Positions 1-64,000 of a stretch of DNA of 64,000 bases are shown in pieces. Positions within the stretch are counted from its first letter, which is position 1. Each line of letters opens with the position of its first letter. The notes under the pieces were generated by a model. That model did no database searches. It was not told where the DNA came from and saw only the letters and a list, made by a program, of their open reading frames with translations. The translations under genes and the position numbers were made by a program. This DNA comes from Vampirovibrionales bacterium (GTDB taxonomy: Bacteria > Cyanobacteriota > Vampirovibrionia > Vampirovibrionales > Vampirovibrionaceae): positions 599,135 through 663,134 of the forward strand of contig JAJCZA010000005.1 of assembly GCA_029262635.1 (NCBI GenBank), given 5' to 3'.

Positions 1-423
1 GGGACAAAAATTATCGTCAATCACGTCAAAGCCCATGGAACGAAACATGTCCGATAATTCTTCTGTCATCATGGTCAACGGGTGCAAGACCCCTTGGCGG
101 TGGAACACACCCGGCATCGTTACGTCCAGGGTTTCTGATTGAATTTTCGCGTTAATCTCGGCGTGTTTTAAACTTTCGAGTTTCATCTCGATTTGATGTT
201 GTAAAGCGTCACTCACCTCATTAGCTAAAGCGCCAATTGCCGGACGTTCTTCGTTAGAAACGTCTTTCAGGTTTCGCTTAATATCGTTAATCTGTCCTTT
301 TCGGCCCAAAAATTTTACGCGAATATCATCCACCGCCTGAACACTGTTTGCAGAGTCTAGTTCGGATTCTGCAGTTTGGCGTAGGGTTTCTAATTCGTTT
401 TTGATATCAACCTGGGTGGACAT
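1..423 (-). CDS. pheS: Phenylalanyl-tRNA synthetase alpha subunit, N-terminal part (cut by window edge)
   Basis: The 141 visible codons encode the N-terminal portion of PheS, which with PheT charges tRNA-Phe in the cytoplasm. Visible are the N-terminal coiled-coil region that binds tRNA, a conserved LGRKG segment near residue 40, an ERPAIGALAN segment, and the start of the catalytic core with LDVTMPG and a downstream HPLTMMTEEL block near residues 115-125. The reading frame is open to base 1, so the catalytic domain lies outside the window. The ATG at 421-423 is preceded by GGAG about 13 bases upstream. It lies directly downstream of an acyl-CoA dehydrogenase gene on the same strand, but no functional link is evident. 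The family call is firm because the order of conserved blocks matches PheS throughout. Confidence 0.93.
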   Translation of the reverse strand, partial: MSTQVDIKNELETLRQTAESELDSANSVQAVDDIRVKFLGRKGQINDIKRNLKDVSNEERPAIGALANEVSDALQHQIEMKLESLKHAEINAKIQSETLDVTMPGVFHRQGVLHPLTMMTEELSDMFRSMGFDVIDDNFCP

Positions 424-468
424 GGTCTTGGGGTGCTCCAATTTTATCTTTTTAATTTATTAAAGCTT

Positions 469-1611
469 TTATTTTAATAAATGCTTCGCAATGATCACAT
501 GCTGAATCTCACTGGTGCCTTCAAAAAGCGACATGACTCGGGCGTCTCGAAAATAGCGTTCCACAGGAAAATCAGTGGTATAACCATATCCGCCATGAAT
601 CTGAACCGCTTCCGTGGCGCATTGGTTGGCGATTTCTGAGGCATAGAGCTTCGCCATGGACGCTTCCTTAGCATAATCCAAACCAGCCTGTTTCATGCGA
701 GCCGCATTATAGATCAATCCCCGTGCCGCTTCAATTTTCGTGCCCATATCGGCTAACTTAAATTGAATGGCTTGAAAGTTAGCAATGGGTTTTCCGAATT
801 GCTGACGTTCTTTAGCATACTTAACGGAGGCCTCTAAACAGGCTTCAGCAATCCCCATAGAGATAGTTGCAATGCTGATTCGACCGATGTTTAGACTTTT
901 CATAAAGACCTTAAAGCCTTTGCCCTCTTTGTGTAAAAGCTGATGAGTGGCCACTCGACAGTTATCTAAATGCATTTCGCCCCAGTCGCCACCGATGAGC
1001 CCCATCTTATCGTCGCCTTTGTTAATGCTCATGCCATGATAGTCACGTTCCAATATAAACGCACTGAGTCCTTTACTCCCAGCTTGCTCTTTATCGGTTC
1101 GTCCGGTTACTAAAAAGATATCAGCCAATAAGGCGTTGGTGATAAAGATTTTTGTGCCGTTCATTACGTAGCCTTTACCATTTTTAGTGGCTTGAACTAG
1201 TCCACTGCCCGCATCGCTACCGGCGTTGGGCTCTGTCAGGCAAAAGGCGCCAATTTTTCGTCCGGCCACTAAATCTGGTAGGTATTTTTCTTTTTGATCT
1301 TCCGTCCCGTTCTCTAGTAGGGGCAAACTCACCAACGATACATGAACAGAAAGTGCTGTAGCCAAGGCCGCAGAGACTTTGGCAACCTCTTCTAATACGA
1401 GAAAGTAGCTCAGACTATCGACTTCGGCCCCGCCGTATTTCTCTGGAAAAGGGAGCCCTGTCAAGCCGAGTTCGCCCATTCTTTCCCACAGCGTCTTTAA
1501 GGTGTCTAAATCTCCGGACTCTAGCACCGAGCTTACGGGCGCCACCTCTTTTTCTGCAAAATCTCGAGCCATCTCTCGAATGCTGATTTGTTCATCTGTT
1601 AAAAACGCCAT
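469..1611 (-). CDS. Acyl-CoA dehydrogenase (short-chain/butyryl-CoA type)
   Basis: This 380-residue protein has the full length and layout of an FAD-dependent acyl-CoA dehydrogenase: an N-terminal helical domain, a middle beta domain with the signature AFCLTEPNAGSD near residue 125, and a C-terminal helical domain. The C-terminal signature RYFRDARVMSLFEGTSEIQ carries the catalytic-base glutamate (FEGTSE) seen in short-chain members. It should catalyse alpha,beta-dehydrogenation of a fatty acyl-CoA in beta-oxidation or in the reverse butyrate-type pathway. No etfAB or other beta-oxidation gene is adjacent, so substrate length cannot be settled from context. The ATG at 1609-1611 gives the expected MAFLTDEQ N-terminus. 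An AT-rich inverted repeat (456-464 and 473-481) overlaps the stop codon. Confidence 0.9.
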   Translation of the reverse strand: MAFLTDEQISIREMARDFAEKEVAPVSSVLESGDLDTLKTLWERMGELGLTGLPFPEKYGGAEVDSLSYFLVLEEVAKVSAALATALSVHVSLVSLPLLENGTEDQKEKYLPDLVAGRKIGAFCLTEPNAGSDAGSGLVQATKNGKGYVMNGTKIFITNALLADIFLVTGRTDKEQAGSKGLSAFILERDYHGMSINKGDDKMGLIGGDWGEMHLDNCRVATHQLLHKEGKGFKVFMKSLNIGRISIATISMGIAEACLEASVKYAKERQQFGKPIANFQAIQFKLADMGTKIEAARGLIYNAARMKQAGLDYAKEASMAKLYASEIANQCATEAVQIHGGYGYTTDFPVERYFRDARVMSLFEGTSEIQHVIIAKHLLK

Positions 1612-1699
1612 CGCTTTTGTCCCAAATCGATTAAACTAAAATAGAGTTAGAATGATTTTAATACAGACCCCAATCCAATGGAAACAGGACAAAAATTCC

Positions 1700-2239
1700 A
1701 TGGCGTCACCTCCGTGTCATCCTTCAAATAACGCCCTCAAGGGTTACACCCTCATCGGTATTTCCGGCAAACAGTTTTCTGGAAAAGACCAGCTGACGAC
1801 CTTACTGCTGAAAGCCTTACCTTCGTTCAAGCAAGTTCCACTGGCGCTAGCCATTAAGCAGGCTTATGCTAAACAGCACCACGTTTCTCTTGAAGAGATT
1901 GAGGCGAATAAAGCCCAGTATCGCCCGGGCCTGATTGACTTAGGTGATCGGGGCCGTTCAGAAGACCCAGACTATTGGCTAAAGCAGGTGCTGGATATTC
2001 CTGGCCCAAAAATCATTTCGGATGTACGGCTCTGGCGAGAATATGATTTGCTAAAAAACCATGGCGCCTTTCTAATCCGGGTTGAAGCGAGTCGATCTAT
2101 TCGAGCCCAACGGGGCGCTCTGGTCAGCGAAGACGATCCTACCGAATGTGAGCTGGATGCGCTTGAAGGTTGGGACGCTGTTTTACGAAATGAAGGCACG
2201 CTGGATGACCTATCAAAAAAGCTACAGGCCTTACTATAA
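1700..2239 (+). CDS. P-loop nucleotide kinase-like protein (dNMP kinase fold)
   Basis: The protein opens with a phosphate-binding loop of the type GISGKQFSGKDQ, as in dephospho-CoA and deoxynucleoside monophosphate kinases. A hydrophobic strand IISDVRLWREYDLL follows, and a C-terminal LRNEGTLDDLSKKL helix typical of phage and bacterial dNMP kinase-like proteins, where an acidic-Arg pair contacts the nucleotide. The substrate is not determined by the sequence. I prefer the ATG at 1700, which has AGGA upstream; an in-frame ATG at 1652 would add 16 residues with weak ribosome-binding context. The gene stands alone between a divergent acyl-CoA dehydrogenase and purD, with 71 bases before purD, so it may be co-transcribed with it. 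It could instead be an uncharacterised ATPase of the same fold. Confidence 0.65.
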   Translation: MASPPCHPSNNALKGYTLIGISGKQFSGKDQLTTLLLKALPSFKQVPLALAIKQAYAKQHHVSLEEIEANKAQYRPGLIDLGDRGRSEDPDYWLKQVLDIPGPKIISDVRLWREYDLLKNHGAFLIRVEASRSIRAQRGALVSEDDPTECELDALEGWDAVLRNEGTLDDLSKKLQALL

Positions 2240-2310
2240 AACCAACCATTTCATCCCTCGAATGTTTCCGCTATGATGCATTCCTGATCAAACACGGAGA
2301 AGACACGACG

Positions 2311-3606
2311 ATGAAAATTCTGGTAATCGGTAGTGGTGGCCGGGAACATGCACTCGGTTGGAAGTTGACTCAACAGACTGACCCTATAGCCAAGGTTCCG
2401 CATGAGCTTTTCTTTGCTCCTGGTAACCCGGGTTGTGAGGCTCTGGGGCAACGTCTTGAGATTGAAGTGACTGATACGCAAGGGCTCCTTCTTTTTGCGG
2501 AAAAGGAAAATATCGATCTGACTATTGTCGGTCCGGAAGTTCCCTTGGCACTGGGTATTGTAGATCTCTTCCAAAAGCATCAGTTGACGGTTTTTGGCCC
2601 CACCAAAGCGGGTGCCCAATTGGAATCCAGTAAAGATTATGCTAAAACGCTCATGCAAAAAGCCCATATTCCGACGGCAGGTTATGTGTTTTGCGATAAC
2701 GCTGAGTTTGCTTTGCAAGCCCTGACCCAGTTTTCTCCCCCTTATGTTATTAAGCAGGATGGACTGGCGGCGGGTAAAGGGGTTACGATTGCGCCTGACC
2801 GACAAACGGCCAAGATTGCCATTGAAGAGTCCTTTGCTAAAGATATGCCTGTCATTATTGAAGAGTTTTTACAGGGCGAAGAGCTTTCTATATTAGCCAT
2901 TTGTGATGGAAAACGGGCGATTCCCATGATGAGCGCCCAGGACTTCAAAAAAGTGGGCGAGGGTAACACCGGCCCTAATACGGGTGGTATGGGTGCTTAC
3001 GCACCGGTGCCGTTTGTGACCTCTGAACTATTGGCTACGGTTCAAACCGAGGTGTTGAACCCTATGATAAAGGCATTGATTAACGAAGGTATCGATTTTC
3101 GGGGGGTTCTCTATGCGGGGCTGATGATCTCTCCTGAAGGTCAGCCGAACGTGGTTGAATTTAACGTCCGCTTCGGTGATCCGGAAACCCAGGTGGTTCT
3201 ACCCTTACTGGAAGACGATCTGGCTCATATCCTGCTTCAGGCTGCCGAAGGCGACTTAGCGCCTTATGAGGTGATTGGATTTAAATTTAAACCCAGTCAG
3301 TCAGCGGTTACTGTAGTTCTTACTTCAGAAGGTTATCCTGGCCCGTATACCACGGGTTTTCCGATTACTGTTCCAGAAACCCTGCCGGAAAACACCCTCA
3401 TTTTTCATGCGGGAACCAAAAAGACACCTGAACAAACCCTTGTCAGTAATGGGGGACGTGTTGTTAATGTCACGGGGTTGGGCGATTCTATTGAGTCTGC
3501 TCGTCAAAAAGCCTATGCTTTGGCGGAGCAAGTTTGCTTCGATAATAAATTCTGCCGTCTGGACATTGCTAAAAGCGTGACAGAAAAGGCTAAACAGCTG
3601 GTTTAA
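2311..3606 (+). CDS. purD: Phosphoribosylamine--glycine ligase (GAR synthetase)
   Basis: PurD joins glycine to 5-phosphoribosylamine using ATP, the second step of purine synthesis. The 431-residue length is typical. The N-terminal domain starts with KILVIGSGGREHAL and includes TIVGPEVPLALGIVD. The ATP-grasp region follows, with the glycine-rich GLAAGKGVTI block near residue 150, IIEEFLQGEELS, GPNTGGMGAY and the metal-binding NVRFGDPETQ segment. The ATG has GGAG about 11 bases upstream. The stop codon overlaps that of the convergent amidase gene by four bases, leaving no room for a shared terminator. No other pur gene is in the window, so purine genes are dispersed. Confidence 0.97.
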   Translation: MKILVIGSGGREHALGWKLTQQTDPIAKVPHELFFAPGNPGCEALGQRLEIEVTDTQGLLLFAEKENIDLTIVGPEVPLALGIVDLFQKHQLTVFGPTKAGAQLESSKDYAKTLMQKAHIPTAGYVFCDNAEFALQALTQFSPPYVIKQDGLAAGKGVTIAPDRQTAKIAIEESFAKDMPVIIEEFLQGEELSILAICDGKRAIPMMSAQDFKKVGEGNTGPNTGGMGAYAPVPFVTSELLATVQTEVLNPMIKALINEGIDFRGVLYAGLMISPEGQPNVVEFNVRFGDPETQVVLPLLEDDLAHILLQAAEGDLAPYEVIGFKFKPSQSAVTVVLTSEGYPGPYTTGFPITVPETLPENTLIFHAGTKKTPEQTLVSNGGRVVNVTGLGDSIESARQKAYALAEQVCFDNKFCRLDIAKSVTEKAKQLV

Positions 3607-5345
3607 GCTCTTATAAATCGATCCATTTCAGAGGCCAATGTTTCGACGGCTTTCTTTTGAAAGGATGGCTCGATTAAGCGCTCAAATTCGTTTGGGTTTG
3701 TGAAAAACCCAAACTCCACTAACACCGAAAGGGCGCCATGAATTCGGGTCATGGCCAGACTATCGTAGAACATGCCATAATCATGAATCGAAAGTGATCG
3801 GCTGAGCGTGCGTTGAAGAGCCATGGCAAGCTTTTGGGAGAAGGGGTGGTAGTAGTAACAGCTGATGCCCTGATGCTCTAACGGATCTCGCCCATCAGGT
3901 AGTGCGTTATGATGGAGGCTCACTACTAAATCCGCTTGAACGGCTTGCGCTTTTTGATGTCGTTCTATCAGTGAAACGGACTCATCCTGATTTCGAGTTA
4001 AAAAAACGTGTTTAAACCCTTTGTTTTTAAGCTTTTCAGCCAGTTCTTTTGCGATAGTTAGGTTTAAATCTTTTTCCGCCAGTCCATTGGGGCCAACGGT
4101 TCCGGTTTCCTCACCGCCATGGCCGGGATCAATCAAAATTACACAGGCGGAGGACTCTTTGGGTAACGTCTTCAATGAAAAGACGAGTCCCTCGTCGGTG
4201 TAGTCATAGCTGTATCCTGAGAGATCGGGAGCAATTAGCTTGACATCCAGCCGGTTCTCGCTGGCCTGAACCCATTGGATATCCGAGATAACCGGGTTGC
4301 CAGCATCCAAACGAATCACATCACAATAAGATACCGTACTGTAGAGGGAAATCACCAGTTCATTATTAGCATAGCGTACTTGAATCGGTACTTTGTCCGA
4401 TAATGGAATAACCACTTCCGAACGACAGGGAGCCACTTGGCGACAGATGATCTGTCGTACGGGTAGTCGAGCAAACGGCAAGGTGGATTGGCCTTCCACA
4501 TCCGCTTGATGGATCCAGAAAGTTTCGTTCTGGTCGAGTCGTGTTCGATACCATGGGCCGACTTGGGCATCCAACATCAGCCATACACCATCGAGTTGTG
4601 GTGTTAGTCTGGCCGTCTGATCTGACGGGCCGGTTCGGACAATCGCTGTTTTTTGTCCGTTTTTCAAAGCAACTCGTCCGGTTTGGGTTCTCGAGGAAAT
4701 AGAAAGGGATGAAGGGAAAGACCGGGTAAAGGTTTCTCCGTTGTCGTGTACTAATTTCAATTGGATGGGCACCCGTTCTACGGGCTGTGCACTCTGAGGA
4801 ATTTGAATCAATCCGGCATAATAGCCTTCCGTTGGGATTAATACATCGCCCTGATAGAGTTCACCAAACACACCCTGCCGATTATCCACATAGGTAGAAG
4901 AAGGAGAACCCTCCGACTGGTTTGGAAGTAAAATCACCGGTTCTTTTAGCACGCCGGGAATGGTAACGCTAGCCTGAACACCAGGTGTTGCTAGGCACGC
5001 CACCGAAAATAAATCGCCCGGAATCAGCGTCATTGGCTCGCAGGGCATGAGAGTGTTTTCATCCACCGCAAGGGTATTTGGGGGCAAGGCGGCTTTGGGC
5101 GGGTGCCGGAGGATCGTTAAGTCAAGAGTCTCCTGTACTTTCTCTAATCCTGATTTCGGAATCGCCTGAAGTTGGAAAGTGTTCTTACCAGGCCCTAAAG
5201 GGATCTTCCAGGAGAAAAACCCTTGGTTTGAAAGTGGAACAGACTTGCCATCCAATAAAAGGCGTGCGTTTGAAACCGAACCCACCAGAAAAGTACTGGC
5301 TTCATACGTCTCATGGTCAGGCTCAGGGTAAACGAGCCGGATCAT
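3603..5345 (-). CDS. N-acetylmuramoyl-L-alanine amidase (Amidase_3) with long N-terminal beta region
   Basis: The C-terminal 180 residues form an Amidase_3 zinc domain that cleaves the lactyl-amide bond between muramic acid and the stem peptide. Zinc ligands and catalytic residues are visible as LIDPGHGGEE (His near 409), GLAEKDLN (Glu), VSLHHN (His) and LVEFGFFTN (catalytic Glu near 544). Residues 1-400 are beta-rich; the first 75 resemble a glucodextranase-B/Ig-like fold with the phrase VPLSNQGFFSWKIPLGPGKN. There is no recognisable signal peptide although such enzymes act on the wall, and no earlier in-frame start exists. Its ATG overlaps the pyrF stop (ATGA), so translation is coupled. 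The catalytic assignment is firm; the N-terminal domains are described only by appearance. Confidence 0.9.
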   Translation of the reverse strand: MIRLVYPEPDHETYEASTFLVGSVSNARLLLDGKSVPLSNQGFFSWKIPLGPGKNTFQLQAIPKSGLEKVQETLDLTILRHPPKAALPPNTLAVDENTLMPCEPMTLIPGDLFSVACLATPGVQASVTIPGVLKEPVILLPNQSEGSPSSTYVDNRQGVFGELYQGDVLIPTEGYYAGLIQIPQSAQPVERVPIQLKLVHDNGETFTRSFPSSLSISSRTQTGRVALKNGQKTAIVRTGPSDQTARLTPQLDGVWLMLDAQVGPWYRTRLDQNETFWIHQADVEGQSTLPFARLPVRQIICRQVAPCRSEVVIPLSDKVPIQVRYANNELVISLYSTVSYCDVIRLDAGNPVISDIQWVQASENRLDVKLIAPDLSGYSYDYTDEGLVFSLKTLPKESSACVILIDPGHGGEETGTVGPNGLAEKDLNLTIAKELAEKLKNKGFKHVFLTRNQDESVSLIERHQKAQAVQADLVVSLHHNALPDGRDPLEHQGISCYYYHPFSQKLAMALQRTLSRSLSIHDYGMFYDSLAMTRIHGALSVLVEFGFFTNPNEFERLIEPSFQKKAVETLASEMDRFIRA

Positions 5346-6121
5346 GATGGGGACGAAGCCGAATAAACGGAATTCATCTCATCGAGAATCTGAAGCGTGG
5401 CTGCCGCAGGATCTTCTGCTTGAGTAATGGGTCGCCCCACGACAATGAAACTGGCGCCATTGCGCATGGCCTCAGCGGGCGTCACGACCCGTGCCTGGTC
5501 GTCTTTTTTTAGGTTTGCCACCGCGTTGGCCGGACGAATACCGGGGGTTACCAGTACAAAGTCGGGGCCACATGCCTCTCGAATGAGTGCTGCTTCCTGC
5601 GCAGAGCAGACCACACCATCTAACCCGTTTTCCTGTGCCATTTTTGCGAGGTACACCACATAATCCTGCAATGTCCCATGGACTTTTAGCGCCTCATGGA
5701 GAACCGATTCAGATAGGCTGGTCAGTAACGTCACACCAATCAACATGGGTTTTGGCAGATTGGTCTTATCCGCACCCTCTTGGGCTCCTTCAACAGCGGC
5801 TTTTAACATGTCAGGGCCGCCGGTTGTATGGACATTGAAAAAATTGACCCCCTGTGAGGCTAAAACCCCTGAAGAGCGTCGAACCGTATTGGGGATATCA
5901 TGCAGTTTCAAGTCCAGAAAGGTAAAGCACCCGTCCTGTTGAAGGGTGTGTACCACAGCAATGCCTCCTCGAAAATAGAGTTCCATCCCTATTTTAAAGG
6001 TGACATTCAAGGGCTTTAGCTGATTTACTAATTTCAAGGCGTCTTGGGTGGAGTTGACATCCAGCGCGACAATTAGCCTTTTAGAGCGCGGTTCGGTTTG
6101 TGAAAGAAAGGAATGGGACAT
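5342..6121 (-). CDS. pyrF: Orotidine 5'-phosphate decarboxylase
   Basis: PyrF decarboxylates OMP to UMP, the last step of de novo pyrimidine synthesis. The 259-residue protein shows the class-1 signature LDLKLHDIPNTV containing the catalytic Asp-Lys-Asp array, an N-terminal IVALDVN strand, and the phosphate-binding VTPGIRP and IVVGRPIT loops near the C-terminus. The ATG at 6119-6121 is preceded by GGAG five bases upstream, which favours it over a GTG two codons earlier. The gene is the first of a two-gene unit with the wall amidase (four-base ATGA overlap). Two other pyrimidine genes, pyrK and pyrD, lie near 40 kb. Confidence 0.96.
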   Translation of the reverse strand: MSHSFLSQTEPRSKRLIVALDVNSTQDALKLVNQLKPLNVTFKIGMELYFRGGIAVVHTLQQDGCFTFLDLKLHDIPNTVRRSSGVLASQGVNFFNVHTTGGPDMLKAAVEGAQEGADKTNLPKPMLIGVTLLTSLSESVLHEALKVHGTLQDYVVYLAKMAQENGLDGVVCSAQEAALIREACGPDFVLVTPGIRPANAVANLKKDDQARVVTPAEAMRNGASFIVVGRPITQAEDPAAATLQILDEMNSVYSASSPS

Positions 6122-6324
6122 GGGCACTCCAAAACATTTTTAAAGTGTTTCGATTGATTATTACCCCATTCATTATCCTGTAAAATCCACGAATAAATCA
6201 AATTCCTTCTGAGGCTTTGATATTCTTTTTTATTTAGGCGCATTTTTTTTGATTGACGTGTTTTATAGAAAGCAGGCTTTATTATTGACTACTCATTTTA
6301 TTTAGGACAAAAAAGGGACATTCA

Positions 6325-6840
6325 ATGGACGTTTCACTTAAATCCCCCACCTTTTCAGGCTTGCAGTCGCTCAACCCAACAAGTAAAATGCCGCCCAGTC
6401 CGGCTATAACTACTGGGCCAGATGCGCTGTCCATTCGTTTTGGAAATACCCAATCGGCGGATGCCTCAGAAGGGAAAGAGAATTTCTTTAAGCGAACAGG
6501 ATCGAAGATTAAAAACTTTTTTACCATTGAGGACTTTAGCTTTAAAAAGTCGGCGAAAGGAGCAGGGCAAGGTGTCCTTAGTTACTTTACCTCCCCTAAA
6601 AAAGGGATATTCCTTGATTTAGGGATTAATGCCGGTATTGGCGTTGCATTGGCCGGTGTTTTATTAGCCACAGGTTTGGGTGCGGCGGCGATACCCAGCT
6701 TATTACCGATTTTGGGGGTGACCATGGCTATTTTTAGTACGGTTCAAATGACGTTTCGGGCCATTAAAGGGTTTTTTAAGCCCGAATTTTATGCTGCTCA
6801 ACAAGACGAACTTAAAAAGGATGAGACTTCGACAGCATGA
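6325..6840 (+). CDS. Small hairpin membrane protein with Phe-Gly leader (1 of 3)
   Basis: I do not recognise this 171-residue protein. Residues 1-50 are polar and rich in Ser, Pro and Thr, with the motif IRFG ending at residue 40. A basic, aromatic stretch follows (about 55-95), then two hydrophobic segments (about 98-118 and 122-142) separated by a short turn, and a charged tail. A cleavable signal peptide is absent. AAGGGA lies seven bases before the ATG. Its stop overlaps the start of the next gene (ATGA), and that protein has the same layout, so the two are probably paralogues acting together. The function is unknown; hairpin insertion in a membrane is inferred from hydrophobicity only. 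Confidence 0.75.
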   Translation: MDVSLKSPTFSGLQSLNPTSKMPPSPAITTGPDALSIRFGNTQSADASEGKENFFKRTGSKIKNFFTIEDFSFKKSAKGAGQGVLSYFTSPKKGIFLDLGINAGIGVALAGVLLATGLGAAAIPSLLPILGVTMAIFSTVQMTFRAIKGFFKPEFYAAQQDELKKDETSTA

Positions 6841-7304
6841 TGAATTCCGTCTCTTTTGCATCACAAGCAGGCCCCCAACCTCAGGGGGTTAACAAGCGTG
6901 TTTTATCTCCCTCTCTCTCTTTTGGAGAAGCTGTGGAAGACGTATCTCGTTTTGGTGCAAGTTCTTCTTTTTCTCTTGAAGAGCTTGAGGCCATTAGTCA
7001 ACGGGGTTGGAAAGATGCGTTTAAAGCCGGGCTTAAAACCATGAAGCCGTTTTTTACCGATTGGCGATTGACCGGGCAGGCCTCTCAGGTTATTTTTGCC
7101 GGGACCATTTTTGGTATTGTCTCCACAGCCCTTTCCCTTACGCCACCACTTGCGATCATAGCGATCCCAACCAGCATTGCTAGTTTGGCGGCCCTGTATC
7201 TGGCGTTTGACTTTATTCAGGGGTTTGGGCATGAGCGTGAGCTGCAGAATAAGGCTCGTGAAATCATAAATCCGTCTGAAAAAACAGAAAACAAAAAAAA
7301 CTAA
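6837..7304 (+). CDS. Small hairpin membrane protein with Phe-Gly leader (2 of 3)
   Basis: This 155-residue protein repeats the plan of the preceding gene: a Ser/Pro/Gln-rich leader with two Phe-Gly motifs (SFG ending at residue 30, RFG ending at residue 40), a basic amphipathic stretch (about 55-80), two hydrophobic segments (about 84-101 and 105-125) joined by a PP turn, and a polar tail ending in Lys/Asn. The hydrophobic block ends in FDFIQGFG, comparable to MTFRAIKGFF at the same place in the upstream protein, which supports common descent. Its ATG overlaps the upstream TGA, so translation is probably coupled. No enzymatic motif is visible. Confidence 0.75.
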   Translation: MMNSVSFASQAGPQPQGVNKRVLSPSLSFGEAVEDVSRFGASSSFSLEELEAISQRGWKDAFKAGLKTMKPFFTDWRLTGQASQVIFAGTIFGIVSTALSLTPPLAIIAIPTSIASLAALYLAFDFIQGFGHERELQNKAREIINPSEKTENKKN

Positions 7305-7403
7305 GCAACTTTTTTCTTTCAGGGTTTTATATTTAACCAGAAGCGGTTATCCCTTCACTGTACTCTCTCCCATAACAGTACAAATAACAAAGGACATCCA
7401 ATT

Positions 7404-8210
7404 ATGTCACCGACCCTTTCAACCCTCCCTCTCGTGTCAAATCCGAATATCAAACCGGCTTTTTCTGCCGCCCAAACCACGCCCTTAAGGTTTGGCTCGG
7501 AAACAAAAGAGGAACCGGATACGTTTGATAAAAAAGAAACCGAGTCGGCTGAATCTGAACCGAAGAAACCGTATTTTAGCCGTCTGGCTGATTTCCTTCT
7601 GTTTAAAGAGACGAGTTTTTTTTATAACCCAGCGACAGCAGTCGTGATTGGCCTTGCGGCAGGCATCCTTTTTGGGGGAGGTCCGCTCTCCATCCTCACG
7701 GTTCCGCTGGCGTTGGTAATTTGGCCGATGTTTGGTGGCGGCAGCGAAAAAACTGGCGAGGCTGAAAAAACTGGAGAAGTCGATGAGACTGAGGAGAGTG
7801 ATGGTGGAACAGACTCTACTGACAGCATTGATGCCGATACAGAGGAGAAAGATGCTGGCGCTATGATAGAGCTTGAAAAACTAGAAAAGGTTCATAACCC
7901 ATACACATTTGCCAAGCCTCTTGAAAAGTCTGAAAATCAGCAAAATTTGCAAGCAGCATTAGATGAAAATAACCCTGAAGGCTTGCCGCCAATGCTCAAG
8001 CAAGCGTACCTGATTCTTAAAGCCAATGAAGCCTTAAGTTTTGACGATACTTTAACCGTTAAGAGCCTTTCTGAAAAAGCAGAGAGGGATGTCACGTCAC
8101 CGTCACAAAGAGCTAAATCTGCTGAAAAATCAGAAATCAACATTTTGATTGGCGAGCTTAATGCTCTCATTGAAAATATAGATAAGAAAACGCAAGAAGC
8201 ATCAGAATAA
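7404..8210 (+). CDS. Hairpin membrane protein with Phe-Gly leader and acidic tail (3 of 3)
   Basis: The 268-residue product is a longer member of the same layout. A Ser/Thr/Pro-rich leader contains LRFG ending at residue 31, an acidic spacer follows, then two hydrophobic segments (about 77-92 and 94-110) with glycine-rich ends. The rest is a soluble tail beginning with a strongly acidic, imperfectly repeated Glu-Lys-Thr-Gly-Glu stretch (about 113-150) and continuing as predicted helix. AAGGA lies nine bases before the ATG. It is 99 bases downstream of the second hairpin gene and may have its own promoter. Its 3' end overlaps the convergent Nudix gene by nine bases. No known family was recognised. 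Confidence 0.75.
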   Translation: MSPTLSTLPLVSNPNIKPAFSAAQTTPLRFGSETKEEPDTFDKKETESAESEPKKPYFSRLADFLLFKETSFFYNPATAVVIGLAAGILFGGGPLSILTVPLALVIWPMFGGGSEKTGEAEKTGEVDETEESDGGTDSTDSIDADTEEKDAGAMIELEKLEKVHNPYTFAKPLEKSENQQNLQAALDENNPEGLPPMLKQAYLILKANEALSFDDTLTVKSLSEKAERDVTSPSQRAKSAEKSEINILIGELNALIENIDKKTQEASE

Positions 8211-8765
8211 AGAAAATTCTAGGCCCAATAGACACAGGGTTTTGGCATCGATAATGGTTCGATCCCGGACCCTGTGTTTAATTTCTTCCGGCGTGAGGTA
8301 AAAAAGCTGAATATTCTCTTCGTCATCGGTCGTGGTTACGTCGCTGGCTTCGTGAAGTCCGGTGGCTTTATAGAGCCAGAGCTTTTCGTTGCAAAATCCG
8401 GGTGAAGTATAAATATAAGTAAGTTCCTCCCAGTTCTTTGCCTGATAACCGGTTTCTTCAGCCAGCTCTCGTTGAATCGCAAACAACGGTGTTTCGTCGG
8501 GCTCCAGTTTACCGGCCGGTAGTTCTAGCAGAGGGTGCCCCAAAGCGTATCGCCATTGCCGGACAAATACGACCCGTCCGTCATTTAGGATGGGCAAAGC
8601 AACCACGCCGCCAGGGTGTTTGATAAAGTCTCGTGGCCGAACCTTTCCGTCCGGTAGTTCGGCCTCATCCTGATGGACTGTGACCACCCGACCTTCGTAA
8701 ACCACTTGGGAGCGAACCGTTTTTTCGGTCAGTGCTAAATCGGAATCAGAATCAAAAGGGTTCAC
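8202..8765 (-). CDS. Nudix hydrolase, ADP-ribose pyrophosphatase type
   Basis: A complete Nudix box is visible as GKLEPDETPLFAIQRELAEE followed by TGY, giving the G-x5-E-x7-R-E-x2-E-E-x-G pattern that binds the catalytic metal. The surrounding N-terminal segment (VYEGRVVTVHQDEAELPDGK) and the post-box YTSPGFCNEKLWLY match ADP-ribose/sugar-nucleotide pyrophosphatases, which recycle ADP-ribose in the cytoplasm. I chose the GTG at 8763-8765, giving the usual NPFD-type N-terminus, because GGAG lies about ten bases upstream; a GTG at 8804 would add 13 residues. It overlaps the end of the M20 peptidase gene by 14 bases, suggesting one operon with it. Confidence 0.88.
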   Translation of the reverse strand: MNPFDSDSDLALTEKTVRSQVVYEGRVVTVHQDEAELPDGKVRPRDFIKHPGGVVALPILNDGRVVFVRQWRYALGHPLLELPAGKLEPDETPLFAIQRELAEETGYQAKNWEELTYIYTSPGFCNEKLWLYKATGLHEASDVTTTDDEENIQLFYLTPEEIKHRVRDRTIIDAKTLCLLGLEFSLF

Positions 8766-9885
8766 GGGCAAAACACTCCAATAAACTGGATACAAACTGA
8801 CCACACCGGTTCATCTCGCTGACCAATACGCGTTCCCGTAAGCTGTGTGGTTCCATAAAGCTGGCGCCCATGACAATGCCTTTCAGCCCCCGACGCATAA
8901 ATACGTTGTTATCACTGCCGCCATTGGTTTTGGTGAGCCTGGGTTCAATCTGGACCCGTTCCGCGGATTCCATGACCCGTCGCACACCGAGGCTGGCAGG
9001 ATCAATATCATAACGATGAAACTCATAATGGTGATTAAAATTGTAATCTACGCCGGGCATGTTGGCTTTTTCATCGTCCAGAATGCGTTGAATGGAAGCC
9101 AGTTGTTGATTGAGCATTTCTTCGCTATGACTGCGAAGCTCGCCGCGAATGGTCGCTAAATCCGGTACGACGTTGGTTCCTTTGCCGCCGGTGATAAAGC
9201 CGATGTTGGCTGTAGTTTCTTCGTTGATTCGTCCCAAATTCATTCGGTCAATGACTTTTGAGGCAAAGACAATAGCGTTGACCCCTTTTTCTGGCATAAT
9301 CCCGGCATGAACGCTCTTGCCCCGGCACTCAATGTTAAATTCCACATAACTGGGCGCCCGTTGAATAATCGTTCCTTGTCGTCCGGTGTGATCAAACGTC
9401 ACCGCAAAGTCCGCATCCAGTGTTTTGTCCGTTAGATCCTTCGCGCCGCCTAAAAATGTTTCTTCCCGGGTAGTAAAAATCAGGCGGGTTTTCGGGCGAG
9501 GCAAATTGTGCTGAATCGACAGACGAATAGCCTCTAAAATAGGGGCTAATGCCGCTTTGTCATCGGCACCTAAGACGGTGGTGTTATCGCTGACAACCAG
9601 TCGTTCGTCACCCTCACCCGAAACCGAGGGCTTAATGCCATGGCACGGTGGAACCACGTCCATGTGGCCGGAAAAGACCAGGGTTGACCCATGGGTGCAC
9701 TGATTGGCCGGTATTTCCACAATTAAATTACCACCCGAATCTATCGTGGAAGAAAGCCCTAAGTTGTTTACCTGCGATTGGAGCCAAGCACACATGGCTT
9801 CTTCTCCCCCGCTAGGGCTATCGATTTTGACCATGGTTAGAAAGGTATTTAAAATCGTTTCCGAATCTGGACTGATAACCCCCAT
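8752..9885 (-). CDS. M20 family metallopeptidase (PepT-like)
   Basis: The 377-residue protein has the M20 di-zinc ligand set in order: FSGHMDVVPP (His), LGADDKAALAP (bridging Asp), FTTREETFLGGA (catalytic Glu followed by ligand Glu), VTFDHTGRQG (Asp) and EPHSLRERV (His). The lid/dimerisation domain with KSVHAGIMPEKGVNA lies between them. This arrangement is closest to tripeptidase T-like enzymes, which release N-terminal residues from short peptides in the cytoplasm. The ATG at 9883-9885 has a clear AGGAGA seven bases upstream and starts after the upstream exonuclease gene; an earlier start at 9939 would intrude into that gene. Substrate specificity cannot be read from the sequence. Confidence 0.9.
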   Translation of the reverse strand: MGVISPDSETILNTFLTMVKIDSPSGGEEAMCAWLQSQVNNLGLSSTIDSGGNLIVEIPANQCTHGSTLVFSGHMDVVPPCHGIKPSVSGEGDERLVVSDNTTVLGADDKAALAPILEAIRLSIQHNLPRPKTRLIFTTREETFLGGAKDLTDKTLDADFAVTFDHTGRQGTIIQRAPSYVEFNIECRGKSVHAGIMPEKGVNAIVFASKVIDRMNLGRINEETTANIGFITGGKGTNVVPDLATIRGELRSHSEEMLNQQLASIQRILDDEKANMPGVDYNFNHHYEFHRYDIDPASLGVRRVMESAERVQIEPRLTKTNGGSDNNVFMRRGLKGIVMGASFMEPHSLRERVLVSEMNRCGQFVSSLLECFAREPF

Positions 9886-9902
9886 GCTCTCTCCTGTTTT
9901 CT

Positions 9903-10442
9903 TTATTTTACAGACGGTAACGGATCCAAATAATCCCATAATAGTTTATCAAATCGAGCGTCGTCCAAAGCATTATGTGCGCCTTCTCCCTGCTGAGGCA
10001 AATAGGGTTTGCATTCGCCTTTGATACACTTGCCTTTCTCCGAGGCAAGCTGATAAAGCTCGTGGTACCACGTTTGTACATGAGCGGGCAGCGTGGCAAA
10101 CCCGTCAAAGACATGGTTCATAAAGAGGAACCAATCCTGCGACCCATTTTTAGCCCAGAAAACCGCCATGTCTGATTCTGCCAAAATAAAGGCTTCAACC
10201 CCTTTGCGAATGTCAGCCAATGAACGCCGATTCTCCTTAGAGCCAAGCAAGGGAACCACGTGTTCTAACACCCAGGGGTTTAACAGGGTTTCGTTGAACT
10301 CATTGCTTTCGGCATAAAACTCTCGCCCGGTCTCATCCACAATGCCAATGCTAATCAACTCATACCGGCCCTTGGGCATGGCGTTGAACTCCATATCCAA
10401 AAAATATTTCCGGCCGGCCGGCCGTTTTCCGGTTGTGCTCAT
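9903..10442 (-). CDS. DEDDh 3'-5' exoribonuclease, RNase AS-like
   Basis: The protein starts with YFLDMEFNAMPKGRYELISIG, in which the Asp and Glu of DMEF are the first metal ligands of DnaQ-fold exonucleases, and ends with AHNALDDARFDKLLW, supplying the catalytic His and final Asp of the DEDDh type. The spacing and the REFYAESNEFN segment resemble mycobacterial RNase AS (Rv2179c), which removes 3' adenylate tails from RNA; that match is from memory of the family. The length of 179 residues fits. It is first in a three-gene run with the M20 peptidase (17-base gap) and Nudix hydrolase. A role in RNA turnover is likely, but the exact RNA target is unknown. Confidence 0.8.
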   Translation of the reverse strand: MSTTGKRPAGRKYFLDMEFNAMPKGRYELISIGIVDETGREFYAESNEFNETLLNPWVLEHVVPLLGSKENRRSLADIRKGVEAFILAESDMAVFWAKNGSQDWFLFMNHVFDGFATLPAHVQTWYHELYQLASEKGKCIKGECKPYLPQQGEGAHNALDDARFDKLLWDYLDPLPSVK

Positions 10443-10450
10443 GGGAGTCC

Positions 10451-11107
10451 TTAAACTTGTGATGCGTAAGTTAATTCTCGCTTAATGTTACCCACTATTC
10501 TATCAGCATTTGGAACCAACTTTAAAACAAAAGCACGAACCTCAGGATAAGGCGAATCATAAAAACGGGTTAAAATCCCCATGCGTTCGTTATCATCTAA
10601 CTTTTGGACAAGCGTCGTTCCGGCTTCCTGTGTCTCCTCATTCTCATCATTTACTTGTACATACCCATCGTTTAGCTGTTTTCGGATCTTCTGGAAATGT
10701 TCGGAATAAGGGCTCTTTTTTGCTGCGTTGAGTTCTGCCCTTAAGGCTTTTAAAGCATCATTATGAGTCGGTTTTATGACCATTTCAGCAATTCGTCGAG
10801 CCGCTCCGGGCTTCATCTGGATCCCTTGAGTGGAGGAGTTAAGCTGGAAAGCAAATCCGTTGGGCGATTCTGATGGCTTTTGGGCTGGCCGATGGTTGGC
10901 GATTATTTGAAGACCCAATAAAAATATCAAAAAGTACGCCCCTCTCCGGATTGTCTTTAAAATTTTGGGGGGACGGTTTTGAGCCTCCAGGAGGCGCTGT
11001 GTTTCAAGTTGAGTAGGCATCTTGGGGGTGTTTTTTGTACCAAACATAGGCTGAACTTGAGGAAGCTGAGTCCTTGGGGTGAAGGGGGACAATGGTGATG
11101 TCTGCAT
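10451..11107 (-). CDS. Hypothetical single-pass membrane protein with Phe-Gly leader
   Basis: This 218-residue protein is not recognised. It begins with a Pro/Gln/Thr-rich leader holding PMFG (ending near residue 23), then a basic stretch and one transmembrane segment at about 57-72. The rest is a polar, helix-rich domain with many Ala, Glu, Lys and Asn. The region after residue 165 (MGILTRFYDSPYPEVRAFVL) resembles a HEAT-like repeat helix pair, but only one can be seen. A strong CGGAGG lies nine bases before the ATG. The gene is immediately upstream of the exonuclease on the same strand (eight-base gap). The leader is the same kind as in the 6.3-8.2 kb hairpin proteins. Confidence 0.65.
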   Translation of the reverse strand: MQTSPLSPFTPRTQLPQVQPMFGTKNTPKMPTQLETQRLLEAQNRPPKILKTIRRGAYFLIFLLGLQIIANHRPAQKPSESPNGFAFQLNSSTQGIQMKPGAARRIAEMVIKPTHNDALKALRAELNAAKKSPYSEHFQKIRKQLNDGYVQVNDENEETQEAGTTLVQKLDDNERMGILTRFYDSPYPEVRAFVLKLVPNADRIVGNIKRELTYASQV

Positions 11108-11304
11108 CGAATAAGCCTCCGAAAGTTAGTGATTAATAAGGTAACACAATCAAACCCGGAGGCGTCCTCTAATTGCTTTCTGTTTTCGTCCCTATTTTAT
11201 TCCTGGCAAAACGAAAGAGAGTAGGCTCATTGTATCTCTGTCTCTGTCTGTGATAGCCTGGCTTTATATGAACGGCACTCAACGCTTTATTATTGGGTAA
11301 TTAG

Positions 11305-12258
<954 letters not shown>

Positions 12259-12265
12259 ATTCTAT

Positions 12266-12301
12266 GTCCCTAGGTTCTCGAAAAGTCGAGGACCTAGGGA
12301 C
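12266..12301 (+). terminator. Long hairpin after mdh, probable terminator
   Basis: The arms GTCCCTAGGTTCTCG (12266-12280) and CGAGGACCTAGGGAC (12287-12301) pair over 15 positions with one G-U, around a six-base loop. A moderately T-rich stretch follows (12302-12315), not a clean U-tract. The position eight bases after the mdh stop supports a transcription-stop role. Confidence 0.6.
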
Positions 12302-12330
12302 TATTCCATTTCTTTAAGGAGAACTATAGT

Positions 12331-12749
12331 TTGTATGAAATAAATTTCAGAGAAAAGTTACTGGATTCTTTTGGTGGAAGCGATTTTATGGGTTTTACAT
12401 TGATATTAGAGTTAGCGATGTCGATCCACAAATTAAACCAACTGAAGAATATAAATTTGCAAAAATAGAATTAACCGGCTCTTTAACCGGCCCTCTCAGA
12501 CTTGATAAAAGTGCTCAAAATAAAATTGCCTATAAGTGGCTTCGGGATTACCTTTGGAATAATGGGAATAGTGAGAGAATCGAAAAACTACTTGAGTACG
12601 AAAGACAAGGCGAAAGTGCCACTCAAGGTTGGGATTTGAAATTAGAAATAAAGAGCAACGATAGAAAAACAGTAGAGCAATACGACCTTGATGCGATTAT
12701 GCTGGATGAACCCATTAAGGTTGAAAGAACCAACAAAATAGGATTTTGA
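12331..12749 (+). pseudogene. Frameshifted orphan gene between mdh and ilvC
   Basis: A coding-like stretch without an intact frame. AAGGAG at 12316-12321 precedes a TTG at 12331 that opens a frame reading YEINFREKLLDSFGGSDF. That frame soon hits TAG, while the frame displaced by -1 runs open from about 12350 to TGA at 12747-12749, reading YIDIRVSDVDPQIKPTEE and onward. Joining them near GGTTTTAC (about 12391-12398) would give roughly 138 residues of acidic, beta-rich protein with no signal peptide. The total length is one base short of a multiple of three. Base composition is clearly more AT-rich than the neighbours, suggesting acquired DNA. No family was recognised. It could be a decayed gene, a sequencing error, or a genuine -1 frameshift site. 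Confidence 0.5.
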
Positions 12750-12759
12750 CTGCTTTTTT

Positions 12760-13809
12760 CTACTTCTGAAAATTCGCCGTTAAACGGCGGTGGGTTTCCT
12801 CGATGGGGTGGTGGTAGTCTTTTTCGGTTTGGGTCAGGATTTGAGGCTTTTTTGTCTCAAATTCCTGTTTCATTTCTTCGGCAAACTGGCCGGACGTAAT
12901 TTCTGTCAGCACTTGTCGCATGGTTTCTTTCACATGGCCGTCAATCACTCGTTCACCCCGGCTCACATCCCCAAATAAAGCCGTCGAGCTAATACCATCC
13001 CGCATGCCAGAAATGCCTTTTTCATGAAGCAAATCGGCAATCAGTTTGACCTCGTACATACACTCAAAATAAGCGGCTTCCTGAGAAAATCCGGCTTCTA
13101 CCAATACTTCGAAGGCGTTTTTAATCAGCGAGGTCAATCCACCGCACAGGACGGCTTGTTCGGAAAATAGATCGCATTCGGTTTCCTCTTTAAATGTGGT
13201 GGGCAATACCCCGGCTCGTCCGCATCCAATGGCCTTGGCATACGCCTGAGCAATGGCGTTGGTGTCTCCTGAGGGATCCTGATGAACCGCATACAGACCG
13301 GGTACGCCAGAGCCCATCACGTATTTATTACGAACCCCTTTTCCCTGAGCTTTGGGCGCCACCATGAAGACATTGATTTCCGTGTTGGGCTTGACCCAGC
13401 CAGCGTGAATTACCAACCCATGCCCAAATCCAAGATATTGGCCTGATTTTAAATGAGGTGCCACTTCTTCTTCATAGACCCGAGCCATGACTTCATCCGG
13501 CAAAAGCATCATAACTACATCCGCCCACCGAACGCCTTCGGCAATGGACACAACGTGAAAGCCGTCCCTTTCCGCCCGACTTCGATTTTGACTTGTCTCA
13601 CGAGCACCAATCTGAACCTGCATCCCTGAATCCTTTAGGTTAAGGGCTTGTGGACATCCCTGATTCCCGTAGCCTAGAATTAAAACCCGCTTTGAACGTA
13701 AGGGCTCTAACGATAATTCTGGATCTCGGAGAATCGGTTTGTGCTTTTGAGGCTCAATGGCGGGCTCTGTGGGTGATGGTTTCGTTTTTTGATTGACTAA
13801 TGACGTCAT
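12760..13809 (-). CDS. ilvC: Ketol-acid reductoisomerase, divergent
   Basis: KARI converts acetolactate-type substrates to dihydroxy acids in branched-chain amino-acid synthesis. The fold is plain: NADPH domain LILGYGNQGCPQALNLKDSG near residue 46, MMLLPDEV, then the knotted catalytic domain with the metal-binding Asp and Glu in CDLFSEQ and the glutamates in YFECMYEVKLI. Unusual points are a 35-residue polar N-terminal extension, HGLVIHAGW where family members usually read HGFNIHFG, YFECMYE in place of YFECLHE, and SSTALFGD in place of the usual SNTAEYGD. The enzyme may therefore have shifted specificity. GGAG lies eight bases before the ATG. No ilvBN or leu genes are adjacent. Confidence 0.85.
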   Translation of the reverse strand: MTSLVNQKTKPSPTEPAIEPQKHKPILRDPELSLEPLRSKRVLILGYGNQGCPQALNLKDSGMQVQIGARETSQNRSRAERDGFHVVSIAEGVRWADVVMMLLPDEVMARVYEEEVAPHLKSGQYLGFGHGLVIHAGWVKPNTEINVFMVAPKAQGKGVRNKYVMGSGVPGLYAVHQDPSGDTNAIAQAYAKAIGCGRAGVLPTTFKEETECDLFSEQAVLCGGLTSLIKNAFEVLVEAGFSQEAAYFECMYEVKLIADLLHEKGISGMRDGISSTALFGDVSRGERVIDGHVKETMRQVLTEITSGQFAEEMKQEFETKKPQILTQTEKDYHHPIEETHRRLTANFQK

Positions 13810-13905
13810 GGGAATGGCTCCAATACGACTTCAGACTTTATCTTCATGCGGTGGTTATGGTAGTTTGGCATAAAAATGAACCCGAATAAAAAGGATCCGT
13901 TTCTC

Positions 13906-15426
13906 ATGACCAGCACCCCTTCGTCTCCGTCGTCTACCCCGTCTGAAATTGAATCGTCATCCCAATTGGAAAAAATCCGGCAGCAACGGATTGAAAAGGC
14001 TCAGCAATGGCGCGAGCTTGGGATTGAACCGTACCCGTACAAATTTGAAAAAAGCCACAGTAATGCTGAACTTCAGACTAAGTATAGCGTTTTAGAAAAC
14101 GGGCAGGAAACCGAAGACACGGTTCAGGTAGCCGGGCGTATTATGGCTATGCGTAATAGCGGTATGTTTATTGACCTTCAGGATCCCAGTGGAAAAATTC
14201 AGGTGTTTTGCCATAAAGAAAATTTATCACCGGAACAAATGACCCAGGTTAAAATGCTGGACATTGGCGATATGATTGGCGCAACAGGCACTATTCGTCG
14301 TACCCCTCGCGGCGAACTTTCCGTTAAGACCCAGGGGTTTGACATTCTCTCTAAATCCATTTTACCGCTACCCGAAAAATTCCACGGCCTGACCGATACA
14401 GAAACCCGTTATCGGCAGCGGTATCTTGATCTCATTATGAATGAGGACAGCCGAAACACCCTAAGAACCCGAAGTTTGATTTTATCCAGCATTCGAGAGC
14501 TTTTGACCGGAAAAGGGTTTATTGAAGTGGAAACCCCCATGCTTCAGCTTATTGCCGGTGGAGCGGCGGCAAAGCCCTTTATCACCCACCATAACACGCT
14601 GGACATGGATATGTTCCTTCGTATTGCGCCGGAGCTTTATCTGAAGCGGTTGGTTGTGGGTGGCCTTTCGGAAAAAGTGTTTGAAATGAACCGGAATTTC
14701 CGCAACGAAGGGATTTCCCCCCGTCATAACCCGGAATTTACCATGATGGAACTGTATCAAGCTTATGCTGATTATCACGACATGATGGATATTACGGAAG
14801 AAATCATGATTACTGCCGCCCAAAACGTGTTGGGAACGACCAAAATTACCTACGGCGACCATGAAATTGATTTGGCCGGGCCGTGGGAACGAAAATCCAT
14901 GATGGACGCCGTGAAAGAAAAAACTGGTGTCGACTTTAACGCCATCGAAACCGACGAAGAAGCCCGCCAGGCGGCTAAAAGTCTGGGCGTGGATACGGAA
15001 CCCAACGAAAGTTGGGGTTATGTGGTGGAAAAAGTCTTCGAGGTTAAAATTGAGGATCAACTGATTCAGCCCATCCATATCATTGATTATCCCCGTGACA
15101 TCTCGCCTTTGGCTAAAGTTCATCGAGATAACCCCCGTCTTGTCGAGCGTTTTGAGACTCGAATCAATGGCTGGGAAGTTTCCAACGCTTTTTCCGAGCT
15201 GAGCGATCCGGTGGATCAGCGGGCGAGGTTTGAAGATCAGCTTAAAAACCGAGAAGCCGGTGATGATGAAGCCCATTGCATGGATGAGGACTACGTTCGG
15301 GCACTGGAATACGGCATGCCCCCTGCAGGAGGCCTTGGCATCGGCATCGATCGGCTCGTCATGCTCCTCACCAACTCCCCCAACATCCGTGACGTCATCG
15401 CCTTCCCCACCCTAAAGGCTAAATAA
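13906..15426 (+). CDS. lysS: Lysyl-tRNA synthetase, class II
   Basis: This enzyme charges tRNA-Lys. An N-terminal OB-fold anticodon-binding domain (about 75-160; VAGRIMAMRNSGMFIDLQD) precedes the class II core with motif 2 (FRNEGISPRHNPEFTMMELY) and motif 3 (GLGIGIDRLVMLL). The charged helix QLEKIRQQRIEKAQQWRELG near the N-terminus is typical. I prefer ATG 13906, preceded by AAGGAT ten bases upstream; an in-frame ATG at 13876 would add ten residues but has no clear ribosome-binding site. The first twenty residues are Ser/Thr/Pro-rich and probably disordered. The 294 bases downstream (15427-15720) contain no gene I can identify. Confidence 0.96.
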   Translation: MTSTPSSPSSTPSEIESSSQLEKIRQQRIEKAQQWRELGIEPYPYKFEKSHSNAELQTKYSVLENGQETEDTVQVAGRIMAMRNSGMFIDLQDPSGKIQVFCHKENLSPEQMTQVKMLDIGDMIGATGTIRRTPRGELSVKTQGFDILSKSILPLPEKFHGLTDTETRYRQRYLDLIMNEDSRNTLRTRSLILSSIRELLTGKGFIEVETPMLQLIAGGAAAKPFITHHNTLDMDMFLRIAPELYLKRLVVGGLSEKVFEMNRNFRNEGISPRHNPEFTMMELYQAYADYHDMMDITEEIMITAAQNVLGTTKITYGDHEIDLAGPWERKSMMDAVKEKTGVDFNAIETDEEARQAAKSLGVDTEPNESWGYVVEKVFEVKIEDQLIQPIHIIDYPRDISPLAKVHRDNPRLVERFETRINGWEVSNAFSELSDPVDQRARFEDQLKNREAGDDEAHCMDEDYVRALEYGMPPAGGLGIGIDRLVMLLTNSPNIRDVIAFPTLKAK

Positions 15427-15720
15427 GTTTTTCATCCTTTGTGTTAACTTGCCGTAAATAACTTTTATGGCTGAGCTAGGGTTTATTAAATAAAAAAATT
15501 CCCAAAAAAAAGCCTCTTGCTGCACCAGGCGCACGCATAAGGCACAAAGGATAGAGAGTTAGAGTTTCAATTATTCTACATAGTTAATAGGAATCCGTCT
15601 CGATCTTTTTGCGATTGTGACATAATTTTTTACAAACTAACGATCCGAAACCCGGATCGGATCACTGTTTTAGCGTATTAAAACCGTGCCAGGTAAGGGA
15701 TCAGGCGGGTTTTTGTGTTT

Positions 15721-16104
15721 TTAGGCGGCTTGCTTCAAGGCAGACAGTAGTTGGTCTGCCGACACTTCCTTTAAGTGATCGTTACCGTGGCGTATCCGCT
15801 CTAGCGATCGGGAAACGTCGTCAGACAGATCGTACCAGCGATTATGTGGCGGCAAGACCCACTGATCCTTGGCGACTTCTCCCCAATGAAGATCCATGAA
15901 TAAGGCAAACTCTTCCAGTACCATTTGTCGAACTTGCTGTGGCGCTAAACGCAGTAGTTTGAAGGCGAAGGCCAATCGAGGGTACGGATCATACCATCGG
16001 CAGGGACGATAACTCATGGTTTGCCTCGTTTTACTCTCTACTCTTTGTACTTTAGGTACGGTTGGCTCTTTTAAAACTCTAGTCTCTTTATGCTTTGCGC
16101 CCAT
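15721..16104 (-). CDS. Hypothetical protein, soluble
   Basis: A 127-residue protein of unknown function. Residues 1-30 are basic and Thr/Val-rich. From residue 31 (MSYRPCRWYDPYPRLAFAFKLL) it looks like a compact helical domain rich in aromatic residues, without membrane segments or a signal peptide; an internal start at that Met is possible. AAGGGGG lies about 12 bases before the first ATG. The gene is isolated, 75 bases from the next gene on the same strand. On the complementary strand downstream, a short GCCT/AGGC hairpin followed by eight T (about 15508-15532) might act as a weak terminator. Nothing ties it to a pathway. Confidence 0.55.
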   Translation of the reverse strand: MGAKHKETRVLKEPTVPKVQRVESKTRQTMSYRPCRWYDPYPRLAFAFKLLRLAPQQVRQMVLEEFALFMDLHWGEVAKDQWVLPPHNRWYDLSDDVSRSLERIRHGNDHLKEVSADQLLSALKQAA

Positions 16105-16179
16105 TCATCGGACAAGCCCCCTTATTATAGTGGTGAATTTCAAGAAAGGGAAGAGAAAAGCCGGTGACATGAAGAGACA

Positions 16180-18393
16180 TTAAGGCACGGGTGGTAAATC
16201 GGGTGTTTCGTCTTTCCGTGGGTTTTGAGCCGAGAAAAGCGCCTTGGCCATTCGTCCAGTTAAATGTGCTGTATCAAAAATGGCAAACCCAGAAGCTCCA
16301 GCGGTTCGTGCGGACTCTACCTGATCCAGCGTGTGTTCCGCCGTATTGTTATTAAACGGGCCAAAAATTCCAGAAATAACAGGCACTTTTTCGTGGGTTC
16401 GCTGAACCACCCGCCGGGTATCCTCGCCCACCACTTTAATCGCACTGGTTAGGGTAATGGGTGCCAAGGCATCCAACCAGCCGGAAGCCGTCCATGTCGC
16501 CCAGTCTTGATGTTTTCGAATCAGGGAGTCTTCAATTCCCGGAAAAATGACGGCTGTTAACATTACCTTCGGCTTCTTTTCCTGAATCCGTTCAGACACT
16601 TTCTGGACAAAGTGGTTGACCTGCTTTTCCTTGAACGTGTTCCAGTCTTTCCAAAGACTCTGCTGATCCGCTGTTACACCGTTTTTTGTAAAATTTTTAG
16701 GATCAAACCCTTTTAATGCTTTAAACGTATCTCGAGCGATCCAAGAATAGCCCCATGTGCTTTTAAGGTAGCTATAACGATTTGGAGGAAAGCTTAGCGG
16801 ATAACGAATGTAATCGAGTTGAAATCCATCGATATCATATTGAGTCACTATTTCGTCGGTTAATGCTAAGAGAAATGTTTGTACTTTGGGGTTGGACGGA
16901 TCCAGAAAGTACCCACCCGATTCCAGCGTCGAGGGCGTTGGCTTTCCATTGCGAGGCAAGGCTGAATATTGGACGTTTGCCCACTGGGGGTACTGATGAA
17001 GAATGGGGCCTTCTGGCGGCAGGGTTTTATCTGGGTACGCTTTTTTGTTGCCTGCGTAAAACGATTGAAACCACACGTGGATTTTCATATCCCGACGGTG
17101 TGCTTCTTGAACCCAGTGTTTTAGCAAGTCTTTCGCCGGGATAAATTTAGGGTTCTGTTTGGGTAAATGATAATCAGCCATGACTTGAGAGGGATAGATG
17201 GTATAGCCATGGAAAAACGTTTCCAGAAACACGGTGTTAATGCCCGCTTCCTTTAAAAAATCAAGCGTCTGACCAATGTCACTCACCGAGGTTTCCACAG
17301 GACGATGCCAAATCCCTTTAATCGCTTCAGCAGGAAAGGCAGGATATTCATGCCAGAGACTTTTGTTTAGGTTCTCCAGCGCTGTTACCGCCACTTCCGC
17401 TGCTTGTTCCTTCTGTTCCTGCCGTTGTAATTGTTCAATCTGGTATTCTGCGTCGCTGACAGCCTGACACACTTCCACAGGAACAACGCACTGGGCATCC
17501 TCTGTTCGGCGAGCCAATTGATAGCGATACGTCCAAAGATCCACCTGGCTGGTCAGGTTTTTTTGAAGAGGATCCACATGAATTCGAGCCCCTAAAGGCG
17601 CGTTGGCAATGAGCCAATCCCGTGCCCGGCCATGGCCGCTAATGATAAAGCCGTTTTCTGGAATCTTAGAGTTGGCCCCTTCATGGGCGACCACCATGCC
17701 GTCAATCACCGTCACCTCAAATCCGAACTCGTTGGTCTCTGTATAGCTTCGTCCTGATTGTGGGTTATAAATGACTAGCTGATTGCCCCCTCGGCAACCG
17801 GGGAACCCACAGGACGCTCGGTTGTTTTCTACGTTGGGATTTACCACGTGAATGGCAATACCCTTGCTTTGAAACCATTGAGGCCGTAAGGCAAATGTAT
17901 CATCTAAGCTTAACCGGTTTAAAAGCTCTTTTCGCTGATTACCACTGGCGGAGAGTACTAGACCGTTTTCCGGGACCGTCACATTGCCACAGGCCTTTAG
18001 GAACCCCTGCTTTTGGCAGTCCCACACGCTAAAAATATTGGTAACTCGATAGAGTCCTAATGACTTGTCTTCCAGAATAGCTACCACTTCTACGCCGTAG
18101 GGGTTTGTTCGGGTTCGAAGACCATAATCCGGTGTGTATAGTACCAGTGTGTTATCGGGGCGGGTACGGTTTTTTAGGTTAAACGTCAGAGGAGGGTGTG
18201 TATCAAGCGTGGCCTGTTGAGCTGAAGGTTCCAGTGTATAAGCGACTTGGGCGGCGCTACTTCCTGAACAAAGTGCGACCATCACCACGAAAATCACCCC
18301 AAGCCAATGGGTCTGCCAAGGTGTCCCATGATGAGCGGAAAAAAACAAGCCCACAAGTGTCTCTCCTCTACTTAAAAACAACGACTTATCCAT
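16180..18393 (-). CDS. Secreted family 10-like glycosyl hydrolase (DUF187/GHL10 type) with duplicated N-terminal domain
   Basis: After a signal peptide (hydrophobic run LGVIFVVMVALCSG, likely cleavage near SSAAQ), the protein has two copies of a beta-rich module: one reads LVLYTPDYG, then TNPYGVEVVAI and VPENGLVLSASG; the other reads LVIYNPQSG, then TNEFGFEVTVI and IPENGFIISGHG. A TIM-barrel domain follows from about residue 360 (GIWHRPVETS), with FLETFFHGYTIYPS, DIHVWFQ-like and IDGFQLDYIRYP motifs; the last two include the acidic pair expected for hydrolysis in DUF187 proteins. Such enzymes act on exopolysaccharide or wall glycans, and the substrate is unknown. The longer frame starts at a TTG (18498) with poor context, so I chose ATG 18391-18393. 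Confidence 0.8.
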   Translation of the reverse strand: MDKSLFLSRGETLVGLFFSAHHGTPWQTHWLGVIFVVMVALCSGSSAAQVAYTLEPSAQQATLDTHPPLTFNLKNRTRPDNTLVLYTPDYGLRTRTNPYGVEVVAILEDKSLGLYRVTNIFSVWDCQKQGFLKACGNVTVPENGLVLSASGNQRKELLNRLSLDDTFALRPQWFQSKGIAIHVVNPNVENNRASCGFPGCRGGNQLVIYNPQSGRSYTETNEFGFEVTVIDGMVVAHEGANSKIPENGFIISGHGRARDWLIANAPLGARIHVDPLQKNLTSQVDLWTYRYQLARRTEDAQCVVPVEVCQAVSDAEYQIEQLQRQEQKEQAAEVAVTALENLNKSLWHEYPAFPAEAIKGIWHRPVETSVSDIGQTLDFLKEAGINTVFLETFFHGYTIYPSQVMADYHLPKQNPKFIPAKDLLKHWVQEAHRRDMKIHVWFQSFYAGNKKAYPDKTLPPEGPILHQYPQWANVQYSALPRNGKPTPSTLESGGYFLDPSNPKVQTFLLALTDEIVTQYDIDGFQLDYIRYPLSFPPNRYSYLKSTWGYSWIARDTFKALKGFDPKNFTKNGVTADQQSLWKDWNTFKEKQVNHFVQKVSERIQEKKPKVMLTAVIFPGIEDSLIRKHQDWATWTASGWLDALAPITLTSAIKVVGEDTRRVVQRTHEKVPVISGIFGPFNNNTAEHTLDQVESARTAGASGFAIFDTAHLTGRMAKALFSAQNPRKDETPDLPPVP

Positions 18394-18577
18394 ACTATAG
18401 CGAGAAAGCCTGAAAGAATCACGCTTTATCCTGTGGGAGGCAATCACTATCCACTCGTCCCGTCTTTGTAAATTGATGTTAAATCTGTCTATCTTCAAGA
18501 TATGTTTCTTTTCAAGTTCCCCTTTCCTCCGCCGATAGGTTTATTACGAGGCACGTTTTAAGCGTTGGAGATCGGTT

Positions 18578-19954
18578 GTGGCTATTGGCAGTATCAATAT
18601 TAATCGCTTTCAGGGGGCTACCCAGCGGTATTTGCAAAATACCCAGCAACAGAATATGAACCTATATTCTGTTAGTGGTAACAGTTTGACTGCCAACACC
18701 ACGGGACGAAATAGTCTGAATGCTAATTCATCTTTTACCATCCCTCAAACCGATTTTAGTGCTTCTTATGCGGTTAATCAGCAGCCGACGGAGGCCAACT
18801 TATTCCAGCGAGGCAATTATCTTAATATTCGGGCTGATCAGCGCTTCCTACGGAACTCGGCCCCCGTCGAAGCTCGGAACATCAATGAAGCTAATAACTT
18901 TCAGCGCCCTTTAAATCTAAACTTTACGGGGGATAGTAAATTTCGCCCTGGGTTTGATAATAAGGTCCCACTGCAAGCGCCTCTCACACCAACGCGAGCT
19001 GATTTCCAGGACCGCATTAAACATTATGAACTCTCTGATGCTCATTTCAATACCTTAAAAAACGGGCCGGATTTTCTCATTCCCAGAAATGGACCTCTTG
19101 GGTTTAAGGTGCTTACCGATGGTGCGGGAAATATTACCGGTATTGAAACCGATACAGCCCGATTTGCGAACCAGTTTGACGGAACTCGAAACAATGAAGG
19201 GCTTCTGGCTAACCGTTATGAGATCACCCAAGGTGCTCAGTTTACTGCCAACCCTATTGCCGCCCGAAATATTGCCATTCAGCCACCGGGCGCCCCCAAT
19301 CCGAAAGGCCCCATTAACGCACAAGATCTGCTTTTACAAGAACTGACCAACAATCAGAATTTCAATGCTTTGAAACTTAATCCAGACCTTTTTAATGTGA
19401 ATCTGGGACCAGCTCAAAATATTAACCCTTTTCTCCGCGGTCCTTTATCCAACCCATTTGCTGAACGACTGGCTCAGCTCCAACCACAAGAACAAGGCAT
19501 CGCCGTCTTTGGCAGTGAATCGGAGATTGGGGTGGAAACCGCTCTCCAGATGGCCGCCTCAAAAGCAAAATTAAACCTGAATCTTGGCGAAGACTTTGCT
19601 AAAAACCTTCACGGCCTGCAGAATGCGGCTCTTCAACAAGGGTTGGTTTACTCCCCTGCTAAACATGCCGCTGAAATGAGTGGGATGATCCCGATGGTTG
19701 CTACGCTCCCGGCTCCGACCAAGAACGCGGGTGAAGTGGGTCTGATTAGTTTATCGCAAGACCTTGGAACCAGTTTTATGGCCGATACACTGGAAAAAAA
19801 GGGCGGTGGAGGAACTTACATGTCGTTTCGCAATGAAGGGCAAGGGGCAGGTGGTCAGGGCGAGCCGTCAGGACAAAACCAGCAGGGCTTTGGTGGGAAT
19901 TCACAAAAACAGCAACAGCAACATCAGCAACGTCGTTTTTCTTACAATGCCTAA
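18578..19954 (+). CDS. Asn/Gln-rich low-complexity protein, lineage-specific
   Basis: This 458-residue protein matches no family I know. It is exceptionally rich in Asn, Gln and Ala. The N-terminus reads SININRFQGATQ and leads into Asn/Ser repeats. Several short units of the type NPF, NLN and FN recur (for example NPFLRGPLSNPFAERL), and the last 45 residues are Gly/Gln-rich with a run of Gln and His ending in RRFSYNA. There is no signal peptide or membrane segment. The start is GTG with GGAG seven bases upstream. The stop overlaps the convergent RDD gene by four bases. Composition suggests an intrinsically disordered or assembly-forming protein; RFQG near residue 10 recalls the Phe-Gly leaders of other genes here. 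Confidence 0.7.
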   Translation: MAIGSININRFQGATQRYLQNTQQQNMNLYSVSGNSLTANTTGRNSLNANSSFTIPQTDFSASYAVNQQPTEANLFQRGNYLNIRADQRFLRNSAPVEARNINEANNFQRPLNLNFTGDSKFRPGFDNKVPLQAPLTPTRADFQDRIKHYELSDAHFNTLKNGPDFLIPRNGPLGFKVLTDGAGNITGIETDTARFANQFDGTRNNEGLLANRYEITQGAQFTANPIAARNIAIQPPGAPNPKGPINAQDLLLQELTNNQNFNALKLNPDLFNVNLGPAQNINPFLRGPLSNPFAERLAQLQPQEQGIAVFGSESEIGVETALQMAASKAKLNLNLGEDFAKNLHGLQNAALQQGLVYSPAKHAAEMSGMIPMVATLPAPTKNAGEVGLISLSQDLGTSFMADTLEKKGGGGTYMSFRNEGQGAGGQGEPSGQNQQGFGGNSQKQQQQHQQRRFSYNA

Positions 19955-20607
19955 GCCAGCCCAGCCCCACCGCCGGTTTGTTCTATCCAGCCCATAACCC
20001 ATTGGAACAGGGTGATGCAAATAACCCCGGTTAGGGTAAGTACGCCCATAACCACAACGGTCAGCGTGGCGTAGAAGAGGTTAATCAAAAACTCGCAGAC
20101 AGGCAACGCCATAACCACCAGCAGGGTGGTTAACCAGCGTTCGACGGAAATGGGTTGATGAGAGACGGTTAATCGTCCATCTCGATCCCAACTGGTTTGT
20201 CCGGTCCGTTTCAAAAAGAAAAAGGCGTAGATTAATGTGACGACATTGATTAGAGGCAGTCCCAGCGCCAGTGCCCGGAACCAAACATCGCCGGACCGTT
20301 TTAACGCTTGGGAATACGATAGTTTCTCGCCCGTCTCATGACGAAGCTGCACTCGAAGCATCCACTTTCCTGGCGTGGTTCCCCACCAGGACAGCATAAT
20401 GGCCTCAATAAAAATAGCGAGAAAAAAGACGACCATCATGACGATTAAATAAATGGGTGTAAAAAACAATCCCCACCCCGCGCCTGTTATCAGTGGAAAA
20501 AGAACCAACAAGGTTATCAGATAGTACAGGGCAAAATCAAACGAGCGAGCCCAATAACGCACCCATGGTCTTGTCTGGTTTTGATTATCGATTAAACTTT
20601 TGGCCAT
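19951..20607 (-). CDS. RDD family membrane protein
   Basis: RDD proteins are small integral membrane proteins named for a conserved Arg-Asp-Asp arrangement; some members act in sodium/proton exchange, but most are unassigned. Here RYWARSFDFALYYL supplies the Arg and Asp of the first membrane segment, followed by a second segment, the conserved SWWGTTPGKWMLRVQL turn, a third segment (ALALGLPLINVVTLIYAFFF), and two extra hydrophobic segments in the C-terminal third, a longer tail than usual. The gene is directly after the queE-like gene (stop and start nearly abut), so the two are likely co-transcribed. A second RDD protein is at 48.8 kb. Confidence 0.8.
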   Translation of the reverse strand: MAKSLIDNQNQTRPWVRYWARSFDFALYYLITLLVLFPLITGAGWGLFFTPIYLIVMMVVFFLAIFIEAIMLSWWGTTPGKWMLRVQLRHETGEKLSYSQALKRSGDVWFRALALGLPLINVVTLIYAFFFLKRTGQTSWDRDGRLTVSHQPISVERWLTTLLVVMALPVCEFLINLFYATLTVVVMGVLTLTGVICITLFQWVMGWIEQTGGGAGLA

Positions 20608-21387
20608 TTACCGTACCTGAACCATCTTATGAGTTTGAGGAATGACCCGAACCTCTTTAAACCAGCGGGCGAGCTGATCTTGAACTCGTAAAATGTGGGC
20701 AGGTTCCAAATGTATGCGGTGATCGGCCAGAGAGGTAACCGGTTGCAGAATAATGGGCAGGGTTTGATCCAAGATGGTCTCTCGTACCTGTGCCAGTTCC
20801 TCATCGGTGGTGTTTTTCCCAAACACGAGTTTAATAAAGACCTCGACTTCGGGCCGAGTGGCGGCCATGGCCAAAAAGGCCTGATGTTCGTTAAACAAGG
20901 CTCGTTCTCCGGTGGTGGAGGGGAGTTTGATATCCATGGCAATCACATCCGTCCAGGGCAAAACTTCAGACAAAAACGCCGCCTGTGTTCCACTGGTTTC
21001 TAAATAGGTTTGAATGTCGGGATGGTTTTTTTTGAATTCTTCAAGCAATGTTTTTAAAAATCGGTGATACAACAGAGGTTCTCCACCGGTGAAACTGACG
21101 CTGTGGTGCCGACCCTGAGCAAGTAGGTTGTCGATTGCCTGTAAAAGTGTTTCGGTAGAAACTGGGTTGTCGTAAGCCTGAGTTTGGGGTGAACCGGGTG
21201 AAAGCTCAGCATAAAAGCGACCGTCTTCAGTGGTCATCGCCGTATCACAGTAAGCGCATTTTAAATGGCAGTGAGCAAATCGAACAAACACCTGCCGATG
21301 CCCAACGTAAACCCCCTCCCCCTGAACGGAAGAAAAGACCTCCTGTATGGGGGCGGCATTCTGGGTTTTTGGTAGGGTTATTTCCAT
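20608..21387 (-). CDS. queE: QueE-like radical SAM protein (7-carboxy-7-deazaguanine synthase)
   Basis: QueE rearranges carboxy-tetrahydropterin to 7-carboxy-7-deazaguanine in queuosine synthesis. The 259-residue protein starts with IQEVFSSVQGEGVYVGHRQVFVRF, typical of QueE, followed by the iron-sulfur motif CHLKCAYCDT (C-x3-C-x2-C) near residue 40-47. The glycine-rich SFTGGEPLLY block near residue 100 binds S-adenosylmethionine, and AMDIKLPST is the conserved mid-barrel strand. The queD, queC and queF genes are not in the window. The start overlaps the preceding small gene by ten bases. Related radical SAM activases share some of these features, but the VQGEG motif strongly favours QueE. Confidence 0.88.
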   Translation of the reverse strand: MEITLPKTQNAAPIQEVFSSVQGEGVYVGHRQVFVRFAHCHLKCAYCDTAMTTEDGRFYAELSPGSPQTQAYDNPVSTETLLQAIDNLLAQGRHHSVSFTGGEPLLYHRFLKTLLEEFKKNHPDIQTYLETSGTQAAFLSEVLPWTDVIAMDIKLPSTTGERALFNEHQAFLAMAATRPEVEVFIKLVFGKNTTDEELAQVRETILDQTLPIILQPVTSLADHRIHLEPAHILRVQDQLARWFKEVRVIPQTHKMVQVR

Positions 21388-21824
21388 GATTCCAGAAGGG
21401 AGGTTTTACCTGTTGCGTCCTTCCAAGCCTTACCCCATTCTTGGCCATGCAATACGATATAAAGCGCACCGCCAAAGAAAAAGCCTAAAATTAATCCTTC
21501 TACCGTTTTTGAAGCGAGTTTTCCTATTTTGTCTGCAACTGTCTTTGTTTCTTGCTTTGCCCCTCTCAGAACGAGGTCTAACCCTTGTATCAACAAAAGA
21601 TAAGCCCCTCCCAGCAATGCGCCATACCCCGAGCTGTTACCGTAGTTATTACGGTGTTGAGTCAGTTGATGTACAGCTTGTGTTTGCTTAGTGTATGCAT
21701 GCCGTCGTTCTTCTAGGGAGTCATACCTGGAGCCTCCTTGGGGATTAGGCGTATAGCGTCCCCGATGAACAAGTGGCGGTTCGGTAGAAAGGGAGATGGG
21801 CAATTGGGAATGGGCTATGTTCAT
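21378..21824 (-). CDS. Hypothetical small membrane protein
   Basis: The 148-residue product is unrecognised. Residues 1-75 are polar, rich in Pro, Tyr, Arg and Gln (for example YTPNPQGGSRYD). Two hydrophobic segments follow, near 80-97 (GYGALLGGAYLLLIQGL) and 118-135 (LILGFFFGGALYIVLHG), and the C-terminus is charged. I chose ATG 21822-21824 because GAGG lies eight bases upstream; an ATG twelve codons earlier lacks such a site. The 3' end overlaps queE by ten bases. The layout (disordered leader, membrane hairpin) resembles the small genes at 6.3-8.2 kb, but no Phe-Gly motif is present. Confidence 0.6.
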   Translation of the reverse strand: MNIAHSQLPISLSTEPPLVHRGRYTPNPQGGSRYDSLEERRHAYTKQTQAVHQLTQHRNNYGNSSGYGALLGGAYLLLIQGLDLVLRGAKQETKTVADKIGKLASKTVEGLILGFFFGGALYIVLHGQEWGKAWKDATGKTSLLESWK

Positions 21825-22015
21825 TTTAGGAACCTCAAGACTAGAAGGAATTAAAGCCATGAATTAAACGGGTAATTGTCAATTTTATCAAATCACCGGG
21901 CTATAAAAAAGTGCGAATTACTTAAAATCAAAAGGAAAGGTCAGGAATATCAAATTAATGACACACCTAACCTGAGAACAACACTCTGCAACAGGGCAGT
22001 TAGAAAGAAAGCTAG

Positions 22016-22315
22016 CTAGTTCTTCGAGAGGGATTCCAGATACTCTTGGTTCACCGAGATAAAGACGAATCGCTTTTCAACCAGCGTCTCATCATCCATG
22101 TGATCTACCACACGATTGACGAAGTCTTCATTCTGAACCAGAGACTCTTTGCCAAATTCGTCGCGAATAGCCTCGGCGGCGGCTGTATACTTTTTATCTT
22201 GCACAAACGCCTGAAAGCTTTTTTCAAAGCGTTGTTTGATGTCCTCAAAGTTGGGAATTGCCTGAACATCAATGGGGGCGTTTAACTTTTCAGGTTCTAA
22301 AATTTCATTTGTCAT
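22016..22315 (-). CDS. Hypothetical soluble protein
   Basis: A 99-residue, acidic, helix-rich protein without membrane segments, motif or recognised family. The ATG at 22313-22315 is preceded by GAGG about 12 bases upstream and was chosen over an ATG eight codons earlier that lacks a ribosome-binding site. The gene is isolated, with non-coding stretches of 191 bases on its 3' side and 313 bases on its 5' side. Codon usage looks ordinary, so a real gene is likely. The alternating charged and aromatic helices suggest a small binding or regulatory protein, but that is only an impression. Confidence 0.55.
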   Translation of the reverse strand: MTNEILEPEKLNAPIDVQAIPNFEDIKQRFEKSFQAFVQDKKYTAAAEAIRDEFGKESLVQNEDFVNRVVDHMDDETLVEKRFVFISVNQEYLESLSKN

Positions 22316-22628
22316 ATTTTGTGATTTCCTCATCACCAACGTTACACAGGATAGATAACCAAACGTTCTAGTGTCTATTATTACGGTTCTTTTAGATTAT
22401 GACCGATTTAAATTGGGGGGAGACGATCTGTTTTTGTGTGTCTATTTTATCCATCTGAGCATATTAAAGACATCCAGTTGATTTGATGCTAGTGAATCCT
22501 CAAAAACAGCAGAATTGGTTACAAATCTTAACAGAAATAAAGCTAAATGACCAAATGTACTGAAAATCTTTCATGGTAAATGGGTTCTGTAAGCGTTCTT
22601 TGCATGAGTCCGAGTCTTTAAGAGGCCG
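22316..22628. other. Intergenic stretch without recognised gene
   Basis: These 313 bases between the small hypothetical gene and accA have no open frame with a plausible start on either strand, no tRNA-like element and no strong inverted repeat. They probably hold the promoter of the 22016-22315 gene and the accA 3' untranslated region. Confidence 0.5.
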
Positions 22629-23606
22629 CTAAGCTAACGTTTCTTGAATGGCTCCGATTTGACGAAATTTTTCGTATCGCTGTTCCATTAGTGTGTCTCC
22701 GTCAAGATTTTTCAGCGTTTCAAGGGCTTGTAATAACGTTTTTTGAATCGCCTTTCCGGCTTTTTCCGGATCTTTGTGGGCACCGCCTTCAGGCTCTTTT
22801 ACAATTCCCTCAATCATGCCAAACCCCAGTAGGTCTTTCGCTCCAATTTTAAGGGCTTCAGCTGCCTGAGCGGCGTAGTCGGCACTTCGCCAAAGAATGG
22901 ACGCGCAACCTTCGGGAGAAATGACAGTGTAAAGCGCATATTCCATCATATAGATATGGTTAGCAACACCAATGCCCAACGCACCACCAGAGCTGGCCTC
23001 ACCAATTACCAACGAAACTACCGGGATACGTAAACGGGCCATTTCTCGAATATTAAAGGCAATGGCTTGGCCAATCCCGTGCTGTTCGCCATCCATACCA
23101 GGATAAGCCCCTGGGGTATCAATCACTGTAATAACCGGTATTTTAAACTTTTCCGCATGTTGAAAAAGACGCAATGCCTTACGGTAACCTTCCGGGTTTG
23201 CCATACCGAAGTTATGGTGAAGGTTTTCCTTCATTCCTCGACCCTTTTGGGTCCCCACAATCATGGCAGGTTGGCCGTTTAGCTCGATAAGCCCACCAAT
23301 AATGGCTCGATCATCGTAACCCGCTCGATCCCCATGGAACTCAATCCAGGTATCCGGCGAAATCATTTTGACGATTTCCAAAAAATTAGGCCGTTGCGGA
23401 TGGCGGGCAATCTGAAGCCGTTCGGCGGCGGATAGGTTTGTGTAGAGCTTTTTCTTTACCCCTTTCGCCTGCGCGCGCAACCGTTTTACTTCATCGTCGA
23501 GATCCACATTCATTGTTTTACTCATGGTCACCAATTCTTCAATCTTACTTTCCATGGCCAATAACGGCTTTTCAAATTCCAAAGGTTGTATGTCGGATTT
23601 TGCCAT
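22629..23606 (-). CDS. accA: Acetyl-CoA carboxylase carboxyltransferase subunit alpha
   Basis: AccA, with AccD, transfers the carboxyl group from biotin to acetyl-CoA in the first step of fatty-acid synthesis. The 325-residue protein shows the N-terminal helical region followed by the crotonase-like core: IVGTQKGRGMKENLHHNFGM, the oxyanion loop DTPGAYPGMDGEQHG, VIGEASSGGALGIGV and the C-terminal YTVISPEGCASILWRSA, all conserved. It follows accD by five bases, so the two subunits are translated together, although in many bacteria they are unlinked. Biotin carboxylase (accC) and carrier (accB) are not in the window. Confidence 0.96.
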   Translation of the reverse strand: MAKSDIQPLEFEKPLLAMESKIEELVTMSKTMNVDLDDEVKRLRAQAKGVKKKLYTNLSAAERLQIARHPQRPNFLEIVKMISPDTWIEFHGDRAGYDDRAIIGGLIELNGQPAMIVGTQKGRGMKENLHHNFGMANPEGYRKALRLFQHAEKFKIPVITVIDTPGAYPGMDGEQHGIGQAIAFNIREMARLRIPVVSLVIGEASSGGALGIGVANHIYMMEYALYTVISPEGCASILWRSADYAAQAAEALKIGAKDLLGFGMIEGIVKEPEGGAHKDPEKAGKAIQKTLLQALETLKNLDGDTLMEQRYEKFRQIGAIQETLA

Positions 23607-23611
23607 TTGCT

Positions 23612-24574
23612 TTATACCAATGCCTTGCCTGAAGGTGAAGAACCATTCCCCTGCTTCTTCCCTTTTTCAGGAGCTAAAGGGGTTGGCTCCATGCCGGATG
23701 CTACCCGGTGCAGACGAATCAAATCAATGAGCATGGAGCGTAACGCCGAACGCTCTATCACTTGGTCCACCTGACCGTATTTCAACAAATAATTGGCAGT
23801 CTGAAAATCAGCGGGTAATTTTTGGCGAATGGTCTGTTCGATTACCCGTCGCCCAGCAAAGCCAATTCGTGACCCTTTTTCGGCGATAATAATATCGCCC
23901 AGCATGCCATAACTAGCTGTTACCCCGCCAAACGTGGGTTCGGTCAATATAGAAATATAAAGAAGCCCCGCTTCGTGAAGCTTGCCCAGAACCGAGCCGG
24001 TTTTCACCATTTGCATGAGAGAAAAGGTTCCCTCTTGCATTCTCGCCCCACCGCTTGCGGAGAAGAGAACCAAGGGGAGTCGATCGGTCAGTGCCCGCTC
24101 AGTTAGCCGGGTGATTTTTTCGCCGACAACACTTCCCATGCTACCGCCCATATAAGAAAAATCCATAATCGCTAGTGCCAGCGATTCACCGCCGATAGAG
24201 GCTACTCCGGTTACAATGGCATCCTTTAACCCGGACTTTTTATCGGCTTCTTTCTTTCGGTCAGTGTATTTTTGGGTATCTTCAAAGTCCAATGGATTGG
24301 CAGAGGTCATGGTCTCATCGATTTCAGAAAACCAGTCGGTGTCATCTGCCAGCAAATGTTCCAGGCGATCAGAAACGCCGATTCGAAAATGGAAATTACA
24401 TTTTGGGCAGACCCGTAGGTTTGTTCGCCACTCTTTCTTCGTAATGTTCACGCCGCAACTGAAGCAATGAATCCAAAGTTCGCCCAGTTCTTTATCAGTC
24501 AGCTTACTGTTGACCGCATCCGCATCCAGCTTTTTAATGTTTCTTTTTTCAGCAAACCAGTCTCGAAGTGACAT
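23612..24574 (-). CDS. accD: Acetyl-CoA carboxylase carboxyltransferase subunit beta
   Basis: The 320-residue partner of AccA. A zinc ribbon near residues 36-58 has two Cys pairs (CFSC and CPKC). The core carries SASGGARMQEGTFSLMQM and LTEPTFGGVTASYGMLGD, which line the acetyl-CoA site, and RIGFAGRRVIEQT near the C-terminus. It lies 42 bases downstream of the LptD-like gene on the same strand, so lipid synthesis and outer-membrane assembly may share a transcript. The C-terminal 20 residues are Lys/Gly/Ser-rich and probably flexible. Confidence 0.96.
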   Translation of the reverse strand: MSLRDWFAEKRNIKKLDADAVNSKLTDKELGELWIHCFSCGVNITKKEWRTNLRVCPKCNFHFRIGVSDRLEHLLADDTDWFSEIDETMTSANPLDFEDTQKYTDRKKEADKKSGLKDAIVTGVASIGGESLALAIMDFSYMGGSMGSVVGEKITRLTERALTDRLPLVLFSASGGARMQEGTFSLMQMVKTGSVLGKLHEAGLLYISILTEPTFGGVTASYGMLGDIIIAEKGSRIGFAGRRVIEQTIRQKLPADFQTANYLLKYGQVDQVIERSALRSMLIDLIRLHRVASGMEPTPLAPEKGKKQGNGSSPSGKALV

Positions 24575-24616
24575 GAGGTGGTTTTATCCTTCCACGCTTA
24601 AAATTTAAAATTGATG

Positions 24617-26656
24617 CTATCGGGCCTTCCCGCCATTCATCATGCCAACATCCTGGACGGTACCCATATTATCCATCATGGTACTCGCTGCCGGATTCGA
24701 CCGACCACCGTAATTGATGGGCTGGTGAATTTTCATCGTGTCATAATGAATGGTCTTACGTCGATTTCCAGGGATATAGTTTATCCCAAAAAAGGAGCGC
24801 TGGCGAACAAAATCGTACGCAAGATTCAACTTTACGTCTTCCGGTCCAACCAGTAGAAACAGGGAGCTACCTGTAAACAAGGCTCCTTTCGAGTTATCCC
24901 GGCTCAAGCTCATTCGGCTTCGCAACCCCACCGTCACGTATTTGTTGATTCGATATTGATTAACCGATAAGGCACTGTTTCGGCCCCGATAATACGTATC
25001 GAAAACAAAGGGGGTTTCACCGGCGGTAGCGGCGTAAAAATAACGGTTATATGAGGTAAATCGATCGCCCCACTTGAGGAGCACATTGGGACCTGCTCGC
25101 ATAACACCCACAAAATCACCGGTGGTATACCCGGCTAAGGCCATTTGGCCTGAGGCACCGACGCGGACGTAGCGATCGTCATTTCCAAATTTCAACAAAG
25201 GTTTGATGTTCTGAATCTGTGTCTGAAGCTGAACTCGTCCCGCCGTAATTGGTTCAGAATCAGGGGTCTCAACGAAAAAATCTTCATCATTGGTCGGGAA
25301 AAATTCATCATGAGCCACGCCCAAACTTGCAAAGCTCTTGATCAGCATATGTTCGTTATGAACTAAATTCCGCTCATCGGCAATTTGGGCAATGTATTTG
25401 GGTCGTTCCCAGCCGAGAAAACCTTGGTTATAATCTTCATTGGCGGCGGCAATTAGTCGTGTTTTACCCGCAAACAGTTTTTTCCGCATAAATAAATTAG
25501 GCGTCCCAATTTTATGGTTATAACCGGCCCGAATCTTCGTGTCATGAGACACATAGTTTAATAAAGCCCCATAACCTAAACCCGACGTATCTTCAATCTC
25601 CTGACCGCCTCGACGGCGGCGAGCGCCGGTTCCGTAGCTCATAATGGGGGAGAAACGAACGGTTCCTTTGCCCAGACGAAAATCCCACCCAGGGCCAAAG
25701 TATAAACCACCGTAATCTGGGTCGACTCCGATGTCCGGGCCTTGGTATTCAATATCTCCGGTGGCCGTATCATGAGATAAATCCATTTGATGCAGGCGGG
25801 CCAAAGTAAATTTCCCAAATTTGAATTTGGGATTCACCAAGTTAATATCGTCGTAGCCATCTTCGTTTCGTCGAACCTGAACCTCTTTGGCATGCAAGCG
25901 AAACTTACTTCGCCAGCCCGTGCCTTCTTTATCCCAATCCATATCCAACTCTTGAGATACCACCTGGTTTTCATACTGTTGGTCTTTTAAAAGCGGGTTA
26001 TTCATGGCCAGGCTGGCTAAATCGTCCTCACCAAAATCTTCAGGTGTGTACTGTTTTTTTTGGACCACGCCCTTGGGCGGAATGACGAGCTTTCCGTTTT
26101 CTAGCTGGATATAATCTGGATCCACAAAAGCCTGCTTGGCTTTTACTCGAATTTCATCCAATGAGGTAATGGGGTCGTTAATTAATGCTGATTTTCGAGT
26201 TAAGTCAATCTTGGCGTACGTCCCATAGGTTCGCTCGCCCTTATTATCGATGACCACATTGCCTTCGGCTTCCATGAGTTCGGTTGCCGGGTCGTAAATA
26301 ACCTTGTCGGCTACCAGTTCTGTACCTTGATCCGACACAATAACGTGCACTTCGCCGGTTGCTGTGTAGAGATTTTTATCCGTATCGTATTCCAGCGTAT
26401 GGCTTACGATATCTACCACCACGGCTTTGGCTTCCAAAGGTTCCATGGTGTTTTCTGAGTCCCATCGTTTCTCCAGAGACTGGATCTCTTCAATTTCCAG
26501 CGATGGGACGATGGGTTGTCGAAACGACTCCTGCCCTTTAATGTCCACTTTCTTTTCAGGAACGCTTTCAGGGCCTGCCCAAGATGACAAGCCTGCCAAG
26601 CTGAGGCAAACATAGCTTAGGAAGGTGAGGGGAAGGATAAAACGCTTTAAAAACAA
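24617..26656 (-). CDS. OstA/LptD-like outer-membrane protein
   Basis: The 679-residue protein starts with a signal peptide (FILPLTFLSYVCLSLAGL, cleavage likely after SSWA). An LptA/OstA-like N-terminal domain follows at about 75-180, with the repeated pattern of alternating strands seen in LEYDTDKNLYTATGEVHV, VADKVIYDPATELMEAEGNV and related lines. The remaining 480 residues are rich in alternating aromatic/glycine strands (for example YGGLYFGPGWDFRLGKGTVR) ending in a C-terminal block, as expected for a large beta-barrel. This organisation matches LptD and the cyanobacterial DUF3769 proteins involved in outer-membrane lipid assembly. The start is a TTG with GGAG nine bases upstream. A strict LptD function is inferred. 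Confidence 0.75.
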   Translation of the reverse strand: MFLKRFILPLTFLSYVCLSLAGLSSWAGPESVPEKKVDIKGQESFRQPIVPSLEIEEIQSLEKRWDSENTMEPLEAKAVVVDIVSHTLEYDTDKNLYTATGEVHVIVSDQGTELVADKVIYDPATELMEAEGNVVIDNKGERTYGTYAKIDLTRKSALINDPITSLDEIRVKAKQAFVDPDYIQLENGKLVIPPKGVVQKKQYTPEDFGEDDLASLAMNNPLLKDQQYENQVVSQELDMDWDKEGTGWRSKFRLHAKEVQVRRNEDGYDDINLVNPKFKFGKFTLARLHQMDLSHDTATGDIEYQGPDIGVDPDYGGLYFGPGWDFRLGKGTVRFSPIMSYGTGARRRRGGQEIEDTSGLGYGALLNYVSHDTKIRAGYNHKIGTPNLFMRKKLFAGKTRLIAAANEDYNQGFLGWERPKYIAQIADERNLVHNEHMLIKSFASLGVAHDEFFPTNDEDFFVETPDSEPITAGRVQLQTQIQNIKPLLKFGNDDRYVRVGASGQMALAGYTTGDFVGVMRAGPNVLLKWGDRFTSYNRYFYAATAGETPFVFDTYYRGRNSALSVNQYRINKYVTVGLRSRMSLSRDNSKGALFTGSSLFLLVGPEDVKLNLAYDFVRQRSFFGINYIPGNRRKTIHYDTMKIHQPINYGGRSNPAASTMMDNMGTVQDVGMMNGGKAR

Positions 26657-26764
26657 GTGCGAAGGCTCCGGTTAGTTTTTCGTTTTTGTATTCTTTATAA
26701 TTTCTTTATGACTTCATCGTATTGTAACAAAAGCAAACGGCAAAGACAGCATTTTACTAATTAA

Positions 26765-28015
26765 TTATCTTAAATACGACTGTGGATTGACCGGTTTTCC
26801 GTTGAGTCGAACTTCAAAATGGAGGTGACATCCGGTCGAGTTGCCGGTGGTGCCTATCCGGCCTACCACTTGTCCTTGGCTGACCGTTTGGCCTGTTTTA
26901 ACCGACTGGCTGGATAAATGCGCGTACAAGGTCGAGTGGTTCTTCCCTCCCCGGCTACCGTGGTTAATCACCACCACTTTACCGTAGCCGCCTCGCCACT
27001 TGACCTGAATGACCTTGCCCCCATCGGCGGCCTTAACTGGAACACCACAACCTTTAGCAATGTCAAGCCCGGTATGCATTCGACGACGTCTTGCAATAGG
27101 ATGGCGGCGCATACCAAAGCCTGAAGAGATACGCCCCTTTACTGGCCAGCTATAATGACCTGTTACACCGGAAATCTTGATCTTTGCCTTTCGATCTTTT
27201 TTCGTGAGTTTCATGATCTCGGATTCCAGTTTCTTTGACTGTTTTAGCAGTTCTTTTTCCGACTGTTCGTAATACTTGGCGTCTTTTAAAAGTTTTTGCT
27301 TCCATAGCTTGTTGCGGGCGATTTGATCCTTTAGAGAAAATTCTAGTTTTTGTTTGTTCTTAAAATTTTCTTCGACGTAAACTTTTTGTCGAGAAAGTGC
27401 TTCTCGCTGTTGGCGCAGTTCTTTCTCTTTCCAGGATAACGCTTCCAAAACGCGTTTATCATGAGCCACCAGTCGTTGTTTATAATACAACCGATCCAGA
27501 AAGGTGGAAATGTCATCCGCGCCCATCAGAACCTGAAGCATGTTGACTCGCCCACCCATGTATAGGGTGCGAACTCGTTGCCGGGCCTCTTGGTACAGGC
27601 GGGTCCGTTCGCCAACAGCTTTGTCAATATCTTCTGTCAACGTGGTTAGCCGCATTCGGGCGTTTCTCAATTGCCATTGCTGACTCCGTAATTTGGAGCG
27701 AGTCTGATCCAGATTGCGCTCAACAGCAACAATCTTGGAGTTAACCTGCCGAGCTTCCCGTATTTTAGCGTTTTTCTGGGCTCTCAAGGCTCGAAGCTTG
27801 GTATTAACCGAGTGAGTCTGAGCTTCCAGCTTCTCTCGAACCTCTTTTTCTTTATCCTTCGTTGATTTTTTCTCTTGTGCCTGTGCCGGAATTCCAGCCC
27901 ACTCAAGGGTAGGAGTAAAGATACTAGCAAAGAACCCCAAAGCTAGTAAGAGCCCCAAAGAAAGACTTCGACGGCAACGCCTTGAAACCCAATTATCCAA
28001 CGGTTTAAGAGCCAC
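26765..28015 (-). CDS. EnvC-like murein hydrolase activator / M23 peptidase with coiled coil
   Basis: A basic-started signal peptide (RRCRRSLSLGLLLALGFFAS, cleavage near AQAQ) is followed by a long coiled coil (about 50-270, rich in Lys, Arg, Glu and Gln heptads) and a C-terminal LytM/M23 domain from about residue 286. The M23 zinc ligands appear complete: MHTGLDIA supplies His and Asp, and CHLHFEVR supplies the HxH pair, so the domain may be catalytic rather than only an activator. EnvC-type proteins activate amidases that split septal peptidoglycan, and a Zn-amidase gene (3603-5345) is in this window. The start is GTG, lying inside the end of a 40-codon ORF, indicating coupled translation. 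Confidence 0.88.
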   Translation of the reverse strand: MALKPLDNWVSRRCRRSLSLGLLLALGFFASIFTPTLEWAGIPAQAQEKKSTKDKEKEVREKLEAQTHSVNTKLRALRAQKNAKIREARQVNSKIVAVERNLDQTRSKLRSQQWQLRNARMRLTTLTEDIDKAVGERTRLYQEARQRVRTLYMGGRVNMLQVLMGADDISTFLDRLYYKQRLVAHDKRVLEALSWKEKELRQQREALSRQKVYVEENFKNKQKLEFSLKDQIARNKLWKQKLLKDAKYYEQSEKELLKQSKKLESEIMKLTKKDRKAKIKISGVTGHYSWPVKGRISSGFGMRRHPIARRRRMHTGLDIAKGCGVPVKAADGGKVIQVKWRGGYGKVVVINHGSRGGKNHSTLYAHLSSQSVKTGQTVSQGQVVGRIGTTGNSTGCHLHFEVRLNGKPVNPQSYLR

Positions 28016-28127
28016 CTAGAAGCACCGCCATAACAGACTGGAAGACGAGGGGCATAAAGAATATTCCAGCGGCTATAAGCGAAAATAAAGCGATCCATCG
28101 GGCGTTATCCCGGAAAAAACCCATCAT
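28005..28127 (-). CDS. Small single-pass membrane peptide, 40 residues
   Basis: A 40-codon open frame precedes the EnvC-like gene and overlaps its GTG by 11 bases. The ATG (28125-28127) has AGGAT nine bases upstream. The product has a short basic start (MMGFFRDNARW), one hydrophobic segment of about 25 residues (IALFSLIAAGIFFMPLV) and a hydrophobic C-terminus ending in GGS. It could be a real membrane micropeptide coupled to the wall hydrolase factor, or a leader ORF that sets translation of the downstream GTG. Evidence is limited to ribosome-binding site, length and coupling; no homologue can be checked here. Confidence 0.5.
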   Translation of the reverse strand: MMGFFRDNARWIALFSLIAAGIFFMPLVFQSVMAVLLGGS

Positions 28128-28371
28128 GGTGATTATCCTTTTCAAGCAAATCTTTAAAACAGGTCAAAGCCTGACGCTCCTTGATTTTACATTATTACCG
28201 GTTGAAAGCAAAGTCAAAATCGGTCAACTTCCTGGAAATACAGGGGATTCTTAATATTAATTTATTTGAAGGGTCTTTGTCATTTTTTTAAAGTTCTTTG
28301 GCTTCAAGTCGATACTCAAATCATCACCAACCCCATGTTTTAAAGAGAGTCAGAACGGAGACCTGTATAGA

Positions 28372-28551
28372 ATGAGAATGAACACCGCCCTTTTGGACAC
28401 CCCTGTTCAGCGAACCGCTTGTAAAAATACATCATTCTCAATCCATTTTGTGATTAAAGGTGCAGAAAAGCGGCGCCAACTGGCCTATAGTCGAGCCAAG
28501 GCTCTTCAGCGAGAATTAGGCGTGATCCCTACTTTAACGTGTGTCAAGTAA
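28372..28551 (+). CDS. Small basic hypothetical protein, 59 residues
   Basis: A 59-codon open frame with GGAG about 11 bases before the ATG at 28372; a second in-frame ATG is two codons later. The product has a polar, Thr-rich start, a short hydrophobic stretch (SFSIHFVIKG) and a basic helix (EKRRQLAYSRAKALQRELGV). It is not recognised. It lies in a 560-base gap between the divergent EnvC unit and the PLP enzyme gene. Codon composition looks protein-like, but the short length keeps confidence moderate. Confidence 0.45.
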   Translation: MRMNTALLDTPVQRTACKNTSFSIHFVIKGAEKRRQLAYSRAKALQRELGVIPTLTCVK

Positions 28552-28688
28552 CCCACTAGCGACATGTTTCATTAAAGCATCCCCTACTCTTTAAAGAGCT
28601 TTTGCTCAATATTTTGCCGGGCCTTCAACATCAAACAGGCTCGGTTTTTGGCGAGGTTGTTTTTCTTTTTTATGGGATAATCCTATCC

Positions 28689-29930
28689 ATGACGACGATA
28701 ACGCCTTTTTCAACCTCGACGATTCAGGATGCGGAAGTGGCTTTAGCTAGCCATTGGCAGGTTCTTGATACGATTTCAAGCCAGGTGTTTGAACGTGTTC
28801 TGGAAGGCTTTATCCAATATCGTGTTGGTGAGGAACACTTCTTATCAGTTACTGGCTATGGTCATGATGATTTAGGGCGACAGACAACCGATCAGGTTTT
28901 TGCTTACGCGCTTCAAGCGGAAAGGGCATTGGTCCGGCTTCAAATGGTTTCAGGCACCCATGCTTTGTCGGTCGCCTTAAACGGGACTCTCAAAGCTGGA
29001 GATACCATGTTGTCCTTAACAGGCTGTCCTTACGACACGCTGGAAGAAGTGATTGGTTTGCGGGCTAACAACCCTCAGTCGCTCATCGCCAAAGGGGTCG
29101 AATATGACAGTATCGATCCCTTTCACAACAACCGCTTTCATCTTCCTCAATCCCCTGAAGCCGATGAAAAAGTTCGCCGCGCTACCATGGTTTATATTCA
29201 ACGTTCCCGTGGCTATGCGTCTCGACAAACGTTAACGATTAAAAATATTCAAGCCCTCTGCCAGTGGGTACGTCAGTTAAATTCCCATGTCATCATTATG
29301 GTGGATAATTGTTATGGCGAATTTGTGGAAGCACAGGAGCCCACCGCTGTGGGTGCCGATCTGATGGCCGGTTCTCTGATCAAAAATCCGGGTGGAGGCA
29401 TCGTTCCCACGGGAGGCTATATTGCTGGCAAAAAAGAGTTAGTAGAACAGTGTGCTTACGCTTTGACGGCTCCAGGCATTGGCGCTGAGGGCGGATATAC
29501 GTTTGATTTAAATCGCTTGATTCTTCAAGGGCTTTTTCTCGCACCGGGTATGGTTCTGGACGCCTTGAAAGGAGCGACACTTGCTTCTTACCTGTTTGAA
29601 CAAAAAGGCTATACGGTTTTTCCACACTGGCAAGACCTTCGGGGCGATATTATTCAGCTTGTTGAGCTAGGCAGTCCAGAAAAACTGATTCAATTTTGCC
29701 GGTGCGTGCAGGCAAACAGTCCCGTCAGCGCAAATGTCCGCCCGGAACCTTCCGTTGTTCCCGGCTATGGCGATAAAGTGGTTATGGCGGGTGGAACCTT
29801 TATCCAAGGGGCAACGCTGGAACTTTCTGCTGATGGCCCTTTACGGGAACCTTACGCTGTTTTCCTTCAGGGCGGGCTGGTTTATGCGCATAGCCGACTC
29901 ATTATTAGTAAATTAATGGAAATACTGTAA
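28689..29930 (+). CDS. Methionine gamma-lyase family (aluminum resistance protein-like) PLP enzyme
   Basis: A 413-residue fold-type I pyridoxal-phosphate protein of the family annotated as aluminum resistance or methionine gamma-lyase-like (PF06838). Visible are SVTGYGHDDLGR near the start, the cofactor-stacking MVSGTHALSVALNGTL region, MVDNCYGEF containing the Asp that contacts the pyridine ring, and GSLIKNPGGGIVPTGGYI with the Schiff-base lysine. The true substrate of the family is uncertain. I chose ATG 28689; the longer frame from TTG 28602 has an implausible hydrophobic start. Upstream context GGGATAAT is weak. It is 12 bases from the convergent dnaA stop. Confidence 0.85.
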   Translation: MTTITPFSTSTIQDAEVALASHWQVLDTISSQVFERVLEGFIQYRVGEEHFLSVTGYGHDDLGRQTTDQVFAYALQAERALVRLQMVSGTHALSVALNGTLKAGDTMLSLTGCPYDTLEEVIGLRANNPQSLIAKGVEYDSIDPFHNNRFHLPQSPEADEKVRRATMVYIQRSRGYASRQTLTIKNIQALCQWVRQLNSHVIIMVDNCYGEFVEAQEPTAVGADLMAGSLIKNPGGGIVPTGGYIAGKKELVEQCAYALTAPGIGAEGGYTFDLNRLILQGLFLAPGMVLDALKGATLASYLFEQKGYTVFPHWQDLRGDIIQLVELGSPEKLIQFCRCVQANSPVSANVRPEPSVVPGYGDKVVMAGGTFIQGATLELSADGPLREPYAVFLQGGLVYAHSRLIISKLMEIL

Positions 29931-29942
29931 GCCTTACAACGT

Positions 29943-31364
29943 TTACAAGCTCTTGATGCGGGCAGTTAGCTCTTTAACCTGCTGGGCGAGTACCGGATGT
30001 TCCTGCATGATGGCGTTTATCTTCTCATAGGAGTATAAAATCGTCGTGTGTTTTCGTCCGCCTAGTAGCTTGCCAATTTTAGGAAAGCTGGCATCGGTCA
30101 GGGTGCGAATCATATAGATGGCGACTTGCCGGGCAAAGGAAATATCCTTAGAGCGGGATGAGCTTTTTAGATCTTCAACCCGTAAATGATAATATTCCGA
30201 AACGGTTTCCAAAATGCGATCCAAAGAGAGGCGGGCTGGATCCATTTGGACACCTAGTATCCGTTGCGCGGTTTGAAGATTCATGGGGGTTTTTGTTGCG
30301 GTCAGCAGGGTGTAGGCCACCACTTTATTCAGCGCCCCTTCCAGCTCTCGAATGTTATTTGGATAGGATTCTGCCAAATATGTGAGCACCTCTTTCGGGA
30401 GATCCACCCCTTTCTCTTCGGCTTTGGCGTAGAGAATGGCCAAACGGGTTTCCACATCCGGTGGCTGGATGTCCGCCATTAATCCCCATTCAAAACGGCT
30501 TCGGAGCCGTTCTTCCAAATCTGGCAAGTGTTTGGGTGGACGGTCACTGGACAGAATAATTTGTTTTCCCGACTCATGCAGGGCATTAAATGTGTGAAAC
30601 AGTTCTTTTTGGGTGCGGTCTTTTCCGCCAAAAAACTGCACGTCGTCAATAATTAGTACATCAATATTTCGATAACGATCCCGAAATTTATTCCAGTCCT
30701 TTTTACCTAAAGCTGAAATCAGTTCGTTGGTAAACTGTTCCGAAGTAATGTACTTGACTTTTTTCTCAGGGAAATTCATGAGAGTAAAGTTGCCAATGGC
30801 TTGAATTAGGTGGGTTTTTCCCAGCCCAACGCCGCCATAGATAAAGAAGGGGTTATAACTCTGGGCCGGATTTTCTGCAACGGCCAGCGCTGCTGCATGG
30901 CAGAACTGATTTTGCTCGCCCACGACAAACTTATCAAACGTATACTTTGCGTTAAGACTACTGTTGTTGGTTCGTGGTGTCCATGGCCGGAAGGGTAACT
31001 CACTCTCTTCCGCAGGGAGTCTTGGACCAGAAGGTGTTGATGAGGCTGGGGCTTCCGGTGATTTCTCTCGGACAACCACTGAAATGTCGGAAATATCCCG
31101 ACTAACAACCTCACCAAAAGCTTCTCGAAGTTGCTGGCGGTAGTTTTTAAGAACCCAGTCCCGTTTAAAGCTACTATCTGTTCCCAATGTAACGGATTCA
31201 TGTTCGACAGCATCCACGACTAGTGGGCCAATCCATGTTTCAAAACTGGGTTCACTCATCTGGGAGCGGAGTAACTCTTTAACGGCCTGCCATACAGGCT
31301 GAAGATCCTGAACCCAATGTTTTGATGCGTTAATCGCACCATCTGCCGAAGTCGATGTTGTCAT
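29943..31364 (-). CDS. dnaA: Chromosomal replication initiator DnaA
   Basis: DnaA opens the replication origin. The 473-residue protein shows the four-domain plan: an N-terminal interaction domain (VWQAVKELLRSQM), a disordered linker rich in Pro/Ser, the AAA+ core with Walker A GGVGLGKTHLIQ and Walker B LIIDDVQFF, and a C-terminal DNA-binding domain ending in GGRKHTTILYSYEKI. The last motif reads Lys where many DnaA proteins have Asp (GGRDHTTV), which may affect box recognition. The ATG has AGGA one base upstream. It is divergent from rpmH, a common arrangement near the origin, but dnaN does not follow. Confidence 0.97.
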   Translation of the reverse strand: MTTSTSADGAINASKHWVQDLQPVWQAVKELLRSQMSEPSFETWIGPLVVDAVEHESVTLGTDSSFKRDWVLKNYRQQLREAFGEVVSRDISDISVVVREKSPEAPASSTPSGPRLPAEESELPFRPWTPRTNNSSLNAKYTFDKFVVGEQNQFCHAAALAVAENPAQSYNPFFIYGGVGLGKTHLIQAIGNFTLMNFPEKKVKYITSEQFTNELISALGKKDWNKFRDRYRNIDVLIIDDVQFFGGKDRTQKELFHTFNALHESGKQIILSSDRPPKHLPDLEERLRSRFEWGLMADIQPPDVETRLAILYAKAEEKGVDLPKEVLTYLAESYPNNIRELEGALNKVVAYTLLTATKTPMNLQTAQRILGVQMDPARLSLDRILETVSEYYHLRVEDLKSSSRSKDISFARQVAIYMIRTLTDASFPKIGKLLGGRKHTTILYSYEKINAIMQEHPVLAQQVKELTARIKSL

Positions 31365-31756
31365 TCCTGCGAGTGTCTCTCTTCCTTAACGTAGACTTTT
31401 TTACTGATTTAGGGGTGCTAGACGTTACTCTTGCCTAACAAACAGATGTTAACTAACCACTAATTCTAACAAAATCCTTCACTATCTTTTTTCTTGGAAT
31501 CCACCCGTTTAAATGCTGACCAACCAACGGCGCTCCCTCGATACTCTTATTCTGGGTGATCAAAAAATAAGATAAGGTTTTATAAGTTCCCTGTTAAAGT
31601 ATCACAGATCGATGGCGTGACATCCATCGCATTGCAAAGCGTTTACATTAAATTTCGTGTCGTTTTTTTGCTTTTCGTGAAGTTTTTTTGTATAAGGTAG
31701 AAAGACGTTTTTTGAACAGTAAGTACGTATTTAAAACATTCTGGAGATCTCCGACG
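31365..31756. other. dnaA-rpmH intergenic region
   Basis: These 392 bases contain the rpmH promoter and presumably the dnaA promoter. A small inverted repeat, CGATGG and CCATCG, lies around 31610-31629. Reading both strands I found no cluster of DnaA boxes (TTATNCACA), so an origin here is not supported by what I can see. The region is AT-rich with T-runs near 31664-31690. Confidence 0.55.
31668..31696 (+). promoter_or_regulatory. Probable sigma-70 promoter for rpmH-rnpA-yidD-yidC
   Basis: TTGCTT (31668-31673) and TATAAG (31691-31696) are separated by exactly 17 bases and lie about 60 bases upstream of the rpmH ATG. Each hexamer keeps most consensus positions. No activator site is evident. 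Confidence 0.55.
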
Positions 31757-31891
31757 ATGAAACGGACCCTTGAAGGCACCAATCGAAAGCGACGACGCGT
31801 TAGCGGATTCCGAGCCCGTATGCAAACGCCGGGAGGCCGTCGTACTTTGAGCCGCCGCCGAGCTAAAGGCCGACATAAAATTGCCATTTAA
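31757..31891 (+). CDS. rpmH: 50S ribosomal protein L34
   Basis: The 44-residue product, [18 protein letters not shown] followed by [20 protein letters not shown], is a canonical L34: highly basic, with the GF-x-x-RM-x-T-x-x-GR-x-x-L-x-x-RR-x-KGR pattern. GGAG lies about ten bases before the ATG inside a GGAGATCTCC palindrome. A longer frame starting at 31688 is not needed and has no ribosome-binding site. It heads the rpmH-rnpA-yidD-yidC cluster found beside dnaA in many bacteria. Confidence 0.97.
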
Positions 31892-31929
31892 GCTTTTATT
31901 TTGCTGGATTTCCCTCCTCCTTTTATTCA

Positions 31930-32322
31930 ATGTCCATGCTTAAAAAGTCCCTCCGCCTTAAATCTTCTCGGCAATTTTCTCAAACGCTCCGTAATCGACA
32001 ACGTTATGTTGATCGTTGCTTTGCTGTTTATGCTTTGAGACGACCTGAACAAGCGGCAACAGCGGTTTCTTTCCTCCCGCGGTTTGGGTTAATTGTTAGC
32101 AAGAAGACCGAAAAACGGGCTGTTCGACGTAACCGAATAAAGCGTCAATTTCGGGAGATCCTGCGAACCCAGATTATCCCGGAGTATTCTGCTCGTTTAA
32201 GCCACTGGCAAACGGTGGTGATTATTATCCGTCCTCAGGCCCTGAATACGCCGTTCGATCAGTTGAAACTAAAACTGAAACAATGCTTTACGAATCTTCC
32301 GATTTCGTCCTTAAATAAATAA
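31930..32322 (+). CDS. rnpA: Ribonuclease P protein component
   Basis: RnpA binds the RNase P RNA and helps remove 5' leaders from pre-tRNAs. The 130-residue protein has the conserved signature LIVSKKTEKRAVRRNRIKRQ followed by FREILR (residues about 55-80), the RNA-binding RNR motif, and an N-terminal LKKSLRLKSSRQFSQTL. The insertion ALRRPEQAATAVSFLPRFG before the signature is typical of the family's variable loop. It is 38 bases after rpmH and 14 bases before yidD, and therefore belongs to one transcript. Confidence 0.95.
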   Translation: MSMLKKSLRLKSSRQFSQTLRNRQRYVDRCFAVYALRRPEQAATAVSFLPRFGLIVSKKTEKRAVRRNRIKRQFREILRTQIIPEYSARLSHWQTVVIIIRPQALNTPFDQLKLKLKQCFTNLPISSLNK

Positions 32323-32336
32323 GGTATGTAAAAGAG

Positions 32337-32570
32337 ATGAACATTTCGATGCTGAAACCGCTTGTTCTTGGTTTAATTAAGCTGTATCAAAAGCTCACTT
32401 GGTTTTTGCCCCACGTGTGTCGATATTATCCGAGCTGTTCCAACTTTATGCTGGAATCCATTCAAACTCATGGCCTGATTACCGGAGGCTGGCTCGGAAC
32501 GAAACGTATTTGTCGGTGTCATCCCTTTTCGGAGGGTGGTATGGACCCGGTTCCTCCCAAATGTTCCTGA
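32337..32570 (+). CDS. yidD: Membrane protein insertion efficiency factor
   Basis: YidD is a small membrane-associated helper for YidC. The 77-residue protein has the signature CRYYPSCSNFMLESIQTHG with its conserved cysteines, then RICRCHPFSEGGMDPVP near the C-terminus. The hydrophobic start LVLGLIKLYQKLTWFLP is the membrane-associating helix. It lies between rnpA and yidC, the usual order. The stop is 28 bases before the chosen yidC start. Confidence 0.95.
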   Translation: MNISMLKPLVLGLIKLYQKLTWFLPHVCRYYPSCSNFMLESIQTHGLITGGWLGTKRICRCHPFSEGGMDPVPPKCS

Positions 32571-32598
32571 CTTTTATTTAACACTGGAGACCCCTGCT

Positions 32599-33747
32599 GT
32601 GGATATTATCAACGATTTTATGTTTTATCTGTTGAACCTGATTAAAGGAGGGCTGGATAGCTTTCATATCGGCGGTGGATACGCGCTGGCGATTATCTTG
32701 CTTACAGCTGGACTCCGCCTTCTACTTTGGCCGTTGAACTCACAGCAGACCCGCTCCATGAAAAAAATGCAAGAGCTTCAACCTAAAATTAAAGAACTTC
32801 AGGATCGCCATAAAGAGAATCCACAAAAAATGCAGGAGGCCATGATGAAGTTCTACACGGAGAACAAGTTTAATCCGCTGGCCGGGTGTCTGCCTATGCT
32901 GGTTCAACTGCCTATTTTCATTGGCTTGTACGGGATGTTGATTAGCCCCAATTTTCTCGCTATGGCGGGCGGGGATTCGTTTCTTTTTATTGAAAATCTG
33001 GGTCAAACCCTGCGGAGCCATGCAGGAAAAACGCTGGACGGTACGTTTAACGTCAAAGCTGACGACAAATTTATAACGGCAAAAACCATTGAATTTGACT
33101 TTAAAACCGGTAAAACGTCTTCTTTTAAGGTAAAAGATAATCGAAAAGTCCTTCAAGTCGAGCCTCAGCCGTTAATTCCTGGAACGCCAGTTGAGTTAAG
33201 CTTGAAGCCTGAGCTTATTGGGGAGACCCCACTTACCGAAACCTTTATGAAAGCGGTTAAGTCAGCGCACTTAACGGTTGTCAATGATTCTACCAAAGAG
33301 GTGGAAAAGCTGACGTTTATTCCAACAGAAGTCTCCTTAACCAACGTGGACCCCACAACTCAGGAAGGGATGTCGGCCATGCCATGGAAATTATCAGCCA
33401 GTATTCCTAGTGTGGAGGGCGAAGACCAATTTCATTTAAGTGTACTGTGGCTGATTCTTATCTACACGCTAGCGACCGTACTTTATCAGAGGCTTATGAC
33501 AAAGGATACTCCTAAAACACCGGATGCTGGTCCACAAGCCCAGATGATGAAATTCATGCCCTTTATGTTTGTTGGCTTCCTGGTCTTTTTCCCAATCCCG
33601 GCCGGTGTTATTCTTTACTTGGTGGTGACCATGTTGCTTATGTTTGTTCAAACCGCCTACATTCGCCTTGTAGATAAAAAGCCGTCTAAAGAGACACCTG
33701 CCAATAATATTCCCAAGCAACAGATTGTCGATATTAAAGCCGATTAA
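32599..33747 (+). CDS. yidC: Membrane protein insertase YidC/Oxa1 with an internal extracytoplasmic insertion
   Basis: YidC inserts and folds membrane proteins. The core segments are TM1 (about 27-46, GGYALAIILLTAGLRLLLWP), a cytoplasmic hairpin rich in Lys/Gln/Glu, TM2 (about 92-115, NPLAGCLPMLVQLPIFIGLY), and a C-terminal set beginning at about 280, 318 and 338. Between TM2 and the next membrane segment is an insertion of about 155 residues (119-278), mostly beta-like, instead of the usual short loop. I recall a similar insertion in cyanobacterial YidC; the Gram-negative P1 domain lies elsewhere, before the core. The start is GTG with GGAG nine bases upstream; an earlier start would overlap yidD. 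Confidence 0.94.
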   Translation: MDIINDFMFYLLNLIKGGLDSFHIGGGYALAIILLTAGLRLLLWPLNSQQTRSMKKMQELQPKIKELQDRHKENPQKMQEAMMKFYTENKFNPLAGCLPMLVQLPIFIGLYGMLISPNFLAMAGGDSFLFIENLGQTLRSHAGKTLDGTFNVKADDKFITAKTIEFDFKTGKTSSFKVKDNRKVLQVEPQPLIPGTPVELSLKPELIGETPLTETFMKAVKSAHLTVVNDSTKEVEKLTFIPTEVSLTNVDPTTQEGMSAMPWKLSASIPSVEGEDQFHLSVLWLILIYTLATVLYQRLMTKDTPKTPDAGPQAQMMKFMPFMFVGFLVFFPIPAGVILYLVVTMLLMFVQTAYIRLVDKKPSKETPANNIPKQQIVDIKAD

Positions 33748-35108
33748 CTGGCTTTTTGGAACACGGCCCAGAAAAATCCATCGCCGGTTTCAGTAATGTG
33801 GTGTTGAACAAGGGAATCCAGTTGGGTTGTCGGGTAAGCGCTTATAAAGCGTTGGATCACTTGCTGGTTTTCTCGATTATCCAGACTGCATGTTGAATAA
33901 ACCAATATACCACCGGGCTTTAATAAATTGAAGCCGATTTCAAGCAGGTCATACTGTATGTTAGGGAGTTTTTCAAAGGCTGATTCCGCTAGTTGTAGAA
34001 AGATTTCAGGATGCTGACGTACCGTTCCCAAACCTGAACAGGGAGCATCCACTAACACCCGATCCGCAAGCTTTCCTTCAGGCAACTGAAAATCCGCTGC
34101 CATACTTAAAACAGGTTGAACACAGGTGATGTTCAGGCGTTGGAGGTTTTCTTTCAAAACCTCCAACCTTTTTTTTACCGGTTCTACGGCCCAAATGGTT
34201 CCCATATTTTCCATTAACGCTGCCATATGGGTCGTTTTAGAGCCAGGCGCGGCACAAAGATCCACGATGGTCTCTCCGGCTTTTGGCGAAAGGACCCGGC
34301 TTACTTGAGCTGAGCGCAAATCCTGCACATAAAACAATCCTTCGCAATAGCCGGGAAGAGATCGAGGGGAGCCATAAAAGCCGTTTAGAGTGAGTATTTC
34401 CGGAAGTGTTTCGTCGGGGCAAGCAAATGTTATCTCGGCCGCTTTTAGCCGGCCTTTATAAGCCGCTACTGAATTTTTTAGCGTATTGACCCGAAGGGTT
34501 AACGGGGGTGGCGTTGTGATCACTTCGGCCATGGCCTTGACGTCGTCTGGTGAAAACTGGGCCAATAGTTGCCTTGAAAACCATAGGGGTAGGCCACAAC
34601 AAGCTTGTAAATAAGCTTCCGGCTCTTCTGCCCATATAGGCGCCTGCAAGCTCCCTTTTTCATCCCGTCGCAGGTATTCTCGTAAAATTCCATTGATAAA
34701 CGACACGGTCTTGGGCGATAGTTTTTGCTGTTTCGCTAACTCAACCGTGCTATTAACGGCCGCATAGGGGGGGATTTGATCCATAAATCGCAGTTGCAAT
34801 AATCCTAATCGTAAAAGGGTCTTTGCCTTAGGCTGGATTTTTGCCACAGGAAAACGGCTGAGCTGTTCAATTGAATACTCTAAGGCTAGCCATCGGCGTA
34901 AAACGCCATAAGTGAGCGCCGTTAACAAGCCTCGATCGGCTGGCGTCCACGTACGACCTTCTGGGCTGTTCAAAACCTCGTGAATTAGGTTTTCTGCTTT
35001 TAGAGGTGTTTTCGGGGCTGATTTTTTTTTAAAGGCATTCTCAAAGCGGGATAGAATCCGAAAGGCTCCGGCGCGAGGCGATAAAGCCAACGGTTGGACC
35101 GCTGTCAT
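33744..35108 (-). CDS. rsmB: 16S rRNA m5C967 methyltransferase
   Basis: RsmB methylates cytosine 967 of 16S rRNA. The 454-residue protein has an N-terminal NusB-like domain (about 20-150; LLTALTYGVLRRWLALEYS), the S-adenosylmethionine motif VDLCAAPGSKTTHMA, and two catalytic cysteine motifs, VDAPCSGLG and VYSTCSLDNREN. The ATG at 35106-35108 overlaps the fmt stop as ATGA, so the def-fmt-rsmB unit is translationally coupled. Its last four bases overlap the convergent yidC stop. Related Nop2/Sun methyltransferases are possible, but the NusB-like domain favours RsmB. Confidence 0.93.
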   Translation of the reverse strand: MTAVQPLALSPRAGAFRILSRFENAFKKKSAPKTPLKAENLIHEVLNSPEGRTWTPADRGLLTALTYGVLRRWLALEYSIEQLSRFPVAKIQPKAKTLLRLGLLQLRFMDQIPPYAAVNSTVELAKQQKLSPKTVSFINGILREYLRRDEKGSLQAPIWAEEPEAYLQACCGLPLWFSRQLLAQFSPDDVKAMAEVITTPPPLTLRVNTLKNSVAAYKGRLKAAEITFACPDETLPEILTLNGFYGSPRSLPGYCEGLFYVQDLRSAQVSRVLSPKAGETIVDLCAAPGSKTTHMAALMENMGTIWAVEPVKKRLEVLKENLQRLNITCVQPVLSMAADFQLPEGKLADRVLVDAPCSGLGTVRQHPEIFLQLAESAFEKLPNIQYDLLEIGFNLLKPGGILVYSTCSLDNRENQQVIQRFISAYPTTQLDSLVQHHITETGDGFFWAVFQKAS

Positions 35109-36106
35109 GATGGTAAACTCGCAGAACAATCCATTGTAAATCGAGGGCGCTCTTCCGGTGCTAGATTCAGCCGTCCTTTAATGCCGTTAAACCAGTCTTT
35201 TGCCAACATGGGTTTTTTTCCGGGGGCTTGAATCTTATGGAATTCCAGTATTCCGCTACCGGTTTGAACTTTTAGCCCGCCTTGGGGGGAAACCCCTGTA
35301 ATCTCTCCTGGCTTAGCGTTTTCATCAGGTTCAAAATCGGAGACGGGTCCCTGACTTTGGCTAATTTTAAGTGTTTGTCCGAAAAATTGACCTGTGGCCC
35401 CGGGCCAAGGTTGTTGGCCTCGAATCTTATTGTGTAGTTGAATGGCTGACTGACGCCAGTCTAGTTCGGCATCTTCCTTGCGGGCTTTAGGCGCATGGGT
35501 GGCCTTATCATGATTCTGAGGTTCCGGCTTTAAAGTACCGTCTTTCAGCCCTCGTAGTGATCGAAGAAGTAAATCAGCACCGGCTTCTGATAATCGGTCA
35601 TGCAGGTCAACCGCCGTATCCAACGATTTAATGGGTACTGTGATTTTTAAGACCATATCGCCCGTATCCACGCCAATATCGGTTAACATGGTGGTTAAGC
35701 CTGTTTCAGCCCGACCGTCCACAATAGCGTTCTGAATAGGGTTGGCTCCTCGGTATTCGGGTAATAAAGAAGCGTGGACATTGACGGTACCTAAACGTGG
35801 AATATCCAGAACCTTCTGAGACAGAATTTGTCCAAAAGCGATGGTCACCAGAAAATCTGGCTCTATTTTTATGAGCCAATCCAGTAAAACCGTATCCCCC
35901 CGTAGAGACTTGGGCTGAAAAATTTTCAATCCTGCCGCCTCTGCCACTTGCTTTACTGGTGGTGACGTCAGTTTCTGCCCTCGCCCAGAAGGGCGATCGG
36001 GCTGGGTAATTACTCCCAGCACCTCTACATCTTCCGCCCCGAGTAGTCCTTTTAGTGTGGGTACGGAAAAATCAGGTGTTCCTAAAAAAACAAGTCGAAT
36101 GGTCAT
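35105..36106 (-). CDS. fmt: Methionyl-tRNA formyltransferase
   Basis: Fmt formylates initiator Met-tRNA. The 333-residue protein opens with IRLVFLGTPDFSVPTLKGLL. The active-site block VNVHASLLPEYRGANPIQNA contains the catalytic Asn and His, and TTMLTDIGVDTGDMVLK contains the conserved Asp. A C-terminal OB-like domain follows from about residue 205. I chose ATG 36104-36106, which starts exactly at the expected motif; the longer frame would add thirteen unrelated residues. It is between def and rsmB, a common operon order. Confidence 0.95.
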   Translation of the reverse strand: MTIRLVFLGTPDFSVPTLKGLLGAEDVEVLGVITQPDRPSGRGQKLTSPPVKQVAEAAGLKIFQPKSLRGDTVLLDWLIKIEPDFLVTIAFGQILSQKVLDIPRLGTVNVHASLLPEYRGANPIQNAIVDGRAETGLTTMLTDIGVDTGDMVLKITVPIKSLDTAVDLHDRLSEAGADLLLRSLRGLKDGTLKPEPQNHDKATHAPKARKEDAELDWRQSAIQLHNKIRGQQPWPGATGQFFGQTLKISQSQGPVSDFEPDENAKPGEITGVSPQGGLKVQTGSGILEFHKIQAPGKKPMLAKDWFNGIKGRLNLAPEERPRFTMDCSASLPS

Positions 36107-36125
36107 GGTGGAAGTATTATAGCGT

Positions 36126-36698
36126 CTAAGACTCCATCGGCTCAACCAAAATCTGATCCAATTCCGGTTCTTCTAATATTTTGGCTGGATCAATCGGGGG
36201 GAGTTCGTGTTCTTTTAACTGCTCGTCGGTTCCAAAGCGGTCTATCACGTGGTCTACAAACAGCACCCCGTTCAGGTGATCCATCTCATGTTGAATCGCA
36301 CGACAGAGTAGGCTTCCATCATCGACGGTCATTTCACGACGCTTGCCGCTGAGATCCATATAGCGTACGGTAATTTCCTGGTAGCGCTTAACATCTGTGT
36401 AGACACCAGGAAAGCTTAGGCAACCTTCCTTGCTTAGGGTTGCCCCTTTTTTTCGGACAATGGTCGGATTAATAAACACCATTTGGGGTAAATCCGTGCC
36501 ATCGGCTGAGCAATCGAGTACAAAAATCTTTTTTGAGACCCCCACTTGTGGTGCGGCCAAGCCCACACCATTTTCCGCATACATGGTATCGAACATGTCG
36601 GCAACCAGCTTTTTAATTTTTGCCGAAACTTTATGTACTTTTTCCGTTTCTTTGCGTAAAACCGGATCACCGTATTGAACAACGTTGAGTATGGCCAT
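36126..36698 (-). CDS. def: Peptide deformylase
   Basis: Def removes the N-formyl group from nascent proteins. All three motifs are present: GVGLAAPQVG, EGCLSFPG (metal-binding Cys) and QHEMDHLNG (the two metal-binding His and catalytic Glu). The protein is 190 residues with a short acidic tail. It is the first gene of def-fmt-rsmB, 19 bases ahead of fmt, so addition and removal of the formyl group share one transcript. Confidence 0.96.
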   Translation of the reverse strand: MAILNVVQYGDPVLRKETEKVHKVSAKIKKLVADMFDTMYAENGVGLAAPQVGVSKKIFVLDCSADGTDLPQMVFINPTIVRKKGATLSKEGCLSFPGVYTDVKRYQEITVRYMDLSGKRREMTVDDGSLLCRAIQHEMDHLNGVLFVDHVIDRFGTDEQLKEHELPPIDPAKILEEPELDQILVEPMES

Positions 36699-36817
36699 GG
36701 TGCTGTTTCTCTTTTATTCTTCCTTTTTACTGCTTCACTGCTGATTTTTCTGAAACGTTTGTTTCAGATTGTTCTATACTGGCATTATAGCCTATTTTGA
36801 GAGAGATTTTTACCTCC

Positions 36818-37600
36818 ATGTCGTCAAATGGTTCTACTCGCTTGACTCACGGCCTTGTCGACATCCACGATGCCATGGATGAAGTTCGTCGCATGGGAGA
36901 GCTCCAATCGGAAGAGACTAGCTCCTTTATTGATGGGCTTCCTCCGGAGCTCCGAAATGGTATCAAGGCTCTTTTTGATACCATTCACTCTATTCAGGAA
37001 GCTGTCTCCCACTTCCTGAAAAATCTGTTTCCTGAAATGAACCTGGGGGAGGGAACCGATCCCACCGTTATTCAGGGGCTGGTTCATTATCTAACGTTGG
37101 GGTTCTTGGTTATTCTGGCCGGATTCATTAGTTATTTTCTCTTGCGGCAATTGAAAAAGCTGTGGACACAAAGAGAACCTCGCCCTAAACCGGTGATTTT
37201 GCGTGAGGTGGATGGATCGTTACTGGCTTCGGCCCGGTCTCATATGAAAAGCGCTCAGGCGTTTGCCGATAAAGGTCAATATGAAGAAGGTGTCCGGCAG
37301 CTGTATCTTGCCATGCTCTGCCTGCTCGATGAAACCCATCTCGTTCCTTTTGAAGCCAACCGAACCAATTGGGAGTATCTCCGGCGTATTCAGACCTTGT
37401 CACCGGACACCCCCCAGTCCGAAGGGTTTCAGGAGAATTTGAAACAATGGTTTACCGTAGTAGCTCAAACGTTTGAACGTACTCGGTACGGCCATAAGCC
37501 TGTGGATTTAGCATGCTATAAAGCCTGTTGGGAAAAAATAGATAGCCTGTTTAGTACGTTAAAGCCAATCGTCTCCAAGCAAGAGGCGCAAAAGTCATGA
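36818..37600 (+). CDS. DUF4129-like membrane protein of a MoxR cluster
   Basis: A 260-residue protein with a soluble N-terminus of about 80 residues, one membrane segment at about 90-112 (LTLGFLVILAGFISYFLL), and a C-terminal helical domain (about 135-255) containing ARSHMKSAQAFADKGQYEEG followed by VRQLYLAMLCLLDE, which fits DUF4129. Such proteins sit beside MoxR ATPases and DUF4350 proteins, and this gene is followed by both in order. It ends by overlapping the DUF4350 ATG (ATGA). Start choice is uncertain: ATG 36818 or TTG 36797. A biochemical function has not been established for the family. Confidence 0.75.
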   Translation: MSSNGSTRLTHGLVDIHDAMDEVRRMGELQSEETSSFIDGLPPELRNGIKALFDTIHSIQEAVSHFLKNLFPEMNLGEGTDPTVIQGLVHYLTLGFLVILAGFISYFLLRQLKKLWTQREPRPKPVILREVDGSLLASARSHMKSAQAFADKGQYEEGVRQLYLAMLCLLDETHLVPFEANRTNWEYLRRIQTLSPDTPQSEGFQENLKQWFTVVAQTFERTRYGHKPVDLACYKACWEKIDSLFSTLKPIVSKQEAQKS

Positions 37601-38893
37601 GCGACAAGAAATTCTCTCTTATTCTTGTCGGGCTTTTGAGTTTGTTCGCGGTTTTCAGTTCTTTTAGCCTGATGTTGAAACGGCAGGAACCCGCGACGGA
37701 AAAAACCTTAAACGCTTCGATTTACAATAATAAAATTTCCGGCTACCGGGGTTGGCACAAAACGATCGAACTGGCTCATATTGAGAATCAGGTTTGGCAA
37801 CAAGGGTTTGAACATCTGGATAAAATTGAAAAACCTTCCACAATGGTGATTATTCAGCCTAAAATGTACATTTCAAAGCCGGGTGAAGGGTATCAAAAAA
37901 CCCTGCCCAAGGAAACGCTGGACAAACTGCTTCAGTGGGTTGCTAAGGGTGGGCATACGCTGGTTTTCATGGATAGTTTTGATGATGGGTCTGGCTATGA
38001 GCTGTTGAAAAAACTTCAATCTGGTAACGTTTGGAAAAAGAATCAGGATCCCGGTATTCGCCCTCAATACACCTTGGAAGTCCCTGCTCGTTATTCTTCT
38101 CGCCTAAAACGGCATATCACCAAGCCTATCATTACTCATACTCTAAGCCGCATTGAAACTCTTTCTAGAAGGTCTAAAGCCCCTTCAGGGCTTCTCGTGC
38201 CTTCTTCTTCCCAAACGTTGCTCAGCGATGCGAGTAAAGCGTCCCTGATCGAAAAATACAGACTGGGGAAAGGCGTGGTTATCATTGGTACCGTTGCTGA
38301 TATGGCGAGTAATCGTTTTCTGCTGGACACGGGCAATGATAATCTTCAGTTTTTTACTAATCTGCTTTTGTTGGAGCGTAAGCCCTTGATCATTAACGAG
38401 TTTGTTCACGGTTATCTACAGACGCCGGATTTGTTTTCTTATTACATGAAAACCCCGTTAACACCTATGTTGTACCAAGTGATTTTTCTGTTTTTCCTTC
38501 TGTTATGGTTCAGCTTTAAGCCATGGCGGCCGCCTTATCCCGCATCGAAAGATATCAACGATATGAATATCAAGAAATTTGTCCAGTCCATGTCAGGCAT
38601 TTATCTTAAAACCAATGCATCTTCTCTGGCGTTGGGCCCTCAGCTGGTTGTTATTGAACAAACCCTGCGACGGCGATACTGTATTAAAGCACCCGGATTC
38701 ACCACCGTTGCGGAAGCCGATAAAAAACTTCAGCACTTGCTTGAAAGGCTGAGTCCCGACTATAGTAATAAACAAACCTTTTTCCAAGCCCTTCAGGAGG
38801 CCCGACAAATTGTTAATTGGCAACAAAGTGTCTCTCCTAAAAAGCTGGTCTACCTTTCCCAAATGCTCACGTTAATACAGGAACGACTCCACC

Positions 38894-39862
<969 letters not shown>

Positions 39863-39891
39863 TCTTTAACCCCTGCCCGGATTCTTTTACC

Positions 39892-40770
39892 ATGCCCTTC
39901 TCCAGCCAGCAGCCCCATAAAAAAAACTTAAAAGACCACACTTGCCAAGTGATGGCTAATCAAAATGTGGGTAATCAGCTTTATATCCTAACGCTGAAAA
40001 CAAACGATCCTGATGGGTTTTATTGCCGGGCAGGTCAGTTTGTTATGATTGACATGCCCACGCCTGTGTTCTATTTTCGTCGTCCCATGAGCGTTTTAGC
40101 CGTTCATGATGACGGTCGGTTCGACGTCTTCTATAAAGTCCATGGTCAGGGTACCCAGATAATGGCTCAATGGCAGCCAGGTATCGAAATTCAGGTTCTA
40201 GGCCCTTTGGGTAATACCTTTACTCCCCCAACTGAACCGGAAACCGCACTGCTTATTGGTGGCGGTATTGGTATCGCGCCACTTTACATGTTGGGACAAG
40301 AGATTAAAAATAGAACCGAAAATAGAACACCCAACTGTTACTATGGTGTTCGCTCTCATCAGGAGGTTGGACTTAAGGATTCTCTGGAGGCACAGTTTGG
40401 CTCGAAGTGTCTTCATCTGTCATCCGATGATGGTTCGGTGGGCTTTCATGGCAATGTGGGAGACCTTTTGAAACAAAACAGGGAAAGGGTTCAGGCGGCA
40501 AAAGAAGCCTATATCTGTGGCCCCACCGTGATGATGGAAGCCTGTTTTCAACTTCTTCGAGAGATGAACCCGGCCATTCGGGTTGAGGTTTCCCTTGAAG
40601 AGCGGATGCCTTGTGGTACTGGAGCCTGTACCGGATGTGTGGTTTTTCGTTCGGATCAGCCACTCCCTTCAAAAGTCTGTGTCGAAGGCCCTGTGTTTGA
40701 TGCCACAACCTTAATTTGGAGGCCGTCAGCGCCGTTAAGTCCCGAGGAGAACATCGTATGCTCTCGGTAA
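39892..40770 (+). CDS. pyrK: Dihydroorotate dehydrogenase electron-transfer subunit
   Basis: PyrK carries FAD and a [2Fe-2S] cluster and passes electrons from PyrD to NAD in class 1B dihydroorotate dehydrogenases. The 292-residue protein has the FAD loop FYFRRPMSVLAV, the NAD-binding LLIGGGIGIAPLYMLG and the cluster ligands in MPCGTGACTGC, with a fourth Cys at SKVCVEG. It overlaps pyrD by 13 bases. The class 1B pair implies an NAD-linked pyrimidine pathway that does not depend on the quinone pool. PyrF is 34 kb away. Confidence 0.95.
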   Translation: MPFSSQQPHKKNLKDHTCQVMANQNVGNQLYILTLKTNDPDGFYCRAGQFVMIDMPTPVFYFRRPMSVLAVHDDGRFDVFYKVHGQGTQIMAQWQPGIEIQVLGPLGNTFTPPTEPETALLIGGGIGIAPLYMLGQEIKNRTENRTPNCYYGVRSHQEVGLKDSLEAQFGSKCLHLSSDDGSVGFHGNVGDLLKQNRERVQAAKEAYICGPTVMMEACFQLLREMNPAIRVEVSLEERMPCGTGACTGCVVFRSDQPLPSKVCVEGPVFDATTLIWRPSAPLSPEENIVCSR

Positions 40771-41708
40771 AGCTGAATGATATAACGTTCTCAAGCCCAC
40801 TGCTAAACGCATCAGGCTGTTTTAACCCTGAGCTGTTTAATACCATGGCCCCTTTAAACGAGTCCATGGGGGGTGTGGTCACCAAAACCGTCACGCAGGA
40901 GCCACGCCCAGGTAATCTACAACAACGCACTGTGGAGTTACCCGGCATTGGCATGTTGAATAGCATTGGTTTGCAAAATCCCGGACTCAATTATTTTCTG
41001 GAAACCGAAGTCTTGATGCTCGCCCAATACGGGGTTAAAATTATTTTGAGTCTTTCCGCTACCTCCATCGAAGGCTTTGGTACTATGGTCGAGATAGTGA
41101 CAAACCACCCCAACGGGCATTGGGTCGATGCTATTGAAATTAATTTGTCCTGCCCTAACGTGGCCAAGGGAGGGGTGGATTTTGGCATCTCGCCTGGACG
41201 GGTAAAAGCTTGTACAGAAGCGACGGTTCAGGCTTCAAAGTGCCCTGTCTTCGCGAAGCTTACCCCGAATATTACTTCCATTCTTCCGGTCGCTGAGGCG
41301 GCCATCGAAGGGGGGGCCTCGGCCATTAGTGCCATTAATACCGTTGTCGGCTGTTCCATCGATATTAAAAACAAAAAACCTTATTTAAATCGGATTTCAG
41401 GGGGGTACAGCGGCCCTGGCATCAAACCCATTGCCCTTCATGCCATTTGGCAGATCCACCATCATTTTCCTGAAACCCCCATTATAGGCATTGGCGGTAT
41501 TTCTTCCGCTAACGACGTGTTAGAATTTATGATGGCTGGCGCTTCACTGGTACAAATAGGTACCCAAAGTTTTAGGAACCCGATGATTTTCAGTAAGATT
41601 CATCAAGATCTGATGGCTTATGGCCAGAGCGAAGGCCTACAACACTTAACCGACTTAACCGGTTGTGCGCATTCACAAAAAATGAAACGGCAATCCTTGA
41701 TACAATAG
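40758..41708 (+). CDS. pyrD: Dihydroorotate dehydrogenase, class 1B catalytic subunit
   Basis: PyrD oxidises dihydroorotate to orotate using FMN. The 316-residue barrel has SPLLNASGCFNPEL, KTVTQEPRPGN, the catalytic-cysteine strand IEINLSCPNVAKGG, the substrate loop AISAINTVVGCSID and the phosphate site GIGGISSANDVLEFMMAGAS. A cysteine base marks class 1. I chose ATG 40758, with GAGGAGA about nine bases upstream; the longer frame from 40716 overlaps pyrK far more. Pairing with pyrK fits the 1B subtype. Confidence 0.96.
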   Translation: MLSVKLNDITFSSPLLNASGCFNPELFNTMAPLNESMGGVVTKTVTQEPRPGNLQQRTVELPGIGMLNSIGLQNPGLNYFLETEVLMLAQYGVKIILSLSATSIEGFGTMVEIVTNHPNGHWVDAIEINLSCPNVAKGGVDFGISPGRVKACTEATVQASKCPVFAKLTPNITSILPVAEAAIEGGASAISAINTVVGCSIDIKNKKPYLNRISGGYSGPGIKPIALHAIWQIHHHFPETPIIGIGGISSANDVLEFMMAGASLVQIGTQSFRNPMIFSKIHQDLMAYGQSEGLQHLTDLTGCAHSQKMKRQSLIQ

Positions 41709-41763
41709 GATAAGCAATGCAGAAGATATAGTTTTCGACCGTTTGAAAAGGAGCTTTAGACCC

Positions 41764-42309
41764 ATGATCGCCAATAAACCTTTAACCATTCTGTTCACAT
41801 TTTTTATCGGTGTAATGGCTTTTGCTGTGTTAGGTATGGGTTGTGGAGGTGGAAGTAAACAAGCCGCTCAAGAAGATGAAACGGTAAAAGATAAGCTTGA
41901 AATCACTACTGAGAAAACCATACTTCTAACAAAAATTGGTTATACTTCAAGCCCAGGGGGATACTATGCGCTTACTCGGGTTAATTTGGCCAACAAAACC
42001 AAGTCCGAACTCTCGGTGACTCTCACTGACTTTTCCCTTAAGGAAAAAAAACAGGCTAAAGAGCCGGATGCCTATAGCGTCCCACCTGAAGCTATTCCTG
42101 GATATGTTTATACAGAAGAGTTTGGGCGAGGCACGGAACAAAATGTATTGGTGGGCACGGTCGCTGTAAAGCCCGGTTTTGAATTTTCGAAAGATCTCTT
42201 TTTTAATCTGCCCAATAGCGCAGACATTACGGATTATGAACTTTTTTACGCACCTGATGAGTTGAAATTTGATATGGAAGACTCTCTTCTTGATGATCGG
42301 CGCTCTTAA
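41764..42309 (+). CDS. Putative lipoprotein
   Basis: The 181-residue protein has a signal-type N-terminus (PLTILFTFFIGVMAFAVLG) followed by MGCGGGSKQ, where the Cys would be the lipidation site; the lipobox is imperfect (Gly-Met-Gly-Cys). The mature part has a beta-rich domain similar in look to DUF4352-like extracytoplasmic domains: GYYALTRVNLANKTKSELSV, an exposed loop, then FEFSKDLFFNLP. AAGGAG lies ten bases before the ATG, and that element would be inside the longer frame starting at TTG 41743. It is followed five bases later by pyk. No specific function can be assigned. Confidence 0.65.
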   Translation: MIANKPLTILFTFFIGVMAFAVLGMGCGGGSKQAAQEDETVKDKLEITTEKTILLTKIGYTSSPGGYYALTRVNLANKTKSELSVTLTDFSLKEKKQAKEPDAYSVPPEAIPGYVYTEEFGRGTEQNVLVGTVAVKPGFEFSKDLFFNLPNSADITDYELFYAPDELKFDMEDSLLDDRRS

Positions 42310-42314
42310 CTATA

Positions 42315-43805
42315 ATGATGGCTTCATTTAAACCTCAAAATCGAGCAAAAATTATTGCGACCCTTGGTCCGGCATCGGCAACAGATGACATATTGGCTTC
42401 GCTTATTAAAGCGGGTGCCAGTGTGATTCGTCTTAACATGTCTCATGGAACTCAGGAGATTCATTACGAAAATATCCAGCGGATTCGTCGGGTTTCTCGA
42501 CAGTTGGATCAAAGCATTGGAATTCTTGCCGATTTACAAGGCCCTAAATTACGCACGGGCTTGTTGGTTGATAATAAACCGGTTGATCTTTTGCGTGATG
42601 CTGAACTTATTCTGAAAGCTTCGCTTGAGGCGGGTACCGCTGAGGTGGTTACCACGCCTTCAATAGAGTTGATCGAAGCCATTGGGTTGGATACCGTGAT
42701 TCTGCTGGATGATGGTCGCCTTCGCTTTAAGGTGATTGAACGTTTGAGTCCGACAGAGCTGCGGTGTCAGGTGGTGCAAGGCGGGAAACTTTCCGAGCGT
42801 AAAGGCATTAATGTTCCGAATACGCCATTGTCGTTTCAGGCTTTAACAGAAAAAGACAAAGCGGATGCCTTGTTCGCTGTTAAAAACGAGGTGGATTATC
42901 TGGCACTTTCCTTTGTGCGACATGTGGACGATATTATTCAGCTTCAAGATTTTATTCGGGAAAGTGGCCTTTTGGCGAAAGAAGAGGAACTTCCGCCGAT
43001 TATTTCGAAAATTGAAAAACCGGAAGCCCTTGAACACATTGATGCGATTATTAATGCTTCCTTTGGCATCATGGTGGCTCGGGGAGATTTAGGGGTCGAA
43101 TTACCGCCTCAGAAAGTCCCTACGGTCCAAAAACAATTGATTCGCCGATGTCGAGAGTTGGAAAAGCCAGTTATTGTTGCAACCCAAATGCTGGAATCCA
43201 TGATGACTTCCGCTCATCCATCCCGGGCTGAGGTTAGTGATATTGCCAATGCTGTTTTTGATGGGACGGATGTCTTGATGCTCTCAGGTGAAAGTGCCGC
43301 CGGTGAAAACCCTGTTGCTTCGGTTCAAATGATGAGTCAGATTATCTCTGAAGCTGAGGACCATTACACCGCATTACAAAGCCGTCCCCATGAAAAAAGC
43401 ACCCTTCAATCTCCTCATTTTCATCATACCATTGCCCATGCTGCGAGCTATGCGGCAATTAAGGCTAATGTTGAAGCGTTGGTTGTTCTGTCGAGCTCAG
43501 GGCAAATGGCTCAACGAATCTCAAAGTTGAAGCCCCATCGGCGTATTATCGCTCTCACGGAAGACGATAAGACTTGTCGCCGTATGACGTTGCTTTGGGG
43601 GGTTTTGCCTCTGAAAATTAAATACGGCGAAACCACCGAAGAAATCATCAACAATGGTGAAGAGGTGATTCTCAAGCGTAAATTGTTGACCAGTGGCGAT
43701 AGTATTTTATTTTGCGCAGGTAACACACCTATTATTGGAGCCACCAACATGCTTAAGCTCTTTAAAATTGGCGAAGCCATTCGTTCTGCTATTGGTATTT
43801 TGTAA
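42315..43805 (+). CDS. pyk: Pyruvate kinase
   Basis: Pyruvate kinase makes ATP and pyruvate from phosphoenolpyruvate. The 496-residue protein shows the first-barrel motif KIIATLGPAS, RLNMSHGTQE, the active-site ISKIEKPEAL with catalytic Lys, MVARGDLGVELP, and MLSGESAAGENPV. The C-terminal allosteric domain spans about 365-490. The length is typical of the short bacterial form without an extra PEP-utiliser domain. The gene overlaps the convergent hflX by 17 bases, so transcription from both sides must end within coding sequence. Confidence 0.96.
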   Translation: MMASFKPQNRAKIIATLGPASATDDILASLIKAGASVIRLNMSHGTQEIHYENIQRIRRVSRQLDQSIGILADLQGPKLRTGLLVDNKPVDLLRDAELILKASLEAGTAEVVTTPSIELIEAIGLDTVILLDDGRLRFKVIERLSPTELRCQVVQGGKLSERKGINVPNTPLSFQALTEKDKADALFAVKNEVDYLALSFVRHVDDIIQLQDFIRESGLLAKEEELPPIISKIEKPEALEHIDAIINASFGIMVARGDLGVELPPQKVPTVQKQLIRRCRELEKPVIVATQMLESMMTSAHPSRAEVSDIANAVFDGTDVLMLSGESAAGENPVASVQMMSQIISEAEDHYTALQSRPHEKSTLQSPHFHHTIAHAASYAAIKANVEALVVLSSSGQMAQRISKLKPHRRIIALTEDDKTCRRMTLLWGVLPLKIKYGETTEEIINNGEEVILKRKLLTSGDSILFCAGNTPIIGATNMLKLFKIGEAIRSAIGIL

Positions 43806-45525
43806 TCGGGTTTAAAGCCATCTCATCACATAGTTGAGCGATCACCGCAAGGAGATCATCCACGCCTTCGCCCGTGGTTGCCGAGATGGCCGCCCAGTCT
43901 TTGTCCGAGTTCGAAAACAGGGGTTCCAGCGATTGAAGTTCCCGTGCTTTATTCTTCAGTCGATCGACCTTGTTGCAAACCGTTACGACAGGAACATCCG
44001 AAATACCTAATTCACATAGGGTTTCTTCTACGGCGTGCCAGTGAGCCAAACGGCTTGGATGACTCACGTCCCATACGTGGAGAAGGATGTCGGCTTCGCT
44101 CACTTCTTCAAGGGTACTTTGAAAGGCTTTAACCAAAAACGTGGGCAATTTCTGGATAAATCCTACCGTATCCGAAAGTAAGGTTTCTCTGCCTGTTGGC
44201 AAATACAGGCGACGAATGGTTGGATCTAGGGTGGCAAATAGTTTATCTTCTACCAGTATATTGGCTTGCGTTAAGCGGTGCATTAATGTTGATTTTCCAG
44301 CATTCGTATAGCCGACCAGAGTAATCAGCGGTACGTCGGTTTGTTGTCGTTGTCGGCGTTGACGTTGACGATGCTGAACCACGGCTTTGGCTTCTTGTTC
44401 CAAGTGCGCTACCCGCTTTTTTAATACTCGCCTATCTGTTTCCAACTGGGTTTCTCCCGGTCCTCTTGTCGCAATACCGGCCTTGGCGCCCACCGCCGTT
44501 TGTTGGCTAAACATTCGTCCTCGACCCATCAGGCGAGGAAGCAGGTAACTCAACTGAGCCAACGCCACCTGAATTTTACCCTCCCGGCTATGGGCCCGCT
44601 GGGCGAAGATATCTAAAATCACTTCGGTTCGATCAATGACTTTAACACGCAAGATTTTTTCCAGTGTCCGTTGTTGAGCCGGGCTCAGTTCATCATCGGC
44701 AATCACCACTTGAGCCTGATTTTGCTGAATTTCCAATGCAAGTGCTTGCGCTTTTCCCTTGCCGATATAGGTGGTGGAATCCGGTTGTTTTCGGGACTGA
44801 ATCATCTGACCGACTACCTGAGCCCCGGCAGTTTCTGCCAATAGGCGCAATTCACCCATGGAATCCTCAATATCCAGTCGAGTTCCTGTTTTGTATGTCT
44901 CGTGCTTGGTGGTGATGTCCACCCCAATTAAGAGAGCCCGCTCTTTGCCGTGTGCCTGTGAAGTTGTTTTTTTTGAGCGTTGGGGTGAGAATACCTCCTT
45001 GCCCCAATCGATCCACTTTTCAAGTGACTCAGCCTCTAGCTGATGGGCGACCATTGGCGGCTCAACCTCGCAAGCCATTGATTCCTCAGGGGTTGTTGAT
45101 GTTGTTGGGTGCAGCAGAAACACGGCATCACAGAAGTGAGGACTTTCTCCCCGTTGGCGGCTAAATGCTTTTTGTGTTCCGGCGATTAACACGCCCATTA
45201 TTGGTAAGTGGTATTGGAGAACCGTCACTTGATCCGGTAAGCTCATTTCGGGCTGGGAAAAGTCGCACCAGCCTAGATGGGTTCTAAAACAATAAAAGTC
45301 AGAAAGTCCAGCTTCCGGTTCTGGGGGTTTCAGCTCCAAAATCTGCTCGAGATGACTTTCTACTCCAACCGCCACATGCTGCAAACGGCCTCGCTGGTCC
45401 AGTAACACGGTAATATCTCGACGCATGGCGATGGCACAATCGCACAGCTCTTCTGCGAGGTCATAGGAAAATAGACTTTCTGCCGACACCTTTCGACGGT
45501 ACAGTCGCTCTAAACGACTGATCAT
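43789..45525 (-). CDS. hflX: GTPase HflX with long N-terminal extension
   Basis: HflX is a ribosome-splitting GTPase. The core shows the N-terminal glycine-rich domain with STTYIGKGKAQALALEI and DRTEVILDIFAQRAHSREGK, an intervening LETDRRVLKKRVAHLEQEA coiled coil, then G1 LVGYTNAGKST, G3 DTVGFIQKLP and G4 CNKVD. An extra 200 residues precede the canonical HflX start; they have no motif I recognise. A long N-terminal region is also known in cyanobacterial HflX (recalled, not checked). I chose ATG 45523-45525; a TTG four codons earlier opens the longer frame. Confidence 0.93.
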   Translation of the reverse strand: MISRLERLYRRKVSAESLFSYDLAEELCDCAIAMRRDITVLLDQRGRLQHVAVGVESHLEQILELKPPEPEAGLSDFYCFRTHLGWCDFSQPEMSLPDQVTVLQYHLPIMGVLIAGTQKAFSRQRGESPHFCDAVFLLHPTTSTTPEESMACEVEPPMVAHQLEAESLEKWIDWGKEVFSPQRSKKTTSQAHGKERALLIGVDITTKHETYKTGTRLDIEDSMGELRLLAETAGAQVVGQMIQSRKQPDSTTYIGKGKAQALALEIQQNQAQVVIADDELSPAQQRTLEKILRVKVIDRTEVILDIFAQRAHSREGKIQVALAQLSYLLPRLMGRGRMFSQQTAVGAKAGIATRGPGETQLETDRRVLKKRVAHLEQEAKAVVQHRQRQRRQRQQTDVPLITLVGYTNAGKSTLMHRLTQANILVEDKLFATLDPTIRRLYLPTGRETLLSDTVGFIQKLPTFLVKAFQSTLEEVSEADILLHVWDVSHPSRLAHWHAVEETLCELGISDVPVVTVCNKVDRLKNKARELQSLEPLFSNSDKDWAAISATTGEGVDDLLAVIAQLCDEMALNPITKYQ

Positions 45526-45683
45526 GTTCTTTTTCAAGCCTTTTGTGTGTCCAAAAACCGGTGGAATAACGGCACCTCGCTAAATGTTCATCGTAATCAA
45601 CAGCCTGATGAAGGGTTTCTTTAATTATAGATCACCCGTCTCTAAAAACGGATATAAGTCAGGGTTGTTCTCCACTCGAAAAT

Positions 45684-46721
45684 TTAGTTGAGCCCGTTTA
45701 ACTTTGGAATATGGTGGCAGTAGCCGATATGGCCGGGGAAATACTCGATGGCTTCCGGGACTCTCTCGCGGCATAAATCTGTGACATGAGGGCAACGTGT
45801 ATGAAAACGACAGCCTTTAGGCGGGTTCGCCGGACTTGGCAAGTCACCTTCCAGGAAAAAGCGATTACTACGGTCCGCATCCGGGTCTGGTACGGGGATG
45901 GCTGATAGTAAGGCTTGGGTGTAAGGGTGTAGGGGTTTTTCGTAGAGTTGTCGAGCGGGAGCCACTTCAGCCAGCTTGCCCAGGTACATGACCACCACCC
46001 GATCGCTAATGTATTCAACCACACTCAGGTTATGGGCAATAAATAAATAAGTGAGGTTAAATTCTTTTTTCAGGTCATCCAGCAGATTCAAGACTTGCGC
46101 CTGAACGGATACGTCCAGCGCGCTTACCGGTTCATCCGCAACGATAAACTTGGGTTTTAACGCTAATGCCCGTGCAATACCTACCCGTTGCCGTTGACCG
46201 CCGGAAAATTCGTGGGGGTACCGGTAAAACGCGTCTTTGGGTAAGCCGACCATGTCTAGTAATTGATAGACTTCCTGTGTTAAAGCGTTACCCGAAGCCA
46301 ACTGATGGATTTTTATCGGTTCGCTTAGAATGGCGCCAATGGTCATTCTGGGATTCAAGCTGGAATATGGGTTTTGGAATACAATTTGCATATCCCGACG
46401 GAGTGGGCGAAGGGCATGGTTAGAGAGCTGGGTCAGTTCTTGTCCCTCTAAGAAAACCTTACCTGAAGTGGGGCGCAGTAGTTGTAAGATGCAACGACCA
46501 ACCGTGGATTTGCCACAACCGGACTCACCAACTAGCCCAACAGTTTCGCCCGGATAAATCGTGAGATCCACATCGGTTACCGCCTGAACTTCACCAACCT
46601 TTCGGTTAAAAAAGCCCTTGTGAATGGGAAAATGCTTGGTCAGTCCTTTTAACTCGATTAAAGGAGACTCAGCATTTGAGGCGGGAGGATGGTCTTGGGT
46701 TAAATGGCTTGATCGGGTCAT
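45684..46721 (-). CDS. Oligopeptide/dipeptide ABC transporter ATP-binding protein (OppF/DppF type)
   Basis: The 345-residue protein has Walker A LVGESGCGKSTVGRC, signature FSGGQRQRVGIARAL, Walker B FIVADEPVSALDVS and the Opp/Dpp C-terminal domain PANPPKGCRFHTRCP with conserved Cys residues, characteristic of OppF/DppF. In typical systems it works with OppD, two permeases and a binding protein, but none is in the window, so the rest of the transporter must be elsewhere. The ATG at 46719-46721 has AGGGG a few bases upstream. Which peptide or metal complex is moved is unknown. Confidence 0.92.
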   Translation of the reverse strand: MTRSSHLTQDHPPASNAESPLIELKGLTKHFPIHKGFFNRKVGEVQAVTDVDLTIYPGETVGLVGESGCGKSTVGRCILQLLRPTSGKVFLEGQELTQLSNHALRPLRRDMQIVFQNPYSSLNPRMTIGAILSEPIKIHQLASGNALTQEVYQLLDMVGLPKDAFYRYPHEFSGGQRQRVGIARALALKPKFIVADEPVSALDVSVQAQVLNLLDDLKKEFNLTYLFIAHNLSVVEYISDRVVVMYLGKLAEVAPARQLYEKPLHPYTQALLSAIPVPDPDADRSNRFFLEGDLPSPANPPKGCRFHTRCPHVTDLCRERVPEAIEYFPGHIGYCHHIPKLNGLN

Positions 46722-46791
46722 ACCCCTATTCTATCGCATTTATTTCTATTTACTTTACCTTGCTATATTTTTAAATCAAATGCGTTGACTG

Positions 46792-46873
46792 ATTACCCCA
46801 TCAAGACTGTAAGTAGCACAATGGGGGTTTGAGGAGGAAACGTTCCCCCAATAAATGGCGTTGATGGGGTAAT
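46792..46873 (+). ncRNA. Structured element upstream of acs (nested inverted repeats)
   Basis: A perfect 13-base inverted repeat, ATTACCCCATCAA (46792-46804) and TTGATGGGGTAAT (46861-46873), encloses a second hairpin. In the latter TGGGG (46822-46826) pairs with CCCCA (46846-46850) and GTTT (46827-46830) with AAAC (46838-46841) around the loop GAGGAGG (46831-46837). The acs ATG is 115 bases downstream. The loop exposes a ribosome-binding-like sequence, and GGA in an apical loop is also the target type of CsrA-like proteins. TTGACT at 46785-46790 could be a -35 element overlapping the left arm. It could be an RNA leader, an operator pair or a small transposon remnant. Confidence 0.4.
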
Positions 46874-46987
46874 TAGAAATGTGCTGACTGTTTATGAGAG
46901 TCTGCTTATTTTAAAATAGATACTGATATATAATATACCTTAGTTGTTCGGAGAGAATGACAGAGAGAGATAGGGAGGCCCATTATT

Positions 46988-48778
46988 ATGACCCATGTCA
47001 CATCGTCTGAAACACACTCTTTTGAAACCATCGTCAAGCCACCCCTTGAAAAATGGGCGATTCCTCCCAATATGGCAAATTACGACGCCATGTGCGATGA
47101 CTTTTCTTGGAAGCAAATTGAAAACCAGCTGAAACTGCCCCGAACTAACGGCGTCAATCAGGCTTCTGTTTGTATTGATGGGCACCCGCCCGAGGTGATG
47201 AAGCGTAACGCCTTAATCTGGATTAGAAAAGATTCAACAACAGGTCAATTTAAAGATGAAACATACACGTTTGAGGATTTGAAAAGAGAAACCAACCGTT
47301 TTGCTAATGTGCTTGTTCAGGCTGGTATCGAGAAAGGCGATCGGGTTTTCACCTTCTTAGAGCGGATTCCAGAAAATTATATTAGTATTTTTGGCGCTTT
47401 GAAAACCGGTGCCGTTGTAGGGCCCTTGTTTTCCGCCTTCGGTCCTGAAGCCATTAAGGATCGGCTTCAGGATAGTCAGGCTCGGCTTGTCGTAACCAGC
47501 CCAGCGTTGAAACCCCGTTTGGATAGTATTCGTGGTGATTTGCCCCATCTCGAAAAAGTGATTGTTGTGGATAGAGACAACACGCAAACAGACTCGCTGC
47601 AAGCCCATGAGTTGGATTATGCTGCCGCCATGGCTGAAGCCTCGGATACCTTTGAGGTTGTCCATACGGATCCTGACGATTATTCTATTATGCACTATAC
47701 CTCGGGTACGACGGGTAAACCGAAAGGTGTGGTTCTTTGTCATGGTGCCTTGGTTTCTCAAAGCGCGACAGCGCAGTATGTTCTGGATTTAAAGCCGGAT
47801 CGTGACATTTACTGGTGTAGTGCGGATCCTGGCTGGGTCACAGGAACCTCTTATGGCATGTTTGGTCCATGGTCTTTGGGCGCAACCCAAATTGTTTACG
47901 AAGGCGGTTTTAAAGCGGAAGACTGGTACCGGCTCATGCAGGATTACAAGGTTACCGTCTGGTACACCGCCCCTACCGCCATTCGGATGTTAATGAAGTC
48001 CGGTGAGGCATTGGTCGAGCAATATGATTTATCCTCTCTTCGCCATTTGTGTAGTGTGGGTGAGCCTCTGAATCCAGAGGCCATTATTTGGGGACAGGAT
48101 GTGTTTGGTAAGATCTTCCACGATACTTGGTGGCAAACGGAAACGGGCTGTATGCATATTTGTAATTACCCGTGCCTGGATGTGAAGCCCGGTTCTATGG
48201 GGAAACCGGTTCCTGGGATTACGGCGGGTATTCTGGATGAAGATTGGAATCCGGTTCCGGTTGGCGAAGAGGGCCATCTGGCCTTAAGACCTAATGCACC
48301 GTCGGTTTTAAAAACTTATTGGCATCGTGATGAGGTGTATCAGTCTAAATTTAAAAACGGCTGGTACATCACAGGCGACCGGGCTAAAGTTGATGATGAG
48401 GGTTATTTCTGGTTTATTGGGCGGGATGATGACGTCATCAATACGGCAGGCCATCTCGTTGGACCTTTTGAGGTGGAAAGTGCTCTGATTGAACACCCGG
48501 CTGTGGCAGAAGCGGCGGTTATTGGCAAGCCGGACAAAGAGCGGATGGAAATTATCAAGGCCTTTGTCTCTCTGAAAACCGGCTTTACGGAAAGTGACGA
48601 GTTAATTCAAGAGATTCGTACCTTTGTCCGACATCGGCTAGCGGCCCATGCATATCCTCGAGAAATCGCTGTTCTCCCCGATCTGCCCAAAACCCGAAGC
48701 GGGAAAATTATGCGACGTTTGTTAAAGGCCCGAGAATTGGGCTTGCCTGAGGGCGATACGTCGACGCTAGAAGAATAA
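46988..48778 (+). CDS. acs: Acetyl-CoA synthetase (AMP-forming)
   Basis: Converts acetate, CoA and ATP to acetyl-CoA. The 596-residue protein has the adenylate-forming signatures MHYTSGTTGKPKGVVL, YWCSADPGWVTGTSYG, TWWQTETGCMHI, and the C-terminal PKTRSGKIMRRLL, whose Lys is the acetylation-regulated residue of Acs proteins. Its length is shorter than the enterobacterial 650-residue form and nearer the Bacillus AcsA type. GGGAGG lies about eleven bases before the ATG. A 266-base upstream region includes the structured element at 46792-46873 and a TATAAT at 46929-46934, suggesting regulated expression. Confidence 0.93.
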   Translation: MTHVTSSETHSFETIVKPPLEKWAIPPNMANYDAMCDDFSWKQIENQLKLPRTNGVNQASVCIDGHPPEVMKRNALIWIRKDSTTGQFKDETYTFEDLKRETNRFANVLVQAGIEKGDRVFTFLERIPENYISIFGALKTGAVVGPLFSAFGPEAIKDRLQDSQARLVVTSPALKPRLDSIRGDLPHLEKVIVVDRDNTQTDSLQAHELDYAAAMAEASDTFEVVHTDPDDYSIMHYTSGTTGKPKGVVLCHGALVSQSATAQYVLDLKPDRDIYWCSADPGWVTGTSYGMFGPWSLGATQIVYEGGFKAEDWYRLMQDYKVTVWYTAPTAIRMLMKSGEALVEQYDLSSLRHLCSVGEPLNPEAIIWGQDVFGKIFHDTWWQTETGCMHICNYPCLDVKPGSMGKPVPGITAGILDEDWNPVPVGEEGHLALRPNAPSVLKTYWHRDEVYQSKFKNGWYITGDRAKVDDEGYFWFIGRDDDVINTAGHLVGPFEVESALIEHPAVAEAAVIGKPDKERMEIIKAFVSLKTGFTESDELIQEIRTFVRHRLAAHAYPREIAVLPDLPKTRSGKIMRRLLKARELGLPEGDTSTLEE

Positions 48779-48806
48779 GCGAGAAAAATGACGAATTAGA
48801 ACCCAC

Positions 48807-49631
48807 TTAAAAGCTGTTACTCTGGGTTTCGAGCTGATGCAGGTGATCTTGATGGCCAAAGTACAGAGTGGTTAATAGCTCTGGGGTTTCAGCCATGGTG
48901 TCGGATAAATCCAGACGGTTTTTAAAGTAAATGCGAAAATCATTCTCTAGCGTGTTCTGAGCATCCTTAAACAGTCTTTTTTTTCTTACCAGATAATGGT
49001 GGAGGGTATCAAACTCTTCTGGTGTTAAGTGTTTGGAAAGGTTTAAAAGAAACGGTTCTGTTGCTTCCAGCTCAGGGCGGTCAATGGGCACATGCCATTT
49101 TTTACTGACCGGTATCCGCCCAATTTTCTGGTTGTTAATTACAAGGGTTGAGGCGATAAAGTCTCCGAACCGTTTTTCCCGTCGGGAAAACATCATGGGC
49201 AACAGGCCAACGGCTGATCCCCAAACATCGATAATGCGGAACAGGTTCCGGCCAAAGGCTTCCCAAAATCCGATGGGTTCGCCCTGATTACGCACGACTC
49301 GGATGTTGAGCAGGTATTTCCCAACGGTTTGACCGTTCCAAAGCCATTCCTGAAGGAACTGCACGCCAAACATGGTAAAAAACGAACCTAAGTAAAACAC
49401 GGTTTGTCCAATTTCGGCTAATATTTTGCCTTGACGACTGAGAAATAGCATCACAACAAGCACGATCACCCATAAAATGCCCATTAAAAACAGGTCGATG
49501 AGCATGGCAAAAATGCGGTTGCCCACCCCGGCCAATTCAATCTCTACAAAGGAATGTTCGGCGGTTTCAATGGTGTGGAGTGAGCGAATATCCATTAACT
49601 CACGAGATGAAGTGAGGGTGTTTGTTGTCAT
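48807..49631 (-). CDS. RDD family protein with long soluble C-terminus
   Basis: The 274-residue protein has the RDD pattern: GVGNRIFAMLIDLFLMG with Arg and Asp in the first membrane segment, a second segment (TVFYLGSFFTMFGVQFL), the LWNGQTVGKYLLNIRVVR turn and a third segment near GSAVGLLPMMF. A cytoplasmic tail of about 110 residues (about 165-274) follows, with EEFDTLHHYLVRKKRLF, a helix found in RDD proteins of MoxR/SpoIIM clusters. It is divergent from the SpoIIM gene across 106 bases, which fits that partnership. Most RDD proteins lack an assigned substrate. Confidence 0.82.
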   Translation of the reverse strand: MTTNTLTSSRELMDIRSLHTIETAEHSFVEIELAGVGNRIFAMLIDLFLMGILWVIVLVVMLFLSRQGKILAEIGQTVFYLGSFFTMFGVQFLQEWLWNGQTVGKYLLNIRVVRNQGEPIGFWEAFGRNLFRIIDVWGSAVGLLPMMFSRREKRFGDFIASTLVINNQKIGRIPVSKKWHVPIDRPELEATEPFLLNLSKHLTPEEFDTLHHYLVRKKRLFKDAQNTLENDFRIYFKNRLDLSDTMAETPELLTTLYFGHQDHLHQLETQSNSF

Positions 49632-49737
49632 TGGCTTTTATGGGGTTCTCCGGCATAATAAAAGAGCGTTATGATGCTTTTCCATTTAATTGATCATACC
49701 CTACTTACTAAGATATTGAAGACAGGATTCTGAGGCA

Positions 49738-50706
49738 ATGAACCTGAAACGCTGGGTTTTAAATCGAGAAAAAGAATGGATACGTTTGGAGCAGTTGTTG
49801 GAGTTGTCAGAAAACAATATTCAACGCTTGTCTCCCGAGGAAATTCGAGACCTGGGATTTATGTATCGCAGTGCAATCCAGGATTTGTCCCGGGTTCGTT
49901 CTTCCCGTGAGTATCAGCATTTGGTTCCTTATTTAAACAATCTGGTCCAGCGGGTTCATGCCAAGGTTTACGAGAAACCGCCCACCCGCCTGCGTGACAT
50001 CGTGACGTTTTTCTTCGTCAGTTTTCCTCAGTGTGTCCGAAAAAATGGTGGGATCATTTTTTTAGCCTTTCTCACCTTTGCTCTGGGCTCGGCTTTGTCT
50101 ATGACAACAATTCACCTGGATCCGTCCACGTCTTCCTTTTTTTTGCCGCCTGCGGTGATTGATCAAGTGGCTGAAGGCAAGTTATGGATGGACAACATTG
50201 AAGCGGGGACATCCAAGTCGAGTATGCTAATGACCAATAACGTTCAGGTGGCTTTTAAGGCCTATGTTGGCGGCCTCTTGTTCGGCATAGGTTCGCTGTT
50301 TGTTCTGTTTTTTAATGGGCTTTTCGCCTTTGGCGGCCCTTTACAAATTTGTATCCAGTACGGCATGGGCGAAAAGCTCTTGCTCTTTATGCTACCCCAT
50401 GGGGTTATCGAGCTAACCACGATCTTTATTTCGGGGGGCGCCGGGATGGTCATTGGTCTGGCCATGTTATTTCCGGGAGATAAACCCCGTTGGCAAAATG
50501 TACGAGAAAAAGCCCGCGAATCTTTTATTTTAATTGCAGGCTGTGTGTTTTTATTGGTGATTGCCGGCATTATTGAAGGCATGGTGTCCCTCAATAAAGA
50601 CGTTCCCGATCTGATCCGAATTGTGGTTTCGGCCACATCGGCGGTTTTATTATTTAGTTATCTCTTTTTGTCGGGCCGTCATGTTGCTGAGTCTCTTCCG
50701 GAATAA
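49738..50706 (+). CDS. SpoIIM/DUF95 family membrane protein
   Basis: The 322-residue protein begins with a helical cytoplasmic domain (1-95) and has about five membrane segments afterwards, including GGIIFLAFLTFALGSALS, FKAYVGGLLFGIGSLFVLFF with the phrase NGLFAFG, PHGVIELTTIFISGGAGM and FILIAGCVFLLVIAGIIEG. The PHG-x-x-EL motif and the NVQVAFKAYVGG segment are characteristic of stage II sporulation M (DUF95) proteins. In non-sporulating bacteria these accompany MoxR/RDD genes. The 3' end overlaps the convergent metallophosphoesterase gene by 53 bases, a large tail overlap. Confidence 0.85.
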   Translation: MNLKRWVLNREKEWIRLEQLLELSENNIQRLSPEEIRDLGFMYRSAIQDLSRVRSSREYQHLVPYLNNLVQRVHAKVYEKPPTRLRDIVTFFFVSFPQCVRKNGGIIFLAFLTFALGSALSMTTIHLDPSTSSFFLPPAVIDQVAEGKLWMDNIEAGTSKSSMLMTNNVQVAFKAYVGGLLFGIGSLFVLFFNGLFAFGGPLQICIQYGMGEKLLLFMLPHGVIELTTIFISGGAGMVIGLAMLFPGDKPRWQNVREKARESFILIAGCVFLLVIAGIIEGMVSLNKDVPDLIRIVVSATSAVLLFSYLFLSGRHVAESLPE

Positions 50707-51547
50707 AATCAAATACGGCGATTTCAGGCTCGGCGTTATATCGAAAACGAGGGAAAGCCCGTTTGTAGGATAAAAAATTCATATAAAAAGCGGCGGCCCC
50801 TAATCCGCTGGTGACATAGAGCTTTATTTTGTTTTTTTCATAAAACCCGTAACGATACTTCATCTTGAAGACATAGCGATAAATGGGTTTTAAGAAAGGC
50901 AGGTAAAAGTGTCCAGCATGGGTGTGGCCGGATAAAACTAAATCAACAGGTGAGTCAGCCTGCTGTGTCACCACATCAAAATGAAGGGGGTTGTGGGCCA
51001 GCATGATCACGGGTGCCTTTTTTTTTGTTTGAGAGAGGGGAGGAAGTCCTGAAAGGGCTTTTGTTAGATCCGGTTTGCCATATTTATAGTCATCCAGTCC
51101 AACAAGCCAGAGTTTTGTGTCCGATTGCCCATGGCGGGGCTCAAGGCCGATGTGGTTATTGACCAATAAATGATAGCCGGATGACTCGAGCATTTGTCGA
51201 ATGGCTTGACTTCGTTTTCCATCGGCGTAATCGTGGTTTCCGAGTACGGCATATTTGCCGTAAGGCGCACTAAGCAAGGATAAGAATTCTCCTGCCTGCT
51301 CGATATAGTCGCTTCCATAGTGGATAAGATCGCCGGTGGAGACAATGAGGTGAGGGGCCCACTTCTGAATTTCATCCAACACCCTTTGGTAGTAGTGACT
51401 CTCGGTGTATTCATAAAAATGGAGGTCCGAAACCTGTACTAAACGAAATGAGGATTCTCCCGGTGGCACGAAAGAGGGGGAAAGTCCTGATAGTGGAATC
51501 ACATGGCGCGAGACTTTTAAATCGTTATGGGTTAAAAAGGAAAACAT
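50654..51547 (-). CDS. Calcineurin-type metallophosphoesterase
   Basis: The 297-residue protein contains the full metal-ligand set in order: VQVSDLHF (Asp, His), VSTGDLIHYG (Asp), LGNHDYAD (Asn, His), MLAHNPLHF (His) and LVLSGHTHAGHFYLP (His pair). This is the YkuE/YaeI-like subgroup, whose members hydrolyse phosphodiesters, in some cases UDP-diacylglucosamine-type lipids. There is no signal peptide. Convergent overlap with the SpoIIM gene is 53 bases. The substrate cannot be stated from sequence alone. Confidence 0.87.
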   Translation of the reverse strand: MFSFLTHNDLKVSRHVIPLSGLSPSFVPPGESSFRLVQVSDLHFYEYTESHYYQRVLDEIQKWAPHLIVSTGDLIHYGSDYIEQAGEFLSLLSAPYGKYAVLGNHDYADGKRSQAIRQMLESSGYHLLVNNHIGLEPRHGQSDTKLWLVGLDDYKYGKPDLTKALSGLPPLSQTKKKAPVIMLAHNPLHFDVVTQQADSPVDLVLSGHTHAGHFYLPFLKPIYRYVFKMKYRYGFYEKNKIKLYVTSGLGAAAFYMNFLSYKRAFPRFRYNAEPEIAVFDFIPEETQQHDGPTKRDN

Positions 51548-51587
51548 CTTAGCCTTATTGTACCCGACTCAAAACCTTTGGTTCTAT

Positions 51588-52562
51588 TTACTTCCCTCCA
51601 AAAAAGGTGCCCATCGCAGTAATGACCATTGGCCCCATCAACACGATAAACAGAGGCGGGAAAATAAATAGAACCAAAGGAAAGGTCATTTTGATGCTGG
51701 CTTTGGAGGCCAGCTCTTCGGCCGCTTGTCGTCGTCGGGTTCTGACATCATCGGCATAAATACGTAACGCCTCTGCGATACTTGTTCCCAATTTATCGGC
51801 TTGGACAATCATGTTGCACAATGAGTTTAGTTCGTCGACACCTGCTCGGGTCCCCAGGTTACTAAAGGCTTCGGATCGACTAATTCCAGCGTTTAGCTCT
51901 TTTGTGACACGCTGAAATTCAAGTGAAATATCGGGTGCCATTCTTTTGGTTTCTTCTCCAACGCGCTGAATTGTGGAATCCAGTCCAAGACCGGCTTCCA
52001 CACAAACGACCATTAAGTCCAGTGTGTCGGGCAATGTATATCGAATTTCAGTTTTTCGCTTGCCTGCTTCCAGCTTCAAACCGAGAGGTGGGATATAACG
52101 ACCCACAACGACACCGCCAAATAGACCAACAAAACCCCATATTAAAGCCTGAGCAAAGCCCATGGTTGTTAGGCTCAGAAGAAAAGCAATACCTGCCAGT
52201 ACGATGCCGATGACGAGGCCGGTTGCGATTTGAATTGCTAAAAAGCGCCACACGGCTTTATCAGAGTCGCTTTTTCCAGCTTCGGTTAATAGGGCTTTAA
52301 TTTGTATTTGGTGTGAATAATTGTTTGAATAAAAGGAGCGAGAAATTGGTTCGACTAGTTTAATCAGTGTCTCTAGTATCAGGTCACGATCTTTTGCCCC
52401 GCCAATTTCGTCTCTCGATTTTAAGGCTCGTAAACGGGCATGTACGGGATTCTCTTCGGGCACGATTACAGAGAGCAAGCCCAATACCAAAACAAAAGCT
52501 GCAACAGCGAGTAAGCCTGCGGCCATAAAAATCATAAGGGTTTGGGTGTTATCGTTATCCAA
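51588..52562 (-). CDS. tadC: Tad pilus assembly protein TadC
   Basis: The 324-residue inner-membrane protein of the type II secretion F-domain family forms the platform of the Tad/Flp pilus with TadB. It has an N-terminal membrane segment (MIFMAAGLLAVAAFVLVLGL), the central segments LAIQIATGLVIGIVLAGIAF and ALIWGFVGLFGGVVVGRY, the T2SSF domain with LDLMVVCVEAGLGLDSTIQR and SLCNMIVQADKLGTSIAEAL, and a C-terminal segment (MTFPLVLFIFPPLFIVLMG). The start is a TTG with AGG nine bases upstream. It is the last gene of a six-gene unit. Confidence 0.9.
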   Translation of the reverse strand: MDNDNTQTLMIFMAAGLLAVAAFVLVLGLLSVIVPEENPVHARLRALKSRDEIGGAKDRDLILETLIKLVEPISRSFYSNNYSHQIQIKALLTEAGKSDSDKAVWRFLAIQIATGLVIGIVLAGIAFLLSLTTMGFAQALIWGFVGLFGGVVVGRYIPPLGLKLEAGKRKTEIRYTLPDTLDLMVVCVEAGLGLDSTIQRVGEETKRMAPDISLEFQRVTKELNAGISRSEAFSNLGTRAGVDELNSLCNMIVQADKLGTSIAEALRIYADDVRTRRRQAAEELASKASIKMTFPLVLFIFPPLFIVLMGPMVITAMGTFFGGK

Positions 52563-52586
52563 TTTTGAATACCTGTTTTTGCTTTC

Positions 52587-53597
52587 TTATACTCGAATTT
52601 CAATGACTTTTTTCATAATAAAAAACCCAATACATTGCATGATGCCAGCCACAACAAGCATAATATGGCCAATCTCATTTTCGATTAAGGGAGCAACATA
52701 ATCCGGCATAAATAAGGACAAGAAACCGAATAGGGCTACAGGCGCTCCACCTAAAACGTATCCAGTCATTCGGGATTGTCCGGTCAGTGCCGAGATTTGG
52801 CCTTTTAGTTTGAACCGTTCTCGAATGGTATAGCCGAGCTTGTCAAGGACTTCGGCCAAGTTACCGCCAGCCTCCCGTTGAATCAAAACGGCTGTTGTGA
52901 GCATACGGACATCAGGCAGGTCAACACTTTCAACCATTCGTCCCATGGCTTCTTTAACAGGGATTCCCATATTGATATCATTCACCATCGCCAGAAATTC
53001 GCTTGCGATGGGATCTTTCATTTCATAGCCGACGACGCCGATGGCGGCTTGAAACGAATGGCCAGCCCGAAGAGAACTGGTTACGAGGCTTAATGCTTCG
53101 GGGAGTTGTTTTGTAAATGTGGCCAGTCGTTGATTTTTTCGAAAACTGAGTGCAAAAATAGACAGTACAGGGATGCTAAGAGACATCAGAAGAAAAATAA
53201 AACTTTTACTGACCAGAAATAGGATAAACCCAATGCCAAAAGGACCGGCCATAAAATAAATGATAAACTTATCCACGGGCATTAAGAGTCCAGCTTGTAA
53301 CAAATTCTTTTTAAGTGTGCTGGTAAAACTGTATTTTTCGAGTAGCTTTCCGAGTGCGGCATTATCATAGGTTTTATCCCGAAACATATCACCTAAATGC
53401 CTTTCTTTTAATTCACTCCGCCGGAGCTGTTCTTCATTGTGTTGCACTTTGATTTTAGAAAGACGTTGTTGCATAAACGTGGGCTCAGGGCTTAAAAAGG
53501 CTTGCAGAAAGTACAGTGCGGCTCCGATTAAAAGAGCCAATAGGCCAAAAACAACGACAATGGCGACAAACATGAGCAATGTTGATGAATCTGCCAT
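52587..53597 (-). CDS. tadB: Tad pilus assembly protein TadB
   Basis: The 336-residue partner of TadC. A single segment near the N-terminus (LLMFVAIVVVFGLLALLIGA) precedes a soluble stretch, then two segments and the T2SSF domain with EALSLVTSSLRAGHSFQAAI and TTAVLIQREAGGNLAEVLDK, and two C-terminal segments. TadB and TadC normally form the inner-membrane platform above the TadA ATPase. The gene is 24 bases upstream of tadC and 72 bases downstream of the ATPase gene. Confidence 0.9.
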   Translation of the reverse strand: MADSSTLLMFVAIVVVFGLLALLIGAALYFLQAFLSPEPTFMQQRLSKIKVQHNEEQLRRSELKERHLGDMFRDKTYDNAALGKLLEKYSFTSTLKKNLLQAGLLMPVDKFIIYFMAGPFGIGFILFLVSKSFIFLLMSLSIPVLSIFALSFRKNQRLATFTKQLPEALSLVTSSLRAGHSFQAAIGVVGYEMKDPIASEFLAMVNDINMGIPVKEAMGRMVESVDLPDVRMLTTAVLIQREAGGNLAEVLDKLGYTIRERFKLKGQISALTGQSRMTGYVLGGAPVALFGFLSLFMPDYVAPLIENEIGHIMLVVAGIMQCIGFFIMKKVIEIRV

Positions 53598-53669
53598 GAT
53601 GCTAAGTCCTTACTTTGTATGCCATTGTTTTACACACTCACTTCTGTTTTGAAAAAATTTTAGCAAAAG

Positions 53670-55268
53670 TTACATTGAATCTCGACGCTTTAGAATATCC
53701 CGAAGACTCTCTCCATTCGAGGGAATTTTGGGGGCAGGACGACTACTAACCTCTGTAGTTTTTAATTCTTCATCCGGTTGTGTCTCGGGTTCTTTTGATA
53801 AAGGCTCATCGATAGCTATTCCCAAAACATCGCGAGCCGACTGCTTTTCAAAATATTCTAACGGTAAATCAATATTTTTTATTTTGCACAGTTCGGCGAA
53901 CCGGGGCCGAACCCCGGTTGCGACGTGGGCCCCAATAATTTTCCCATCACTATCCAGTCCAATTTGTTCATATTTAAAAATTTCCTGCATGGTAATCATG
54001 TCCCCTTCCATGCCAATAACTTCAGCGATGCTGGTGGTTTTACGAGAGCCATCCATGAGACGGCTCACCTGAACAATCAGATGAACGGCAGAAGCAATTT
54101 GTTGTTTAATGGCTTTTTCAGGTAAAGGGTTATCATTCATTAAACACATGGTCTGGATACGGGAAATAGCGTCTCGAGGTGTATTGGCGTGAAGTGTTGT
54201 TAGGGAACCATCGTGGCCTGTGTTCATGGCTTGAAGCATGTCTAGCGTTTCCCCACCACGACACTCACCGACAATAATACGATCGGGGCGCATCCGCAAC
54301 GAGTTAATCAAGAGTTTCCGAATCGGGATGGCTCCTTCGCCTTCAATGTTGGCAGGGCGAGATTCCAAACGGACTACATGCTCTTGTTGGAGCTGAAGTT
54401 CTGCCGCGTCTTCCATGGTGACAATACGCTCATCATTAGCAATTAATGCGGATAAGCTATTGAGCATGGTTGTTTTACCTGACCCCGTACCTCCAGAAAT
54501 AACAACATTTAAATGAACCTTAACGGCGGCAATCAATGTCTCGGCCATGGCCTTGGTCATAGACCCCCAACCCAGCAATTTATCGAGTGTTCCTGCATCG
54601 GCTTTAAATTTTCGGATGGTCACCGCTGCTCCATCAATGGAGAGTGGTGGAATAATCGCATTAAAACGGGAACCATCGTATGGCTGACCGTCTGCTTTAA
54701 TTCGTGCATCAACCAAAGGCGTTCGTTCATCGACCCGACGACCAACAGAGGAAACAATCCGCTCAATGACATGCATGAGGTGGTCGTTATCTTTAAATCG
54801 GATACTGGTCAACTCTAGTTTGCCGTTTTTTTCCACAAATACTTTATTGGGGCCATTGATCATAATCTCGGAAATAATTGGGTCGTGGAGTAAGCACTCA
54901 ATGGGGCCATGGCCCATAATTTCTTCAACCAGCTCCCGAACCAGCACTTCGCGCTCAGGGCGGCTCATTGGAATTTTATCGATTTGTAAAAACTGCTCTA
55001 AAAATTGATGAGCTGCTGTCGTAATTTCGCTGGCATCCAGATTGTCATCTGGACCAATATTCATGTTATCCACTAATTTGCTGTGGATTTTTGATTTCAG
55101 GTCCTCAAACCGTTCACTCTTTGTGGTGACCTTATTTTCGTCTTGTTCGTTCATCAAGGGAGAGGGACTTCCGGAAGACACCAATCCGCTAGGCTCGTTC
55201 GTGGGTTCAGAAGGAAGACCTGTCCGTTGACTTTTATTCGCTTGATTGAGTCGATCCCGAAGTGACAT
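53670..55268 (-). CDS. cpaF: Tad secretion ATPase TadA/CpaF
   Basis: The hexameric ATPase powering Flp pilus assembly. The 532-residue protein has an N-terminal disordered Ser/Pro/Glu region, then an N-domain with [20 protein letters not shown], the core with Walker [32 protein letters not shown], the GGE motif [18 protein letters not shown] and the [18 protein letters not shown] histidine region. A C-terminal extension of about 60 residues is charged and disordered. Preceding bases contain AAAAGG about ten bases from the ATG. The order cpaE-cpaF-tadB-tadC is standard. Confidence 0.95.
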
Positions 55269-55294
55269 AAAATGATAACCTTTTTATTGACCCT

Positions 55295-56512
55295 TTATTT
55301 GCCAAACATGGAGAATAGGTTTTTTTTGCCCGCTTTTAGCGAAGAGGCATTGGTTGGTATCTTTGTGCTTCCTTGAATTAACCCGGTTATTTGACGAGAA
55401 AAATCGAGGAAATTTTGATAAACGGTTTTTCCATTTTCTAGCGAATTAATGGGAACCCCTCGGTTAATAGCGGTCATAATTGAAAAATAATTGTTTGGAA
55501 TTTTCCAAAAGACATCATGTTCCAGTGTCTGTTCTACATCATCAATAGTAATCTCTTCGTCCGGGACATAGCGGTTTACAATGAGTTTCACTTTTTCCTT
55601 GTCATAGCCGAGTCGTTCAAATAGCGTTAAAACTCTTTGACTGCTACGGATACAAGGTAAATTGACCATGGAAACCAGAAGGATATTATCCGCTAAATCT
55701 AATGCAGTTAGGGTTTTTGAGTCAAATGAGGTGGTGGTGTCGATCACCACGTATTCAAACGTTGCTTTTAACACGGTTAAAACCGTATTAATTTGGTCTG
55801 CCGTTACTTCTTCGGCTTCTTCCACATGAAGCGGATCGGCTAAAATGTATAAATTGGATTGATCATAACGAAAGTTGGCCAATGAGGTTTCCAAGTAAGT
55901 GGCATCGACCCGTCCAATATTCTTGGCGATATCCACAATAGTTTGCTTGGGAATCACGTCAAGAAAGGTGGTAATGTCCCCTAGCTGAAGGTTTAAATCA
56001 ACCAGAGCCACGGGCTTATCTGTAATTTCAGAGAGTGCCAATGCGGTATTTACCGCGATGGTTGTTTTCCCTAAGCCACCTTTGTTGCTGAATACGGTTA
56101 GAATACGGCCGCTTGTATCCCCTCCGACATCAACACTCAACGAACGTCGGTGTTTGACGACTAACTCTTCCAGTGCTTCTAGGGTAAAGGGGCGTTGCAA
56201 AAACTCTCGGGCTCCGGCTTGCATACACTCCATAATCGTCTGCATATCCATTTGATCACCGGAGGTCACCACCATGATCTCTTTAAAATAAGTCGAAATT
56301 CGTGTCATAATCTCCAGGCTTTTGGTCTGATCTTCCCGGAGATCCACAAATACCATGTCGGGTCGGTTTTGCCGAACCAGTTCATAGCCATAAATTAAAC
56401 TATCTGTTTCAGCTAGAATTTCAACAATGCCGAGTTCATTATAGGCGTCTCGGATGGCGGCTCTTGCTTCCGGATCGTGTTCAATAATAATGGCTGTAAA
56501 GATTTTACCCAT
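55295..56512 (-). CDS. cpaE: CpaE-like MinD/ParA ATPase with degenerate receiver domain
   Basis: CpaE/TadZ positions the Tad pilus at the cell pole. Residues 1-120 form a response-regulator-like receiver: DMVFVDLR supplies the Asp of the phosphorylation site, but the conserved Lys is lost (the strand reads FLQRPFT), so phosphoryl transfer is doubtful. From residue 137 the MinD-type ATPase starts with the deviant Walker A VFSNKGGLGKTTIAVN, then VALVDLNLQLGD and the switch region VIDTTTSFDSKT. The 405-residue length fits the family. It lies 26 bases before cpaF and 39 bases after the secretin gene. Confidence 0.9.
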   Translation of the reverse strand: MGKIFTAIIIEHDPEARAAIRDAYNELGIVEILAETDSLIYGYELVRQNRPDMVFVDLREDQTKSLEIMTRISTYFKEIMVVTSGDQMDMQTIMECMQAGAREFLQRPFTLEALEELVVKHRRSLSVDVGGDTSGRILTVFSNKGGLGKTTIAVNTALALSEITDKPVALVDLNLQLGDITTFLDVIPKQTIVDIAKNIGRVDATYLETSLANFRYDQSNLYILADPLHVEEAEEVTADQINTVLTVLKATFEYVVIDTTTSFDSKTLTALDLADNILLVSMVNLPCIRSSQRVLTLFERLGYDKEKVKLIVNRYVPDEEITIDDVEQTLEHDVFWKIPNNYFSIMTAINRGVPINSLENGKTVYQNFLDFSRQITGLIQGSTKIPTNASSLKAGKKNLFSMFGK

Positions 56513-56551
56513 TGATTTTAGTTCCTGTTAACTGTTTTTCGAATGATTCGA

Positions 56552-58117
56552 CTATGGTTTTTCAAAATATTTTCCAAAATCTGACTTGTCCAACACATGA
56601 GGGGTCACCAGAATGACCAGCTCCGTATTTAATTTTCGGTAAGCTCCGTTTTTAAAGAATTTACCCAAAATCGGTAAATCGCCAATGAACGGGACGGACT
56701 CAAATGTGTTGTTTTCTTCTCGGGTCAAAATGCCGCCCAGCATGAGGGTTTCTCCATCATGCAACTGAACGGTTGAGTCCGCTGTCCGCTTCAACAATCC
56801 GCAGACCTGAGCCCCCCCGGCACCTGGCACACAGTTGGCAGTATCAATACTGCTAACTTCCGGTGCGATTCGGAGTTCAATTAAACCGGTCCGAATGTTG
56901 ACCCAAGGGGTAAATTCAAGTCCTACACCGAACTCCCGGAACGAGATAATGGGGCTCCCGTTTTGGTCTGTTCCAGAGGTGAAGGGGAACTCCCCCCCGG
57001 AGAGGAAGGAAGCCGTTCGTCCATGGGTGGCAACGAGTTTGGGTTCCGCTAGAATGGAAACTTTTCCATTGGTTTGCAGAAAGTCAAAGGCCGCATCCAA
57101 AGAGTTGCCAAATCCCATGACACCTGTTAGTCCACCGACGTTATTCGCTTGTTGTAAAAATCGAACTGATCGATCTACATTTAAAGCGGCACCTGCCAGA
57201 GCCGTTCCGATATTGGTTCCAGGTGAAAGAGTTGAGCTTGCGCCTAGGGCCAATGCAGTCACATAGGTGGGGTCCAGAGCGGATTGAAGACGGGTTACGG
57301 TAAAGTCTTGTCCCTGGGTGGCAAAGGATGTTCTTAAGTCTCGAGCGGTGCTTTTATTCATTTGAACAATTTTGACTTCAAGTACGACCTGAGGGATCGG
57401 TGTTTCGGTCAAGTCCACGAAGTTTTCAGCCCGATACCCATAAGCACCAGCTGTTCGGCGGATTTCATCCAGAATTACGGAACTGGAGACTTGACCTGAA
57501 ATTAAAAACGAATCATCCGTAATGCGAACATCAATGTTTTCTCTTGGGGCGATGGCGTTAATCGTTGCCATGAGTTCGGTGGTGTCATTTTGGACATGGA
57601 GATCGAAAATGCCTTCTTGTCCGTTTTCATCCCAGACGATTAAACTGGTAACGCCCCTTTGGCGACCGTTGATCATTAATTGATCCGGTGACAGTGGGAT
57701 AATATCCGCTAATTGTGGATTGGCAATGGATAAGCGCATAATGGGCTGAGCAAATTTGACGATTTGAGAGCGCCCTCGGGTCACGGTAAGTGAAGTGACA
57801 TTTCCTCGAAGAATAGGAGTCTCTTCACTTTTGTTTTCCGCTTGGCCACTGGGGGTATGATCCTCTTCTAACTCTTGTAACGCAAACCCTGAGCTTGGTA
57901 ATGATGAGGGTGTGCTGTTGGCGATGGTATTGATGTCTTTTGGCGCATTTTTTGAGAGTTCTTTTATGATGCCGTTACCGTAAGGCTGGATCAAATGGTT
58001 TTGTCTCTCAAGGGCGTGTAATGGAGAAAATCCGCCTGTGACCCAAAGTGTTCCAACAACCAATGTTGTTGCTATCCATGGTTTCAATGGATTTAGATTA
58101 ATAAACCCCGTTCTCAT
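56552..58117 (-). CDS. cpaC: Tad pilus outer-membrane secretin RcpA/CpaC
   Basis: The 521-residue secretin forms the outer-membrane channel for the Flp pilus. A signal peptide (PWIATTLVVGTLWVTGGF, likely cleaved near LHA) precedes a periplasmic region with the T2SS/BON-like repeats (QIVKFAQPIMRLSIANPQLA, then VRITDDSFLISGQVSSSVIL). The secretin core shows VSILAEPKLVATHGRTASFL, the FPFTSG turn, VGLEFTPWVNI and DGETLMLGGILTREE. Such a channel requires an outer membrane, supporting a diderm cell. It is 55 bases downstream of cpaB. Confidence 0.94.
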   Translation of the reverse strand: MRTGFINLNPLKPWIATTLVVGTLWVTGGFSPLHALERQNHLIQPYGNGIIKELSKNAPKDINTIANSTPSSLPSSGFALQELEEDHTPSGQAENKSEETPILRGNVTSLTVTRGRSQIVKFAQPIMRLSIANPQLADIIPLSPDQLMINGRQRGVTSLIVWDENGQEGIFDLHVQNDTTELMATINAIAPRENIDVRITDDSFLISGQVSSSVILDEIRRTAGAYGYRAENFVDLTETPIPQVVLEVKIVQMNKSTARDLRTSFATQGQDFTVTRLQSALDPTYVTALALGASSTLSPGTNIGTALAGAALNVDRSVRFLQQANNVGGLTGVMGFGNSLDAAFDFLQTNGKVSILAEPKLVATHGRTASFLSGGEFPFTSGTDQNGSPIISFREFGVGLEFTPWVNIRTGLIELRIAPEVSSIDTANCVPGAGGAQVCGLLKRTADSTVQLHDGETLMLGGILTREENNTFESVPFIGDLPILGKFFKNGAYRKLNTELVILVTPHVLDKSDFGKYFEKP

Positions 58118-58172
58118 CGTGTTTCTTCCTCTTTTGTCTCTCTAGCCGGTGTTAGCCAATATCATATGGAGA

Positions 58173-59216
58173 TTAGTACTGCCATTGAAAATTTTTGGAT
58201 TCGCTGTTGGCCCCTTTATAGATTTCCATTTGAAAAGTTTGATTTTCGGGTTCGGGTACTGCGGGTTCTGGTAAGGCTTCTGGATTTTCTGAATAATTGA
58301 CTGGAATATCATTGGGTAGATTGGGAACATTGTGTTCAGAAAAACCGACCTGCTTTAGATCAGCCGGGCTCAGACCATTGATGAGTTGCCCTATGTCAGA
58401 ACCATAGAGGGTGGTTTCCTTTTTATCGCCAAAACCACGGAGAGCCAAGTGGAATTCGGCGACCTTATTAGCCAAAGCAAGTGTTTCAGCTTGAGCTGGA
58501 GTGACCTCCAGAGTGACGGCTCCTTTTGAACTCTTTTGAGCTGTACTTGCGGGAGGTTTTCCTCCACTGGGCGATGAGGAGGGGGCCTCACCCGAGCTAA
58601 TAACACGAACATTTTGAAGCAGTGTTTTAGCCATTTCCGATTTGGGGAATGTGGCCATAACATCAACAAACATTCCTGATGCGATGGCACCATCCACCGA
58701 GGCGATGTCGTTTACTTTGATGCTGACGGCTCGCATGCCCTTTGTTACTGGAACCATGCCTTTGGTATCGAGTAGTTTTGTTCGGGTTATGATCTCGCCG
58801 GGCAATAAATCCATGGACGAAATTTTTCCAACCACATTGGATACTCTGGAAAAGCTTTCCATAGAAGGCCGGTGACCGGGTTGCAATTCGACTTCTTTTA
58901 ACATGCTTTCTTCAAGCCGGGTTCCTAAAGGGACTTTTACGGCTAGTTGAACCTCGGTGTATTTTTTAGTTCCTGAAGAATGGCCAGAACCCTGTTTTTG
59001 CAGTTGTTCCACTTGTTTCTCGAGTAGAGCCATCTTCTTTTCTTTTTTCTTTAGTTCTTCTTGATGCTGTTGTTGAGCTATTTCGTTATTGGCCGTGATG
59101 CCTGTAAACAAAAGAAAGAGCAAGGCGAGGCCGATTCCGCCGACGACAAGAGCAATGACGGTTGCCACAGCGAATTGTACAAATGCTTTTTTAGGTTTTT
59201 TGGGACTGGCCATCAT
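58173..59216 (-). CDS. cpaB: Flp pilus assembly protein CpaB/RcpC
   Basis: The first gene of the operon encodes a 347-residue membrane-anchored periplasmic protein. The anchor is at about 12-35 (VATVIALVVGGIGLALLFLL), followed by a coiled coil rich in Gln/Lys/Glu, the SAF domain (about 85-170; VKVPLGTRLEESMLKEVEL and LLPGEIITRTKLL), and a RcpC-type domain (MRAVSIKVNDIASVDGAIAS). The C-terminus is Pro/Asn-rich. CpaB partners the CpaC secretin. The region upstream to asnS (59217-59440) holds no gene, only a small TCCTCT/AGAGGA hairpin at 59377-59392. Confidence 0.9.
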   Translation of the reverse strand: MMASPKKPKKAFVQFAVATVIALVVGGIGLALLFLLFTGITANNEIAQQQHQEELKKKEKKMALLEKQVEQLQKQGSGHSSGTKKYTEVQLAVKVPLGTRLEESMLKEVELQPGHRPSMESFSRVSNVVGKISSMDLLPGEIITRTKLLDTKGMVPVTKGMRAVSIKVNDIASVDGAIASGMFVDVMATFPKSEMAKTLLQNVRVISSGEAPSSSPSGGKPPASTAQKSSKGAVTLEVTPAQAETLALANKVAEFHLALRGFGDKKETTLYGSDIGQLINGLSPADLKQVGFSEHNVPNLPNDIPVNYSENPEALPEPAVPEPENQTFQMEIYKGANSESKNFQWQY

Positions 59217-59440
59217 CGACTACCTTAATGCTTCCAACGGGCTGTTTTTATGACGAGATTTTGTTTTTCATTTCTTGTTTTTTGAAGAAAAACTCTAATC
59301 CCATTCAAGCATACCAATGGATCGACCTATCCTGAACCTCTAAATCAATGAAATCAACCCAATACTTTAGTTAAGCTCCTCTAAAAAGAGGACGTTTTAG
59401 GCTGGTTGGTCTTAATTTATTTTAAAAGGGCAGGAATGAA

Positions 59441-60763
59441 TTAAGGCGTTAGCCGTTCCATGAGGCGTGGAAATGGAATGGTTTCCCTGACATGATGAAT
59501 CCCACAAATCCAGGCCACGGTTCGCTCAACACCCAGTCCAAATCCGGAATGAGGGAAACTACCGTAGCGGCGTAAATCCAGATACCAGCCAAAGGCGGTT
59601 TCGGGTAGCTCGTGTTCTTTTATCTTTTTCAGTAGCACGTTCAAATCATCCTCCCGCTGGCCACCGCCAATAATTTCGCCGTAGCCTTCCGGTGCGATCA
59701 TGTCGACATTCAGTGATAATTCAGGGTTCTCTGGGTCTGGCTTCATGTAAAATGCCTTAATGGCCGATGGATACCGATGAATGAGCACGGGTCGATCAAA
59801 ATGATTAGAGATAATGGTTTCGTCTTCTGCTCCAAAGTCATCGCCGTACTCAAACGCGTGGCCTTCCTGTTTTAAAATTTTAGTGGCTTCGTCGTAAGTA
59901 ATTCGAGGAAAAGGTTTTTGTACGGCTTCCAATTTTGAAACGTCTCGTTCTAGTAGGGTCAGTTCAGCGCGTCGGTTTTCTAGTACGGCCCGGACAATAA
60001 AAGCAACAAAATCCTCGGCTAGATCCATATCCCCTGCCAGATCCAGAAAAGCCACTTCCGGTTCCACCATCCAAAATTCAGTCAGGTGGCGTCGGGTTTT
60101 GGATTTCTCTGCCCGAAACGTGGGGCCAAAACAATAAGCCTTGCCAAAGGCCGCTGCTGCCGCTTCCATGTACAGTTGGCCGCTTTGGGTTAAATAAGCT
60201 TTGTCATCAAAGTAGTCGGTTTCAAACAGGTTGGTCGTACCTTCACAGGCGTTGGGTGTAAAAATGGGTGCGTCCACCAAGGTAAATCCCCGTTCGTCAA
60301 AAAATGTTCGAATGGCACGAATGATTTCCGCACGGATTCGAGTGATGGCATGTTGACGAGATGAACGCAACCATAAATGACGGTGGTCCATTAAAAAGGC
60401 CACGCCATGTTCTTTGGGGGTAATGGGATAATCCACAGATTCATGTAAAATTTCAAAATCGGTTACCCCAATTTCAAACCCTAGGGTGGATCGCTTATCC
60501 TCTTTGACGGTACCTCGTACCCGAACCGAGGATTCTTGGGTTACCCGGTTTCCTGCTTCAAACATCTCAGGCGGCACATCGCCTTTAAATAGGACACACT
60601 GAATCGTCCCGGTACCATCGCGAAGTTGTAAAAAATGGAGTTTGCCGCTTGAGCGTTTATTGTAAAGCCATCCATGGAGCGTAACGTCTTGACCTAAATA
60701 GGCTGTGCCATTTTGAGCTAAATCCTCAATGTATACGTTTGGCGTGGTGGTGGTCATGGTCAT
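59441..60763 (-). CDS. asnS: Asparaginyl-tRNA synthetase
   Basis: Charges tRNA-Asn directly. The 440-residue protein has the OB-fold anticodon domain ([20 protein letters not shown]), then the class II core with motif 2 ([20 protein letters not shown]) and motif 3 ([15 protein letters not shown]). [17 protein letters not shown] and WMVEPEVAF are AsnRS-specific compared with AspRS. GGGAG lies about twelve bases before the ATG; a second ATG two codons later is also possible. It appears monocistronic, 105 bases from the CBS gene. Confidence 0.96.
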
Positions 60764-60866
60764 GCGGGCATACTCCCTCTCAAAAGATTCTAACGAGTTT
60801 TGATTCTTTTATTATCCCACCAAAATTAGTGAGAAAAAAGGAGAGGAATCTAGCGGTTTAGCTTTC

Positions 60867-61271
60867 CTATGGTTTGGGTTGTTTTGCAATTAGATCGATA
60901 ATATCCAGCGTGCTGACAATCCCTACCGGCTTGTTGTCTTTTGGTTTCACAATAACAATCCGGTGCATTCGGTGCTGACTCATAATCTTGGCTAGTTGAA
61001 TAACAGGTGTCTCCAGATGGCCGACTTCCTGAATCGGACTCATGTAATCAGAAACATAGCCACCACTGGCCTCTGATGAGAAGGATGCGTTTTGCTCATA
61101 GATGAGTAAGTCCATGATACTAATGACCCCCACGAGTTGACCGGCACTACCGATCACGGGTGCGCCCGTAATTTTTTTTGAGAGCAGAAGTTCTCGGACT
61201 TCTTCACAACGCATTAAGTGATCCACACAAATAGGGTTTTGGGTCATGACTTGGTTTGCGACCGGTTCCAC
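60867..61271 (-). CDS. CBS-domain pair protein
   Basis: The 134-residue protein consists of two tandem CBS domains: about 5-60 with VMTQNPICVDHLMRCEEVRE, TGAPVIGSAGQLVGVISIMD, and about 72-128 with YMSPIQEVGHLETPVIQLAK and RIVIVKPKDNKPVGIVSTLD. CBS pairs bind adenine nucleotides and act as sensors, often free-standing. The start is a GTG with AAGGA eight bases upstream. No neighbour suggests the regulated target. Confidence 0.85.
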   Translation of the reverse strand: MEPVANQVMTQNPICVDHLMRCEEVRELLLSKKITGAPVIGSAGQLVGVISIMDLLIYEQNASFSSEASGGYVSDYMSPIQEVGHLETPVIQLAKIMSQHRMHRIVIVKPKDNKPVGIVSTLDIIDLIAKQPKP

Positions 61272-61347
61272 AGAGCTGTCCTTTTCGCTAATTCTATAGG
61301 CTGTTTTACGGTATTTTTTATTATGGCACGTAAAGCGTTAAAAAAGA

Positions 61348-61387
61348 GAAAAGCCCCATTGATTTCATTTAATTGATGGGGCTTTTC
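61348..61387 (-). terminator. Intrinsic terminator for the aldehyde dehydrogenase gene
   Basis: GAAAAGCCCCAT (61348-61359) and ATGGGGCTTTTC (61376-61387) form a perfect 12-base-pair stem. Read on the minus strand the stem is followed by CTCTTTTTTAAC, a good U-tract, and it starts 28 bases after the aldehyde dehydrogenase stop. Confidence 0.88.
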
Positions 61388-61415
61388 GTGTTTATCTTTT
61401 GGAAAGAGAAACCGG

Positions 61416-62939
61416 TTAGTCGTCGATTTGAGCTTTCTGAAGGGAGTCGCTGTAGTCGACAAAACAGGATTTCCACTCACAGAAGGTATCCAGTGCCGTT
61501 TGACCGGCATCCCGGTGACCATTCCCTGTGTTTTTCATCCCGCCAAACGGCAGGTGCACTTCGGCGCCAATGGTTGGGGCATTGACATAGGTCAGGCCGG
61601 ACTCCAGATCACGCAAAGCCGTAAACGCCTGATTCACATCCTTGGTGTAGATCGCTGTTGACAAGCCAAAGTCAATCGCATTGGCGACCTGAATGGCTTC
61701 TTTTAACCCATCGACAGGGATTAATGCCGTGACTGGGCCAAAAATCTCTTCTTGTGCAATGCGCATGGTGGATTTTACATTGTCAAATAGGGTAGGCTGA
61801 ACAAACCAGCCGGAGCCAGCTGTTGTTTCCCGGCTTCCACCGGCCAACATGTCAGCGCCTTCGGCTTTACCAATTTCAATGTACTCCAGAATTTTATTCA
61901 TGGCAGCTTCGTTAACAACAGGGCCAATATTAACGCCGTCATTCAGGCCATAGCCCAATTTCAAGGTTTTCATTTTGGTGAGAATTAATTCTCGAACCTT
62001 GGCATGGACCTTTCGATCCACAATCACTCGGCTGGTAGCGGTGCATCGTTGGCCAGATGTACCAAAGGCGCCCCAAACAACGCCCTCAACAGCCAGTTCT
62101 AGATTAGCGTCATCCATGATGATGCAGGCGTTTTTACCGCCCATCTCCAGCGTAACATGGCGAAAATCAGGTGCACAGGTTTCGTTAACGATACGGCCCA
62201 CTTCACACGAACCGGTAAAGGAAATCAGTTTGACGTTCTCACTTTTCATGAGTGGCATGCCGGCTTCTGAGCCCGAGCCACAAACCAGATTAATAACACC
62301 GGGCGGTACACCGGCTTCTTCAAAAATCTGAACCAGTAAAATCGATGATAACGGCGTATCGCTGGCGGGCTTTAGCACCATGGTGTTGCCGCAAATTAGT
62401 GCCGGGGCGATTTTCCAGCTTGGAATGGCCATCGGGAAATTCCAAGGGGTAATCAGTCCCACCACGCCCAAGGGCTGACGAACGGTCATGCAGAACTTAT
62501 TAACCAGTTCTGAGGGAGTGGTTTCACCAAACAGTCGACGTCCTTCGCCAGCCGCGTAAAACACCATATCAATGGCTTCCTGAACATCTCCTCGGGTTTC
62601 GGCAACCACTTTACCCATTTCACGGGTCATGGCTCGTGCTAATTCTTCTTTACGTTCAATTAGCAGGTTGCCTGCTTTAAACATAATTTCGCCTCGTTTG
62701 GGTGCTGGCACGAGTCGCCATTGTTCAAACGCTTTTTTGGCCGCTAAAATGGCTTCCTGAATATCCGCTTCGCCGGAGGCGGGAAACGTGCCAACCATAT
62801 CAGAAGGATCTGCCGGGTTGACGTTTTTAAAGGTCTTGCCGGATTTGGCTGGAACCCATTTTCCGCCAATATAGTTCAAATAGTCCTGAGAACCGGTCAC
62901 GGCACAGGATAAGTTTTGGGGTGCTGTCTGGGTCGTCAT
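61416..62939 (-). CDS. NAD(P)-dependent aldehyde dehydrogenase
   Basis: The 507-residue protein belongs to the ALDH superfamily: [20 protein letters not shown], the catalytic Glu in VTLEMGGKN, the catalytic Cys in [24 protein letters not shown] and the C-terminal [17 protein letters not shown]. The pattern is near the alpha-ketoglutaric semialdehyde and piperideine/pyrroline carboxylate groups, but the substrate cannot be fixed. GAGAGG lies six bases before the ATG. It is a single-gene unit with a strong terminator (61348-61387). Confidence 0.93.
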
Positions 62940-63046
62940 AACAACCTCTCCTTTTACTTAAATAAAAGCGCTGATAACAAAGTGTCTTGCGATTATATCG
63001 GAAAAGCCTCTTTTTCGCTACAACCTTACTTTCCTCTTTGGGTGCT

Positions 63047-63916
63047 TTAGCCGAGTTTTAAACCACATTGGCGTTCTAAAAAGTCTCGAAGAGAATTTAT
63101 GTTGAGCACCCTTCCCCGTTTGCAGTCTCCGTTTAGATTGCCTTCGATTAAAATGCCGATTAAATCACCTTCTTTATTATAAACAGGACTTCCGGAGTCT
63201 CCGTTTTTAATTTTTCCACTCATATATTCTAGATTGAAGTCCGAACCGATATCGGCTTGTTCTAAGAGGGTTGTTATCTCAACCTTATCTATAAACCCTT
63301 GTTGTCTTGAAGAGCAAACAATCGCTGGTTCGCCTTGACGAAGGTTGAGTCCCAGGAAACTGGACGGTGCTAATTGAGGGGGATGAGACACGAGTCGGCC
63401 ATGGCCTTGGGTGGGCTCTAGTAACATGAGGTCATTGTAATACATGATATCCGGGTAGAGTTCGTCAAGCCAGTCCTTTTTATCGTATTGCTGAACAATT
63501 TTGGCTAGGCCGGAAACATTCTGTTGTTTTTTGGGGTCTCTTGAGCCAAAAAAGAACTCGGCCATTCCGTGTAACTCCATCGTGTTGGCCTCAAACAAAT
63601 GGCGGCAGGTTAAAATGTAGTAGGTTCCTGTTTTTATGTCGCGAATCCACACACCTGAACCATTAAAGGAATAGTTATTACTACGGAGGCTTACGGTATT
63701 TGGCCGGAGAGACTCGGCAACGTCATCTAATGGTTTAATCGGTTTAAACCATGAACGCCACCACCCTACAACCCTTGTAGGCGTTTCGGGTAATTCCAGT
63801 TGCCCTGGCGGTGAACAGTTCCCTTTGAAACTTAAAGAAAAAGTTGAAAGGCTGTGTTGAAATGGCTGATTCATCGAAGGGGATGGGAAGGGTCTCGAAA
63901 CAGCTTGTAATTTCAT
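63047..63916 (-). CDS. Trypsin-like serine protease with Phe-Gly leader
   Basis: The 289-residue protein shows a complete chymotrypsin-fold triad: LTCRHLFEA (His), MYYNDLMLLEPT (Asp) and KNGDSGSPVYNKEG (Ser with oxyanion-hole GDSG). The final third ends with DLIGILIEGN. The first 45 residues are a Ser/Pro/Phe-rich leader with FSLSFKGNC, the same leader style as several hypothetical genes in this window; it does not look like a Sec signal peptide, as there is no continuous hydrophobic stretch. The protein might be exported by another route or act in the cytoplasm. No typical ribosome-binding site is visible before the ATG. The substrate is unknown. Confidence 0.8.
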   Translation of the reverse strand: MKLQAVSRPFPSPSMNQPFQHSLSTFSLSFKGNCSPPGQLELPETPTRVVGWWRSWFKPIKPLDDVAESLRPNTVSLRSNNYSFNGSGVWIRDIKTGTYYILTCRHLFEANTMELHGMAEFFFGSRDPKKQQNVSGLAKIVQQYDKKDWLDELYPDIMYYNDLMLLEPTQGHGRLVSHPPQLAPSSFLGLNLRQGEPAIVCSSRQQGFIDKVEITTLLEQADIGSDFNLEYMSGKIKNGDSGSPVYNKEGDLIGILIEGNLNGDCKRGRVLNINSLRDFLERQCGLKLG

Positions 63917-64000
63917 GAGATGCTTTCTGTTTGAAACACGTGTTTAACTTGTCGTGTTTCAAACAAAACCTCTCGATCCTAAGAAGTGCTTTAAAAACAG

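Follow-up and report, generated by a model that had tools for sequence, protein, structure and literature searches.

Six proteins encoded in the window, the 64,000-nucleotide stretch analysed here (G000:C5:599135-663134 of the 2.99-Mb genome G000), carry a short Phe-Gly motif in their N-terminal leaders, which raises the question of whether this motif is a signal and, if so, of what kind. An earlier note on this DNA had read it as a shared sorting, tethering or processing signal, and all the motifs that it named in the six leaders are present in the translations, from which the following features were delimited:

6325 to 6444, plus strand: leader of a 171-aa hairpin protein, amino acids 1-40
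6445 to 6840, plus strand: body of the 171-aa protein, with the hydrophobic hairpin
6837 to 6956, plus strand: leader of a 155-aa protein
7404 to 7496, plus strand: leader of a 268-aa protein, ending in LRFG
11039 to 11107, minus strand: leader of a 218-aa single-pass protein (10451-11107), ending in PMFG
18578 to 18616, plus strand: short leader of a 458-aa low-complexity protein, ending in NRFQG
63821 to 63916, minus strand: leader of a trypsin-like protease (63047-63916), ending in LSFKG

Two motifs are found in the leader of the 6325 gene, FSG at residue 10 (6352-6360) and RFG with its Phe at residue 39 (FG at 6439-6444), and two in that of the 6837 gene, SFG (Phe at residue 29, FG at 6921-6926) and RFG (Phe at residue 39, FG at 6951-6956). 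The motif is RFG in the 7404 gene (Phe at residue 30, FG at 7491-7496), MFG in the 10451 gene (Phe at residue 22, FG at 11039-11044, minus strand), whose start codon is less certain since the gene caller favoured an internal start, RFQG in the 18578 gene, which has a GTG start (Phe at residue 11, FQG at 18608-18616), and SFKG in the 63047 protease (Phe at residue 30, FKG at 63821-63829, minus strand). Residues 2-25 of all six leaders contain 0-1 acidic residues and 12-15 Ser, Thr, Asn, Gln or Pro. The protease (Trypsin_2, E 1e-7) is the sole carrier of the six with a known family, and the body of the 171-aa protein matched no Pfam, NCBIfam or PHROG family. Another membrane-hairpin protein with a polar leader, this one without F.?G, is encoded at 21378-21860 on the minus strand, between genes of different function.

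The search for homologues of the window proteins returned no close homologue of the 6325 protein among 57 relatives. A weak homologue of its hairpin (L003, family f2, E 0.008) has a leader that ends in ARFSG and is itself unalignable, and a homologue of the window protease (L218, genome G005, E 1e-5) begins MLQAVRFQGAVLPGVRFGED, its leader containing both RFQG and RFG. The motif is thus kept in weak homologues of two window proteins, which is few cases, where its loss would have spoken against a signal. The window protease was also considered as a general processor of the leaders and was rejected, as it has few relatives.

We then compared the frequency of the motif with that in shuffled controls. 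Genes were called on 663 kb of the organism's own genome (G000, family f1), 600 kb of G001 from the same family and 600 kb of G035 from the distant family f6, on small samples of G011 (f3, 200 kb), G032 (f8, 100 kb) and G038 (f4, 100 kb), and on 200 kb of G242, an out-of-class control from the same phylum. The test set consisted of non-hydrophobic N-termini of proteins without a homologue in the other sampled genomes (orphans). [RKQSHNT]F.?G occurred in 30 of 155 orphan N-termini of G000 (11.1+-3.1 in the shuffled set, z 6.1) and in 20 of 127 of G001 (8.0+-2.7, z 4.5), and F.?G in 37 of 161 of G035 (25.6+-4.2, z 2.7); the flanking class was partly picked from the G000 examples, which leaves G001 and G035 as the independent tests. 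The motif is therefore above shuffles in the orphan N-termini of three genomes and two families. The C-termini of these three genomes gave no excess, nor did G.?F, the motif reversed, in their N-termini; the same holds for conserved proteins and for the N-termini of G242 and of the small G011 and G038 samples. The orphan C-termini of G242 showed an excess of [RKQSHNT]F.?G (16 of 79 against 6.1), for which we have no explanation.

Scans of all gapped residue pairs, which do not presuppose the motif, placed FxG first in G035 (29 against 12.2 expected) and FG first in G001 (23 against 11.0). When restricted to low-acid polar N-termini, the all-pair scan ranked F.?G first in G000 (26 of 62 against 12.5) and in G035 (11 of 24 against 3.9), and only 15th in G001. 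That Phe and Gly are frequent enough in disordered leaders to yield the six window cases by chance is highly improbable given the z values of the three genomes, the top rank in unbiased scans and the retention of the motif in homologues, even though composition alone predicts about half of the raw F.?G matches, many of which must individually be chance. The raw count over all proteins shows only a weak excess, and raw matches in structured N-termini are mostly chance or domain motifs such as the GFIG of NAD-binding enzymes. The F-x(0,1)-G leader motif is real, and three or more families of the organism's class have it.

The position of the motif was most informative in the zinc enzymes that resemble S1/P1 nuclease and phospholipase C. 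The G000 enzyme, whose match to Pfam PF02265 lies below the family cut-off, has the N-terminus MGYGNTLRFG, followed directly by WAGHGHAAIN. A search of the class and inspection of the N-termini yielded 22 readable members, with an uncertain start codon in a few from f1 and f2 and weak matches (E 1e-5 to 5e-4) for 11 from f6. In 21 of the 22 (f1, f2 and f6), FG (18 members) or FK (three) stands directly before residue 1, which is W in 14, L in three, F in two and Y in two, and a zinc-ligand His follows at position 6. Examples, with the leader written before the hyphen, are MNTLTSTGPASQFG-WFQSTHHAI, MFSTPPLIPTASQPVIRFG-WWKKDHEII, MKINSIDNKTNFG-WSFKTHAAI and MKISANTRYNPAKTKNSFG-YNYETHRVI. The single exception, from f3, reads RQG-WRGKEGH, without Phe and with its His at position 7.

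A profile of ten members (A1) matched phospholipase C (1ah7), P1 nuclease (1ak0), an S1/P1 nuclease (8qjl) and plant endonucleases (4cxo/3w52) in the PDB. The zinc-ligand residues and the first residue of the S1/P1 nuclease/phospholipase C fold are present: in A1 numbering, H6, H151, D155, P159, H161 and H177 are invariant and H49 is nearly so. These enzymes thus share with the known PF02265-fold proteins an aromatic residue or Leu at position 1 and the ligands His6, His49, His151, Asp155, His161 and His177, but differ from them in being made with FG leaders rather than Sec signals and in their low identity to the solved members.

In S1 nuclease, signal cleavage leaves Trp as the first mature residue and the main chain of the N-terminus coordinates zinc (PMC5201275). 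Since zinc is bound by the backbone N-terminus of residue 1, the chain must be cut before that residue. Eight members from the same phylum but outside the class have hydrophobic signal peptides with AxA directly before the same Trp (e.g., PAQA-WWDTGH, PAYA-WWDTGH, RAHA-WWETGH and PVYA-WDFAGH), so that FG lies exactly at the signal-peptidase position. The members from the organism's own class have no hydrophobic signal, and their leaders cannot be aligned. The leaders are 9-25 aa long in the 19 members with a chosen clear start, are 12% identical in pairwise comparisons and contain 3% acidic residues compared with 10% in the body. With such divergence in sequence and length, inheritance of a common sequence does not by itself account for the zero spacing of FG, and these leaders would be cut between Gly and residue 1.

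Could the motif instead be an uncleaved docking or tethering element, with FxG binding a partner and remaining on the protein? A short linear motif in disordered segments, present in two copies in the 6325 and 6837 leaders, would suit such a role. Its placement with zero spacing before a zinc-binding main-chain N-terminus in 21 of 22 enzymes across families makes this quite unlikely, and so does a second family, the metallophosphatases of f6, in which FxG falls where the paralogues without a leader begin.

Six of these metallophosphatases bear leaders (e.g., MQVTKTKQNQTFTG-ITKIYA and MKIYQNSNMAFEG-TTKIYA), and all six have FxG (FTG, FEG, FGG, FGG, FNG and FNG) followed by [IT]T[KQ]IYA. Six paralogues without a motif leader begin at the boundary or a few residues off it, as M(K)TNIYA, with an ATG at the boundary in four and none there in L213 and L214. 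Identity is 18% among the leaders and 73% over the first 30 residues of the body, and the share of acidic residues is 2% before the motif and 11% after it; FxG is therefore a sharp border between leader and body in this family. Ser, Thr, Asn, Gln and Pro make up 54-61% of the leaders of the zinc enzymes and the metallophosphatases.

From the enrichment, the position of the motif, the leader/body boundary and the conservation in homologues, all directly observed, we infer that F-x(0,1)-G is probably the C-terminal end of a short leader removed by a protease, the bond directly after Gly being the most probable site of cleavage. The leader would be an N-terminal segment of about 8-45 aa, poor in acidic residues and rich in Ser, Thr, Asn, Gln and Pro, fused to bodies as unrelated as zinc nuclease/phospholipase-like enzymes, metallophosphatases, proteases and small membrane hairpins; in one enzyme family or more it would stand in for a Sec signal peptide, and it may direct exit from the cytoplasm. 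Some observations fit this reading poorly. The alternation of FG and FxG spacing, together with the three FK members, is odd for a single protease; the f3 enzyme with RQG lacks the Phe, and the 200-kb sample of G011, also from f3, shows no enrichment.

The claim of a shared, lineage-specific N-terminal signal for sorting or processing, rather than a domain, is supported by the enrichment, the homologues and the zero spacing of FG. Among the roles that it had offered, processing is favoured over tethering, and a code that targets proteins to a known place is not supported. The F-[KQ]-G form that the earlier note mentioned for relatives is one form of the motif, FG, FxG and sometimes FK also occurring. 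The papers that could be searched contained no account of this motif for the lineage, and the placement of FG in the zinc enzymes speaks for a class of cleavable leaders not described so far.

Comparison with known leaders showed both likenesses and differences. Sec signal peptides, the substrates of signal peptidase I, are also N-terminal and also free the Trp of S1/P1 enzymes, FG taking the position of AxA, but the FG leaders are polar and acid-poor, with no hydrophobic core and no AxA. This composition is seen in two enzyme families, AxA being confined to the out-of-class homologues; the enriched orphan set was itself pre-selected for non-hydrophobic N-termini. Type IV prepilin (class III) leaders share a hydrophilic, basic character and a terminal Gly, but no hydrophobic helix with F1 and E5 comes after the FG leaders, whose bodies start with WxxxxH, ITKIYA and the like. 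The recognisable pilins of these genomes are mostly without Phe at -2. Prepilin peptidase was rejected as the protease, as Phe precedes Gly in only a minority of the G035 pilin sites. Double-glycine leaders, processed by C39 peptidase-ABC exporters, are likewise non-hydrophobic with Gly at P1, but the FG leaders have no GG, and a C39 peptidase as the general protease was rejected, the domain not being found in G000 and being rare in f6 (two matches in f6 within a sample of 97 genomes).

Several carriers are of types that are normally cytoplasmic, namely PhzF-like, HD_4, sigma-70-like (in G001) and FtsH-like proteins, the last two labels resting on sequence features rather than on a family scan. 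Such cytosolic-looking carriers do not fit simple secretion: they may be effectors, their leader may serve as an activation propeptide, or part of the set may match by chance. The sigma-70-like protein (G001:C1:522363-523325) has the leader MTTTTTNTPGTTFG, which recalls pro-sigma factors. Pro-sequences that are removed from sigma factors have precedents elsewhere. The leader of the FtsH-like AAA protease (G000:C5:387539-389851) ends in RFAG, and the C-terminus of this protein resembles that of the RFQG-leadered protein at G000:C5:106881. An HD_4 protein is one of three consecutive FG-leadered genes at G000:C5:201527-204936, beside an S1/P1-like enzyme and a 529-aa membrane protein; the stretch 6325-8210 of the window is a second such run.

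These carriers bear on another possibility, that the leader is a propeptide which holds proteins inactive in the cytoplasm until it is cut after Gly, as in a zymogen, without export. The leaders on the sigma-70-like and FtsH-like proteins are in its favour, as is the expectation that the zinc site of S1/P1-like enzymes should be incomplete until cleavage (PMC5201275). We consider it unlikely, as a Sec signal takes the place of the leader in the S1/P1 members of the same phylum, which argues for export, and membrane hairpins and orphan proteins have no obvious need for activation. Neither of the two other enzyme groups considered provided a second test of the N-terminus: the class has no LPMOs, and choloylglycine hydrolases are confined to f4 and f9, the readable ones of f4 having ordinary signal peptides.

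If the cleavable leader does direct export, a route is needed. For Vampirovibrio, a type IV system has been suggested (PMC4451040); VirB4-type secretion was rejected here, VirB4 being found in none of 27 genomes. FHIPEP (the FlhA/SctV export gate) was found in 26 of the 27. Two full-length copies are present in f1, f2 and G011 (f3), and most f6 genomes have only the second kind, with lower flagellar-model scores; a copy separate from the flagellar-type one was found in f1, f2 and f6 as sampled and also in G011. In G035 (C1:443158-449136), the second FlhA belongs to a run of genes that also comprises FliE (Pfam E 6e-18), FliF (4e-32), an unnamed gene and FliH (4e-23), and in G001 (C1:544250-550663) the same FlhA and FliF flank a FliH-like gene and an unnamed ORF. 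These FlhA/FliF-type genes outside the flagellar-type copy, in two families, possibly encode a non-flagellar type III-like apparatus. The tested f6 genomes have a further partial FHIPEP match, to the C-terminal half and in an ORF of about 500 aa (e.g., G035:C3:317649-318671).

The leader could accordingly be an export signal for this FlhA/FliF/FliE/FliH apparatus, cleaved later at FxG, with the hairpin proteins as translocators or host-membrane effectors; this would be a specific form of the cleavable leader and is compatible with it. Like type III signals, the leaders are disordered, rich in Ser, Thr and Asn and low in acid (2-3% compared with 10% in the body). The second gate occurs in f1, f2 and f6 as sampled, is clustered with FliE, FliF and FliH in G035 and with FliF in G001, and is absent from G038 (f4), which has no FG excess in a sample of only 100 kb. 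The co-occurrence spans few families, G011 has the second gate without an FG excess detected in 200 kb, and the FG substrates have no link to the FlhA gene cluster. Classical type III secretion signals, moreover, are neither motif-bearing nor cleaved. We therefore hold a type III-like signal to be possible but doubtful, and the second FlhA-type gate to be the best, if tentative, candidate for the export route. More speculatively, and rather against the odds, the class may have a pathway of its own, with a cleavable non-hydrophobic leader, a dedicated FxG-specific peptidase and probably type III-like delivery, which would serve a few per cent of the proteome, membrane-hairpin effectors included.

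If the end of a cleavable leader is indeed what F-x(0,1)-G marks, this bacterial class would have a leader that belongs to none of the Sec, Tat, prepilin or double-glycine types, and standard predictors would label a set of processed proteins as cytosolic or hypothetical. The search for the protease would become direct, and the motif would provide a sequence-only rule for recognising which proteins are secreted or activated, among them possible effectors in relatives that are predatory or live in the gut.
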